A stretch of 64,000 bases of DNA from Axinella damicornis. Its lineage: Eukaryota; Porifera; Demospongiae; Axinellida; Axinellidae. Positions within the stretch are counted from its first letter, which is position 1. Each line of letters opens with the position of its first letter. Shown one piece after another: positions 1 to 64,000 of the stretch. A model generated the notes under the pieces. The model saw nothing but the letters and a program-made list of their open reading frames with translations, did not search any database and was not told the origin of the DNA. A program made the translations under genes and the position numbers. Location of the stretch: positions 14,894,242 through 14,958,241 of the forward strand of contig OZ007506.1 of the NCBI GenBank assembly GCA_963931865.1, written 5' to 3'.

Positions 1-287
1 CTAAAGAGGTTGCAGTCAATTAAACAAAGGAGAAGGCAACCCAAGCGAGGTATACAATCATCAAGTATGCACTTTCATGCATGTCTGTGACATTATTACA
101 TTTCTTTGCAGCATGCCGAAGCAAATGGAACTGCGGAAAATGTCAGAAAGTATGGAGAGCTGAAGCTGAAGTAGCCGAGAAGTGGATTAGTTGTGATGCG
201 TGTCACGGATGGTTCTGTTATACATGCGCAGAGATTAACGTTGGGAACACGCCACCAGGCAGCTGGTATTGCAAAGACTGTGTGTGA
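1..287 (+). CDS. PHD-finger protein, last two exons (5' truncated by window)
   Basis: Two exons join in frame: 1-64 (21 codons plus 1 nt, very basic, rich in K/R/Q) and 112-287, across a 47-bp intron with GT at 65 and AG at 110-111 after a pyrimidine-rich stretch. The second exon encodes a C-terminal PHD zinc finger in C4HC3 order: CGKC, then CDAC, an H-G-W-F-C loop with a second CxxC pair, and a final WYCKDC just before the TGA at 285-287. PHD fingers usually read histone H3 tails, but the aromatic cage cannot be judged here and the rest of the protein lies upstream of the window. AATAAA at 302-307, 15 bp after the stop, is a plausible polyadenylation signal. Similar PHD tails occur in transposon-derived proteins, so a domesticated or mobile origin cannot be excluded. 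Confidence 0.75.
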
Positions 288-703
288 ACAACTCTAGTAT
301 TAATAAACTGGTGATTAGTCAAAACATTTATCATTATAATCCAGGGATCACTAATCTTATTATTCTGCTATTGTCATCTGTTTATCAGTTATCAGCAAGT
401 CATAATAATTATTAACGTAAACACTTTATTGATCCAATATCCTTTATTAAAAACGTGGATTCTTCAGTTCCCATGCACGGTAACAAGACATTAGTTCATG
501 CCGGTTTTTAATGATACACATGCATACAACTGCATGAGGATGAGACATCCATGTTAGTGGTAATAGCTAGTTGTGAAGGTGTGTAGGGTAATCTTTGTCG
601 GGCATGCAGCTTAATAGCATGCATGCCAAAAACCCTAAAAGTGCATGATTGAACGTTTGTGAATCTGTGCAGACCCATTAAGTGCACATGCCGGCCTATC
701 CCT
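288..703. other. Short intergenic stretch after the PHD gene
   Basis: AT-rich sequence with the AATAAA at 302-307 and scattered GCATGC words. No coding region or recognised repeat seen. Confidence 0.5.
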
Positions 704-1577
704 GCACATGTTCACAATTGTGAACTTGTGAATGTGTTCAGGGAAAGTATACACATTATTGCTAATCATTGTTGCAGCATGCCGGATGTACAGTTGTGAA
801 CTTGTGAACGCGTCCAGAGAAAGTATCAATACATTAAGATTTTAACGTGTGTCTGTGTGTGTGTATGTGTGTGTGTGTGTGAGTGACGGAAGTGGGATGT
901 TCGTGGGGCGGGACTAGACTATAGTGACGCGCGACCTTCGTACTTTAATTTATTTACTGAACCTCGAACTCGAAGAATGTTCGAGAACATTGGGCCGGGT
1001 ATGCAATCGGGGAGCAGCAGTCGAAGCGGACGCAATCGGGCGAGCAGCAGTTCAAGCGGACGCAATCGGGGAGCAGCAGTCGAAGCGGACTCGATCGGGC
1101 GGCGAGCAGCAGCGGACGCAAGCGGCGAGCAGCAGCTGAAGCGGACGCAATCGGGGAGAAGCAGCTCTTCAGAGAGCTGTCCGGAGCCGGATTACGCACA
1201 GTAGGCGAAGAAGGGGGAAGTAGCTGAGCGAGCGAAGCGAGCTCAGCTACTTGTATACATTATTGCTAATCATTGTTGCAGCATGGATGTACAGTTGTGA
1301 ACTTGTGAACGTGTTCAGGGAAAGTATATACATTATTGCTAATCATTGTTGCAGCATGGATGTACAGTTGTGAACTTGTGAACGCGTCCAGAGAAAGTGT
1401 ACACATTATTGCTAATCATTGTTGCAGCATGGATGTACAGTTGTGAACTTGTGAACGCGTCCAGAGAAAGTGTACACATTATTGCTAATCATTGTTGCAG
1501 CCTGGGTGTACAGTTGTGAACTTGTGAACGCGTCCAGAGAAACTATACACATTATTGCTAATCATTGTTGCAGCCTT
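704..1577. repeat. 73-bp minisatellite array, interrupted
   Basis: A unit containing ATTGCTAATCATTGTTGCAG and TTGTGAACTTGTGAACGCG repeats with a 73-bp period; the CATTATTGC word falls near 1258, 1331, 1404, 1477 and 1550. Earlier units of the same array are at about 704-835. Positions 836-1255 are unrelated sequence (GT-rich tract plus VNTR element) that appears inserted into the array. Confidence 0.85.
836..1255 (-). repeat. VNTR-bearing dispersed repeat, copy 1
   Basis: After a GT microsatellite (844-882) comes a block with GGGGCGGGACTAGACTATAG, then AGTACGAAGGTCGCG-type sequence read on the minus strand, then a 29-bp tandem unit (GAAGCGGACGCAATCGGG plus GAGCAGCAGT) over about 1006-1165. 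The same components, in inverted orientation, lie at 60160-60990, so this is a dispersed family and not a local tandem. Short ORFs here only reflect the triplet-like VNTR. Confidence 0.75.
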
Positions 1578-2063
1578 GTAAAATAAGAGTGAACTCCATG
1601 ATCCAGGTACAAGACCATCAGTCTTAGTACAGTAAACGTAATACAGCTGCGTGCATCACGTGAAGCATCACAATCAATATATTAATACTGCTTTGTATTT
1701 GAGTTCTCAAATCGGTCATGCTATCTATATACAAGTTGGAGTGGCCTAATGTGGGCAATTATGACTGTCTTATAGGACACTTCAAGTCGGATGGTACTGT
1801 TCACGCGCCAAATTATGCAGGCTCTATTCTGCAGAAGCCTCGTTCCCAGGCCCCGCCCAGCTTTTCGTCGCCCGCCCACAGTACTCAATTTTTGTTCGCG
1901 CGTGCGCGTGGGAGAGCGTGGGCATGGGGTGTACGTGTGGCTGGTGTTTGTTGCAGCGGGGCGTGGTCAAGGTAAGAATTTAACCTTTGACCCTCTATCC
2001 GAGGAGTGCAGTGGCATAAGCTAGCTACACTGAGCTAGGGTTCAGGAATAATGTTGTACTGAA
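1578..2063. promoter_or_regulatory. Upstream region of the large gene; CpG-rich near 1850-1970
   Basis: GC- and CpG-rich patch (GCGCGCGTGCGCGTGGG-type sequence at about 1893-1915) lies 100-200 bp before the presumed ATG at 2064 and could be the promoter or 5'UTR. A single end of the GCCTCGTTCCCAGGC repeat family lies at about 1837-1880. No TATA box recognised. Confidence 0.3.
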
Positions 2064-5000
2064 ATGGCAGAATCTTCTCGTCTACCCGAGGTCCCTTTGC
2101 AATGGTCAGACTTCATGTGGTCGTTGGAGCGACTCAGGAGCAAGCCCTATGGGAAGAAAATGAGAGAGAGGTATGAACGGCCATAACTGAATCTAGCTAC
2201 TGGTTGCTTGTGCAGGGTTCACACAGATCCATACAGGCATGCTCTTAGCGTTTGGATTAGGCTTTGGTTTGACCCTCTCTTGGTTTTCTGAGAGCATTGA
2301 TAGACAAACTTTTACGTAATTTCATGCGCTAGTCGTAGATAGACCGTAATTTCATGCTCTAGTCTCATCGACTCTCATGCCCAGATGGAAAGAGGGTCTG
2401 GTGACTTTGTGCAGAAACTTCAGTCCAGGAAGTGACTGCTTTTCGTTTGGAATTTCAGACCAAAGAAATTCAAATTTCCCTTGCAATGGTTGCATAGTGC
2501 GGCTATGAGTATTTAATGAAGCCCGAAGATGTTGCTGAAACCTACCATACGGATTTTTAGTACAGTCTGTCTGGCTGGGCATGAGGCTATGCTCCCCCTG
2601 GTCCGCGGTTATTGTCACCGCAGTTCAGAGTTTAGTAGTTTGACCAAGCTGATTTTCGGCCATTGACCTTTGACCGTACATACGTAGCCACACCTAGAAT
2701 GTGTTCTTCACACTGCAACCCAGCCATTCACCGTGTTTCAACGGTCGCTTTGACCATTGACTACATGTACATACTGTTTGAGCGGCTTTGACTGTTGACC
2801 ATTGACCGGCTATGGTCGTAGCTGTGACCGTAGTGTTTATGGGAATGACCTCTCCCCTGATTGTGTCAGTGGAGGACATGAGAACGAGACCAAAATGGCA
2901 TAGCAACTGCTGCATGTGAAGCTAAATTTTATGAGCCATGCAGGGTCTCCTGGTTCTAGTCCTGAGGCAGTTTAGTATGTCTTTGATATAATAACCTAGT
3001 GGGAATTGTAGCTCTGAATGAACTATTAGTTTAGTATGTGTTTGATATAATAACCTACTCTCATTTAGTGGGAATTGTAGCTCTGAATGAACTACTAGTT
3101 TAGTATGTGTTTGATATAATAACCTAGTGGGAATTGTAGCTCTGAATGAACTGCTATATAGTTTTTGTGCTGATAGGGACTGGTTTCGTATCAATCCCCT
3201 CGAGATGGTCCTACTGGGTTGCCAGTCACTGTCCAGTAATGCCCCGGCTAAGAGAGATGTAAGTTGTGTATTTGGGCATTCTCTTTGCTGTTGTATTTCC
3301 ATGTATGCTCAATAACTACTGGATACTGGCCTTGATTGGCATGAAGCTACACGTACAATGTAAGTGTAGTGTTGACATGGTGAATGGTCTCTTCTTTGTT
3401 AGCATGGCACCATGATTCTAGTGATGGAGCCTATCAGAGACCGAATGAGAGCGAAACCTCGCTACTGGAAGAGAGTGTATTCTGTTCTGTTTCAAGTTCT
3501 TCAGGGGGACACTCCCGTACTCATTTTGCAGGTTAGGTCAACTGGTAACTACTTTATCATCTATCCATTGAGCAGGCATTATCAGAAGACTCCTTTTCTC
3601 CGACCAATATAAGACTAGAGATTTTCTGGGTATATTGTATATTAATTTATCCATCTTCCTTATTTTTGCAGAGGTGCTGTTCTGCAGTTGTTGGCATCTG
3701 GAACAGTTCGAAGGAAATCCCTGAGTAAGATTTGTTTCATTATCTGCATGATGCTGCAGATCACTGCACTTGCATTGCCATTATTTGTAAACTGATGATC
3801 CATGTAGCCGCATTCCCAGGCCCCCACCCAGCTTTTCATTGCTTGTAGTACGGAAAGTGACCCCAGCTTTTCATTGCTTGTAGTACGGAAAGTGACCCCA
3901 GCTTTTCATTGCTTGTAGTACGGAAAGTGACGGAGGTGTGTAGCAGGGAGCAGGAATGCATGATTCCCACCGATCTTTGATTTTCAGTGACTAGTTCCTG
4001 ATTAGTGCATTGCTATAAATATTAGGGTAGTAGCAAAACTTGAATGGAACGGAAGGGTAGTTTTTCTTCAGTGAAATCAAAGTAAGACCTCTGTTTCTGC
4101 CTATCGCTGCTCCGTAAAAGTAGCCTCCACGGTTTCGGTTAGGGTTAGTACATATAGTATACAGTACAGTATGCATTGCAGAGAATGAGGTGGCTACTTA
4201 TGGTACATACCATGCTTGTTTACTTTCACCCTAGTAGCCCTAGTTGTAAGTCAGCAAGATGTAGCCTCGTTCTGCAGGCCCTGGGAACATGCAAGGCTAA
4301 GCGAAAAGTTCCAATCTTGTGTTTGTAACGGAGAACATGCACTTTTCCATTTACCATTGCCCTCGTACAACAGAACTAAAATCCTGACATCATTATGCAA
4401 ATTAAAATTTAGTTGTTCATTCATACTAGGTTCCAGTCGTCATTTTGTGCTTGGTGCATTACTGATCTGAAGGTTGCAGAAAGGTTGAAGGATCTGGTTG
4501 AAACTGAAAGAATTTCTGCAAGGTAGTTACTCTAAGTTCTAGTGCATGCAGTATATACCTAACTTTGATGTCCCATTTTAGTGCTACATGTAATTATAAT
4601 TAGTGTATTTGTTGCACTTTCAGTTTGGAGCTGAAGCAGATGCTTACAGAAATTGAGAGTCTGTGCTCAAATGCAGAGGGTTCATTGAATGCTGTCAGCC
4701 AGAAAGGACTCCTTGGGAAGTCTGCACTGACAGAAGTGCTTTTGCCTCTGTTGGAGGAGTTCCTTTCTGTACCCACCATTGGCATCCTGGTAGGTATACC
4801 TATGACTGTATGGTCACCTCAGAAATGACTTGTATTCTCAAATTCTGTAGCTACATATCATGTTGTCTGAAGCAAAGGAGTCTGATAGCAGCATCTTTAG
4901 ATGTGAGAGGTAAGGGCTGTGAATAATCTCCTCCTTTATGGCCAATTAGGGATTGGCTGCCATATGGCTTTCAATGCCATTTCCCCAGCTGCATACCACC

Positions 5001-7952
5001 TGTATAACTGGAGATAGAAGTGATTTTGGTATACGACCGAGCATTGTGTAACAAGTATCATTGTTATGCTGCACATGTGCTAGAAACACAGGTCACGTAC
5101 TGGAGTACTCCAGAAGTTTTAGGTGGATATAAGTTTGGGTCTGAATTGTGCTTTTGTTTGCTTCTCAGTTTGCAGAAGCTCTTGTCAGCTGTCAAGGAGT
5201 GCTCAAGTGATGCCAGAGAGTCTGTGTTCTATGTGCTGAGCATTGTGCAGGTACCTTTTAGTTTTACTAACTATTGACGATGACTGCACATGGATAGAAT
5301 GTGGTGAAGACTTTTTTGTATGTTCCTGTCGCATATTCCGAGCATGCATGCATGCATGTAGAAACCCATTCCTAATCCTACATGCTTGAACTCACATACA
5401 TATGTACTATATTTCATGAGCTTTCCTACGTAGCTGTATGCTTATTCCTATCCATGCAAGCAGTTACATATTTGTCCACTAAAGGATTTGCAAACTGTAC
5501 TGAGGTACCTGTATTTAAGTCCATCTGGGGAGCATGGCACGCACGCTTACACAAACTCAAACATTAACAAAATGATTATCCTTGGACTTACAATTTGCTG
5601 AGTGCCAACTTCAATGAGTCATACGTATAACAAGTATCACAGATTGATAGGCACAGATCACTGGTTGTAGACCACTCTATGCAAGCCTGAACAGAAGTGA
5701 AATGCTAAGGGTGAATGAATTTCACAGATTAATGAAGACCAACATCATGTACACTCACAGCACGTGCAATCACAACATGTGCCCTTGTACGTATTATCAG
5801 CTGAGGCTAGTAATTCAGTATCTGAAGTCATAGATGATCTTAAGCAACACCAGGCAACTCACAGAAGGGCTGGACAGTTTCCTTGCATCCATTGCTAAGG
5901 AACACAGGAGCATACTGCACAGTTTTATCGCAGTCATCTTATCGTAGCTACCTCTTTGTGTTCTATTCTGTTCAGCCTTGGTAGCTCTTAGGTATACTGT
6001 TGGCATAAGAGCATTTCACCGCTGTTCAACACCACTGATCCATGTTCCATTTGCAGATGTCCTCTTCCGTTCTTGCATCCCTTTTGGCTAATAGAATTGG
6101 CATAGTGATAATTGATATCATGCCAACCCACACAGCTTGTCATCGTGCGGAGCAGAGACATTGCTGAATTCAAGGTTCTGAAGGACGAGGGTGAAGGAGA
6201 GCAGAAAGTCAAATCTGATGTAGAGCAGTTGGTTGGCGATCTTATTTTGGCCCTGGCTGCTGCATTGATGAAGGTTGTTTACATAATGTCTGTAGTTGTA
6301 CGTAGTAGGTGTGCTCTTGTCATTTGACCAAAGGGTTCTACAATAGGTATTTGTTGTAAGTAATTGCCTTAATTAAGAGCCATTATTTCATCATGAGACT
6401 TTCTGTAATGTTCTTGGGAGATAGGTCCTGCTCCAGCAGTTTGGGGGGGGGGGTGTATGCTTGTTCTTTGACTCTGTTCTGGGTTTGTCATTTCTAGTGT
6501 ACCCTTTCCTCATAAATGGAGTTAGAAACAGTGCTCTTACCTTGTATACACAACCTCCATTTTTAGTGTAAAGGGCCAATCTCTTAGCTACGTGCGATGG
6601 ATTTGGCCTTTCATGAGCTACATACTTGAAGATTAATGAATGGTGTAGCTAAAGTGAAGAGCTTATTACCCCGTGCGCATGCGCAGCAGGGGGTAGAGTG
6701 ATTGGTTTGTCCGTCAGTCTGTCTGTCTGTCTGTCCATACAGTTACAGTTAAAGTTACAGCAATGAAGGCCTTGTTGAGACTTTAGTTCACAATACAATC
6801 GTCAGAATTCAGAAATCACTAGCGTCTACATAACTCACACACCTGAATCCACTCGAGAGGCACAGAAAAGCGAGCGAAACTCAAAAATTCTAATTTATAC
6901 AACTTAACCACACCCTCTTTCTAACATTACTGCCACAACTTACGGTATCTCATATCATAATATCGTGCATGCTACCTGCATGCACTCCGTACTTATAGCA
7001 ACTATAGCTCATCGTGCATGCTGCTAGCACTGTAGCCTACCTGTATCATGTCTGAAGTATGAGGCTTAGAACTAATAAAACGCCTTCTTTCAAGGCCAGA
7101 CAGACAGCAGAACAGAAAGAGAGGCTACGCAAAGATGCCAAACGAAAGTGCACTGAACGCCAAAGTCTCCACACACAGAAGTAGCAGGAACTCTTGACAG
7201 TAATGCACGGGGTACGTGCTCTCATGAGCACCTCTAGTTTTAGAAAGTAAAGAGTTAGGTCATCAATGTTGCCCACTTCAATTTTAGTGGAAGGAGATGA
7301 CTAGCTCTCAGATGCAGGACGTGAACTCAGACGTTCCAGCTAAACTTCTGAGCCTAGCAGAGGTCCTACTGGCTCCAAAACCCCTGAGGGAAGCTTTACA
7401 AGAAGCAATTGAATTTTTCAAGTGGCCAGTTGCTGTGCTAATGTCCTACTCCACTGAAGGTACGCATGTTCACTGAATAATTTTGGTAGGCAGCCTAACT
7501 AGTGGTGCACCATTTCTCAGGAGAGTATTTATTCTACGTACGTACGGTTTCTTCAAGAAAGTTGTTTTCACCAACCGCCATGCTGATGCAAGCCTTGGTT
7601 AGCCTCACATTGACAGGAAGTGTATATGCAACACAGAGGATATGGAGGGCTGGAACCAATTGAACAATGTGGAAGATAACTGAATGGGGCAAAAGTTATG
7701 AAGATGGTGGCAATTCGAGCAACTTAACAAGATTCATGGTGGCATTCCAGCTGTCAGAGAACTATTTGATCTTTTATACAGGGCCCAGAAAGTGTGGGTG
7801 TATTTGAACCCAATGGTCCAATGTCCTTACCACTAAGCCTTAGGACCCAAGGATAGAGAATCTTTGCTGGATTGAGAAGGGCCATGAGTTGCCATATAGT
7901 AAATTGTACATAGCGGACATTTTAAAGTGAGGGCAGCAAAGATTCAAAGCCC

Positions 7953-7983
<31 letters not shown>

Positions 7984-8270
7984 ACACAGACACACAAATG
8001 ACACCCAGTATCCTGTTCCAAGCTGTTTTGTCCTACTTAATCATGCACACATACCAAACTATTCACAGGCTATTTGTCTGACTCGCCCCATGAGTTCTTT
8101 GTGAAATTGCTGGAATTTGTCACCTCTGGGGTTGAGCAGGGAGAACCACCTATGAGGGTACTCCAAAGCAGTTTGCCGAACCTCTTTGGTCCAGCTTTTG
8201 GCATCAAGAGTCATGCTGTGTCCTGCCAGCTACTGGAGTATGGATATCTAGCTGTGTGTTCCCAACACCG
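2064..8270 (+). CDS. Large gene, exons 1-10
   Basis: Exons: 2064-2170, 3422-3531, 3674-3724, 4480-4522, 4624-4789, 5176-5250, 5834-5932, 6136-6273, 7288-7459, 8069-8270. Phases close at each step; for example exon 2 ends with one base of a Gly codon completed at 3674, and exon 9 ends with G completed by GC at 8069. After a short N-terminus and a Ser-rich segment (exon 2), the residues are amphipathic helices (such as the segment around LKQMLTEIESL in exon 5 and VKSDVEQLVGDLILALAAAL in exon 8). No catalytic motif seen. The acceptors at 3673 and 4479 were chosen because the nearer AGs break the frame; these two are the least certain. Confidence 0.65.
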
Positions 8271-11200
8271 GTGAGATGGTTTTGTCCTATGATGTGGATC
8301 ATTGAGCATTCTTCTCTGAGTTTGAGGGTAGGAGGTTGTAGTAATATGTCTTGCTGAGTTAGGCTCCTGATGCCCTCGTACGTATAGGATGGGGGAACGT
8401 TTTACGCTTTGGATATCATGTACGTATTTACACCATGCAAGGTCTTCGAATTCAACGTTTGCTACAATTAAGCTTACCTTCGCTGCTGTAATATGCCACT
8501 GTGGTATCGTTCCGATAGCTCTGACTTGAGTTCATCCCACACATTATATTCACATACACTTATATAATCCAACACATACATGTACATACGTCACAGAATG
8601 TTCCAGAACTGAACACGAGGCATGATCACTGAGAATGCGCAAATACACAGTGACAATACATGCATACACATTGCACAACACTACATCTCCCTTCCCTTAG
8701 AAAAGAACTTACAAACACTCTACAACAACCATAAGAGCAACATGACCACTTGAATGCATACAAAACTCATACGCATGACATACCCCGGTAACTAATGCAC
8801 CCAATTAACTGGTTCATACCTGTCCGGAGGTTTCCTAACTCATTTCTGTTGAAAGAGGTGAGATGCTCTCCAAAGAGACCGGATCCAACTGTGGTGCAGG
8901 CTGTTGCTCTGTCACCCGCTGACACGGGAACGTCCATGTTCTCATCCTCACCGTTCTGAGTTGTAATTGCTCCACTTGCAACTACTTCATCCTCTGACTC
9001 TTCATGATTCAATTCAACTGTGAACCTTGCTCTCAACTGATCTTGGTGACACCGTCTCGTTTTACCTCCATCCATACGAACAACGAACGACACAGGACCT
9101 GTAGTCTCTACAATCTGCCCTGGAAGCCAACGTTGACCCTGACCAATATTCCTGACATACACCTTCTGTCCAACAGTGAATGTCTTTGACGTGGCTGTAG
9201 CATCGTGTGCTTCCTTTTGCTGCACCTGCTTACTCTCCACATGACGGCCAGGTTTGGCTTCAGTAGATCTAATCGGGTCCTGACTGTTCTCCATATCAAC
9301 AGTTCTGAAGGAGACACTCCTGTCGTAGTCTGACGGGTTATCTGGTATGAACATACGTAGGACAGTTGCAACTCGAGCTCTCAGTGATCCACTGGTCACT
9401 TTCTTCAAACCTCGTTTTAGGATCTGCACTGCCCTCTCAGTGAGGCCATTCGAGGCCGGATGGTAAGGGATGTTAAGGGGCAGATGTCACGTGCTTAATG
9501 CCATTCATCTTTAGGGAACAACTTGAATTCCTCGCTCGTGAAACATGCATGTGCCATTGTCTGTTACAATAAATTCGGGCAGTCCAAATCTTGCAAAGGT
9601 CGATCTCAGTTCCTGTGAGGACAGCACACTTGTCGTATTCTCAGTTGATTTCTGGAACACGCGATTGAACTGGTCCATAGAAGGAAGTATTTCAAGCTGT
9701 TTTTCTTCAGCAATGCTAAGTTTGCTGAGGTTATCGTTATCACCTACTGCAAGGATGACATCTTTATCTAAAACTTTTGACGCATAAAGCCTACACATTT
9801 CACTGAACAGCACACTTGTCGTATTCTCAGTTGATTTCTGGAACACGCGATTGAACCGGTCCATGGAAGGAGGTATGTGAGAAAGGAACAGAAGCAGAGG
9901 TTTTGTTAGGGATTTTCAAGTCTGTCCAAAATTTGTATGACCTTACTGCTTTCAGCTTCATCGCAGGACAGGAAATATGATTTCAGACCATCTAGCTGCT
10001 TTAGGTAACGGTGTACACAACGAAGAAAGCTAAGCCAACGAGTTTGGCAATGCTTCAATATTACCTCAGGTTCGGATGTAAACAGGCTGCACCAAATGTC
10101 ATTGTTTCCTCTTGCAGCTATGGCTGAAATAATAGAAGACATCGATATGAACTGCTGATCGATATTAACGGGGAGTGCTTTCATGCCAGCTTTAATAGTT
10201 AGGTCGGGTAAATGGCAAATGCACCCAACATCATACAAGGTGGGATGTTCATTCCTTATTAGTTTCTGAACACCAGATCTTGCACCCTTCATAACATTAG
10301 TAGTGTCTGACATAAAAGCCATTGCTTTGTCAAAGTCTAAACCGAAGGGACTGTTTCAGTGCCTCAAAAAGGTTCTGCGCTGTACCAATATTAACAACAG
10401 GCATGTCGAGAAACCTTGTTCGAAATTAACATCTCCAATCTCACTATCTAGTATCCTCACTAGAATAATGCAAGACTTTTCCGTTTTGTCGTTTGATTTA
10501 TCCATCATCAGAGAGAATGGGTTTGCAAAGTCTTGCTATGGTATTGAGTGGCCAGGGCCTCCTTGACAATGGCCGTGGTCTTTGTGCGTCCACATCCAAA
10601 TTAACTTCCTGGCTATGTTTGAATCAGGAAACATCAACCTATTGGCATGGTCACTTGTTAAGTTATGCTTGGCTACAAACATGGTCCAACGTGCTTCAGC
10701 TTCTATAACACTTTGAGCCATCATCGGATTAAAATGTGTCGTTATTTGTCCTTGAGGAAGAGGCCGCCTTCACCATCTCCTTGTGCCGCTTTCCGTTCAC
10801 GTGCGTCACAGCATCATGTCGCCCACCATGAGAGATAGTGAAGTCCGATGAGCAAATCACGCACCGCACAAATGTATTACCCCTACACTGACTTCTTCTT
10901 ATACCTGGAAAATCTTTAACGGTAATGGGCTCCTCTGAATACGATTGAAGTCTATACTTGCATGGTGAGAGTTCTCTCTCAGGCCACAACTTCTCAAAGG
11001 TAGTCTGTGAGAGCAGGGACACAGACGACCCAGTATCCACCTCCTATGTGACATTACAGCCATCTGCTTTCATAGTCACTTCATACGGGGTGCATTCCGG
11101 TTACTGCTAACGTGGAGTATAGGTAGGTCCTCCCCCTCCTCTGACTCCTCGTGTTCCTCCACAACATGACGAATGGAACAGGAACGTGACCCTCCCCTTT

Positions 11201-14200
11201 TATTCACTCCTTTGCCACTCTTGCATGCGTTCTGCTGGCGGATGTGACCTTGAGAGTATCGTTTCTGCTGTGGAGTCCTTCTCCTGTCCATGTGAGGTCT
11301 TCAACTCGATCTTTCACATTGCCAGCGGCCATCTCTAAGCCCCGAGCAAGCTGCAATGCCTTCTGGTAAGTCAACTTGGGTTCGGCTAGCAGTCACTTCT
11401 GTATTGCACTATCATTGATGCCACACACGATTCTGTCACGCAGCATCACCTCCCGGCTTCGTGGGCGAGATGAGGTTACGCAGGACCTTGTACGCAGAAG
11501 GTCCAATCACTGTCAGCAGTACAGCACGTTTCTTCCCTGCTGCAGTGATCCCGTTGGCCACGAAGTAGTGACCCAGCCGCTCCTCATACTGCGGCCACTC
11601 TTCTTTCGCACTGTCAAATTCCTCGATGTTCCTAACCATCACTGCCATCATGAGGTAAGTTCAAAATCCCGCACTCGTCGCCAACTATGTGGTATCGTTC
11701 CACTTGCAATAATAGCTCTGACTTGAGTTCATCATACCAGACATAAAACTCTGAATATCGATAATTCACATACACTTTTTTTTATATATTCCAACAAATA
11801 CGTAATTATGTTCCAGAACTGAACACGAGACATGATCACTGAGCATGCGCAGATACACAGTGACAATACATGCATACACATTGGACAACACTACAGCCAC
11901 CATATGTTTTGGTTACAAAGTGCAAAGTGATGGGTGTTTCTCAGCATTAAGTTTAGTGGTAGTCTGACTATAATATTATAAACTGATTGTGGCTTGTTGT
12001 CTAATAGTGAACTTTTCTCCTGTATAGGAAGTCGCTTCTCACGGAGGGCCTCAAGTTTCTTATGAATGTGTTCCATCTCTTCCCACCTATTGACGAAGTC
12101 CGGTAGGTCTCCATAACATCCTGATTACAGAAATTGTGCAGTATAATCAAATACTCTTGTCATGTGACCAGAGCCAAGGCCAAAGCCAAGGCCCTACATC
12201 TGGAAGCCTTGCATGTGAGTGAGCTCATAATGGAGGAGTTGGTCAACTCACTTCAACTGCAGGAAGAAGTTGGTTAGTTAAAAGTGGAACGATGTTTTAA
12301 GGGATATTCATTATGATGTTTGTTGTGTTGCCTTGGATCCGTATATGTAGGTTTTAACGAAGGAGACACCATTTCACCTGAGGAGGTTGTGCCTGAGTTG
12401 CCCAAGCTAGAAGGTGATCTCCATGACAGTTTGGAAAGTGAAGATCTATTTCGACCTTTGTCGGACATGGAGAGGGATTTGGACAAGACATCCAGGTTGC
12501 AAGTTTTGCTGCGGTTATTGCAACTGGCTTGTGCAATGGTAAGACATTTAGTGACCATTCTTTCCAAAAAGCAGGAGGGAATATCCGGAGACAAGAGACC
12601 CTCCAGTTAGAAACCCTTTATGCATGGATAGTTAGACTCTGTGCATTGGATGCAGTACTCATGCAAGTGTAGTATACAGCCCTGAAAAAGCAGGTTGCAT
12701 GGTCTTGCACAGGAAAAACTACCTGTGAATACGGGACCAGACGGGCATTTTCATCGTCAAAGGCGTTCCGTGATCGTACCGTATGCCTGCCGTTTGAGAC
12801 CGTTCGACTCCGTGGTGGGAACCATCTAGTTTTGGTTATTTCCTGCGTAGACCACACCTACGGGCACTCCTCTAAGCAACAATGGCGAAAAAGCTGTGCA
12901 TGAGTCCGTCTTCAAGTGTTCCCACCACGGACTCAAAACGGCAAGCAATCGCGGAGTAATTTTGACGATGACGGTGCCCGTCCAGTCCCGTATTACCAGG
13001 TAGTTTTCCCTGTGTTGTTGAGCACTCAAGTAGCACATTGCTACCACACTTTAAGGAAGCCCCAGACAACCTGTAACAGCCCTTTCCCTAGCTTGCTTGA
13101 ACACATATTGACTGATGGCCACAGCTCTGAGTATGTATGATAGCCAATTTGTTTGGGAATTCTATGTATACTAGTCCAGCTTGTAATGTATTATGTTGTG
13201 GCATAATATTCAATTATAGATTCAAAACGGAGACAACATTTCTTTTGTGTATGCCAGCATCCTACCCAAGCTTTTCCAGGAATCTCCCCTCGACATACCA
13301 GTGAGATTCAATAAAGAAAAGCTGAGCAAGTACGTAAGTTTGTTGGGTTTGTACTGTGACTTGTAGGGATAACTGTCAATTCTAATTGAGCACCGTATTT
13401 TGTGATTAATTTGGCTGTACTTTAGGGTGGGTAGTGAACAATAACGGTGTAGCTAAAATTGTATGGCCATTTCTAATGCGCATGGGAAGCTCGATACTTG
13501 TACGTACATATGTACTGCAATGAATGGATAGTGTTCAGAAGTCTCCTATACGTTGCCCTGCCTGCATGCATCTGACAGACGCGGGGAGCAATGTGCATAC
13601 ATTTCCTGCTGGCAGGCAACCATTCTTCTGAGCCCGTCAGCCTGTTGTCTTACTATGCTCTCTCTGTTCTTCAGCGGCATTTCCGCAGTGCCTCTGTTCT
13701 TCTTAGCCACCTAATAGTGTCTCTGTACATGCGTTCTTCTTAGCCACCTAATAGTGTCTCTGTACATGCGTTCTTCTTAGCCACCTAATAGTGTCTCTGT
13801 ACATGCGTTCTTCTTAGCCACCTAATAGTGTCTCTATACATGCGTTCTTCTTAGCCACCTAATAGTGTCTCTATACATGCGTTCTTCTTAGCCACCTAAT
13901 AGTGTCTCTGTACATGCGTTCTTCTTAGCCACCTAATAGTGTCTCTGTACATGCGTTCTTCTTGGCCACCTAATAGTGCCTCCTTTAACCCACAGCACTT
14001 CCAGAGATCATTTTCAGCCTCTAGAGTGCTTTGACGTACCCTAATTTCAGTACCCTTGTCCTGTTCAGCTCAAAATGCTCCCAGAATTAATTTCAGCCTG
14101 ATGCATAACAATAACCACACCCACCAATTTCAAACGATTAAGGCTGTCGGGAAATGCAAAGCCTGAATACCTGGAGAATACACTTGAAATGGAGGTCCTA

Positions 14201-17200
14201 CAAGGTGGCAGGGCTTGCCTAAACCAGTGCCAACCAAGCAATTTCTACAGCCGAGCCTATGCTGTTTGCATCTACCCACCTTCCCCTGTCCCACCCTCCT
14301 CCGAAATACATTACCAAAAGTGACACGACATCATATGAAGTCATTGAGCTGGAAAGGGTTAAGCTCTGACCTAGCCTCATTCCCACTCGGTCACTGATTA
14401 ATTCGTACACTCCCTGTTCACTCATCTGTACTGGAGTTGCTGCTTTGGCGGTACTGTAAATCTAATGAGATCCATCACTCCAAAGTACATGCATAGTTGG
14501 ATTGAATTTGTTTTGCCTTCATGTGTGCACACTCAGGTTCTTTGGGGAGGAACCTCCCCCTCCTCCTGGTGGCATACCTTGGAAAGTGGACAAGAAAAAG
14601 GTGTGAAATCAATTTCATTTACTGGAGGCCGGTGGATCTTGAGTTCTGTTTGCTCCCTTAGCTGGCACTGCAGTTGTTGGACCTCTCAATTCTCTCTGTT
14701 GAATCTGATGTTACAACTCCATTCCAACTGTGTGGGATCGTGGTTCCCAAACTGGTATGCTAGTATAGATATCACAGGAAAAAACTACCTGTAAATACTG
14801 GACAAGAATGGCACCGTCATCGTCAAAGTTGCTCCGTGATCACACCGTCTGCTCGCCCGTTCGCGTTCGTAGTGAGACTACTTCACTTTTAATTGGAATA
14901 TTACGTTATCTCCTGCATAGACCACACCTATGGGCACACCTCTAGACTGGAGAATTGCTGAGAAGACCGAATATGAATGTTCAAGTTGTCTCTCCACGGA
15001 CTCGAACGGGTGGGAAGACGGTGTTGACACAGATGTTTACGGTGGCCGTCCAGTCCTGTATCTACAGTTAGTGTTTCCTGTGTATGTCAATGGGTGAGAA
15101 GTAGTACGTTGTATTTCCGCAGGTGAAGAATTTGGAGGGGAGGCATCTCCCGGATGAGGAGAAAATGGCACTCACCATTGACATCCTGCAAATTACACAG
15201 GGTACATAACTTACCCGAGGCCTTTGTAGCTAAACTAGAACTTTTGAAGCATTTCACTCTGTTAATGATATAGCACTGTATTTGCTGTTATGTACATATA
15301 TTACCTCTGCTATGTAGAGACTCTTGAAGCTGGTCACAGCATCGACGAATTAATCTCACATGGAATTGACTTGCTTTCCAATCTGCTTCCAGTCACCTCA
15401 AGCGGAGATGAGCTCAAGTGAGCTTGATTGTCTGTACGTGTTTGCATGATATTGTGATCTAAGAAACCAGAATGATATGCTGAAGAGGTGGGCCAATGCT
15501 TACTCAGCATCTGTGATTCAGAACTAAGATATACGTACGTACGTAGGTGCTACCAGTATTGCCAGTGCAGTTCTATACTCTGTGGGTGTTACAGCTCAGT
15601 TAGATTTTACTGACAGTCTTTTTGTCACTTGCTTCAGGCAGTTTATCACTCAAATGGCAAGGCAGCTTGCCACTGCCAACTACAGCTCCCTGCTCTTTCT
15701 TGTCAAGGTTAGTTGTGTCATGTTCTTGCTTGTGGGTTAATAGCAATTTGGTCCAAGTCTCCAATGAAACAATGCATGGTACGTACATCCCTCAGAAGAA
15801 AAATATCTAAACAGTAAATTCATGGCATAACTTGCGGCATGCAAAACAATCCGACAGTATATGTATATATATACTGTAACAGTTCAGCTGTTGTGGAACA
15901 CTACCATGCAGGGATGTACTATCCAACTCTTGCCTTATATAGAAGAGCTGGCTCTGTAGCATGGCTGTTACATATAACTGGTGATTAGATTGATGGTGAT
16001 AATATTATATGTTGTCTTCTCTGGCAGAGTTCCTGCCAGTTTATGAAAGCTAGCTTCCCTGAAGAAGTGGAGGATATTCAAAGCCTCTTCCGGACACTGA
16101 TCTTCAGAGGGAAAAGAGATGTACGTAAGCGTGCACTTCAGGAATGATCATTGATACGCTGTGCACTCGTTGATGTATATAGAGAGTGTGGACAGATAGC
16201 TAGCAGAACCAGTGTAAGATTATCCTAGCAAAGATAATTGTTGATTAATGCCAAGTGTTCTGGACAGAATGGTGGGGAGTTCGAGTCCCATCATTGTGTT
16301 TCTAGCAAGCTGATGAAGTGTGAAATCTACAATTACATTCAACTCCTGATGGCTGCAATTGAAGAAAGGTTTTTTTGCTCTGTAGTGTATGCTACTGAGA
16401 CAAAGATATGTCTAAACAACCACGTGCTCATGCAGTTAAGCTTTAACCCTTACTCACTTCATTTTGCCCAAGCACACAGCTGAAATGTCCAGCAGACTTG
16501 TGCGTAGGCCTACATGACTGGAGAAGATTTCTGAGTTTAGTTGTCCCTCCCACAGTACGCCAACACCTTGAATTACAGCACTGGCTGCGATTCAGAAATC
16601 TTTCCGTCGCTGGTCTGGGTTTCCGTTTACAAAGTCGTCTCTCGAAGTCCTAAATGCAGCTGTGGAAGGCTTAAACAAACTCCGGAAAATCCATAAGTGA
16701 AGCTGCACCGTTTTTCGAAGACTGAGGTACGTACGCTCTTCAGCAGAAGCATTCCTCATCTTCCGGAAGAAACCTTCTGATTCTCCGAAGATGCCTTCCA
16801 GTTTTCAGAAGAAGCCTTCTGATTTGCAGCAAAGCTGCGCTGTGAGCACATATCGGAGAAGCGTTCTGAATCTCGACATCAATATTGAAGACTCTTACCG
16901 TACATTCAATTCGTTCTGTTGTCATTTCTGATTTGTTTGGTAGTTGGACTGATAAATAAAAATACGCCAGTTTATCAACTCAGAATATTGCCACACAAAT
17001 TGTACAAGGATAGTGTTCTTTATTTTCAGGGCTATAAGTGGCAGTGTTTAAACATCAGTTCATGTTTTCACATTCCTTTAGGAAATCCGATGTGTGTTTC
17101 GCATATGCAAAGAGGAGCTAAAGGAGAAACGTTACACTCCACTCCGCCAGTTCATTTATGGATACTCAAATGGCTCACTCTCACACAGACAGCTGCTGGC

Positions 17201-20200
17201 TCTGTGTGAAGTGAGTCTCTCCATGGATGTGTTTATTTAGCGGAAAGATTTAATACATTTATCATTTGAATGAAAAAAAAAAAATTGCTCATATGTTTCT
17301 TTAGTGTACACAGATATGTAGGTAGGTGTACTGTAGATTATTTTTGCATGCTGCTTTGTTCCCACTTCATCATGATACATAGCTTCTGATAACAGCAATG
17401 GATGTAGAGAAGCCACAGCGGTCAGTGAGGGAGTTCTCAAGCAACGTTGACGAGGAGGATGAAAAGATATTGCAACAGAAGAGGGAGCAGGAGGTTGCTG
17501 TCGTAACAAAGTTGACTGCACCATGTCTACATGACCTTGAAACTGCTCTGAAGGAAAAAAGGTACGCTGTTAATTTTGTTGAATGATTTGTTGCTGTCCC
17601 TCGAGTCTCGATATCAAGAATGCATGGAGCTTCAGAATGATGATGAAGCAAATGCAGAGATATTAGTATGTCTTTTCATTTGCTTTAACTCAGATTCAAG
17701 AAAGATGTCTGGGAGAGTATCTCAACACAGTTATCGCAGATAGCACTTTTCAGGTATGTCGTTGAAGGCCTCATGTACTAGTCAGTGACAATGTAGTTAA
17801 TATTCCCAAACAAACTTCTACCATGCAGAACTCTTTTCCAGAGTGAACTTGCAACATTTGGGGATTTCTCTAAGGACAAGCTTCTGGATACCTTCAAGAG
17901 GTTGTCTTTATTAGCCTGCAATTAGCCTACCATGTGTACCATGTTTATGTGAACCTTACGGGATGAAGGCACTCCATTTGTTCCATACCAGTCCTGTCTG
18001 TTGAACTGTACGTATATTTTTTAATGGTTATAGTGCATGGTTTAGAAGATGATGCCATCCTTCAGAACAATAATATTATTCGGACTTGCTTTTGTGGGGC
18101 AGCTTTGCCGTAAACCGGAAGGCTTTTTCCGAGAATTGGAAGATTTCTTTTCAAAGAAGCTGAAGGCTTCTTGTGAAGAGCGCTACTTACCACTTTACAT
18201 GTGGGTAATTCGCCTGTGATTGACACACTTGCGCACAAACTCTCTCCCTACTGCAATCACCTGTCTGCCACACAGCAAGTTTCCTCAGGAGGTTTTAAGC
18301 AGTGAGAATATGATGCACCTTCTCGCAATGTGTGCAACCAGGATTGAGCATGTGCAGGTCAGCTTTAGAATGGGAGATTTATTCCTGTTTCATTAATTGA
18401 CCTATTGATCTACGTACATATTTCCGGTAAAATATCTTTCACTCTATAGACCCCGAGATTCAACTCCTTGAAAGCCACACTTTCTGGATTCCTACAACAC
18501 TTTCTGACGCTGGAGATTCCTGCCCAGAGAATCATTAAGCCTCGAAGTTGTGAGAATGCGAGTGAAAGTGAGGTGATTGATACCCTGGAGGCCAGGGTGA
18601 AGGAGTTAGACTGTTTTCTGGATGCTATTCCTCGAAATTCTGAAGACAAAAGCAAGCTGATCGAATGCGGATATAACAGTTCCCTATGGGAGGAAGTAAG
18701 TTATCTGTATTTGACATCTGCAATTATGGATTATTATGTCCAAGAATGAGTAATGAATGTTTGTACATCTCCACTAGAAACTTTCCCTGACGGTTAATAC
18801 GGATGGTTCGCATAGTCTGGATGAGAATATGCGACAAGCCCTGCTGGCATGCTACACAGAGTTTGGTGACATACTCAAGCAATTGGCAATCACTCATGTG
18901 AGCACAATGTTTGTTATGAGTCTGTTAACCCTTTACCAACCAATGACGCATAGACCTATATGCGTGGCACATCCGGCAATGTTCTTGGGACTTACGTTCT
19001 GCATGAGCAGAAAGGGTGGGACAGTGGGAGGTGGGTGGGTGCACCCAAAGGATGCAAACAACATGGCCGCGTCTGGGCTTAGCCATGTTTAGCCCCTGGT
19101 TGGAACCAGGTGGGCCATTTATTGGGATTTAAGTGTAAATGGGCCTAGAAAACAGTGCTCTCACCTTGTAGAGCCTCGGATTCCAGTGTTCAAGGCTGAT
19201 TTTTCTGCTAGAGCAAGTTACCATTGCCCGAGTATCTTGATCGCATACTCATTAATGATTGGGTGTGGTTAGAACCACGAATGTAGATAGCATGGCTGTG
19301 TGCAGTGCTGTGTGCATAAGAAAGAGCATTTGAATGTCTTCACTAGTACGTATGTTTGCTTTACTAGTTGTCGGTGGATGGGGAGATGGTGAAGTCATCT
19401 GACCTCTTTAGTGATGAGCTTTCCCTTGCTGAGATGAAGGTACATTTATATGGTGGATGGATGTTACCGTAAGCAACAATTTAGGGTGCCCAGAGAGTGA
19501 GGAATTACCCATGGAAGCTCAGAGTTAGCCTCCTTCCCAGGCCCTGCCCAGCATTCCATCGCTTGCAGTACGATTAAGCAGGAGCTATATTCGTGCTGCA
19601 AGCGACAAAAAGCCGGGTGTGGGCCTGGGAATGAGGCTAGCTCAGAGTAATATCAGACCTCCTGAACATTAGTCAGACATTCTTACCACCAAGCCACTCG
19701 TAGAATTTCAGCTGAGGCCTCTGGGCAATGCTGCTTATATAATTGCTCTGCCCAGGAGTCGTAGTGGCTTAGTGAGGAGACCATCTAGACTAGCATCCCT
19801 CACTCCCTTAGTATCCCTGTTAAAGTGTGTTTTGTGGAACTCTTGGCAAGGTATTGAGCTGCATCCCCCTCTCTCAGGGTCGTAGAGCCATTGCAGTGAG
19901 AGCAATAGACCAGAGATTGGGAAGAACTGGGGAAGGTCACTTTTATGAGAAGAAGGTAAATTGAGACTGCATTTGCATGAACAGACATGACTATGATACT
20001 GGAAGTGAGCATCTGGTGGTACAGACGTTAGGAAAGTGACTTGGATCTTAATCGTACAGTCACATCACGTTTGTACATATGTACACTGTACAGGAGCACA
20101 ATGTTAAGTGTTCTGACATAGAAACATTAAGTGCGCTGCCGGATTCGATTATCCATAACTTCCATGTACGGATGTTGCTGAGTTGGCTCCATGACATCAA

Positions 20201-23200
20201 GTTGAATTTTGCAAGTGAACAGTATGCCACTTCGATTACAAAATGGTGTGAGCTGTACATATCTCTGATCCCAGGCCTAGGAAGAAGGTAGAAAGGCCCG
20301 TATACGTAGGAGAACTGGTAGTAGTGATTTACTTGAATGGCTTCATGCTGTGCACTGCCTGAAGTCCACTTCAGAAATTGTCAATGCATTAGCTACTATC
20401 AAAATGTACACAGAGTGATGTGATGTGTCAAGGTGCACTCTTCATAGCGTGATGTCAAGCATAGTGTGATGTCAAGCATAGCGTGATGTCAAGGAATGTT
20501 CCAGGACGGTACGCTCTACAATTTGATTGAACTGAGTTGAATGCTCCTTCACCACCCTTGGCGGCTCATGCACTTCTGATACAATATACACGTGTCATGC
20601 AAGAAGAACGAGACATTTTTTCTGCACTGAATTTTATTGCTTGTCATACGTATTTGCTTGTATCTATTTCTGTCACGCACTTTCATGATCGGCCACTGTG
20701 TTTCAGGTGACTCTATTGGCCAAAGAAGATGAGATTGAAGCAGATTTTGAGAAACAGGTCAGACACGGTGCATGGCCTTGATCTAAACAAGTGAACACAT
20801 TGTTTACATGAACGTTAATCCAGCAGGGCTGAGCTGTTGTCCACATGCTCATCTGGTGCCCATATATTCTGTCGTCATTCAATAGTCAGTCATACAATGA
20901 CTTCATACCACCCCTACCTCAAGCTTAACGATATTTCCGACCAATATATTGTCTTCTTTTAAGTGGTGTATCGAGCAGCCACGTGTTACAAACCAATTGG
21001 CATGGGGTCACTTGAAGTGAGCTAAGAGTAGTCTCCACAGCATTCCCCCGAGCAGGAGTAGATCAGTAGTGGTATTGGAGAATATACCAGAACAGAAATA
21101 TCCAATTGATAGAATCTGAAACATTGGTGTATGTTATCTTATGGACTTCTCCCTCTAATCTGCAGGCAAAAACCCCAGTGAAGCCCAAGACCTTTACTGC
21201 AACAGTTAACACCAAGTTTTTTGACTGTGCAAGGTAAACTTGGCATAATTTATATTGTGGGATCATAACCTCCCGACAATATGTCCATGGGTGAGGAAGT
21301 CAAGTGGCTACTCCAAAAGGGTGCGGGCTTATTATACGTAGCCCACTACCAATCACATGTAGTGGTGACAGGAAAGTATGAATGCCATGTCACTGACCAT
21401 GCGGTATCAAAATATGCTTTCCGAAGGCCTCCTGCTGCTCACTCATTGGAGTGTCCTCTGTTTCGTACTAGCACAACGTTGATACAGCGCTGGCATGGAA
21501 CAGGCCGATAGCAAGCTATTTTTGAGTGGTACGGCCACTGCCGAAGGCAGTGTATAGAGGTGTGTAGTGCCGATCCAATCTGCACGAAAATTTTCACAGC
21601 AGTTCACCTGTACATCAGTACAGCAGTACAGCAGTACAGCAGTACAGTGGTACAGCAGTACAGTGGTACATCAGTACAGCAGTACAGCAGTACAGTGGTA
21701 CAGCAGTACAGTGGTACAGCAGTACAGCAGTACAGTGGTACAGCAGTACAGCAGTACAGTGGTACAGCAGTACAGTAGTACACCAGTACAGTGGTATAAT
21801 GGTACACTAGTATGATGTCTGTATACCGTATAACTCTTTACCAACCATAAGAAACAGCTTAGGGAAGCAAAACCCTGTATTAAAGTATAACGCCTAGTAT
21901 TAAATTCCCCATATAAATTCTTATGGGCTTATGGGAGCTCATGACGGCTTTTGCAGTCATTGGTTGGTAAAGAGATAACAGTAAAATTGGTGGGCATTAA
22001 ATTTGGTGATTTCAGCCAAAACGCTGTATTTTTTAATTTAATTTTGGCAATTTGAACCACGAAATAAAAGATGAAACAGCTATGTACTCTGACTTGAGCC
22101 TTCTCATGGTTGATTCTGGCACCTTACGGTCTAAAAGCTGGGAGAAGTGTCTGGCAGCCTTGGGTCGGGCCGTATTCGGCGGCATACCTTCCCATCCTCG
22201 CTCTTTCAGCTAATTGTACTTCCCTCAGCTTTGAGGTGTGATCATCTTGGAGCATGTTGGGCTAGGGCCGTGGTTTGCTTTCCCCAGAGCATGCCTCACA
22301 CTCTTGTTAGCACCTTCCCGGAGAGAGAGGAATCCCCGATGTCGCGTTCTCTGGGGAGTATACAGCTGTCGTTCTTGAAATACTGGTACAGCGCCATAAT
22401 TGTATACTGTACATAGGTATGTGCGTGCGAACATTACTAATGTGCACGCACATACCCAAGTGGCCATCTGGGGTGGGGTTTATTATTGGCAGAATTTAAT
22501 TTGGCATTTTTTTCCTACACTGCCAAATTGCCAAATTAAAAACCCCGCCAAATTTTCCCGCTATACGGTATGTTCTGAGCATTTACTTTTGGTAATTTTG
22601 AATAGGTGCTGTGGGTCTCAGATCATTGGGTGCTATGCACCAACTGGTGAACATTGTGAGAAGCCTCTGGAGGTACGTATACGTACTTGCGTTTCCAAAG
22701 TTACAGTGTTAGAACATCAACTGTCAAAAAATTTGTTGTTTTTCACAACATTTAGATTGGCATGCGGCGTGACAGTGCAATTGCTTCACTCTATGATGAA
22801 TCAGGTCTGGAGATTGAGAATCTGGAGATTTTGTTTACAGAAGAAGGTACAGTAACCGTTGTTACCATGTGATATCTATGGGGACCATCTGTATCCAAGT
22901 TGTGATACATACCATTGGTACATTAAAGCTTTACCAAGTAGCCTTGTTCCCAGGCCATTCCCACCACCAGTATTTGATCACTTCCAGTATGAAATACGGC
23001 GGGGGAAGGCCTTGGAGATCTGGTCATGTGCGATGACATCAGATAGACAGAGGATAGATGCACGGGGGGCGGTGCCCAAGCGTTATAATACCTGTTTCAC
23101 ATAGATCCGTCCCTGTCATTGTGAATAACAAACAGTATCGATCGTCTGCCTTGCGAATGCTCTGACATCTAGCCATTTGACGTACAGTACAACACAGGAT

Positions 23201-24469
23201 GTCGAGATTCTTCATTGGGCACCGCCCCCTGTGTGTCTACCATGCGTCTACCTGATGGCACCGCACATGACCTGATCTCCCAGGCCTTCCACCGTCGTAT
23301 TTCATACTGGAAGCGATCAAATACTGGTGGTGGGAACGGCCTGGGAACGAGGTTATTATCAAGTGCGTGAGCAACTTAATCATCTTTATAGTTTACCCAT
23401 GACATAATTATGATTTGTATTTATGCAGGTGCTTACATCTTCAAGGCCTATAGCAATGGACATCCATACGATACCTCTCAGGTTAGATTGTGATGTAGAG
23501 TAAACGATCAATCTTTTGACAACAGGTATTACCGGATGCGCTCAAGCATTAACCTATGCCTATGGGGGTGTGACTTATTAAGGCCAGATGTTGACCCCAC
23601 TGAAGTCTGGAGTCAAAGATTCGTGCCACTCCTATGCATCACTGCAGAGCTAGCAGCTCCCAAAGCTGGTGTCCAAAATCTTTGGATGAAAGAATAAATA
23701 ATCGGATAGGAGCTAGTTATTGCATGCACATGACATGATATTAGCAAACCTCTATTATATAGGCCTTTAGTGCAAGTCCGAGCTCTGTGCCAATCTCACG
23801 CTGGCTCACCCCGTGATGCTAGTCTGTTTCTTGTCAGACGTCACTGCTGTTATTAGCAACAGCAGTATAATCTCAGCCCATGAGGCTAAAGCATCTTGTT
23901 ACTATTCTTTTCAGGTTTGGGTGTCTCTGTTCACAGCCATGCTGAAGGACCCAGCTCTAGTACCTGCAATCATAATACCCAAGTGCTATCCCAATCAGAG
24001 AACATGGGAGGCGCTGAGGAGGTACAATACAATACGGGTCTGACTTTTCAAGAGTGTATCCTCTAATGAACGGTTACCTGACAAAATATTCTAGTATTTC
24101 ATTTAGAATAGTGCTCAAGGGTAGTGAGCTGAAGTAAAGGGGGAGGCATGAGTAATGAATAATAACTCTTGAGTACCTTTTAGTGGGGGGAAGACTCAGG
24201 GATAAACGCGCCCTCCTACCCCTCTCCTCCCCCCCAAATGAAACTCTGTGCTTCTTTCGTTTTACAGGTGTGTGTCAACAGAGATGACGGGCAGCATCTT
24301 GACCTGCAGGCCTGACTTCTCGCCAGAGTGGAGGACATACTATGACCACAGGTACAAACTAGAATGTGCTTACCCAGTTAAGTACGTAGTTGTAAGCATT
24401 AACTACACAGGTTGTGTCAGAACTGTGCCTGCACTGGTTGGTAGTGGTGTCAGCACTACCATCTAGAGT

Positions 24470-24506
<37 letters not shown>

Positions 24507-27500
24507 TGCACATAGGGGCTAAGTACATCCACCAGTTATTTGTGATATGTTCAATGTCCTCCTCTTGTGAGTCCTGGAGGTGTATTCAGATAGGTTGTTT
24601 GACCTGACCTTGCAGTTGTGTTTATGTTGTTTTTTCTGCTTGGATGAATAGAGCTGAGAAGGTTCGTCTGGACATGGATATGGTTCTTCACCAGGGGTTT
24701 TCCCTAACCACAGACCAATCCCAATCCAGGCCACTCTTCCAGAGGCAACGGTCGAAACTGGCCAAGGTTAGTACTTGTGCTGCTTTAGCCTGTTAGCCAA
24801 AAGGTTGAGAAGGTATCATGATGTGATATGATGTACACTAGCTTGCCAGAATAGAATTACAAGCATAAAAACGTGACTTTATTTGAGAGGAAGATCTATT
24901 TTGGAGAAACTATTATTATGCTACCACATTTATTCAGCTACATTTTAATGCCATGTTTCATCACTAATTTATACTAAAGTATGTATACGGGTAATAAAAT
25001 ACATATATTTCAGGATCTGGCAGGTTTGATTTTTGAAGCAGTCATGCAGGATCTGTTGGAGGATGAATGGCTGAAGCAGTTCAGGTATAACGATTCTACG
25101 TATGTGGTGTTCTGTTGTACAATTAAAAGGCATAGACCTTCCATTGTATAATGAACTTGTTTGCTAATGTGCGAACGGAATGTGCGTACCGCTGTATGCA
25201 TGTGCATACATACATACATTACTGCTACAAAAGTTCAGAGTTAGCCTCGTTCCCAGGCTCCTCCCCAGCTTTTTGTCGCGTACTGTATCCGACAAAAAGC
25301 TGGGGAAGAGCCTGGGAACGAGGCTTGGCTGAGTATAAATTGGGTTGGTTTCAGTACGTGTGGTGTGTTTGATGACTTTAGAACAAGGTTGGGTTAAAGT
25401 TTAAACTACACATTCAACACTTGGTGTGTATAACAGTCACCCCATGCTAGCTAGATATGTGTGTTAAGTTACCTGTCACCTTAGCTCTTCTTCCTTGCAA
25501 GAAGCCTTCCACTTCTCGAAAGAACATTGTGATTTGTGGATGAAGCCTTCCGAGAATCCTTCCGATATTTGGCAATGATGGAAATTTTCAAATATATGTA
25601 CCATTATCCTTGTGCGGAAAGCAGCTACACAAGTATCTACATGTCTGCTCATGCAGATTTCCTCCTTTTTACTGCCTCCTGCACTGTTAGGTTTCTTGGG
25701 AAGGTGATTTCACAGTACATTAGTGAGTGCGTTCAGGGTGGGGAGAGACGGCCTGACATCCTTCTCAATGGATTTGACTATGACAGGTGGAAGAAGATGT
25801 TCACCAAGTTGAAGAATGTGAGCTATGTAAACATCTGCAGTTCACAATTGTATGCTACAAGTAGAAATCCTAGCACAATGTACGTAAATAGCCTTCCAAC
25901 AAGGCTCTCTCACCCACATGGATGAGAACAAGAAAAGTAGGGGAGAGATAAGTACCTGCTGCATATATAGTTCCAGAAATTCTGTAGGAATTGAGCAGCA
26001 ACAGCCAGCAGAGAACCACACTCTTCGCCCCTTGCTATGGTGCACGTCAGTTTAATATTCAGGCCTCATCCCTTGATCAGAATCTTGCTTGTATACTCAA
26101 TTTGGATATTGTGTCTGGTCCTTGTTCAGTTTTGTAGGTACATAATTTTGTACCTTGCAATGGATCTGGATCCCAGTGTGAGTGAATCTGTGTCATATGT
26201 ACCTCCTTTAGCCTCCGAATATCCCACTGGTTCTCAGTGACGCGTCATCTCTACCACCTGCCAAAGAGAAACTTGTCCTCCACCTGCTTGAATATGTGGA
26301 TCAAGGAATAATCTCCTGGTGCATGAACGCTGACATTGCACAACTGTGTGTCAACAACCACAGGCAGCTACTTGAACTTAAGGTGTGGCAGGAATGTAAC
26401 GAGAGCACATGGGCCATTATGAATGCGGAGTTATATTTGCCTGATAACACATACTTATTATGTGAGTTTGTTAATCAAAGTTTACTCCTCACACCGTGAA
26501 GCAAGCCAGTTGTTGTTCGTAGCCTTCCCTTGAGATCCTTATAGTACTCACAATACGAACCGTGTCATAAGTTTTCAGCCACAGATAATTCTCATCTGCC
26601 TAGTAGTAATAATTATATTGTCGTCATTAATATTGTGCTAGTTTTACTGACAGCTTATGTGTCTGCTTTGGGTGGAAAGTGCCTCTCCGTTCATTTTTAA
26701 AGCATAACAATCAGACAAAACTTAAAGTGGTGAACAGGTGCACAAGGTCTCCAAAAAGATTGTAACAACTTAATGAGTGTTTCAAATGGATTCAACTTCT
26801 CTTTAGGGATTCCTTGAGAGGACGAGGTATTTCCTAGATGGGACAGAGCTTCGCAAATGTGTAAGGCACAAACGTTTGATCATGAATGTGTCTGCAGATT
26901 TGCTGATATAGTGTTGTACCTCTCCACATTAGCTCACAGCTGTGTACAAGTTGTTGGGTCGGTGCACGTTTGTTGTGCCTCTCCTCTCACTTCCTGATTC
27001 TTTGCAAGACGAAATCATTCACTGGGTGTTTAGAAATGAGGATAGGTATGAACTACATTATCATTGGTAGTAGTATAGCAGTATATATGGGTAATCACAT
27101 AGTGTAGTAGTATGGGTTTGCACGGCCAAGAATTTTGCAAGTTTTCCAGCTATGTACGTATACAGGTACCACTGTCATGTGTATGTTTTCTGTACGTGTA
27201 CATACATGTACATAGATTGTGTCTAGCCTCGTTCCCAGGCCTCCACCACAGCTTTTGTCGCTTGCAGTACGAAAATCGCGGAGAAGGCCTGGAAGGGTTT
27301 CGCACGTGATGCGTGCCGCCGCTTACGTCACGGATTCCGTTAATACACACTCACGGTATTCAACTTGCTATCGCCTGTTCCAGAGACGCTACAGAGACCA
27401 GACAAACTCCAGAGGAGAGGCAGGCCCTACCTATACAACATACCTCGATTTGAAACAAAACCGCTGAGAGATGGCTGCAATACAACGGTTATAACTTCGA

Positions 27501-30065
27501 AGCGCTTTTGACTGTTCACTCCGTGCAGTGAGCCATCGCTCCGGAAATACAACACTTCCAACTCAGCACTACTTCGAAGGTAAGACTTCTAGCTTGGATA
27601 AGTCGGTGTGGCTCTCTTCTGGCCGTTGACTTGTCTCCGTATGCGATCGTGGCTACTGTACTAGTACATAGTGGTCTTGAACGGATGACGTTTTATGACG
27701 GTCGCGGCACGCATCACGTGCGAAACCCTTCCAGGCCTTCTCCGCGCTTTTCGTACTGCAAGCGACAAAAGCTGGGGTGGAGGCCTGGGAACGAGGCTAG
27801 ATTGTGTCCTCATGATATTCACTTCTGTATTGTATACTTTCTATAGGGTGTGGCGTTACCGAGGAGGAAGGGATGGCCATGAAACTCTGCAGCAGTTCAT
27901 GAACTTCCTTGGAAGGGGGAAAGAGGTGCAACTTGAAAGTGGCACCCAACAGGGACAGAGCCATTGCACTACAGCTGGTAGGATCTAATTTATACTTTTA
28001 CTCCAGTAACCTTGACGTGTATTGGTGCCTTTTATTGATAATGTTTGTGCTTGACTTTATGACTATCGGCTTGCACTGCGTACAGCTTGTGTTGTAGAGT
28101 AGTTGGATTAGACAGGTGCATACTTTTTTTGCAGCAACTACAGCATCAAAGCAGCACAAGTCGTATGCAGGTGTGGTAGTATTCTGTGTACCTTACGTGC
28201 TTGAGTCTGGGAGGAACACACGATCTGTTGATGCCACTGGATTTCAAGTATGTAGTGTAATTGACGTAAATTGCAAGCTACGGATGTACATGTAGAATGT
28301 GGCAATAGTATTTCACTGATGTACGAATTACACAACACCTTAGAAAAGTTGTGGTTACAACAACACCTCATGGTTACAGTGTCAATACTTTTTGTCAATA
28401 CTGTTGGGAACTAAATTCATACAGGTATCTAACCAACTCACTTGATATAATATTTAACAAACATCGTGGCTTTATGACATGGGTTTATCAATGGATGTAT
28501 ATTGCTATTCTGGCTATTATTATCATATTGCTATTCACTGGTACTATATATAGCTGCATTTATATTGTTATAGTGGTTTGAAGTAGTTGCACTAGTCTCA
28601 TTCCCAGACGCTCCTCCGCGACTATCAATTCACAACATCTGATTTGACTGAAGCACCTTATTTGGAACCTAATTGATTTCATGTCTTCCCACTCGCGGTT
28701 TTGATTGGCTACAAATGCAATCATAAACAGCAGGTAGGAATTAGGAACTAACTGCACGACTGTTCTTTTGTGAAGGTTGATCAGATGATAGCCTATGCAT
28801 TGGGTGAGATGGCTAAACCATCCCGGGAACAAGAAGTGGTGGATGAAGAGGTGCAGATAAGGTGGCACCCAGCAAGCTTGAACTGCTATGAAGTTGTCAC
28901 TGCCTGGGTGCACCCAAAGTAAGAGATTCTTTATAGCTCACTGTTTGTAAAGCCTACACAAAACCTTTGACTATACGTTAATCGTAACAAGATACATGCA
29001 TGCATATTAGTGGGTTGCTGATTGTTGATTGCATGGACCAGTGTGAATGGACATGCATTAATACTCTGGAAATTCCTTATTTCTCTCCCATTTTCGAAAA
29101 TGCATGGGTTTGGAGTCAGCCAATTCCTATCCATTGTTAGATCATATGTGCATGGGTATTCATCCTCGCTACACTCCCATATATGATGGCAATTGAAATT
29201 CTAACTTTTTCCATAGGTATCGTTCACTGAATCTAAGTGTACAGATGTACCTGGAAATAATGAAACGCGGTGAGTCCATGACATGAAAATGGCAAATTTG
29301 ACTCTGAATTCGATCTGTCCATTGGCCTTCACCAACAGCCACTGATATTGATTCTTTCCTATTCAGCTCCTGCCAGGCTGGTGATGTGTGACATGCTGCA
29401 AGGAAGTGTGGAGAGGATCGTCTCTAGCAACTGGCTGCTGCAGTTACTGGACAAGCTTCGAATTTCAAGGCTTGTGATACAAAAGAGGCAACAGTCCTAC
29501 TTGGTTACCACACAGGTGAAGTAATAACGTACTCTCTCTGTTCTCCAGCCCAAGGAACCTTTGAACCATCCGTGTATGTACATGTATTGTCTGCAGTCTG
29601 GAGTCCTAGAGGTGTGCTGGCCAATCATTATTACTGGTATCACATGCCCTGCAGATATTCATAAGTGTGTGTGGCGCTATAGTGTGGCGATGTGAAGATT
29701 GTCTGGATAGTTAACTCTTTTTCTATGACCCATCTGGGACTTCACCTAAAAGGCTCAAAGTTCAGAAGAGCTCCAGCTACATCACTGAATTATGTTCTGT
29801 TTGTACCTTGGCACTCAGTCCTTTGTGCAAGGTTTCTCTTGACATTCTATTCTTTCTGGTACTCTCCCAAATACCTCAGACTGGCCGCACAGAACAGTTT
29901 GAACAGGTGGTGTTCAATGTCCATCCACTGAGGATTGCTTTATGGGTCCATCGTTCAGCAAGGTGGATCAAGGTGAATTCGAAAATCATCTCAGCAGTAG
30001 CACTGACTACAGCAACTGTTGCAGCTGCATTATATTATCTGCCCAACCTTCTCAGTAAGATATAG
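2064..30065 (+). CDS. Large multi-exon gene, mainly helical protein with C-terminal membrane anchor; family not recognised
   Basis: About 40 exons can be chained by hand with GT-AG borders and mostly compatible phases, from ATG 2064 (MAESSRLPEV) to TAG 30063-30065. The product is about 1,500 residues. Early parts are amphipathic helices rich in L/E/K, suggesting an alpha-solenoid or coiled scaffold, with an acidic linker (exon 12351) and a GEEPPPPPGG segment (exon 14537). A more beta-like stretch spans exons 22606-24351. The final exon (29880-30065) ends in a hydrophobic segment (AVALTTATVAAALYYL) followed by a few residues, as in tail-anchored membrane proteins. I do not recognise a family and assign no function. 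Joins not resolved: 20245 to 20707, 25817 to 26238, and the frame inside exon 27848-27976. Exon coordinates follow in separate entries. Confidence 0.7.
3000..3145. repeat. Tandem repeat, 3 units of about 58-70 bp
   Basis: GTGGGAATTGTAGCTCTGAA recurs at about 2999, 3069 and 3127, each followed by TAGTATGTGTTTGATATAAT. Intronic. Confidence 0.8.
3809..3940. repeat. 35-bp tandem repeat within a hairpin-MITE end
   Basis: AGCTTTTCATTGCTTGTAG with TACGGAAAGTGACCCC repeats three times at 35-bp spacing (3830, 3865, 3900). It starts with GCATTCCCAGGCCCCC, a diverged end of the GCCTCGTTCCCAGGC family, so the internal part of one MITE was tandemly amplified. Confidence 0.7.
7765..7860 (-). repeat. tRNA-derived SINE fragment
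   Basis: On the minus strand there is an A-box-like GGCTTAGTGGTAAGG (7825-7840) followed downstream by a B-box-like GGGTTCAAATAC (7801-7812), the spacing expected of a tRNA-type RNA polymerase III promoter. No intact tRNA fold, so a SINE head is more likely than a tRNA gene. Confidence 0.5.
8500..8685 (-). repeat. 3' LTR of the retrotransposon
   Basis: 186 bp beginning TGTGGTATCGTTCC on the plus strand and ending CACAACACTACA, matching 11688-11895 with small differences. Preceded by target duplication GCCAC. Confidence 0.9.
8767..9625 (-). pseudogene. Retrotransposon integrase relic
   Basis: Minus-strand reading gives the core-end motif FGLPEFIVTDNGTCM (about 9555-9600), then YHPASNGLTERAVQ-type sequence (about 9430-9475), then a C-terminal domain with VGQKVYVRNIGQGQRWLPGQ (about 9105-9170), the usual order of a Ty3/gypsy integrase. 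The frame breaks near 9480-9510, so it is a pseudogene. Confidence 0.85.
9650..10920 (-). pseudogene. hAT-superfamily transposase relic nested in the retrotransposon
   Basis: Minus-strand fragments: a BED-like zinc finger (FVRCVICSSDF then HxxxxxH spacing, about 10770-10870), a middle part (10536-10724), and a hAT core fragment (9906-10322) with SDTTNVMKGARSGVQ, CICHLPDL and QTRWLSF motifs, followed by a hAT-like tail (FNRVFQKSTENTTSVLFSEM, about 9780-9860). Frames are broken between them. A roughly 75-bp segment encoding FNRVFQKSTENTTSVL occurs twice (about 9615-9690 and 9805-9865), bridging the hAT tail and the resumed integrase. Confidence 0.7.
10925..11290 (-). pseudogene. Retrotransposon protease and gag tail relic
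   Basis: Minus-strand reading of 10925-11040 starts with the retropepsin active-site motif DTGSSVSLLS and continues into FEKLWPERELSP before the hAT junction. 11076-11291 is a basic segment (KRYSQGHIRQQNACKSGKG) typical of the gag nucleocapsid region. A stop separates them. Confidence 0.75.
11436..11651 (-). pseudogene. Retrotransposon gag N-terminal fragment
   Basis: Reads FDSAKEEWPQYEERLGHYFV and KKRAVLLTVIGPSAYKVLRNL, the conserved start of gag in mag-like Ty3/gypsy elements. Located directly after the primer binding site, as expected. Confidence 0.85.
11688..11895 (-). repeat. 5' LTR of the retrotransposon
   Basis: 208 bp starting TGTGGTATCGTTCC and ending GACAACACTACA on the plus strand, followed by GCCAC. 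It has a few insertions relative to the other LTR, so the insertion is not brand new. Confidence 0.9.
12028..16120 (+). CDS. Large gene, exons 11-20
   Basis: Exons: 12028-12102, 12172-12272, 12351-12538, 13220-13329, 14537-14600, 14662-14754, 15123-15201, 15318-15417, 15638-15707, 16028-16120. The join from 8270 (phase 2, CG) to 12028 (G) restores Arg across a 3.76-kb intron holding the LTR retrotransposon. Exon 12351 is acidic. Exon 13220 must end at 13329 (donor GTACGT) and not four bases later, because only that gives FFGEEPPPPPGG in exon 14537. Later exons are regular helices (DILQITQETLEAGHSIDELI-type), consistent with HEAT/ARM-like repeats, though no repeat consensus can be defended by eye. 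Confidence 0.7.
12708..13014. mobile_element. CACTA/EnSpm-like MITE, copy 1
   Basis: 307 bp with long inverted ends: CACAGGAAAAACTACCTG at the left and CAGGTAGTTTTCCCTGTG at the right, complementarity continuing about 50 bp through the TTTTCATCGTCAAA region. Flanked by 3-bp duplications TTG (12705-12707 and 13015-13017). CAC termini with 3-bp target duplications fit the CACTA/EnSpm superfamily. No transposase. Intronic. Confidence 0.85.
13696..13991. repeat. 37-bp minisatellite, about 8 units
   Basis: TTCTTCTTAGCCACCTAATA plus GTGTCTCTGTACATGCG repeats nearly perfectly at 37-bp spacing from about 13696 to 13991. Sequence just before it (13550-13695) resembles 56990-57140, another dispersed family. 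Confidence 0.9.
14170..14430. repeat. Dispersed repeat shared with 44815-45010
   Basis: Words such as CCAGTGCCAACCAAG, GCTGTTTGCA and GAAGTGACA occur in the same order here and at 44890-45000 (also partly 34695-34790). No coding potential seen; intronic. Confidence 0.5.
14773..15082. mobile_element. CACTA/EnSpm-like MITE, copy 2
   Basis: 310 bp, same termini as 12708-13014 (CACAGGAAAAAACTACCTG ... TGTTTCCTGTG) and flanked by TAT (14770-14772 and 15083-15085). The interior is CpG-rich and more diverged. Intronic. Confidence 0.85.
16563..16910. mobile_element. MITE with CTTCCG-rich interior, copy 1
   Basis: Starts near GCTGCGATTCAGAAATCTTT and ends near TCTGAATCTCGACATCAATA then CTTACCGTAC, matching in order the element at 53158-53412. 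The interior is full of GAAGCCTTC-type short inverted words. Confidence 0.6.
17082..20245 (+). CDS. Large gene, exons 21-30
   Basis: Exons: 17082-17210, 17419-17561, 17694-17753, 17829-17900, 18276-18357, 18450-18695, 18778-18897, 19368-19439, 19878-19955, 20094-20245. The 18276 exon accepts phase 2 directly from 17900, so the open stretch at 18040-18195 is skipped and treated as intronic repeat. Content is helical with an E/D/K/Q-rich coil in exon 17419. After 20245 (phase 2) the frame does not enter the next clear exon at 20707 (phase 0). A 7-nt microexon at 20281-20287 flanked by AG and GT would fix this, but its upstream intron would be only about 35 bp, so another solution may exist. Confidence 0.65.
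18040..18195. repeat. Fragment of the CTTCCG-rich MITE family in an intron
   Basis: An open stretch here could be mistaken for an exon, but GGAAGGCTTTTTCCG and GAAGGCTTC words match the MITEs at 16563-16910 and 53158-53412, and the flanking exons join in phase without it. Confidence 0.5.
19526..19639. mobile_element. Mutator-like hairpin MITE with 9-bp target duplication
   Basis: Begins TAGCCTCCTTCCCAGGCC, ends GGCCTGGGAATGAGGCTA, flanked by GCTCAGAGT at 19517-19525 and 19640-19648. The interior carries the AGCTTTTC / GCTTGCAGTACG type inverted words of the family. Confidence 0.9.
20707..25817 (+). CDS. Large gene, middle exons with a beta-like segment
   Basis: Exons: 20707-20757, 21166-21233, 22606-22672, 22756-22846, 23429-23481, 23915-24021, 24268-24351, 24652-24766, 25014-25084, 25691-25817. 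All phases agree; for example AG at 21232-21233 plus G at 22606 gives Arg. Exons 22606-23481 read as short beta-like strands (CCGSQIIGCYAPTGEHC, IENLEILFTEEG, YIFKAYSNG), unlike the helical remainder, so a separate folded domain is likely. Exons 23915-25817 return to helices and contain a Cys-containing stretch (MTGSILTCRPDF) and the motif ILLNGFDYDRWKKMF. No family recognised. Confidence 0.7.
21602..21805. repeat. Short-period GTACAG tandem repeat
   Basis: About 200 bp of CAGTACAGCAGTACAGTGGT variants with 8-10-bp period. Translatable in all frames as Q/Y/S or V repeats, which is an artefact of the repeat. Confidence 0.9.
21833..21974. mobile_element. Foldback MITE with CTCTTTACCAACC ends
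   Basis: CTCTTTACCAACC at the left and GGTTGGTAAAGAG at the right are perfect inverse complements. Related single ends occur at 18929 and 32460. Confidence 0.65.
22939..23355. mobile_element. Mutator-like MITE, long inverted arms
   Basis: Starts TAGCCTTGTTCCCAGGCC and ends GGCCTGGGAACGAGGTTA. Arms include CCACCAGTATTTGATC paired with GATCAAATACTGGTGG. Flanks TTACCAAG and TTATCAAG differ at one base and look like the target duplication. Confidence 0.75.
24471..24506. repeat. Poly-C tract
   Basis: Run of about 35 C in an intron. Similar homopolymers at 39857-39886 (C) and 47171-47203 (G). Confidence 0.95.
25242..25326. mobile_element. Short Mutator-family hairpin
   Basis: 85 bp that is almost one perfect stem: TAGCCTCGTTCCCAGGCTC with CCCCAGCTTTTTGTCG pairs with CGACAAAAAGCTGGGG and GAGCCTGGGAACGAGGCT. 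No clear 9-bp duplication. Confidence 0.8.
26238..30065 (+). CDS. Large gene, 3' exons including C-terminal membrane segment
   Basis: Exons: 26238-26382, 26807-26860, 26933-27045, 27848-27976, 28776-28918, 29217-29269, 29367-29515, 29880-30065. Entry into 26238 needs phase 2 while 25817 ends phase 0, so one small exon is missing between them. Exon 27848-27976 starts in one frame (phase 2 from 27045) but must leave in another (phase 0 into 28776); the switch falls in the GGGGG run at 27915-27919. The last exon follows a good polypyrimidine tract and encodes about 30 soluble residues, a basic patch (HRSARWIK), then the hydrophobic anchor and stop. Confidence 0.65.
27224..27799. mobile_element. 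Mutator-like element, 576 bp, about 100-bp inverted repeats, 9-bp target duplication
   Basis: Left end TAGCCTCGTTCCCAGGCCTC and right end GAGGCCTGGGAACGAGGCTA begin inverted arms that extend about 100 bp to GTTTCGCACGTGATGCGTGC and its complement. Flanked by GATTGTGTC at 27215-27223 and 27800-27808. Long arms plus 9-bp duplication are the hallmarks of Mutator-like elements. No transposase is inside; it is a non-autonomous copy in an intron. Confidence 0.9.
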
Positions 30066-31870
30066 ACTTTTTGCGTCAACAGTTGATACACTAAATACTG
30101 AACTCTTCATTAATATTTGTTGTGTACATGACTACAGCTCTGGCAGTAATAGAGAGTTTTATTATAATTAAGCTATTGCTTTAATTGTTTCAATAATGAG
30201 TGGCTGAACGCTATGAGAAGGCAGAACTGGGTGAATGGGTTCCTTCACTGAATCTGGAGGAATGGCTGGTTTCAGTCTGTCTTTTCTCGGACTGCATCAA
30301 GCCTTGTGTGTTGATGTGAAGTATGGGACCCCTAGCTCCCAGTAAAAGCCAAACAAGTTTGTAACCGTAAGTATGGAGCTCAATCAGCAATAAGTGGGAG
30401 TATAATTTTAAGCCGCCTAAAAGGCTATTCCTGTTATCAAATTGTGGATGAATTTCCAACATGGAATGACCATATTTGGTCACCCCATGGCCCACGTCAC
30501 AATTTTTTACTGGAGAATCAACTGTGAAGTGAGGAAGCAAAATTTAATCTAAAGTTAGTCTCCTCAGGTACAGCTACTGGATGGCCAGTGCCTGCCAGAC
30601 TGGATCAATACTCAATCCCAAACCCATGCAGGGTTTGTGCTCAGTGTCGAAGCTATACCGCAGACTACAGTGCACAAAGCAACACCTGATTGTATTATCT
30701 CGCGATGAAAACCTGTCTTCAAACTGCTTCTACAGATCTACTTAGTACAATAATGATTGTATGTGCTCTATCATCGTGGTTTAGAACACCATGCATGGGA
30801 CCATATTCGCATCAAAGAGAGATCAGGTATGGCAAGGGGGCTAAATGTCCGTTCTGAGAGTTCTTTCCAATTTTTTTGCTATGTACAGTCCAGATGGTGA
30901 CCAGCCATGATGTGACAGGCCTGCACATGCATGCAGGCCAACTATGCACTCCCAACTCCATCGATCTACACTATACATTGGACATTGTAGGACGAGCTAG
31001 CTTCTAACCTCATCCCCAAGCTGCTACTAACTTCATTCCCAAGGTGCTCCTAACCTACCAAGCTACCAAGGAGCTTCAAACAGCATACCCATGACCTCAT
31101 TTTTAAAAGGTGCATGCTGCTCCTACTTACGTTATAGCTCATTCCCAGACTACTTATTCCTGGGCTCTTCCAATAGTCTCAACCCCACCCCACGCTGCTC
31201 TATGAAGAGTAGTATGAACATGATCACTTTCAATTTCCAATAATAATTTGGGGCAAGGATGGGTGTACACCACACTACAAGGTTGCCCTTCAGGAGACTG
31301 CAGTTTTGCACCCGTATGGAATCGTGCATGTGCGCATGGCATATGCATGCATGTGACCGTGAGCAATAATTGATTTCTGCTGCATGCAAATGTGAGACAA
31401 GACGAGTGGAGATTGAGACAACTGAAGAGAGGGCAGATTGGATTACCAGAGGTTCCAACAGTTCCACATCGATAATTATTACAACAGTGTGGAGCTCACT
31501 GCCTGCATGGCTTTGCAGAACATTATTTTGCTGTTGGCCATAATTATAGCCGAGCTGCATGAGTGGTTGCAGTTGCATAATATTATTGCCTCCATGCATA
31601 TATTAACCTGCCTCAGACCTTATGTGCTGCTTTGAGTAGCACCTGTATAATGGCACTCCATGCACAGCTGCAAATATGCATAAACACAAACAATGTTAGA
31701 CATTATTATGGCACCGTAATTGAACTGCAGGTTTATTAATTGTGTGTGAGATTGGACAAGTAAAACACACATCCAGCTACACGTACAAATATACACATAA
31801 ACATGCAGCAAGGGGGTGCATGGACCCCCAAAATAAGCATAGTATGTTACGTTGTATATTATTTTGTTCA
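30066..31870. other. Intergenic, no gene recognised
   Basis: Follows the stop of the large gene. Only short ORFs without recognisable domains; CTCATTCCCAG-type words at about 31015-31150 are degenerate repeat pieces. No clear polyadenylation signal found directly after 30065. Confidence 0.4.
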
Positions 31871-31872
31871 TA

Positions 31873-32424
31873 CCGTACTCTCGCGAAAGTCCGCCCACTC
31901 CGCAAAGAGCGCCCACCCCCCACTTTTGGCTCAATTTTCTATATAGGGTCAAAGTTTACTCGAATGAGCGCCCACCCTCGCGCTATAGCCTCGTGCCTAG
32001 TGTAATAGGCGATGGAGCGCATTAGTGAGATGTTCCAGCGTATCTGAGGTAAGAACCTCCTTGCAGCAAGTCTCTATTAGTCTGTGTATCCGTATCTATG
32101 GTGTCCATGTGTGTTGCCTGGCTTGCCTGTGCTAACGACGGCCTCGCGGCCTCCACGCTGGACCTCAGCCAGCGCTTGGCGGCAGCGAAGACGACGTGGT
32201 GAGCGGTGATGTTGCTAGTGACTCCAGCGATGTAGATGTGCTGGGAAGGCTTTGACTCACGCGCGCTTGCTGCTCGATCACTGCTATTGCACTACTTGTG
32301 TACGTAAACAAAGGTGGGCGCTCTTTCAAGGTTGAATGCGGAAACACTCGAAAGAGCGCCCACCCCCCTGTTTGGTGAGAAAGTAAGATGCAGCGCCCAT
32401 GGGCGGACTTTCACGAGAGTACGG
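31873..32424. mobile_element. TA-flanked inverted-repeat DNA transposon, non-autonomous
   Basis: Left end CCGTACTCTCGCGAAAGTCC and right end GGACTTTCACGAGAGTACGG are inverse complements with one mismatch, both flanked by TA, as for Tc1/mariner-type elements. Sub-terminal GAGCGCCCACC words repeat in both orientations. The GC-rich interior (32130-32280) holds no intact transposase. Confidence 0.8.
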
Positions 32425-32758
32425 TAATCATGCAAGCGTCTAACGGTCCTTAATGTTAACTCTTTACCAACCAGCTTAAGGAAGAAAAAATGGAACTACT
32501 CCACTGGGAGATCCCAATGTTCCAATTTTATGAATGTGACTAGCCTCGTTCCCAGGCCGTAATTACAATTCAGCAATGCATTATATATATGGCCACCATT
32601 TGGGTCTACCAGAAGTGATTGTTAAGGTGGTGGGACATTCTGCATGCATGAGCTCAACAGTTATAGCTATAGAGAATATCAATACACTAATAATCATGTT
32701 ATGCAGGGCAGAATCTTCTGCGCAGAATGCAAACACATGCGTCAAATTTTGCAGAGGA

Positions 32759-34109
32759 TTAAGTACAGTCATCCTTATATTCCAACAGGTTTTGTTCGAC
32801 AAGTCTCTGTTCCATACAGTCCATAACAACATGGTCCCACTCCATAAAGTACTTGTTGAAGAAGAAATTTGGCTGCTGTGCATTGACTCCCTTGCTATAC
32901 ACCATGGGCAGATCACCAATGCTTAGTATGCATATGTAATGAACAATTCTTCCTTTGCAAAACTCCTGTGGAATATTGCGGTGCATCCATTGATATGCGT
33001 CAACAATAGGTATTACAGTACCATTCTTAGGGGGACCACCAGGTACTCCTGGTAGTTTGTACAAGGTTGAATAAAAGTGTTCCTCCGAACTTTTGGCGTC
33101 GTTTAGATACTTTCTGAGTGCAATGGCTTTTTTGTTAGTCAGGAGGAATGACACAAATGGCCTACTAGCAGCTATGTAGGTCATAGATTTGTAGAACTTA
33201 ATGCCATAAGGAACAGGCCCCGTTTTCTCTTGTGTTCTCGTAAGAACTCCGGCAGACAATACAAACTTGTTGACAAGGCGCTGTCTAGCCGGTTTTCGAA
33301 CTTCATCAGAATCAACAGCAGAGGATCCATTCAAATTAACAAGACTCTGCACAATTTCCCTATTTGTCTTCAGTGGTAGCTCTCGACCACACAAGTTGAT
33401 GGTGTATCTCCACCTTGAGGGATTATATCTCATCAGGTCTTGCATGCAGTTTAACTGAGCATCCAAGATAGTGTGGTGAGCGTAGTACACTTTCTCCAAC
33501 TTTGATGCAACAAAAACATTGTCAAGACAGTGAGAAATGGCCTGAAATGATCTTACAGAGTTTGGTGCTTTTGCATCTGGGTGGATGCAGTATAAATTGT
33601 GAGGTCGGTATATGACTTTCAGTAGCCTCAAAACCTGCCTCACATTGGTATACACCACAAGCCAGAGGAAAGTTCTCCTCTTCAGGAGATACATAGAAAT
33701 TACTGGAATATTCTTCGACAATGTGGGAACAGTTGCTGAGGGTCTTCAGAAACTCTTCATCTGATTCTGCATTCACCCAAGTCTTGATCCTCTTCTTCAC
33801 AGTCCTGAGCTCTCCTTCATCACCTGTCCTGAGGGCAGTACAGTTGGCCTTTATCCTAGGCTGGAGCAGGGTCACCATACCATTCTTCCAAGACTTCACT
33901 CTTGTCACATTGCACTGGCGATGGGTGTGCGACTGGGTAGAAATGGGCACAGGTGTAGGCCTGCGAAAGGATGCCCCCAATGAAGAAGAGAGTGCAATGT
34001 ATCCTACAATCACCAGCTCAGCGAAGACGATGAACAGAAGTGTTGCATGTGGTGACTTCAAGTGTTGGAAAATCTGAGAGAAGAGAGTTATTTGGTGGTT
34101 GCCTTTCAT
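32759..34109 (-). pseudogene. Core-2/I-branching beta-1,6-GlcNAc-transferase (GT14), copy 1, frameshifted
   Basis: Closely matches the intact copy at 42868-44256. The start MKGNHQITLFS and a signal-anchor helix are retained (34000-34109). The reading frame breaks at about 33660, where 7 bp (GATGTAT in the other copies) are missing, so the N-terminal part runs out of frame before VVYTNVRQVLRLL. Downstream the catalytic region is open to the stop at 32759, including CGRELPLKTN, SSEEHFYSTL and PGVPGGPP. A second, in-frame change shortens the segment after DAYQWM by about four residues. Most likely a recent pseudogene; a sequencing error is possible but 7 bp is unusual for one. Confidence 0.85.
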
Positions 34110-34854
34110 GATACCTCGACCAATCCAAAGGAAAGGTTGACTCTGGGATCAGCAGTACCGTTACTCCAGTTGCTGTTTAGTAAGTATTTGATGAAGAAAC
34201 AACTCTCTTGTTCCATGGGTATTGTGTCACTAGGTGGACAGATGGTGAGAGTGCAAGTTAATGCAATTATTGGTGACTGGAATCATAGATTATATAATCT
34301 ATGCTGGAATAGACCATGTTAGAGCCCACTCTCCATAATTATATACATGACATTACAAAAGGAGGTCACTACAAACCCATTGGATACAAAAATCCCTGTG
34401 CTATACTTGTAATGGTCAACACACTAGTACTTGCAGCTAAGTGCACTTTTTATAAACTAATCATGGATCATGAAGTATCATTCACACTCACAGGTTTCCT
34501 TGCCAATCAGCAGCAAACAACTCAATTTCATTCAAATGCACCATATTCTGTCGAGTGTTTGGTCTCCAAACTTCACACAAGTGCTCTTACAGCTATCATG
34601 TGAAGATTCATGATTCCAACCACACCCACTCATTAACAAGGTTTCAATAGTCGGCACTCTCAGGCAAAACCTTCCCATCCATGCAGAATCTTCAATGCTA
34701 GAAAATGGTGGCCCTACAAGGGGAGCTGGCTGTTTTCTGATCCAATTTGTGCATAATATATAAGAGGAGAGAAAAAGCCCACCCATGCGGGGCCAGGACG
34801 AGGTTAGTCTTGAAGCGTCTTAGTGCTTTCCACCTCCTTGCTATCTCTCAGCAT

Positions 34855-35040
34855 CATGGTTATGTAGCCTTGTTCCCAGTCCAACGCCCAGATTTCGGTC
34901 GCTTGCAGTCAGTGGCGTAGCCAGAAACAGAATTGGCAGGGCACTACAGGGGCAGATACGCACGCTGCCAAAGGCAGTGCACAGTTGCAGTCTGCGTTCT
35001 TTCATGCAACCGAAAGCGGTGCGTGGCCCTGGGAACGAGC
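34855..35040. mobile_element. Hairpin MITE in duplication copy A
   Basis: GTAGCCTTGTTCCCAGTCCA ... CCCTGGGAACGAGCC. It occupies the position equivalent to the element at 45681-45777 (both follow GCATCATGGT) but is longer and diverged. Confidence 0.6.
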
Positions 35041-35330
35041 CCTCATCACAGTGATTGCAATCATCATGCATTGTTGTATAGATCATTGATAGTAAGGCCA
35101 CTTCAACTCCATCAATCTTCTGTTTCTCTGACCAGGTTCCTCCCACTTATGGGTCACCCTCACTTTGAAATGCTGGCAGAACTGAAAGCAGTGTATAGCT
35201 ATAGCTAGGTCATCTGACACACCCATTTATATTTAATACAGAACATGTTCATGCTGGGAAGTATAGCCACTCGTGGTCTGACTACGTGAGACTAGCTGGG
35301 AGGAGGTTCATTAATATCAGTCTTGCAAAC

Positions 35331-35460
35331 TAGCCTTATATCCAAGTGTTCTTTCTTCGTCTCAGTGTGCCACTCCCTCCGCAATATGGCCGCAATGCTA
35401 ATTACTTCCGGTGCTGGGCTGTAGAAACAGGAAGTAGCAGCCCCTCCCATTTATCTTCCA
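35331..35460 (-). promoter_or_regulatory. Conserved upstream block of GT14 copy 1 with ETS-type site
   Basis: TAGCCTTATATCCAAGTGTT, CTCAGTGTGCCACTC and ACTTCCGGT (35403-35411, an ETS core) are preserved in order at 46058-46142 and, more loosely, at 41231-41392. It lies about 1.3 kb upstream of the copy-1 ATG. GCAATATGGCCGC just before the ETS site resembles a YY1 motif. Confidence 0.5.
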
Positions 35461-35639
35461 GGCGCGGCGCGCGGCAGAGTAGCCCTCCATGATCCAGTCG
35501 ATTGGTGCTTTGTAGTCTCAATCTCGCGGGCCAGCCCCTCGCCACACCCAATCCGGCAGGCTGGGTTGCAATTCTGCACATTGCCCACAAATTAATGGAT
35601 CTGGTGCTGCAGCTATATACATTGGTGCAAAGTGCAGTA

Positions 35640-36850
35640 ACAGTAATGGCATTCATTATTTGTTACATGTAGCGCCGTCATATCAGTCAGAGAACATATG
35701 GTAGCCAGTTTAGGGATGGCCAATATTTTATTGATGCAGTAGTAGGGCAACGGCCAAAGATGGTATCTCCTTGCACTGTTTGTACATGTGTGCTTTTAAG
35801 TGACACTTACATGTAGGCTTACTGACAATCGCCCCAGAAACAAAGGGGTCCGTAACGGCACAACTAGCTAGCACAACTACGTAGCTAGCATTACTACTGT
35901 GTAGATGAGATGTTTATAATCACAGAGCCCTCACTTGCCGCATATGCAGGTCAGGGTTGGTTATCATTACTGTGGTTATCATCACTGTGGGTGTTTCTAC
36001 AACTTGCAACAACAGCAGCATGCAGCAGCTGGGTAATCCACACTGCTGTCCCCATTCATTCTCGGTAAAATTCCAGCAGCAAAACCTTGGTACTGGGCCT
36101 AGATCTAGATGTTAAGTTGACAGAATTAGTGATAGAGAAAGCAATGGCTAACTTTGCAAAGACGAGAAGTAGCTATAATTCCTGGTTTCAGTGCTACAGC
36201 ATGGTTTGTCCCTCGGTTTCATCATGCTGATAACGTCAATTAGCCAATTAAATGGGCATGGCATGCAAGCCAGAAAAGGGGCTTGTATGACGTACAAATG
36301 TATTATGTGGCATGGTCAAGCAGTGGGAATGCCGGTTTCCAGTTGGGTTCTCCACTGGGTGTATAGCTAGTGGGAATGGGTCTCCGCCAAGTGTAGTGGG
36401 AATGGGTTCCAGCTGGGTTCTCCACTAGGTGTAGGTTCTGGGTTCTCCACTATAGGTGCAGTGGGCTGGATCCGGAATTGGTTCTGGGTTCTCCACTACT
36501 ATAAGATCAAAGTCTGGGGTGGAATTATATGCCAGCTAAGTACTATGCTAGTCACATTCCTAAAGCATATTGATCTGTGCTCAGCCAGTGTGCTGGGGTT
36601 GGTTGGATCTGGGGCTGATACTGCGGTAGAGTCAGTTTCCAGTTGGATTGTCATAACTGCCAAGGTGCAGAACTCGAAAGGAGTGGGTTAAAAAACTATA
36701 CAATTGGTGGAGAACCCAGAACACATTCACACACACATAGCTAGTGGAGAATCAATCCATGCATGTAGGATCCTGGAATAATACTGTTGCACCTTTAACA
36801 AAATTACGAGATCTGGGTCACCATAACTACGTGGAGGAGACTCAGGAGAG
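35640..36850. other. Intergenic, no gene recognised
   Basis: Includes degenerate GTGGGAATGGG / GGGTTCTCCACT repeats at about 36320-36500. No coding evidence. Confidence 0.4.
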
Positions 36851-36851
36851 G

Positions 36852-36980
36852 TAGCCTGGTTCCCAGGCCTACCCTGTTTTCTGTTCTTCGGTTTGCGTTG
36901 TATTGTCTATGCAAACTGAAGAACAGAAAACGAGGTAGCTAGGCCTGGGAACGAGGTAGCTAGGCCTGGGAACGAGGCTA
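36852..36980. mobile_element. Mutator-family hairpin MITE
   Basis: TAGCCTGGTTCCCAGGCCTA ... TAGGCCTGGGAACGAGGCTA, with TTTTCTGTTCTTCAGTTT-type inner arms and a small duplication of the right end (GGCCTGGGAACGAGGTAGCT). No clean 9-bp duplication. Confidence 0.75.
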
Positions 36981-37158
36981 AAGTGAAGTGAAGTCTCCAG
37001 ATATGTGCCGATGATGGGATGAGGGAGAGGAGATTCACATCCCCCATTTAATTCCTGGGAATATTCATTGGACTATTCCCACAATAGATGATCTGCTTAA
37101 TTATATCAACTTTGCATGTGGTGACATGAGACTTCTATCAACACACGTGACATGAGGT

Positions 37159-38580
37159 CTAAGTATACAATGAACAGTCATGCTGATACTCTAATATATT
37201 CTGTTCAACAATTCGTTGTTCCATGCAGTCCATAACAACATGGTCCCATTCCATAAAGTACTTGTTGAAGAAGAAAGTTGGGCGGTGTGCGTTGACTCCC
37301 TTGCTGTACACCATGGGCAGATCACCAATGCTTAGTATGCAAACACCATGAGCAATCCTTCCTTTGCACATCTCATGCAGACGGAGTTTAGCATATTTGC
37401 TGTACAGCCATGTGCATGCATCAACAACAGGCACTACACCACTATTATTAGGGGGACCACCAGGTACTCCTGGTAGCTTGTACAAGGTTGAATAAAAGTG
37501 TTCTTCTGAACTTCTGGCATCTTCTAGATACTTTCTGAGTGCAGTAGATTTTATGTCAGTCAGGAGGAAGGACACAAACGGCCTACTAGTGGCTATGTAT
37601 GTGATAGATTTGTATAGTTTAATGCCATAAGGAACAGGTCCTAGTTTCATTTGTGTCCTCTTAACAACTCCAGCAGACAATAAATACTTGTAGACAGTAT
37701 GTCCATCTGATTCTGGAACTTCAAACGAATCAACAGCAGAGGATCCATTCAAATTAACAAGACTCTGCACAATCTCTCTATTCGTCCTCAGTGGTAGCTC
37801 TCGACCACACAAGTTGATGGTGTATCTCCACCTTGAGGGATTATATCCCATCAGGTCTTGCATGCAGTTTAACTGAGCATCCAAGATAGTGTGGTGAGCG
37901 TAGTACACTTTCTCCAACTTTGATGCAACAAAAACGTTGTCAAGACAGTGAGAAATGGCCTGAAATGAGCTTACAGTATTTGGTGCTTTTGCATCTGGGT
38001 GGATGCAGTATAAATTGTGTGGGCGGTAAATGACTTTCAGTAGCCTCAGCACCTGCCTCACATTGGTATATACCACAAGGATGTATGCCAGAGGAAAGTT
38101 CTCCTCTTCAGGAGATACATAGAAATTACTGGAATATTCTTCGACAATATGGGAACAGTTGCTGAGCGTCTTCAGAAATTCTTCATCTGATTCTGAATTC
38201 ACCCAAGTCCTAATCCTTTTCTTCACTGTCCTGAGCTCTCCTTCATCACCTGTCCTGAGGGCAGTACAGTTGGCCTCTATCCTAGGCTGGAGCAGGGTCA
38301 CCATACCTTTCTTCCAAGACTTCACACCTGTCACATTGCAGTCATATAAGCTGCTATAGCGATGGGCGTGTTGATGGGTAGCACACTGCAATGTTGGTAA
38401 CTTATGTGCAACTATGGGTGAAGGTGTAGGCCTGTGAAAGGATTCCCCCAACAAAGAAGAGAGTGCAATGTATCCTACAGTTACCAGTTCAGCGAAAATG
38501 ATGAACAGAAGTGTTGCGTGTGACGACTTCAAGTGTTGGAAAAGTGGAGAGAAGAGAGTTATTTGGTGGTTGCCTTTCAT
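37159..38580 (-). CDS. Core-2/I-branching beta-1,6-N-acetylglucosaminyltransferase (GT14), copy 2, intact
   Basis: 473 residues in a single coding exon, counting from MKGNHQITLF at 38578-38580, the start conserved in all three copies; an in-frame ATG nine codons upstream is not conserved. Type II Golgi layout: short cytosolic tail, one hydrophobic anchor (about residues 19-40), stem, then a GT14 catalytic domain. Visible family features: YCIHPDAKAP, NLCGRELPLRTN (compare CGMDFPIKTN in vertebrate core-2 enzymes), the SSEEHFYSTL segment whose Glu aligns with the catalytic base known in mouse C2GnT-L, PGVPGGPP, and many conserved Cys. These enzymes transfer GlcNAc from UDP-GlcNAc in beta-1,6 linkage onto Gal/GalNAc of O-glycans or I-antigen chains. 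Acceptor specificity cannot be predicted. About 75-80 per cent like copy 3 by eye. Confidence 0.92.
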   Translation of the reverse strand: MKGNHQITLFSPLFQHLKSSHATLLFIIFAELVTVGYIALSSLLGESFHRPTPSPIVAHKLPTLQCATHQHAHRYSSLYDCNVTGVKSWKKGMVTLLQPRIEANCTALRTGDEGELRTVKKRIRTWVNSESDEEFLKTLSNCSHIVEEYSSNFYVSPEEENFPLAYILVVYTNVRQVLRLLKVIYRPHNLYCIHPDAKAPNTVSSFQAISHCLDNVFVASKLEKVYYAHHTILDAQLNCMQDLMGYNPSRWRYTINLCGRELPLRTNREIVQSLVNLNGSSAVDSFEVPESDGHTVYKYLLSAGVVKRTQMKLGPVPYGIKLYKSITYIATSRPFVSFLLTDIKSTALRKYLEDARSSEEHFYSTLYKLPGVPGGPPNNSGVVPVVDACTWLYSKYAKLRLHEMCKGRIAHGVCILSIGDLPMVYSKGVNAHRPTFFFNKYFMEWDHVVMDCMEQRIVEQNILEYQHDCSLYT

Positions 38581-38607
38581 AGCTCTACAGCTATAGTTAG
38601 AGAGCAA

Positions 38608-39498
38608 GCAGGAATTCAGTGATCACCAACTGGAACATTCGTCTGCTGATTTATAAATCGCTTTCTCCAGAGCCAACTGCTTTGTACTGATGAGGATGCA
38701 ATATTCCTGTAGCATTGTGTCACTAAGCATACATGCAGAAGAGGAGTCATAATCATAAATTAAGTTTGGTGTACCAATGCAATTACACTGATGGGTCTAC
38801 CATTGCATGATGACCACTTCAGAACTCCTTTCCTCAAGGAGATCACTGTACAGTGGGAATGATTCAAACTTATGTCAGGGTATTGAAATGGAAAAACTCA
38901 GCTATAGGATGTCACAGCCAAAACATTGTTTATCTGACAACAAAAGTATTCTTTTGGAACAACACTAACAATAATTGCTATTGTAACAGTATGCAAGATA
39001 TAGCTTGTGAACAGATGTGGCTTCGGGTGGTAAAGGGTGGTCTATTCAAGATTGTAAACATAGAGTAATAATTATTGGGTTAGCGTGAGTGAGCCCCACA
39101 CTGCATGGTTGTACGTAGTCGAGTGGTGTCAATCTGTCTCCCCAACTGTAAATCTAGCTCATGTAATATAACGTTCAGTACAAAATACCACACTATAACC
39201 ATAATACTGATGCCATAAGTCTGGTGCATGCCTCGCTTAGCTAATAATTGGAGGCAGCATTAACAGGGAACAAGTATCAGATGTGCAGATGACAAAGGCA
39301 AAAAGCAACAAATGAGACCTGACATAACAATCTGTGCCAGACCCAGAATGCATGGTGTTTAAAACCTTCCTACAACTATTGTGACCTCGCTAGTCCAAGC
39401 TAGACTAATAAGGAGGGGGCAAAAGCCCCCCCAAGTTATTGAGATTAACCGTATGATTCTGATGTGCAGTGCATCTATATTTGAAATGTCCGATAAGT
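38608..39498. other. Upstream flank of GT14 copy 2, no gene recognised
   Basis: Unique-looking sequence with no ORF of note. It lies between copy 2 and its putative distal promoter and would be intronic if a 5' non-coding exon exists. Confidence 0.35.
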
Positions 39499-39621
39499 AC
39501 TAGTTATTGCATGAGTGCAAGGGCTATACGTTGAATATTGGCATCGAGCCCGAGGGCCGCAGGCCCAAGGGCGAGTGCCAATATTATGACGTATAGCCCA
39601 TGCACTCATGCAATAACTAGT
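39499..39621. mobile_element. Long hairpin with GCCCGAGGGCC loop
   Basis: Arms 39499-39543 and 39576-39621 pair almost perfectly (ACTAGTTATTGCATGAGTGC with its complement GCACTCATGCAATAACTAGT), separated by a GC-rich loop with CGAGCCCGAGGGCCGCAGGC. Probably a foldback MITE. Confidence 0.8.
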
Positions 39622-41230
39622 TCGTTGCATGATGACGTTGGTGCCAATATATCATACTGGCATTGTGGTCAGTGCCACATATTATATAATGGCAAAGCGG
39701 TACCTTTGAACTTGTAGGGTATCATGCAACAATACAGCTGTTATTGTGTGAAATATTTCTGCACTATCAACTGAAGAACATCCGTTCTTCACCAGTTAAC
39801 GGCTACACAATTCGTAATAGTAAAACATCGCATGCGCTTCTCTTTGTATATATAGCCCACCCCCCCCCCCCCCCCCCCCCCCCCCCTTACAAACCCTTGT
39901 AGACTGGTGCCAACAATGTGTTTACCACAAACCTCCTATTAATTTATATTGTGACCTGCCTAGTCAACAATATGTGCATGCTGGACTGGTGACAATCATG
40001 AACGTACTATACATGAAATTAGTCTAGTAACAAAGTGACACTAAATGAAGGCAAAGTGATACTAGTGAGAGAGCCCAGTGAATGCAGGACATTATGGGGC
40101 GAGCATGAGCTAGCTGTATCCATTTTAGCCACCAAGGATCGAGGGAATGAGGTATCAAATGTTGCTGAATGTCATCAAGGTTACACTATCCAGGTATCCT
40201 CCATGTACCCAGGATGAGCACATAGTTTTAAAAACACATGAACACCAAGTAACCGAGCCCAGATAGTATTGCTGGCCAATGCTGGGGCTCCTCTTACTGT
40301 CAAGAATCCTCTCACTGTAGTAGTGAACAGAAGGAACCAACTTAACTGTCGACGTCTGTCCTTTCAAATTCTCTCATTCTCTCATGCTACAGCCAGAAAG
40401 ATTATTGTGGAACTAAGCCTGTAGCTATTTCTGAGTAAGCAAGATGATCAATGTTTACGGATGTAATGACCAAAGGTTCCCATGGATGCATAGCATATGC
40501 AAACTTGCTAGAAAGCAGTTTGATAATGGAAAGAATTAACAATATACATAGGTATAGACTTGGAACCAGACCTTCGCACAGGAAGGAGGAATTAGGATAA
40601 TGGCCTACATGGTCCTGATGGAATGCAATTATGCATGGATAATTAGCGGTTAATGACTCAATGGTGATACCACGCATATGGTCACTACTGACCTGCTCGT
40701 TGCTCCTCTCAACTTTTGTCAAACACTTGGGGTTAACACAGCATATGGCACAGAAATTTGCCCCATCTATAGTCGCTGGTGACACTGAAAAGCTTGGAGA
40801 AAATTCCTTTCCATGACTTGACCTCAACAATGCTGATTTGTCAGGTCAACATTCCACCATGGGGACAACTCGAATGTTCCTCCCTCCCCCCCGGTGTGAA
40901 GGATCTAGTTTCGAGACAAATACATAGGAGTTGCCAGCATCCATTGCTGATTTTAATAGATGCAGAGTCGATCATTTAATAATCTCGCGTAGTCAGAGTA
41001 TATGGCTTCGCGAGACTACGGAGCCATTTGGCTGCAAATATACGTTTTAACAACAGTGCAACTGCAAAGATACGTTTAACAAAGTGCTCGCTTATGGCAG
41101 AACATGTTGAATTTAATATGCCGGAAGAAACTGGCTACTAGAGTCTCGCGTGGCCAGACCCAACATTGGGTCTGGATACGCGGTTAACCCGACACTAGAG
41201 GTCCATTGTATAATTTTGCGCTTACCACAC
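39622..41230. other. Intergenic or distal intron, no gene recognised
   Basis: Poly-C at 39857-39886. An unassigned 142-codon ORF on the minus strand (40402-40830) has no recognisable domain and is not called. CTCGCGAGAC-type words at about 40983-41015 and 41143-41150 resemble the TCTCGCGAGA promoter element. Confidence 0.35.
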
Positions 41231-41420
41231 TAGCCTGAACTCCAAGCATGATCTTTCTCTGTCTCAGTGTATCAACGCGACCTAGTGGTTCCACATCCCC
41301 CGAACATTAACGGTGGCTGTACGTGACGTCATAGCCTCGTAGGGCATAAACCATAAAATATCAGCACCTTCCATTACCGTAATAACTTCCGGCTTGAAAA
41401 CTAATTATAACTGCATGGAA
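41231..41420 (-). promoter_or_regulatory. Putative distal promoter of GT14 copy 2
   Basis: TAGCCTGAACTCCAAGCATG, TCTCTGTCTCAGTGTATC and ACTTCCGG (41385-41392) keep the order seen upstream of copies 1 and 3. A CRE-like TGACGTCA lies between them (41324-41332). About 2.65-2.8 kb from the copy-2 ATG. Confidence 0.4.
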
Positions 41421-41981
41421 CAGCGCGCTATACATATTTTTTCTGTCGCGGAGTTTATTTGGTATTTGCCTTCGCCTCATGCCCAGGTCATGTGGCTGAG
41501 TAGGAGGAGGTCTTAGATGCATGGGTGCCCAAAATACTGGCGCTGCACCTGAGCATATACATCACAGTTACCGCTTACAGTGCATGCATATGGGTTCCTG
41601 AGGTAGCAATGGACTCTTGGACTTGGAGCCCCTTAATTGGGTGGACGTGGTGATTGCCCTATCAAACACTCAGGAATAGCACATCTGCATCTAGCTAGCT
41701 AGCTATTGGCTATTCATCATATAGGTCCAAAGTCATAGCTACCTATAGGGTACAAAATCAATCCATCCATGCATGATTCCCTCAATGCCCGTCCCTATAT
41801 AGGGGTCCTGCAGCTGGCTGCAGTGACAATGATTGTCTACATAGGGTGATTTGTGGAGTACACCACAAATCGTTGACAAGAATTTGACCCAAAAGTGGTC
41901 TGCTGAAACACTTAGGAACTTGTTTGCATTGAAGATCCATCCTAACATGCTGTTTTCATCGCCACTGCCCAGGGTAGTTAA

Positions 41982-42043
41982 TAGCCTTGTACCCAGGCCC
42001 ACACGCAGAACACGTTTTGCGTGTGGGCTTGGGAACGAGGCTA
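41982..42043. mobile_element. 62-bp Mutator-family hairpin MITE with 9-bp target duplication
   Basis: TAGCCTTGTACCCAGGCCCA ... TGGGCTTGGGAACGAGGCTA with an ACACGCAGAACACG / CGTTTTGCGTGTG stem, flanked by GGTAGTTAA at 41973-41981 and 42044-42052. Target-site doubling is clear. Confidence 0.92.
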
Positions 42044-42616
42044 GGTAGTTAATGCCTCTCTTCATCCCTACTGTGCCCATGCAATCAAAGGCGAAGCTGT
42101 GAACCCTCAAGCTTATACTACATTCCACAAAGTCTGCTACTGAAGAATTACAATTTCTTGTTCAACAATGCAGGCTGAACAATATACAGCTCAAAGTGCA
42201 CAACTCCCTACTAGATTGAACAATATCTGTGTGTACAGGACTTCATGTGTATCACGGAGAAACACCTATATATGAACATTCTCAAATTGGGACATTTCTC
42301 TTGATCAACTGCCACATTATACTGCCTTAAATCCAAGTTCTGGAACCAGTTTGCTGCTTGGACCCAACCAAGCATGACTTCCAAAATATGTAGGTTTAGC
42401 TACTATCTATTCCCTCCCTAAACTCTAGAAGGCTGAAAAGTGAAACAGTGTTTGCTCCACAAAATTATTCACAGGCAGTCCATTTATCATGATCCTCTAT
42501 TTGACTACGGAACCGCCATGCACTTTGCTTCTCGTTCTGTAACCCCATTATCACTTACCAAGCTGTTTGCTAAACATATAGCTATATAATTATTATCATT
42601 CAACAAATGTAATAGT
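42044..42616. other. Downstream flank of GT14 copy 3, no gene seen
   Basis: Unique AT-rich sequence between the hairpin and the start of segmental duplication B. No coding evidence. Confidence 0.4.
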
Positions 42617-42867
42617 TTGGCCCACCATCTGGGTTTTACCAGAAGTGATTGTCAGGTTGGTATGAATTTTACAGTGGAAACGTTTTTGCATGCATGAGCT
42701 CAGTGGTTACACGTAGTTCAGTTCAACCAGATATCAGCTCACAGAGAACATTTCTTGCGGTAACAATTATTATATTCAGGGCAGAATTTCTGTGCAGAAT
42801 GCAAACACTTACTTCAAATTTTGCAGAGGATAAAAGAGTAACTCTTGATCTGGATGTGATGTCTATG

Positions 42868-44256
42868 TTACACAGAACAGTCCTGCTTATATTCTAACCT
42901 GTTCTGTTCAACAAGTCTCTGTTCCATGCAGTCCATAACAACATGGTCCCACTCCATAAAGTACTTGTTGAAGAAAAAATTTGGCTGCTGTGCATTGACT
43001 CCCTTGCTGTACACCATGGGCAGATCACCAATGCTTAGAATGCAAACGCTGTGAACAATTCTTCCTTTGCACAACTCCTGTACGTGGAGCTTAGCATAGT
43101 TGCTGTTCATCCATTGGTATGCGTCAACAATAGGTATTACAGTACCTTTCTTAGGGGGACCACCAGGTACTCCTGGTAATTTGTACAAGGTTGAATAAAA
43201 GTGTTCTTCCGAACTTCTGGCTTTGTTAAGATATTTTCTGAGTGCAATAGCTTTTTTGCTAGTGAGGAGGAATGACACAAATGGCCTACTAGCGGCTATG
43301 TAGGTCATAGATTTGTAGAATTTAATGCCATAAGGAACTGGTCCTTGTTTTTTTCGTGTTCGCTTAAGAACTCCAGCAGACAATACAAATTTGTTGACAA
43401 GGCGACGTTGGTCTGGTTTTGGAACTTCAGCAGAATCAACAGCAGAGGCTCCATTCAATTTCACAAGACTCTGCACAATCTCTCTATTTGTCTTCAGAGG
43501 TAGCTCTCGACCACACAAGTTGATGGTGTATCTCCACCTTGAGGGATTATATCTCATCAGGTCTTGCATGCAGTTTAACTGAGCATCCATGATAGTGTGG
43601 TGAGCATAATACACTTTCTCCAACTTTGATGCCACAAAAACATTTTTGAAGCAGTGGGAAATGGCCTGATATGATCTTACAGAATTTGGTGCTTTTGCAT
43701 CTGGGTGGATGCAATATAAATTGTGAGGTCGGTAAATGGCTTTTAGTAGCCTCAACACCTGCCTCACATTGGTATACACCACAAGGATGTATGCCAGAGG
43801 GAATGTTTCTTCTTCAGGAGATACATAGAAGTTATTGGAATATTCTTCGACAATGTGGGAACAGTTTCTGAGGGTCTTCAGAAACTCTTCATCTGATTCT
43901 GCATTCACCCAAGTCTTGATCCTCTTCTTCACAGTCCTGATCTCTCCTTCATCACCTGTCCTGAGGGCAGTACAGTTGGCCTCTATCCTAGGCTGGAGCA
44001 GGGTCACCATACCATTCTTCCAAGATTTCACTCTTGTCACATTGCACTGGATCAAGCTTCTATGGCGATGGACACGTGACTGGGTAGAAATGGGCACAGG
44101 TGTAGGCCTGTGAAAAGATGCCCCAAATGAAGAAGAGAGTGCAATGTATCCTACAATCACCAGCTCAACAAAGATGATGAACAGAATTGTTGCATGTGAT
44201 GACTTCAAGTGTTGGAAAAGCGGAGAGAAGAGAGTTATTTGGTGGTTGCCTTTCAT
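42868..44256 (-). CDS. Core-2/I-branching beta-1,6-N-acetylglucosaminyltransferase (GT14), copy 3, intact
   Basis: 462 residues, single coding exon, start MKGNHQITLFSPLFQ. Type II membrane anchor at about residues 20-40, a short stem ending near WKNGMVTLLQPRI, and the GT14 domain with YCIHPDAKAP, CGRELPLKTN, SSEEHFYSTL and PGVPGGPP. More similar to copy 1 than to copy 2; together with the shared flanks this shows copies 1 and 3 arose by segmental duplication. Stem and C-terminal acceptor-side residues differ from copy 2 (for example TWLYSKYAKLRLHEM against QWMNSNYAKLHVQEL), so specificities may differ. Confidence 0.92.
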   Translation of the reverse strand: MKGNHQITLFSPLFQHLKSSHATILFIIFVELVIVGYIALSSSFGASFHRPTPVPISTQSRVHRHRSLIQCNVTRVKSWKNGMVTLLQPRIEANCTALRTGDEGEIRTVKKRIKTWVNAESDEEFLKTLRNCSHIVEEYSNNFYVSPEEETFPLAYILVVYTNVRQVLRLLKAIYRPHNLYCIHPDAKAPNSVRSYQAISHCFKNVFVASKLEKVYYAHHTIMDAQLNCMQDLMRYNPSRWRYTINLCGRELPLKTNREIVQSLVKLNGASAVDSAEVPKPDQRRLVNKFVLSAGVLKRTRKKQGPVPYGIKFYKSMTYIAASRPFVSFLLTSKKAIALRKYLNKARSSEEHFYSTLYKLPGVPGGPPKKGTVIPIVDAYQWMNSNYAKLHVQELCKGRIVHSVCILSIGDLPMVYSKGVNAQQPNFFFNKYFMEWDHVVMDCMEQRLVEQNRLEYKQDCSV

Positions 44257-45267
44257 GATACCTCGACCAATCCAAAGGAAAGGTTGACTCTGGGATCAGC
44301 AGTACCGTTACTCCAGTCGCTGTTTAGTGAGTATTTGATGAAGAAACTCTTGTTGGGGATTGTGTCACTAGGTGGGCAGATGGTGAGAGTGCAAGTTGAT
44401 GTATCATCAATGCAATTATTGATGGCTGGAATGGACCATGTCAGAGCCCACTCTCCATAATTATACACACAAGGAGATCAATATATAAACCGAAGGGATA
44501 TAAAAGTCCCTGTGCTATATACCTGTAAAGGTCAGCACACTTGAGAGCTAAGTGCACGTGTATATTAACTAATCATGGATCATGAAGCACGACCGCATGT
44601 TCACACTCACAGGTTTCCTTGCCGATCAGCAGCAAACAACTCAATTCCATTCTCTACCCTAAAATTGCACCATATTCTGTCGAGTATTTGGTCTCCAAAC
44701 TTCACACAAGTGCTCTTGCAGCAGATTCATGACTCCAACCACACCCACTCATAACCAGTCAGCACTCTCGGCCAAAAACCGTCCATCCATGCAGACTGTG
44801 CAATGCTAGAAAATGGAGGGCCTACAAGGTGAGCAGGGTGTTATCTAAGCCAACTCATGTGTAGCTATATAAGAGGATAGAAAAAGCCCACCCATGCCAG
44901 TGCCAACCAAGGTCATTCTAATGCTGAGCCCATGCAGACATGCTGTTTGCACCAGCACCACTTCCCCGTGTTCCACCCTTTCCAAAGAAGTGACATCAGT
45001 AGTCTCATTACTTGTCATTAGGGTTAACTTATGATGTAATATATAATGAGTGCAACTGCAGCAACTATGATATCTCCTAGAGCTATCAGCATGCATGCAT
45101 TCCGTGCTATTAGTGGGTGGCTACTAGAAAGTTTACTCAAGCATATATACTCCCCCTGAATTCCTTTCCAGCACTGTATATAGCATCTGTAGTGCATGCT
45201 CTTATCTGTGGTCTAAGTAATCAACTTCCCACTTCCCACCCCTTGTAGCAAACTCTGTGCTCCATGT

Positions 45268-45550
45268 GCTATATGGTACTGCAAGTGACAAAAGGCTAGG
45301 TGGAGGCTGTACTGCAAGTGACGAAAGGCTGGGTGGAGGCTGCACTGCAAGTGACAAAAGGCTGGGCATGTGGAGGCTGCACTGCAAGTGACAAAAGGCT
45401 GGGTGGAGGCTGTACTGCAAGTGACGAAAGGCTGGGTGGAGGCTGTACTGCAAGTGACAAAAGGCTGGGTGGAGGCTGTACTAGTACTGCAAGTGACGAA
45501 AGGCTGGGTGGAGGCTGCACTGCAAGTGACGAAAGGCTGGGTGGGGCCTG
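45268..45550. repeat. 33-bp minisatellite derived from a hairpin-MITE interior
   Basis: About eight units of TGGAGGCTGTACTGCAAGTG plus ACGAAAGGCTGGG, ending in GGGGCCTGGGAACGTGC. The unit is the CTGCAAGTGAC / AAAGGCTGGG inner part of the GCCTCGTTCCCAGGC family, so the array arose inside one such element. Confidence 0.85.
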
Positions 45551-45680
45551 GGAACGTGCTTAGGGATACTCTACCACAGTAGTCCTTTTCAGTCATCAGG
45601 AAGGGCTCTTGAGGTGTCTTCGTGCTTTCCACTGCCCTGCTACTGCTTTCCACTTCCTTGCTATCTCTCAGCATCATGGT

Positions 45681-45777
45681 TAGCCTCATTCCCAGTCCCA
45701 CGCCCAGATTTCGGTCAGTTGCAGTCCGCGTTCTTTCATGCAACCAAAAGCGGAGCACAGGCCTGGGAACGAGGCTA
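45681..45777. mobile_element. Mutator-family hairpin MITE with 9-bp target duplication
   Basis: TAGCCTCATTCCCAGTCCC ... GGCCTGGGAACGAGGCTA, flanked by CATCATGGT at 45672-45680 and 45778-45786. Confidence 0.92.
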
Positions 45778-46057
45778 CATCATGGTGATTGCAATCATCA
45801 TGCATTATTGTATAGATCATTGATAGTAAGGCCACTTCAACTCCATCAATCTTATGTTTCTCTGGCCAGGTTCCTCCCACTTATGGGTCACCAATTGGCT
45901 CTCATTTTGAAATGCTGGCAGAACTGACAGCAGTGTAGGTCATTTGACACACCCATTTATAATTACAGAACATGTGCATGCTGGGAAGTATAGTCACTCG
46001 TGGTCTGGCTACGTGAGACTAGCTGAGAAGAGGTTCATGCATATCAGTCTTGCAAAC

Positions 46058-46200
46058 TAGCCTTAAATCCAAGTGTTCTTCGTGCTCACTCCCGATCCCT
46101 CCTCCGCAATAGGGCGCAGTGCAAGCGTATAATTACTTCCGGTGCTGGGCTGCAGAATTAGAAACAGGAAGTAGCAGCCCCTCCCATTTATGCTGCAGGC
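46058..46200 (-). promoter_or_regulatory. Conserved upstream block of GT14 copy 3 with ETS-type site
   Basis: TAGCCTTAAATCCAAGTGTT followed by CCTCCGCAATAGGGCGC and ACTTCCGGT (46134-46142), matching 35331-35411. About 1.8-1.9 kb upstream of the copy-3 ATG. Confidence 0.5.
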
Positions 46201-46419
46201 GCGCGGCTGCAAGACTATAGCTATAGAGCAACCTCCGGTGCATGGGTTCCTATTTGTGGTGAGCAGTCGATTATTGGTGGTGCCGGACGTTGGTGCTTTG
46301 AGGTCTCGGATGATGGCACACCCAATCCAGCGGGTTCAGTTGCGATTCTGCACATTGCACACAAATGGATCGGGTCCGGTGCTGCAGCTATATACATTAC
46401 TAAAAAAGCAAGATATACA

Positions 46420-46715
46420 TCAATGTTGTTTTAGTTAACTAAAACTAAAACTATAATGCATTTTAGTATGGCATATTTCGCTTTAGTAATTAAAACTAAA
46501 ACTAAAATGAGGACTGTCTCAGTCTGTTAATTAAAACTACAACTAAACTAATATTAAAATCACCCAAAAATGGTGGTTACTAAAACTAAAAGAGCCTTTA
46601 CTAACCCTTTTGAGATTTAGTAATTAAAACTAACACTAAACTAAACAATGCGACTTCTACTAATTAAAACCAAAAACTAAACTATTTCAGTTTCAGATAA
46701 CTAAAACAACATTGA
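46420..46715. mobile_element. MITE with 18-bp perfect inverted repeats and TAAAAC-rich interior
   Basis: TCAATGTTGTTTTAGTTA (46420-46437) and TAACTAAAACAACATTGA (46698-46715) are exact inverse complements. The 260-bp interior is built from TAATTAAAACTAAAACTAAA words. Superfamily not assigned. Confidence 0.85.
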
Positions 46716-47168
46716 ATTATACATGAGTACACGCTGCCGGAGGCAGTGCATAGAGGTACGTAGTGTCGATCAGTACGCGCGAAGCGCGGAAAAGTTTTTT
46801 CGCCTTCATTTTTCAGCTATCAGGATGGGCTCTCGTGACACCTTCGTGCTTTTGCACTGCAAGTTTCAGATGTACGAGGATTGCAGGTCAGGGGCCGCCG
46901 TGCTTCTTTCTTGCTCAAATTTCGCTCACGAACGTAATACGTACATATACATGGGTATACTAGATTGCGGTCTCGTTCCCAAGCCGTTCGGTTTTAGCTA
47001 GCCAGCCGCTGGCTACGTCGATAGCTGGACTTGCGCCAGATCAGCAACTCGATTCGCCTACATCGTACGTATACAAGGTTAGCCGAGTCAGCCTAGTACT
47101 AAGTATAGGGCAGCCGTTGGCTGTTTAATAGTAGCTAGCTGCTAGGGGGGCGATACCCCCCTAAATAT

Positions 47169-47170
<2 letters not shown>
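46716..47170. other. Short intergenic stretch, no gene seen
   Basis: CGTACG/GCTAGC-rich sequence with a single diverged MITE end (GTCTCGTTCCCAAGCCG, about 46970). ORFs here lack any motif. Confidence 0.4.
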
Positions 47171-47203
<33 letters not shown>

Positions 47204-47285
47204 CTGGGCTGCCCCCCCTCTGCCCCCCCTGCCCCCCTGCCCCCCTGCCCCCCCTGCCCCCCCTGCCCCCCCTGTGCCGCCGCCC
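47171..47285. repeat. Poly-G tract followed by CCCCCCTGCC repeats
   Basis: About 33 G in a row, then TGCCCCCC units to about 47285. Confidence 0.95.
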
Positions 47286-47468
47286 CTGCTGACATCAATA
47301 CACTATCACCTCTACCAGTGCTGACCGCTACACACTATGGAGTAAAGTTGGCCCTGACTGACACGCAAAAGATGCCGTAGTTCAGTCAATTTGATTGATC
47401 GTTCGGGCTCTTGAATTGTGAAATGTGAAATTTAAACTAGCTCCATTCTAGGGGAAGTGAGCTGGCCC

Positions 47469-47521
47469 TAGTCTCGTTCCCAGACCCTCAATACGCACGG
47501 AAGGGTCTGGGCACGAGACTA
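47469..47521. mobile_element. 53-bp Mutator-family hairpin
   Basis: TAGTCTCGTTCCCAGACCCT ... AAGGGTCTGGGCACGAGACTA. Flanks AGCTGGCCC and GGCTGGCCC differ at one base. A terminal-sequence variant of the family (GTCTC for GCCTC). Confidence 0.8.
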
Positions 47522-47873
47522 GGCTGGCCCTTGAGACTAAGGTAGGGCGGGGTAATTCGGGCCACGGTATAGTACGGGGTAATTCGGGCCACTTCAACGT
47601 TGCAACAGGAAAGAAGCATCCTTTTTATTCTTGCTTCTAGTGAGTTGTAGGCAGGTTGAGTCCCTGGATATACATGACCAGAAGTTTGCCTAAAGTCTGT
47701 CCGTTTTTAGTTACCGTTGACCTGAAGTTGAAGTGGCCCGAATTACCCCGCCCTACCTTACCTTGTTCCATGGCCACTCCCACAAGTGGGCTGGCCCTCT
47801 TGTTCCATGGTCACTCCTACCTCCAGCCTTCATTGCTGGCAAGCCACCCAACACTGGATTTGAGAATAGGGTG

Positions 47874-48180
47874 TGCGGTGGTGTCACTCAGTGGTAGAGT
47901 AAGAGTCTCTAGTGCTCAACTCAGGCTCGATCTGTCCTGAGTTCGAATCCCACTGAAGCCCTTGTTGAAGGGTGGTTTGCCTTAAAAAAAGGAATTTGTC
48001 CTTTGCCCTTCCAGAAAAACAAGTTTGAGCAATGGCATTTATGGTAACTCAAGCAAGTTCACTGATGATGTCATCGCCATCCCCCATTAATGGGGCCCAG
48101 GACCTGCATGAAAACCTCCAGCATTGGGGATGCAGCATTCCTGGGTTATCAAATCAGTGAACTGAACTGAGAACAGTCTG
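47874..48180 (+). repeat. tRNA-derived SINE
   Basis: A-box-like CACTCAGTGGTAGAGTAAGA (47886-47905) and B-box GAGTTCGAATCCCA (47939-47952) with tRNA spacing, followed by a tRNA-unrelated body with a short A run (47983-47990). The head cannot be folded into a convincing tRNA, so a SINE is favoured. Confidence 0.7.
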
Positions 48181-48234
48181 GGAGTAAGGCTATCGCAGAA
48201 ATTTGTCAGTGATTGTTGCCTTCGTCTCCTCCCA

Positions 48235-49035
48235 GGAAATTTGCTTTGGAGCAAGCACTTTCAGAGAAGCAAGACCTCCTCTCTTGTGTTGCTAACTGCC
48301 TGTCCTGGCTCAATCAGGCCGAGAAACACCTGGCCTCGCAGAAACCGCTGGGGTCTAACTCTGTACATGTCCATTACATAGCACATCAGGTATGGGAGGA
48401 GAAAGAAGGGGGAAGGGTGAGGAGGGAGGGAGGGAGGCTAGGGAGGGAGGGAGGGAGGGAGGGAGGGAGGGAGGGAGGGAGGGAGGGAGGGAGGGAGGGA
48501 GGGAGGGAGGGAGGGAGGGAGGGAGGGAGGGAGGGAGGGGAGGGGAGGGGAGGGGAGGAGAGGAGAGGAGAGGGAGGGGAGGGAGGGAGGGAGGGAGGGA
48601 GGGGAGGAGGGAGGGGAGGAGGGAGGGAGGGTGGGGAGGGAGGAGGGAGAAGGAGGGAAGAGGAGGAATGGGGAGCAGATGGAGGGAAGGGAGGGAAATG
48701 GAGGGGGAAGACACAGGCGAAGAGGGAGGGAGAGAGGAAGGGGAGAGGAAAGAAGGGGACTGCTCTCTTTGGCATATTGATATGCCACCCCTAATCCACT
48801 CCCCAACAGGGGTTCCAGGTTGAAGTCCAAGTGCAGAAACCGAAAATGGAGGCAGTGATTTTGGTGGGAAAGCAGACTGCCTTGGAAACACAGTGGCCCC
48901 AAGGTATCCCAGAGAAGACTGCTATGGATAACCTCCAGGTGCAGTACAGTACACTAGAGGAGAGGTGGAGGGTTCTGAGTCAATCAGGAGGCAGAGTAGT
49001 AGGGAGAACTGCTGGAGAATGTGGACCCAATTACA
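48235..49035 (+). CDS. Spectrin-repeat exons of a larger gene
   Basis: Exons 48235-48389 and about 48811-49035 flank a (GGGA)n-filled intron. The first reads CVANCLSWLNQAEKHLASQK, with the Trp and Leu/heptad pattern of spectrin-repeat helix A; the second reads LQVQYSTLEERWRVL, a typical helix C. Between them runs KMEAVILVGKQTALE. This pattern fits spectrin-repeat proteins of the dystrophin/dystonin/nesprin type, cytoskeletal cross-linkers, but the family member cannot be named. The donor after 49035 is GTATGG; neighbouring exons were not identified with confidence. Confidence 0.6.
48417..48760. repeat. (GGGA)n microsatellite within an intron
   Basis: Over 300 bp of GGGAGGGAGGGA with GGGGA and GGAGA variants. 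Long G/E/R ORFs here, and P/S/L on the other strand, are artefacts. Confidence 0.97.
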
Positions 49036-50821
49036 GGTATGGGATATATAGATTGGTATGTAGATAGGTAGTTACACGTTGCGTATTAGAAATACCTTCT
49101 GCTAGAACTGATAATCATTTCAAGGAAGGTGGCAATTCAGAGGATCTATCCTGTAGTGTTATCAACGCTTCATAGCAATTGGCTGCTTATATCACAGCCT
49201 AGCCTTGTTCTCGAGCCTACCACTCAAGCCTACCTTGACTGAAGCAGATGTCGGGTGGATGTGAGGTTGAGGGGGGGGGGGGGGGGCATAGTCGATTCAT
49301 TAGGTCCTTGTCACGCACACATGCACACACACACATGCACGCACCATGCACACACACACATGCACACACACACACACACACACACACACGTACACACTCG
49401 TAGGCTCTATGCACCAGGTGTGGTCAGAGGCTGTTGGAGCTAGTGGCCCGAAGGATGCACCTTCTTAATCACTAGCTGGAAGCACTCAAGGTATGCACAT
49501 GCAAACACAGCCTGGAATCTGAACTGAATTGGTACGATGTACAATTAAGAGCCTGGTTCCGAACTGGCCTGATTTGGGACTAGAATTTGTATCATGAAAC
49601 CATTACACGTAACTTAATAAGTATCCGCATCATGCCTTGTGCTGCAGGCATACGTGTGGCCTGGTAGGGTGTACATACTTGCTACTGTAGTTTTACTAAA
49701 ACTTGCAACAACTGAGCGCAGAGCGTTGAGCGACAAGCGAAAAGCGTTTACTTCGATGTGGCCTAGGCGCCTATACGGTTTCCCCGCCTAAAATATTAGC
49801 TAGCTATGAATAACATTTCACCGTGTAGCCAGAAGCGCTAGTTTTTGCGGAAACTTTGGACCTACGACTGTGGCACTGTGCTAGTCTGACAACTACACTG
49901 TGGAATTACCAGAGACGGCCGGGGAGGAGACGGAGCCACCTGTATCCATGGAGCCACCAACCATGCTCCGCATGCACAACATGCGTGTAGCTAGCTAGCT
50001 AGCTACAACTTCGGGCTATTCGCAGCTATTTTCTCGAAACTCAGAAGCGCTGGTATACACCACGCCATCGGAGGTCTTCGTCATAGGCCGAACGTCAACC
50101 TGGCTCGCAGCTTGTAGTCCCTTCTGCCATCGTGAAACGGGCAAAAACGCAACGGAAATCGACTGTAGAGCAGCTGCGTGATTTGGAAGCAGACGACTTC
50201 CGGTTATTAAACGGATTTGCGGTTTAAACGGATTTCACTTCAAAATTTGCAAGTCTTGCTAAAAGTACAGTAGTGTAATTTGAGTTAATCTAATAGTGTG
50301 GAGCTAATTGATTACGCTCATTGTTTGGCTCCACATGTAGCTGCTCTAGCTCGATCTGCAAGCCCTGGAGGCCCCACACGCTCAAACCCGAGCCTCATTC
50401 CAGGTCCTGTCCTCGTAGTATGCGGAGCTGCAATACATGTATAAAGATGTTGACTATGCTCGTTCTTCAGTTCCGCATGCATGGCTGCTCTAGCTCTGCA
50501 AGCCCAGAAGGCCCTGCATGACCATCCTTCGATACCCAAGGTTGAAAATCTCACACTGTCCTCATAGCAGGAAGGCCAGTCCGAACCTGTACCATTGTAA
50601 CTGACATGTATGTATGCACATACGTACATACATTGTGGGAATGGATCCCTCATTCAGAGCTGTGTTCTAATGCTCTCGGCAATTAAAATGCTGCGCACCT
50701 CAACAACTGGTACCCATTCTATTATCATTACTATATCCATGCGCAATGTTACTACATTGTCAGAGTGGTATTGCATCACCATTACATTGCCATTACATCA
50801 TCATCTTTACCATTCCTCCAG
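49036..50821. other. Intron or intergenic sequence, no gene recognised
   Basis: Contains poly-G (49271-49287), a (CA)n tract (49313-49390) and otherwise unique sequence. 50330-50560 has two similar CTGCTCTAGCTC / TGCAAGCCC blocks in tandem. Confidence 0.4.
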
Positions 50822-51053
50822 CCATTCAAGACCTCACTGTTATCTCTCAGCAACATTCTGGAGTCAATTGTGGTCTCACAGAAACTGCAGTTGCAGGTGA
50901 ATTTCCAGGTGTCTTCTGACCTCCTGCACCTCGTGAGGAGCTATCACTAGTATAGGAAGGACCTGCAGCACAAGACCACCAACAGATATTCCATCATCCT
51001 TGCCATCATCAAGGCATTGGTGAAAAATAACCAAGCCAACTGGGGATTTGCTC
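50822..51053 (+). CDS. Two possible exons of an unassigned gene
   Basis: 50822-50896 encodes FKTSLLSLSNILESIVVSQK and more; after a 54-bp intron (50897-50950, GTGAAT...CACTAG) 50951-51053 encodes YRKDLQHKTTNRYSIILAII plus KALVKNNQANWGFA. Phases agree and both segments look helical. The unspliced reading has a TAG, which supports the intron. They may belong with the spectrin-repeat exons upstream or with 52569-53101. Family not recognised. Confidence 0.4.
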
Positions 51054-52568
51054 GTGAGTGGATGGTGTGGACATAATGTGTGTGTGTGTGTGTGTGTGTT
51101 GGGCGGTGGGATTTATGTTGCAGGTGTCTGTGTGTGTGTGTGCACTGTCATGAATGGATGGTGTGTGTGGTGGGGGGTACTTCTATGTACCAACCTTCCT
51201 AGAGTTTAGCAGTACCTATTACTAGACAACGTCACATGTACTGGCGATTACCTTTTGCTGGTAGAAGGGACACAGAGCCAGCTAGCTCACAGTTCCATAG
51301 CTGCATTGTGCTAATTGTGCCCGCCACTTCCTTCAACGTCATGTACGTTAGCGATCATTTTGTTTGCCTATCTGTGTGTATCTGATCTGGTACTCTCATC
51401 TCTCGTTGGTACAGCTCTCCCACCCAGCTGGCACAGAGCACAGACAGAGAAAGAACCCCGGCCCCTACTATAGTAGGTAAGTTGGACAGTACTACCATTA
51501 TACCTTTACCATTGGGATCCCAACGGTAAAGGTATAATGGTACTTCAACTATCTACTTGTTTCCCAAACCGTTTCTATGAAGAGAAATGGCCTGGCAACT
51601 ACTATGGCAGTTTATTGCATCATCAGTAGTGAAATCTAACTTCAAGACATGCTCCATGAACCTAGAACGGTTGAGTCTTAAGATGGCCACAGCAAGGACG
51701 GGCATGTATGGATTTACTTCTTCTATAGTTACAGCGATAGGGGCCTACGTCTCTATTGCTAGAGGCTTGGATGGACGGCATTGCGGTACCTCATGTCAAA
51801 ACTCCCATGTAGGGTTTATTATGTTTGAGTAAGAGCTGACTCCTCTCTGTGCGAGGGTCTTGATATCGAGACTGGCAGAACACATACATGTATGCTACTG
51901 CAGCTGACAAAAATGCGCAATCTAAATGTGGTTGTTGAGAGACATGGTGTGCATTTGTGTTCCTTATTTGTACATCTGCTGAGTCACATGTACCGTGAGA
52001 ATGTTTTGCTTTGCTGGAGTTCATATAGGTGCTAGCTCCTGCAACAGTAAGTGTGTGTTATCCTTATTTGGTGATGTGGTCCATCATTCTATTAGCTGGT
52101 TTGTACCTGATCTGTAGTGATGCTGATGACATTGTGGGGTGAGCATGAGCAAGTTGTAGGCCCCACCTCCATGCAGTGCAACCTGTACTTGAACCTGCAC
52201 AGACCTGCCTGCCACAAAAGCAGACCCATACAAGGGTCTCAGTGTACTGATACTAGTGTTCTGCACAACAGCAGTCATGCAGCTTGTTCTCCTGGCTTGG
52301 TGAAAAACTGTCGTAGGGCCTGCAGCAAAGTTCCACCACAAAACGTTGGTTCCACGGGCAGGAAAGCACTGTTCTCAAAGAGATCAGATTGAGAACCGTG
52401 ACTGGCACACACAGTAATCCGATATTGTATGGGAGCAGTGTAATTCACTGTCACATACACACTCACGCATGCATACACACACCACACACACACACACATA
52501 TACAACGCATGCACATACATATGTACACAAATACATACATGCACACACACATGCAACCACTCTCACAG
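51054..52568. other. Likely intron, no firm exons
   Basis: GT microsatellite (51078-51145), a CA-rich tract (52455-52550) and a short palindrome TACCATTATACCTTTACC with its complement (51490-51541). ORF pieces at 52117-52392 look unlike protein. Confidence 0.35.
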
Positions 52569-53101
52569 CACCAATGTTGGCAACAAGGCGCAGTGGCAAC
52601 ACCCCGACGTCTCCCAAGCGTACCAGCAGCTACAGTCTTTTGACATCCATAGCTTCTATCCTAGTCCTGCGCACCCCATTGCCCTAAAGCTCAGAGCAGT
52701 ACAGAAGAGAACACAGAGTAAGGAATTGAGTCTTCGTACAAACAGCGCTGTATGTGTGCATGCTCTCTCACCAATGGATGTTTGAAAACTACCTACATAG
52801 TGTATATCGTATGTGCAGGATGATGTCATCACATGCACTGAGAGTAGCTAGCAGTGATCACTTTAAGTAGTTCACGTGATCTGAACAAGATGCATATGCT
52901 TTGAGTAACGATGGTCCTCTCTCCCCATTCCCTGTGTTATATTTGTGCATTCCACTAGCTCCCTCTCTCTTTCCCTCCCTCCCTCCCTCCCTCCCTCCCT
53001 CACTTCGTCCCTTCGAGCAGTATCATCCGGACCGATCCCTCTCCTTCACAGAAATAACAGCTCTTTCGGTGGACATGTTTGCCGGAGATGATGCAATCTA
53101 A
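52569..53101 (+). CDS. Possible 3' exons of an unassigned gene
   Basis: 52569-52717 reads QHPDVSQAYQQLQSFDIHSF then YPSPAHPIALKLRAV, flanked by AG and GTAAGG. About 53021-53101 reads YHPDRSLSFTEITALSVDMF then AGDDAI and stop, after a (CCCT)n-like polypyrimidine tract ending CAG. Both look like genuine protein, but the phases (1 out, 0 in) do not match, so an exon is missing or a border is wrong. Confidence 0.4.
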
Positions 53102-53157
53102 GAAGGTCATTGGCTAACTCGTGATTTCGAAATGGGGGGATCCAATAAACCAAAGTG

Positions 53158-53412
53158 CCTGAAATTACGGTATGCGTCTTAAAATTGATGCCGCGATTCG
53201 GAAACCTTTCCGTCGCTGGTTCTGAATTCCATTTACAAATGAAACGCAGAAGGCCTAAATGTGAATGCAGTAGATCCGTAAATGGAGTCCTGTGACTTTC
53301 AATGTAAGTGAATTTTGAGGAAGAAGCCTTCCACTTTACGGTGGAAACAGGCCGCAAACGCATCTTGGATAGGCATTCTGAATCATGGCATCAATTATAA
53401 AAACACATACCG
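53158..53412. mobile_element. MITE with CTTCCG-rich interior, copy 2
   Basis: ACGGTATGCGTC and AATTGATGCCGCGATTCGGA at the left pair with TCTGAATCATGGCATCAATT and ACACATACCGT at the right. Same order of words as 16563-16910. Confidence 0.7.
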
Positions 53413-53855
53413 TGGTGAAAACAACCACTGTGACTTTTAGAAGATACAGGTTTGTGCTGAGCATGAAGTTGACAAGTGCCTTAAGTAACCTCGTTGAAGC
53501 TATCCTTATTGACAGACAGACAGACAGACAGGCAGAAGCAAAAGGCATTGCTTTTACCCTGCTGTGCATGTGCATTGGTACGACAGTTGACCAGGCACCC
53601 CCAAATAACTGACTAGCCTCAAGAACTTTTAAACTTCCTGAGGTTCGTCAGAGTAAGTGTGGGGTTTTTGTCGGAGTTTTGAGCTGATTCAGCACATTAT
53701 GTAAAGTGTGTAATGTAGTTGAATTGAACAAGGGAATATATATGATGTGTTAGTAGACATGCTCTTCAGTTTAGTCTGTACTAACAAACACAACAACCAG
53801 TCACTGTCACAGTAGCGCGGTAACTCTCCATGTTGAAACTCAAACGCAACTCCTC

Positions 53856-54623
53856 TCACTTGAATTGCTTGACATCCTCCGTGCTGCTGACATCCTTGAA
53901 GCTTCCAAAGTCTTCCAGCTGCTCTGCGGTGCAGATTGTGATCCGGTCTCCTGCCCAAACACCCTGAGATGTGACGCTACCCGGTAGGTCCCCTCCTCCT
54001 GATCCGGTGGAGTAGATCAGCTTGATGATCAGATCAGCCAGGATGGAAAACCTAATGTTAGCAAAATCCAGTGTGTTTTGTTCCCCGCCGTATGCTCGTG
54101 GATCCAGGTACTCCTTCTTGTCTAGGTTGACCACCAGGTGGACTTTGCCTTTGCACAACGTCTTCAGTGTTGCTAGGGACTCCTTATTGTCTTCCGCATA
54201 GATGCGTAACACATCGGGCGTAGAGTTGGAGTGTGATTCCATGTAGCCACTCAGATCTCCCCTCCTCCACTCACCATTTGGTGGGAATGGACCAGCTTCA
54301 GAGTAATCCCCAATGATGACGAGACGGTCACCAGCCCATGCACCAATGTGGTGCAGCTGTTGCAGCTGTGTCTTGTCCACCTTTTGCTGCTGGTGTTTGG
54401 GCAGGAGCTGAAGGGTGCCCTCCGGGTACTCCTCCCCATGTGTGGCGAGGTACTGCTGGCAGTCTTTCTCCAGTGACTTTTCTTGTTTGCCAAGATCGAG
54501 GAGAAGCAGGGCAAGCTCTGGCTGGAAGCTCCCATTCCAAATAATTTCTACCGCTTTCATAAGTAGCGGTACTAAACACTGGGATTTGTTAACGTTCACT
54601 AGTACGTAATATTGGCCCATACT
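53856..54623 (-). CDS. Two-domain 'MGQYY...GxWAGDR' protein of unknown function
   Basis: About 255 residues starting at MGQYYVLVNVNKSQCLV (54621-54623). The signature motifs of this uncharacterised family occur twice: first MGQYYVLVNVNK ... IGAWAGDRLVIIGDYSE, then KVHLVVNLDKKEYLDPRAYG ... GVWAGDRITICTAEQLEDFG. The first unit has an inserted helical segment (KSLEKDCQQYLATHGEEYPE, then a Q-rich run). From memory of the family, single-unit relatives are common in bacteria and phages, with no known reaction. The open frame continues 48 codons upstream, but that part contains a donor-like CAG/GTAACA and lacks family features, so the internal Met was chosen. No intron in the coding part. Fused duplication and possible transfer are inferences. 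Confidence 0.65.
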   Translation of the reverse strand, partial: SMGQYYVLVNVNKSQCLVPLLMKAVEIIWNGSFQPELALLLLDLGKQEKSLEKDCQQYLATHGEEYPEGTLQLLPKHQQQKVDKTQLQQLHHIGAWAGDRLVIIGDYSEAGPFPPNGEWRRGDLSGYMESHSNSTPDVLRIYAEDNKESLATLKTLCKGKVHLVVNLDKKEYLDPRAYGGEQNTLDFANIRFSILADLIIKLIYSTGSGGGDLPGSVTSQGVWAGDRITICTAEQLEDFGSFKDVSSTEDVKQFK

Positions 54624-54789
54624 TTGAGGACTATTCCAGTGTCTGTGTGCCGTTGTGGATTTTGTTACTCGAGGGTACGTTGCCTGTATGTTACCTGCAG
54701 CAGAAGAAACACATGAGGACAGGATAAAGTACTGTGTAGTACGTGCAGTATCTACCACAGGTTCCAAAAGTGCGATGGATGACAGCAGA

Positions 54790-55360
54790 TGAATTGACTG
54801 ATACGACAGACAGATAGACAGAGGCCTAGGACTGGCAGAAGGGAGAGAGACTGACAGACAGGAAGACAGACAGAGGCCTAGGAATGGCAGAAGGCAGAGA
54901 GACTAACAGACAGGAAGACAGACAGAGGCCTACGACTGGCAGAAGGCAGAGAGACTGACAGACAGAGGCCTAGGAATGGCCAGAAGGCAGAGAGACTGAC
55001 AGACAGGAAGACAGACAGAGGCCTAGGACTGGCAAAGAGACAGACAGACAGACAGAGGTCCAGGACTGGCACAAGGCAGGCAGACAGGAAGAACAGACAG
55101 ACAGACAGGGGCTATAGGACTGGCAGAAAGTAGGCAAACAGACAGACAGACGGAGGCCTAGGACTGGCAGGCAGACAGACAGCTGGAGAGGCAGTCAGCA
55201 GATGGCAGATAGCTAAGTCTAGGCTGGCAGCTGCAGGCAGTTGACAGGACAGCAGACTACTAGTAACAGACAGATCTGACAGACAGAACAGACACTGAAA
55301 CAGCTGAAAGAATGAACACTTCAGGAAGAAAAGGATGGGCATGAGAGACAGACAGCAGAA
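54790..55360. repeat. Degenerate GACAGACAGAGGCCTAGGAC minisatellite
   Basis: Units of GACAGACAG and AGGCCTAGGACTGGCAGAAG of varying length fill this region upstream of the MGQYY gene. Confidence 0.9.
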
Positions 55361-55910
55361 CACTCACCTCACTTGCTGGGAACCACGTATTACTGCGCTT
55401 GTCTGATTAGTTTTGTGGGTACCACACCTATACATTATGCTGACCCTGTTGACCCCATATATACAAAGTGTAAATCAGGTAATTATCACCTTCAGCCCGT
55501 GGGGTCCCACTGGGCACTTAACTGCTGTAAGGATGCATCTTTGCATTGCCATTTTAAGGTTACGGGATACTGAGATACTCGTGTGTGCGCACTGCGCAAA
55601 GTATACTGGAAGTACATGCTGAATTTTTGTAATCAAAAGTAAAATCGTGGTACTCGAATTGGACCAGGTAAATGTAGTCATCAAGGGCACATAAAAGGCA
55701 TGACAGAAGCCTCTTTGATAGCTTAGTCCTTTGCAAACTTATCAGCTGTTGCGATCAAGAAAAGCGGCTTATGCCACTTTTTGGTGAACTGAATTGCTCA
55801 AATCGGTATGGCTATTCAGCATATTCGTAAAAGCTTCCGTCATGCCCTGCAACTTGTGACAGCGCACCTCCAGCACCAGTTCATGCTCTTCGTACTAGAG
55901 ATTTGTTAAT
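55361..55910. other. Intergenic, no gene seen
   Basis: No motif-bearing ORF; unremarkable sequence between two satellites. Confidence 0.4.
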
Positions 55911-55912
55911 AG

Positions 55913-56275
55913 TTAGTTAGTAGTTAGCAACTCGCTGCAGTTCCAGTGACACTTATGATGGAAGTATTTGCTGTGCGTATTGACTAAGGTCCATATTCTA
56001 AGTTTTATTGTACTGGATCGATTTCGTTAGTTAGTTAGTTAGTAGTTAGCAACTCGCTGCAGTTCCAGTGACACTTATGATGGAGGTATTTGCTGTGCGT
56101 ATTGACTAAGGTCCATATTCTAAGTTTTATTGTACTGGATTGATTTCGTTAGTTAGTTAGTTAGTAGTTAGCAACTCGCTGCAGTTCCAGTGACACTTAT
56201 GATGGAGGTATTTGCTGTGCGTATTGACTAAGGTCCATATTCTATGTTTTGTTGTATTGGATCGATTTCTATGTG
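55913..56275. repeat. 122-bp tandem repeat, three units
   Basis: TAGTTAGCAACTCGCTGCAG begins units at about 55921, 56043 and 56165, each followed by TTCCAGTGACACTTATGATG and TATTGACTAAGGTCCATATT. Confidence 0.92.
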
Positions 56276-56279
56276 TGAG

Positions 56280-57600
56280 AAATATGATGTTCAACAACCC
56301 ATTGACACGCCTGCGGCGCCAATCCTATAACCGTAAGTACACCCATTTCGTCTTATCTTTGCGATTGTAGCTGGGGTTTTGCTGACTGTCTTTCCTCTGG
56401 TTCTTAGGTACAATTGGTCTTGTATGAATACACTGTACTTTCTCCCAGCTAGGACATTCACCACGAAAATACCGTTGGGCATTAATTGCCGGGCATTCCC
56501 ATTCTCGGCTATGTAGTCTGGTCAGCATAGACTCACTCACAATGTGGACATCAGAGTACAGCCACTTGAGCTTCTTGACCTTTGGCCTACTATTTCAACG
56601 CACACTTCATTCGTAATTTCTGCTGTCTCTCCTGGGTCAGCTACGTATACATAGCTAACTATAAGCACTCATTATCGAAGCTTGATGTTAACATTTGTTA
56701 ACCAAACCCACTAAAAGCCACTCCCATAGGTCAATGTTTACTTGTTGTACTTGCGATTCTGTAAGTGCTTGCAGAGTCCACAAAATTCTAATACATGCAT
56801 AACTAGTGCACATGTACAATACGCAGGAAGGCCTTGCAGGAAGATATTTGTGGTCTCCTGTGCATGCCGGTCTGCTGCCTTCAATCGCAAATGCAAAGCA
56901 GACAGTCTACTCTCTCTGTATGACTGTGTCGATACCTGTATTATACTCGGGCTATCAACGGTTGGTTTACTACCTGTGTTCCTCAGTTTCCTGTGCACGC
57001 CGCTGGGTTTCACCTGCCAGATGCTGGGAGCGACGTACGTATGTCTCCTGCTGGCAGGTGACCATTCTCCTCTCCTAATCACCCTGCCGTCTACAATCTC
57101 TCAGCTCTTCAGTGGCATTTCGTCTGTGTCTCTGTAGTGTTAGACGCCTAGCACTGTCTTCTTCAACTTCTAACTCGGCGTCCTCCAGACAAGACTATAC
57201 AGTGTACTGTGACAAAACATGTGAAGTGCTTGTGGTTAGAACATGTGTTGCACATTGTCCTGGGGGTTCATACACGTAATTTATGCGCGGGGCCCAATAA
57301 CAAGACATTTTACATACATACGTACATATAATTATACATACATACATACATACATACATACATACATACATAGTGACACATACGTTAATAACCCAAATTT
57401 CCACCCCAAACTGCTCGGCAATTAATACTGTGGCATTACAGTATAGTGAAACTTAGCATTTTCGTCTCTGTAACACTGCTAGTACACAATCAGATGCTCC
57501 AACTTCCATCAGTGACCATGATGGACCTAGTTAACATCATTGCAACCTTGCAAAGTGATATGAAACTGATATAATTATGATCTCAGCCTTGTTATTATGG
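56280..57600. other. Intergenic with dispersed-repeat fragment
   Basis: 56990-57140 (CTGCTGGCAGGTGACCATTC, CTCTTCAGTGGCATTTC) matches 13590-13690 and is a dispersed repeat. A (CATA)n tract lies at 57340-57370. No gene recognised. Confidence 0.45.
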
Positions 57601-57635
57601 TCACAGAGTTTATGTGATTGTATGCTGCATCCCCA

Positions 57636-57637
57636 CT

Positions 57638-57670
<33 letters not shown>

Positions 57671-57718
57671 ACTCACACTCACACAAATGCAAACACACAC
57701 ACACACACGCACACACAC

Positions 57719-57749
<31 letters not shown>

Positions 57750-57980
57750 TACGCACACATACACACACACACATATGTAAACTACATGCACACACACACA
57801 CACACACATACACACACACCTACACCTACATGCACACATACACACACACGCGCACACACACACGCACACACGCACACACACACATAATTATGTAAACCTA
57901 CACGCTCATGCACACACACACACACACACATACACACACACACCTACACCTACATGCACACATACACACACACACAGCTC
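57636..57980. repeat. (CA)n-rich microsatellite with internal duplication
   Basis: Imperfect CACACA with CACATACACAC variants; the block CACACACCTACACCTACATG occurs at about 57814 and again at 57940. ORFs in it are artefacts. Confidence 0.97.
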
Positions 57981-57989
57981 CCACACCGG

Positions 57990-58855
57990 TTCTATCAGTT
58001 GTTTGTGTTTCCAAATTGGGACCATTTGCATGTCCCAGGGCAAACTAGATGAGAAGTACAAGAGTAAGTGACCAGTCCAATAATGTCTAGTAATCTCCTC
58101 TAGTATTCTCTATTAGAGTGTACCTGTGAGTGTCTACGCCAAAATATGGCGAAATTCCACTCCCTGGTATAGAGACTCTGGTCAACATTTGGTGATATTC
58201 TCAAGTGCTCAAATCAGCTACAAAAAAAGTGAGCCTGTGACAGAGGGATCATGAGGCTTCCCAAAAATGTAAAACCTTGGTTGGAGGAAGTTCCTTCAGA
58301 GAAGAAGCAGGTTACGTCATCCAATAATACATCAATTTGTCCAATCATACCTTCGTCCGAAAATGAGCTTTGGCTGGCTGTAGTTCCAGAACCAAAGAAC
58401 AGAGAATCATCAAACTTTCAACTCAAAATGCAATGGGTCCATAGTATCGACTGAAAGTCCCACCCATTCCGGTACTATACGTGTTTGCCGCTAACGTGTC
58501 CGATTATACACGTCATCCGATAAGCAATGGCTTACTCTAGTTCTGGCTCTTAAAGAATTTTTTGGTGAGAAATCTTTGTTCCTAAAACTTGTTTTGCTTA
58601 CTTGCCACGCAGGTAGTCCGGCAAGACTGGGAAGGGGCGCAACAAGGCTAAACACTTCATGAAGGAATACTGGTGTATCTGTGAGTCTGTGCATACGTGT
58701 GTGGATCGTGTAGTAATGTGTGTGGATCATGTGACTAAGTGTTTTGATCATGTGAAAGTGTGTGTAGATCATGTGACTGTTATGATCTGAGTCTCATATG
58801 ACCATGTGTTCATGCAGGAATACGTACATATCTGTTAGATTACCTTACCATTGTC
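57990..58855. other. Intergenic, no gene recognised
   Basis: Only short ORFs without motifs; TGTGTGGATCATGTGAC-type words repeat loosely at 58690-58780. Confidence 0.4.
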
Positions 58856-58995
58856 CTGTCCAATAGCAACATCAGTCTGTATGCGGATGATCTTATTCTG
58901 TATGTATAGGCCTATACATTCCGAGTCAGACCCTGCAGGCTGACACTGATGCACTATCTCATCTCACAAGTTACATGTGCAAGTATAATTATGCT
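58856..58995 (+). pseudogene. Non-LTR retrotransposon reverse transcriptase fragment
   Basis: SNSNISLYADDLILY (58860-58904) contains the YADD catalytic box in its usual context; after a stop and shift the reading resumes as LQADTDALSHLTSYMCKYNY, the segment that follows this box in such enzymes. No longer open reading frame, so a relic. Confidence 0.75.
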
Positions 58996-59559
58996 TGTGT
59001 CCTGAAAGAGGGATTCTACAACATTTTGAGTATATAATGTATGCAGATCATGATAATGTCACCCTGTGTAGATTGTATGACCTGCAAATGAATGTGATTT
59101 GTTGCAGGATCATAGGTGTGTTCACTGTTTCACCATGTGTGTTGGTTGTGTGACCATGTGTTATTGTCTCCCCCTCAGAGGACTGAGTCTTCATTTTGGA
59201 GAGAAGATGTCTCATGCTCACATACCCTGTATTTATAAGCTAGACTGATGCATCAGTATTGTTGCTGGGAGGAGAGTTTTTCAGTTGGCTAAAGAGTGCA
59301 TAGCTATCGTTCCTCCTCAACTCCAACTTCAGGCAAGCAACAGACACTGGTCGTCCCCCCATCCCCCCACATGTGCCCCCCAAGCCAGGAGGTGACCCTC
59401 ACAGCAGCAGGGCAGTGAGGGGGCTGCCCATGTCGGGGACGTGGAAACATGTAAGAGATATGAGCTTGTGTGCAAGATGGGTGTGCACTACAGTGGCATT
59501 GACTGTTGTTTCAGTGTTACACTTGAGTATGGCATGGTTCCATAAACCTCAGCAAGGAA

Positions 59560-59875
59560 CTCTCTCTTCCTCCCTCCGTCCCTTCATCCCTCTCACCCTT
59601 CCTCCCTCCCTTCGTCCCACCCTCCCCTCCGTCCCTACCTCCCTCCTCCCTCCCTCCCTCCCCCTTCCCTCCCTCCCCCCTCCCTCCCTCCCCCCTCCCT
59701 CCCTCCCCCCTCCCTCCCTCCCTCCCTCCTCCCTCCCTTCCTCTCTCCCTCCCTCCCTCCCTCCCTCCCTCCCTCCCTCCCTCCCTCCCTCCCTCCCTCC
59801 CTCCCTCCCTCCCTCCCTCCCTCCATCCCTCCCTCCCTCCCTCCCTCCCTCCCTCCCTCCCTCCCTACCTACCTT
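59560..59875. repeat. (CCCT)n microsatellite
   Basis: About 300 bp of CCTCCCTCCCTC with CCCCCT variants, complementary in kind to the (GGGA)n at 48417. Confidence 0.97.
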
Positions 59876-60159
59876 CCTCCAGTCACCTCTCAGAAAGACT
59901 TCAAGGTCTAAGAAACCACCATTCCTCCTCGTCTCCACCCTCCATCTCTCCCTGGGGGACAGGACCTCACCCCAGAGCAGCAACTGAAGGCCCATACCTC
60001 CTTCCTCCGAGGCAGAGCCTGGGCACAAGGCTGTTATGAGTGGAAACTGCACTGCTAGTAGTGCAACTGGTTGAGCAAACTCGCTTTTCTGAATGATAGT
60101 GCATAAACACTGGCTCATGCTCACAGCTAGTTTCCTCGGCTGCTTGTAGGTGACTAGCG

Positions 60160-60990
60160 TGTGGGTGTGTCGAGCTCCCCGATTGCGTCCGCTTCAGCTG
60201 ATGCTCCCCGTTTGCGTCCGCTTCCAGCTGTTGCTCCTCGATTGCATCCGCTTCAGCTGCTGATCCCGATCGCGTCCGCTTCGGCTGCTGCTCCCCGATT
60301 GCGTCCACTTCAACTGCTGCTCCCTGATTGCGTCCGCTTCAACTGCTGCTCGCCCGATTGCGTCCGCTTCGACTGCTGCTCCCCGAATTGCATGTATCCC
60401 ATATCCTCTTGCAGCCCCAGCTGGATTCCAGCGGAGAAGAATGTTGAAAATGTGTACTAAGAGCTGGGACTCAGGATATCAGGATCTAACGGTACCCAAA
60501 TGCCAACCCTTGAGAATCGCAGATTATATTTAAGTCTTTGTACTCTTTACAAAATTATTCATGGTCATTTTTATTTCCCAGACAATGTATTTATTTCTCA
60601 ACCTAGTAGACATTTTCAAACCTTACCTTTGTTGTACCAACCTTTTGCTCACACTAACGCATTTAAATATTCATTTGTACCTAATACTATCTCAGTCTGG
60701 AACCATTTCCCTCAGGATGCACTTACAGCACATTCCATTTCTTCTTTTAAAGTACATACTGCACCGCGATCTTTTTATGTAGTTTAACTTATTTTTATCT
60801 GTCATTACTAATCGTGGCTTCTATTAGCTATTATATTGCTATTATGTATCCATTGCATCATGCATAAACTTTCATAAAAATAAATAAATAAATAAAAAGA
60901 GTTCGAGGTTCAGTGAAGTACGAAGGTCGCGTATCACAATAGTCTAGTCCCGCCCCACGAACATCCCACTTCTGTCATGCACAGAAAGAC
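60160..60990 (+). repeat. VNTR-bearing dispersed repeat, copy 2, with non-LTR element inside
   Basis: 60175-60385 is a tandem of GATTGCGTCCGCTTC plus AACTGCTGCTCCCC, the inverse complement of the VNTR at 1006-1165. 60895-60965 (GTTCGAGGTTCAGTGAAGTA, CTAGTCCCGCCCCACGAACA) is the inverse of 894-975. Between them lies a non-LTR 3' end. Confidence 0.75.
60480..60897 (+). mobile_element. 3' end of a non-LTR retrotransposon
   Basis: 60500-60787 encodes PTLENRRLYLSLCTLYKIIH, then FAHTNAFKYSFVPNTISVWN and LPDALT-like sequence, the C-terminal tail of many non-LTR reverse transcriptases, ending after FKVHTAPRSF. About 100 bp of 3'UTR ends in an (AATA)n tail at 60878-60895. 5' truncated, typical of target-primed insertion. 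Confidence 0.8.
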
Positions 60991-61083
60991 ATAGATACAC
61001 ACACACACGTTAGCTAAAATGTATTGATGGCAAACAATACTAATACATACTCACATGTTCAAAACACTTGAATGCGATAGTTG

Positions 61084-63101
61084 CTATATAGTGTCACAGA
61101 CATAGAGGAAGCCATCCTGGTCAGTGGTAATCCCACGTGGGTACTGCAGTTCTCCTCCACTGTCCCTCCTGCCAAATGAGGTGATGAATGCTCCTGATTT
61201 GTGGAATGTCGATATACGGTTGTTCCCCTTGTCAGCAACATAGACATGGCCATGGTCCACATGGATACCCCTTGGGTAAGACAGTTCACCTGGTCCACTG
61301 CCATGCACACCAAATGTTCTCAGATATGTTCCATTCTGGGAAAACACCTGGACACGATGATTGTCACGATCTGCAACATACACACTACCAGCAGGGTCAA
61401 AGGTCAGATCATAGGGTGAAATCATCTCACCCTCACCACTTCCTACAAAACGGAAAACGAATTTCAGGTTAGTGTCAAATACTTGTATCCTGTGATTGCA
61501 GGTGTCACAGACAAAGAGCTTGTTATCCTGACTGATTGCAATGCCATGAGGATAATCAAACTGTCCTGTCTTGCCACCCTGACCACCAACTGACTTCACT
61601 AATTTTCCATCAGAGTTAAACTTGGACAATCTGTGTGATTCCACATCAGTAACGTTACTATCCTCATCAACAGCAACTCCCCGTGGGTTCAGCTTGTACT
61701 TTCTGATGCCTGACCTAACAGATGTAGTGTCAATGCTCCTGATCCTCTCACCATCTGTACTGATTATGGAGATTTTATGGTCCTCACTAACAACAAGCTT
61801 TCCACTGCTAGTGGTGGCTGCCATAAACAGTGGATGAAGATCTTTGATGACTCTGACTGTCCTGCCCAGTAGATGAGGAGCTTGCCTGGCGTACACTAGG
61901 AATGGGCTTCCCTGCACTGGCACATCATTCATTTGTACACTCAACTCATGTCGACCTCGTGTGTTAGGCTGGTATGAAACCTCATAAATGTCTGGAGTCT
62001 TGTGTGCTACACTGGCGGGAGTGACTGAGCTGTCCACGAGGGACCTCAGCTCTGCAGTGACCTGCTGTTCAGTGGTACAGGGATCACCAGCCATGTCCAC
62101 CAAGCGGACCTCAAAGTGAGCTTGTTGACCAGTCTCTGCCAGCTCCAAGCCCTGCCCAACCACAGTGCATCTCTGAGGATCCGGCTGTAAGGCAGGAAGG
62201 GATAGGGAGGGAGTAGTTGAAATTTGCATATTTCTAGTGACCTCCTGCATTGCGTACAGACAATCACTATAGTTACCAGCTCATAATGATGAGATGGGTA
62301 CTTCCTGGATACAAAATGATTGCCTATATATACCCATTATCTGACAATGGGATCTAAGGAGTAATTTAAAACAATGTCACTACACAATATCTCACGTGTT
62401 TGTTAATTTCATCTCAGGCAGATTGGGTACGAATTTCCCTGATCCAGGATGTGCCATTTCGTTCTCAGTACCACCACTGTCAACAGTAGCCTCGTTCCCA
62501 GGTCCTGTACCGACCGCCTGGGAATGAGGCTATGTCAATAGATGGGTACTTCCTGGATAAGAAATGATTGCCTACCCACTATCTAACAATGTCACTACAC
62601 AATCTCACATGCTTCATTAATATTTGACAAAGTTTTGTCTCCCAGCATGATCTCTGCTATCCAAGATGTGTGCATTTGGTGTCAGTACCATCACCATCAA
62701 TAGCAAGCCATTAACGGACACAGGCTCTTTGATTGGTACATCACAAAACACTGTACCTGAGATGCAGCATTTTTCTTCTCCCTGAGCTCTGCTATCAGCT
62801 GCTGAAAGGACTCTATTTGTCGGTGGATAGCCTCCAGCTGTCTCTTCCCCTCCTGTTTCTCATCCTCAGCCTCCACCAACTTGGCCTTCAGCTCTGAGGT
62901 CTCCACCGTCAGCCTGTGCAGTTCCTCCTCCTCCTCCTCCGATTGGCACCTGCTCACCCCCTGCAGTCGAGCTTGCAGTGTCTGCAGCTCTTCAGAAAGC
63001 TCTGCAATCTCCCTCTCCCTCTCTGCAATGGTCTGCTTGAAGGCCTCAACTTCAGAACCTGGTATTGCGTTATACTCCTCCTCCACAGACGCTAGTTGAT
63101 C
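61084..63101 (-). CDS. TRIM-NHL type protein: coiled coil, filamin and NHL exons (N-terminal part outside window)
   Basis: Minus-strand exons 62757-63101 and 61084-62244 join in phase 0 (acceptor AAG before 63101, donor GTACAG after 62757, acceptor CAG before 62244). The first encodes a coiled coil (REREIAELSEELQTLQARL). The second encodes a filamin-type Ig domain (roughly AHFEVRLVDMAG to VQGSPFLVYA) and about five NHL repeats (LFVCDTCNHRIQVFD, VYVADRDNHRVQVFS, VYVADKGNNRISTF), which form a beta-propeller that binds RNA or protein in TRIM2/3/71 relatives. A RING and B-boxes, if present, lie beyond 64000, so ligase activity is not shown. The last blade is cut short: after YVCDT the frame ends ATATAG. 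Confidence 0.88.
62487..62532. mobile_element. 46-bp Mutator-family hairpin
   Basis: TAGCCTCGTTCCCAGGTCCT ... CCGCCTGGGAATGAGGCTA, flanked by TGTCAACAG and TGTCAATAG (one mismatch). Lies in the TRIM-NHL intron. Confidence 0.85.
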
Positions 63102-63411
63102 CTTGAAAAGAAATAAATATGCACACACAGTTGATGCACTATTGTTGACCACATTAATTTTAGTGCAATAACCAGTTCAGTGTGTAAGAATTTGTTGGGC
63201 GTATGATTTGCTAAATAATCACATACTTATAGAGTTGCCATACATTTACTCCCAGCGTGCAATTTTTTCCCAAATTGCACGGTTATTGTAGCCCGAGGGC
63301 TATCATAAATTGCACACTTACTAAGCGGCCACAGCGCGCGCTAACCAATCAGGTCAAGCTCCGCCCTAGCAACGAGCATCCGCGTCATGGCTACGCGGAT
63401 CATGTAGGATA

Positions 63412-64000
63412 TCCGACTCCCTCGCGCAAACAAAAGGGGAGTGGTCAGCAGTCATGTGATGCCACACCCACTCAATTCCCATGGGTCACGCCCACCTTAA
63501 GAGTTGTATGCACGCGCTAGCTTAGTTGCGGATCAAACGATCATGCATATAAGCTTACGGAAGGTAACGGTACCTCGCATGAAAATTCCTGGTTAGGTCT
63601 GTGCAGGTTTCAAGTATCCTATAGATACTTGAAACCTGCACAGGCCTAATAAACCCTAACTGCACATTGAAGTATATATTCCGTCGCTGTAATTTTTTTA
63701 ATATGCACGATCGTCTCTACATTTGATCTGTGACTTTTTCATGTTCCGAGGTGGATATAGATTTTGGTCCGGCAGGAAGTACATACTTTTATAGGTACCG
63801 GAAACGCGCACATTTACAGTCGGCCCTGGCCCTAATATACCCTAACCCATCGCCCTGCTTCCTGCCGGACCAATAACCACATCGTCGAGCAAGCGTGTGC
63901 AAATATGCCCTTAGGTGGGCGTGACACCATGGGAATTGAGTGGGTGTGGCATCATGTGACTGCTGACCATGCCCCCTTTCGTTTGCACGAGGGAGTCGGA
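63412..64000. mobile_element. Large foldback element, arms over 100 bp, running to the window end
   Basis: 63412-63516 (TCCGACTCCCTCGCGCAAAC ... CACGCCCACCTTAAG) is the inverse complement of 63897-64000 with few mismatches. The 380-bp spacer contains further inverted repeats: a palindrome at 63595-63647 and TTGGTCCGGCAGGAAG (63765-63780) with CTTCCTGCCGGACCAA (63859-63874). No coding sequence. Confidence 0.85.

Follow-up and report, generated by a model that had tools for sequence, protein, structure and literature searches.

Hairpin MITEs of a sponge genome with 17-bp ends and 9-bp target-site duplications, including amplified units of 44 and 46 bp

The window analysed here, a stretch of 64,000 nucleotides from the sponge Axinella damicornis, carries hairpin elements that belong to a MITE family of which the variant in size is what is new. 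The elements have a 17-bp terminal inverted repeat (TAGCCTCGTTCCCAGGC), span 34-576 bp and lie between 9-bp target-site duplications (TSDs); the forms of 44 and 46 bp are amplified, dispersed families, the read members of which differ in TSD. We consider it probable that this is a large non-autonomous family moved by a transposase from elsewhere, most likely that of a Mutator-like element (MULE). The amplified 44- and 46-bp families, together with tandem arrays composed of element plus TSD, are telling features additional to those noted in an earlier, sequence-only reading of the window.

The family and its target-site duplications

Across the genome, the family end occurs 52,680 times at one mismatch or less (reversed-letter control, 1), and elements with two perfect ends number 970 at 34-59 bp and 697 at 60-89 bp (control 0 in both cases). 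Inverted ends, a fixed-length TSD, short and geneless units and high copy number are all features of a MITE family; no open reading frame of at least 150 residues lies wholly within any listed window element, and an Rfam search of the window at gathering thresholds gave no match.

Matching 9-bp flanks, as proposed by the sequence-only reading, are present at six of the seven window insertions that it listed, with 8 or 9 of 9 TSD bases (all coordinates unstranded). The TSDs are exact for the 114-bp element at 19526..19639 (GCTCAGAGT, at 19517-19525 and 19640-19648; end mismatches 1 and 1), the 576-bp element at 27224..27799 (GATTGTGTC, at 27215-27223 and 27800-27808; perfect ends), the 62-bp hairpin at 41982..42043 (GGTAGTTAA; end mismatches 2 and 1) and the 97-bp element at 45681..45777 (CATCATGGT; end mismatches 2 and 0). 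One mismatch in 9 separates the flanks of the 46-bp hairpin at 62487..62532 (TGTCAACAG/TGTCAATAG; end mismatches 1 and 1) and those of the 53-bp hairpin at 47469..47521 (AGCTGGCCC/GGCTGGCCC), the subfamily of which includes a 50-bp copy with another TSD at a separate locus (L031:5655-5704). By contrast, the 417-bp element at 22939..23355 (end mismatches 1 and 1), which had been thought to fit with one mismatch, matches at only 4/9 positions in the 9-bp register; it has a weak TSD, TTACCAAG/TTATCAAG, found by eye and fitting only as an 8-mer with one mismatch. The window also holds an 85-bp element at 25242..25326 (end mismatches 0 and 1) with no TSD (1/9 match), a 129-bp element at 36852..36980, its right end doubled, with no TSD at one mismatch or less (3/9 for the pair 36852-36959), and a nearest-neighbour end pair at 1835-2589 with flanks matching at 1/9 and no TSD. 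The element at 27224..27799 has 96-bp inverted repeats (bases 1-96 are 98% identical to inverted 481-576), and all 40 of the 1128 genome candidates of its type that were scored, this copy included, are 94-100% identical.

Scored against shuffled controls, as the earlier reading had suggested, 9-bp flank matches are far commoner than chance: an exact 9-mer flanks 13 of 42 end pairs from the window and 40 further loci (L001-L040), versus 0.33 in shuffles, and a separate tally of the same pairs gave two matches over 8 bases and one over 10. An unselected sample (20 pieces of 10 kb, 38 end pairs) has TSDs in 13 pairs versus 0.56 expected, comprising 10 exact 9-mers, 1 exact 8-mer and 2 one-mismatch 9-mers (expected 0.39, 0.03 and 0.14, respectively), with none in 25. 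The target preference is symmetric, with G at position 1 in 22/37 TSDs and C at position 9 in 18/37 (pooled, 40/74 versus an assumed 22.5%, p 4e-9). A TSD sharp at 9 bp and a symmetric target preference are the signature of a transposase cut, and the claim of a mobile DNA family with inverted ends and 9-bp TSDs far above chance holds. Comparison of the joined flanks of 31 insertions with the locus sequence gathered here gave self matches alone and no empty site.

No 10-10.5 bp helical periodicity is seen in 90 listed element sizes. The same sizes carry a 5-bp signal (p ~0.006 overall, 0.001 within 60-89 bp), which we suspect to be subfamily structure. Concordant changes in the two arms of an element number 9, versus 3.3 expected (P 0.004), in six elements from few subfamilies that are not independent. 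Beyond the 17-bp ends, the inner stems of 40 short elements average 1.95 bp (0.75 in the shuffled control), with 15/40 having none.

The source of the transposase

In the explanation that we prefer, a transposase supplied in trans, most likely from a MULE, would cut the target with a 9-bp stagger, favoring G first and C ninth. It is supported by TSDs of sharp length 9 far above shuffled flanks, and by a resident MULE with a 9-bp TSD in a genome that gave no match to a Merlin-type domain; it is opposed by the finding of no transposase gene with family ends in extended reads around 16 of the 51 MULE places (12 loci with 1.5-kb flanks and four with 3.2-4.2-kb flanks). The label 'Mutator-like' given by the sequence-only reading is plausible: the 9-bp TSD, the 51 MULE-domain places in the genome and the one MULE with a 9-bp TSD speak for it, but no MULE carrying family ends was found among the places so read. 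Within the sequence gathered, no end pairs 600-15,000 bp apart have a TSD, save for register shifts of the array at locus L041.

Two MULEs were rejected as partners. That at L042 is bounded by its own 9-bp TSD, but its ends differ from those of the family. At L043, the MULE group that looked most promising, an extended end beginning TAGCC lies 547 bp before a MULE open reading frame of 967 residues; since sequence outside this end is common to the five copies read from a group of six, the end is internal rather than the terminus of the element. Short elements or single family ends occur in or near L015, L016, L019, L042 and L043, none demonstrable as an element terminus.

It is possible, though we think it rather unlikely, that the mover belongs to another or undescribed superfamily with a 9-bp stagger. 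This proposal draws on the absence of family ends from the MULE places read and on the different ends of the sole bounded MULE, L042; against it stand the very presence of 51 MULE-domain places, one with a TSD of the right length, and the lack of genome matches to PF12762 (IS1595-type DDE; control matched in 1 of 14 named genomes), which we take to be the Pfam family of the Merlin superfamily. MULE TSDs are ~9 bp, whereas those of the hAT and P superfamilies are 8 bp. Membership of either of the latter was rejected by TSD length alone, exact 9-bp matches outnumbering exact 8-bp matches by 10 to 1 in the unselected sample. A single match to the 17-mer in IMG/VR, with the nearest opposite end ~900 bp off and carrying 4 mismatches, was taken as chance.

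Probable movement and shrinkage of the shortest elements

Transposase complexes must join both ends of an element, and the stiffness of DNA sets a lower limit on its size. The sequence-only reading gave a size range of 46-576 bp, and its upper end is borne out; its lower end is not, given copies of 34, 39 and 41 bp with TSDs. The claim that members under 60 bp are real is upheld. The 34-bp element, of which the genome has 70 copies, is simply two 17-bp ends back to back; three copies were read, among 50 listed, and two of these have an exact 9-bp TSD. Among 18 independent hairpins of 35-46 bp, five have no TSD at one mismatch or less.

At two mismatches or less, the 46-mer family has 56 copies (16 exact) and the 44-mer family 72 (7 exact), each on 13 of the contigs C1-C14, and they have asymmetric interiors of 12 and 10 bp, respectively. 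Flanks read at five independent loci (two 46-mer, three 44-mer) gave five different TSDs. Because the read members of these dispersed families differ in TSD, units of 44-46 bp were very probably copied and inserted at that length. Such members are below the sizes reported for bacterial cut-and-paste transposons, the minima of which are 64-70 bp in the available part of PMC3464196, and these minima argue against movement at 44-46 bp. The preferred explanation is further opposed by the short hairpins without TSD, by the number of tiny-family loci read (five), by the lack of an empty site for any of the 31 insertions compared and by the occurrence of shrinkage, which is evident from graded interiors within subfamilies (e.g. 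CCGAGA, CCGAGACGG, CCGAGACGGG and CCGAGACGGCGA).

A more speculative view, to which we give a modest minority weight, is that the ultra-short palindromes move while extruded as cruciforms. Once each strand had folded back, a transposase dimer would meet two end duplexes lying side by side at a four-way junction; the TSD would then follow from ordinary strand transfer at a 9-bp stagger, completed by gap repair. Although unproven, this fits the families of 44 and 46 bp, the exact TSDs around 34-bp copies, the absence of 10-bp periodicity and a copy at L071, the flanks of which are mirrored. If true, the cruciform route would lift the DNA-looping limit (64-70 bp), and any 17-bp end mirrored via fold-back copying would at once be a new mobile element.

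The graded series, and perfect 34-bp copies as its natural end point, are also what would be seen if ultra-short copies were immobile at their own size, longer palindromes having inserted and then lost their centers by slippage or hairpin cutting with the TSD left intact. Such an account needs no transposition under the 64-70 bp reported in the portion of PMC3464196 available. As an explanation of all ultra-short copies we regard it as unlikely, however, in that the same asymmetric interior of 12 or 10 bp, 56 and 72 times over, is unexpected of independent deletions. Loss of the hairpin center, after or between transpositions, probably does account for many of the 34-40-bp copies, and is retained to that extent in the explanation based on trans-mobilization. 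That the hairpins were instead copied by replication or repair (REP-like, as single-stranded hairpins or by satellite spread), with the 9-bp repeats as by-products, is suggested by their palindromic form, tandem arrays and the mirrored flanks at L071, but is most improbable given a TSD sharp at 9 bp and a symmetric target preference, the signature of a transposase cut, and given a 576-bp copy bearing the same ends and TSD.

Tandem arrays and comparison with known systems

In tandem arrays the monomer is one element plus one TSD. The head-to-tail array at L041, read directly, has 22 copies of 49+9 bp with 98% matches, and thus has the form of a transposon-derived satellite in which the element is the monomer. 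Coordinates point to more arrays, among them one with 17 copies of a 40-bp element spaced 48-49 bp and one with three copies of a 44-bp element spaced 53 bp. A spacing of 58 bp marks arrays on contig C1 at 1.338 Mb, where the sequence was read, and, by coordinates, on C9 at 10.461, 10.662 and 10.714 Mb and on C10 at 1.534 Mb. Direct repeats around a palindrome may let replication slip, such that the element and one TSD are duplicated into arrays.

Non-autonomous MULE elements resemble the present family in their 9-bp TSD and, with respect to some copies (window 27224), in inverted repeats of ~100 bp; they differ in that no transposase with family ends was found in the places read and in that MULE MITEs are far larger than these hairpins. 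Mariner elements target the 2-bp sequence TA. The human mariner MITE MADE1, described in the accessible text of PMC1784062 as 80 bp long with 37-bp repeats, is likewise mobilized in trans and consists almost purely of two inverted repeats that form a palindrome around a spacer of a few bases; the hairpins here, in contrast, measure 34-59 bp, their ends being 17 bp long and their TSD 9 bp. The transposon-derived internal eliminated sequences of Paramecium extend down to 26 bp, owe their excision to a domesticated transposase, have sizes that recur with a 10-bp period and are characterized as decayed (PMC3464196, in the part available), whereas the present family has no such periodicity over 90 sizes and its tiny families are amplified.

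REP elements are not known to have TSDs, whereas these hairpins have both 9-bp TSDs and longer relatives that share their ends. Bacterial REP elements, high-copy palindromes of 20-40 bp according to the available sections of PMC3733652, are similarly palindromic, short and numerous. In the Angel model (Izsvak 1999, as relayed in the accessible portion of PMC12628747), a palindromic MITE is amplified through folded single strands and integrates by local homology; a uniform 9-bp TSD is therefore not expected of it. The same review, in the part available, gives repeated insertion into the TSD as one proposed route from transposons to satellites. There, as here, tandem copies arise at insertion, but the monomer here is exactly one ~50-bp element plus one 9-bp TSD.

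The 13-base core of the end was absent, on either strand, from the published full texts searched; no sponge family of such hairpins was reported in the titles and abstract openings surveyed, and a literature search on the shortest MITEs gave nothing on point.

The amplified 44- and 46-bp families with TSDs would test the lower size limit of transposons directly. The arrays are a clear case of the birth of a satellite, the monomer of which is the element and a single copy of its target, and the family as a whole provides a natural series of sizes in which to ask at what point paired transposon ends lose their mobility.

Target-site duplications and abundance of the family

The sequence-only reading had assigned 9-bp target-site duplications (TSDs) to seven window insertions of the MITE family with 17-bp terminal inverted repeats (ends). 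Read base by base, four of the seven carry exact 9-bp duplications and two a duplication with one mismatch, whereas 22939-23355, described as a 9-bp duplication with one mismatch, matches only over 8 bp, and there with one mismatch. The element at 47469-47521 belongs to the same subfamily as a 50-bp copy at another locus (L031), and the TSDs of the two differ. The claim that flanking 9-mers match more often than chance is borne out, in that 42 end pairs from the window and 40 loci (up to three mismatches per end, partner within 1.5 kb) include 13 with an exact 9-mer, compared with 0.33 in shuffles. Because L001-L020 had been selected by match to an end or MULE (Mutator-like element) domain, the test was redone on 20 coordinate-chosen 10-kb pieces with up to four mismatches per end and ends 30-700 bp apart; a TSD was present in 13 of 38 pairs (30 distinct left ends) versus 0.56 expected. 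A looser list from the window and loci, allowing five mismatches per end, holds 27 TSD-bearing elements of 39-576 bp. The 9-mer TSDs favour G at the first and C at the last position (37 sites; tested against a presumed frequency of 22.5% per base), a symmetric pattern of the type expected for a transposase target.

Across the 226 Mb (120 contigs) searched, the end has 52,680 matches when one mismatch is allowed, compared with a single match for a control with its letters reversed. With both ends perfect, the 34-59-bp class has 970 elements, 11 of the 50 matches listed for it belonging to one array, and the 60-89-bp class has 697; controls gave none in either class. The 576-bp form has at least 40 scored copies among 1128 candidates, the window element at 27224 being one of the 40; all are 94-100% identical, and this form was therefore recently active.

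Other features of the window include a minisatellite at 45276-45544 (7.8 copies of a 33-bp unit), the motif of which, GTACTGCAAGTGAC, is similar to inner sequence of the long ends in this family, and, just after it, a degenerate right end at 45546-45562. The ORFs of the window look like those of animal genes. Three similar glycosyltransferase gene copies lie on the minus strand (32759-34148, 37159-38622 and 42868-44295), PF02485 being found in relatives of the middle copy. Long open frames on both strands at 48213-48953 and 59304-60193 read as simple G/A-rich repeats and are probably not genes.

Candidate transposases

The proposed Mutator-like affiliation is plausible. MULE domains are present at 51 places in the genome, including a bounded element (L042:1739-6948) with a MULE ORF, a second ORF encoding a PHD finger and a weak, sub-threshold YopJ-family match, and inverted repeats of ~90 bp. 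This element has its own TSD, ACCTTTTGT, and therefore at least one resident MULE makes a 9-bp duplication; however, its ends are its own, distinct from those of the 17-bp family, and the link of the family to MULEs is circumstantial. The MULE score of this element is common to five places. A single extended TAGCC... end, partnerless, is fixed inside a MULE-bearing repeat (L043:2063 and L046-L049), with the end and its flank common to the five copies read. Among the listed MULE relatives, one carries a bacterial label, which we take to be that of a sponge symbiont; the only animal named there is a mussel (39% identity). No Merlin-type domain was found in the genome.

Tandem arrays

The array at C1:1,337,821 (L041), which was read directly, consists of 22 repeats of a 49-bp element plus its 9-bp TSD, AGCCTGGAC, with the TSD also preceding the first copy. 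Perfect ends stand back to back, at most 30 bp apart, 61 times in the genome. The 50 such pairs listed resolve to 28 loci, some of which may be related arrays; the gap is exactly 9 in 8 loci and 8-10 in 11, with the remaining 17 scattering over the other 28 gap sizes. By coordinates only, spacings of 48-49 bp (40-bp element) and 53 bp (44-bp element) fit element plus TSD. Coordinates likewise place back-to-back ends with 9-bp gaps, spaced in multiples of 58 bp, at C9:10461154, C9:10662013, C9:10713361 and C10:1534096; these likewise fit element plus TSD, share the period at C1:1337821 and may represent one spread satellite family or separate births. At C6:3215475-3215817, ends standing back to back across an 8-bp gap, with spacings of 100 and 201 bp (coordinates only), may form an array in which a 92-bp element alternates with an 8-bp TSD. 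We infer that arrays arise by slippage between two TSD copies across the palindrome; precise excision of Tn10, which involves slippage between flanking repeats, is an analogue of this proposed origin. Repeated insertion into the TSD is an alternative published in PMC12628747.

Probable mobility of the shortest hairpins

Elements of 46 bp or less constitute 23 of the 50 matches listed for the perfect-ended 34-59-bp class, and the flanks of 20 of these were read; two duplicate other loci, giving 18 independent elements. The TSD is exact over 9 bp in seven, has one mismatch in five, fails in five and is uninformative in one, which sits in an (AC)n run. The failing TSDs have two (L058, L062), three (L052, L053) or five mismatches (L051, 35 bp), that of L052 fitting given a one-base gap. 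An exact 8-10-base flank match is present in 9 of the 20 loci, against a maximum of 4 over 2000 shuffles. The genome holds 70 elements with a loop of 0-4 bases, at least three of which (among 50 listed) are 34-bp perfect palindromes. Intact TSDs on elements below 60 bp, as originally proposed, extend to this size: in two of the three palindromes read the 9-bp TSD is exact. The remaining one, L071, has mirror-image 10-bp flanks, making a 54-bp palindrome in all, and lies 10 bp from another end; its structure suggests that one end was duplicated by fold-back together with its flank.

The ultra-short copies might be longer insertions that have shrunk in place, rather than units that moved at short size, and graded interiors show that shrinkage does also occur. 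Shrinkage after insertion, however, predicts a separate junction at each site; instead, one asymmetric 46-mer is present in 56 genome copies (exact in 16, with a single mismatch in 18 and two in 22) and a 44-mer in 72 (7, 34 and 31, respectively), not all independent, some being array neighbours or duplicated loci. Each is present on 13 of contigs C1-C14. The TSDs differ between two independent 46-mer loci, each with one mismatch, and among three independent 44-mer loci (two exact, one with a mismatch). A 40-bp element has 33 matches, 17 of them in one array. Movement of 44-46-bp units is strongly supported, but not proven.

Such sizes are unusual: the minima reported for bacterial cut-and-paste transposons are 64-70 bp (Arnaiz et al., PMC3464196), and the palindromic MITE MADE1 is 80 bp (PMC1784062). 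Arnaiz et al. also describe Paramecium sequences down to 26 bp with a 10-bp size periodicity; the sponge hairpins have no periodicity at 10-10.5 bp in 90 (non-independent) sizes.

We propose that a transposase acting in trans and cutting with a 9-bp stagger mobilises the MITE family. Cruciform extrusion would juxtapose the two end duplexes, and repair would give the same product; such a route for 44-bp synapsis is speculation consistent with the data. Loss of hairpin centres would keep producing shorter units, some of which would remain mobile.
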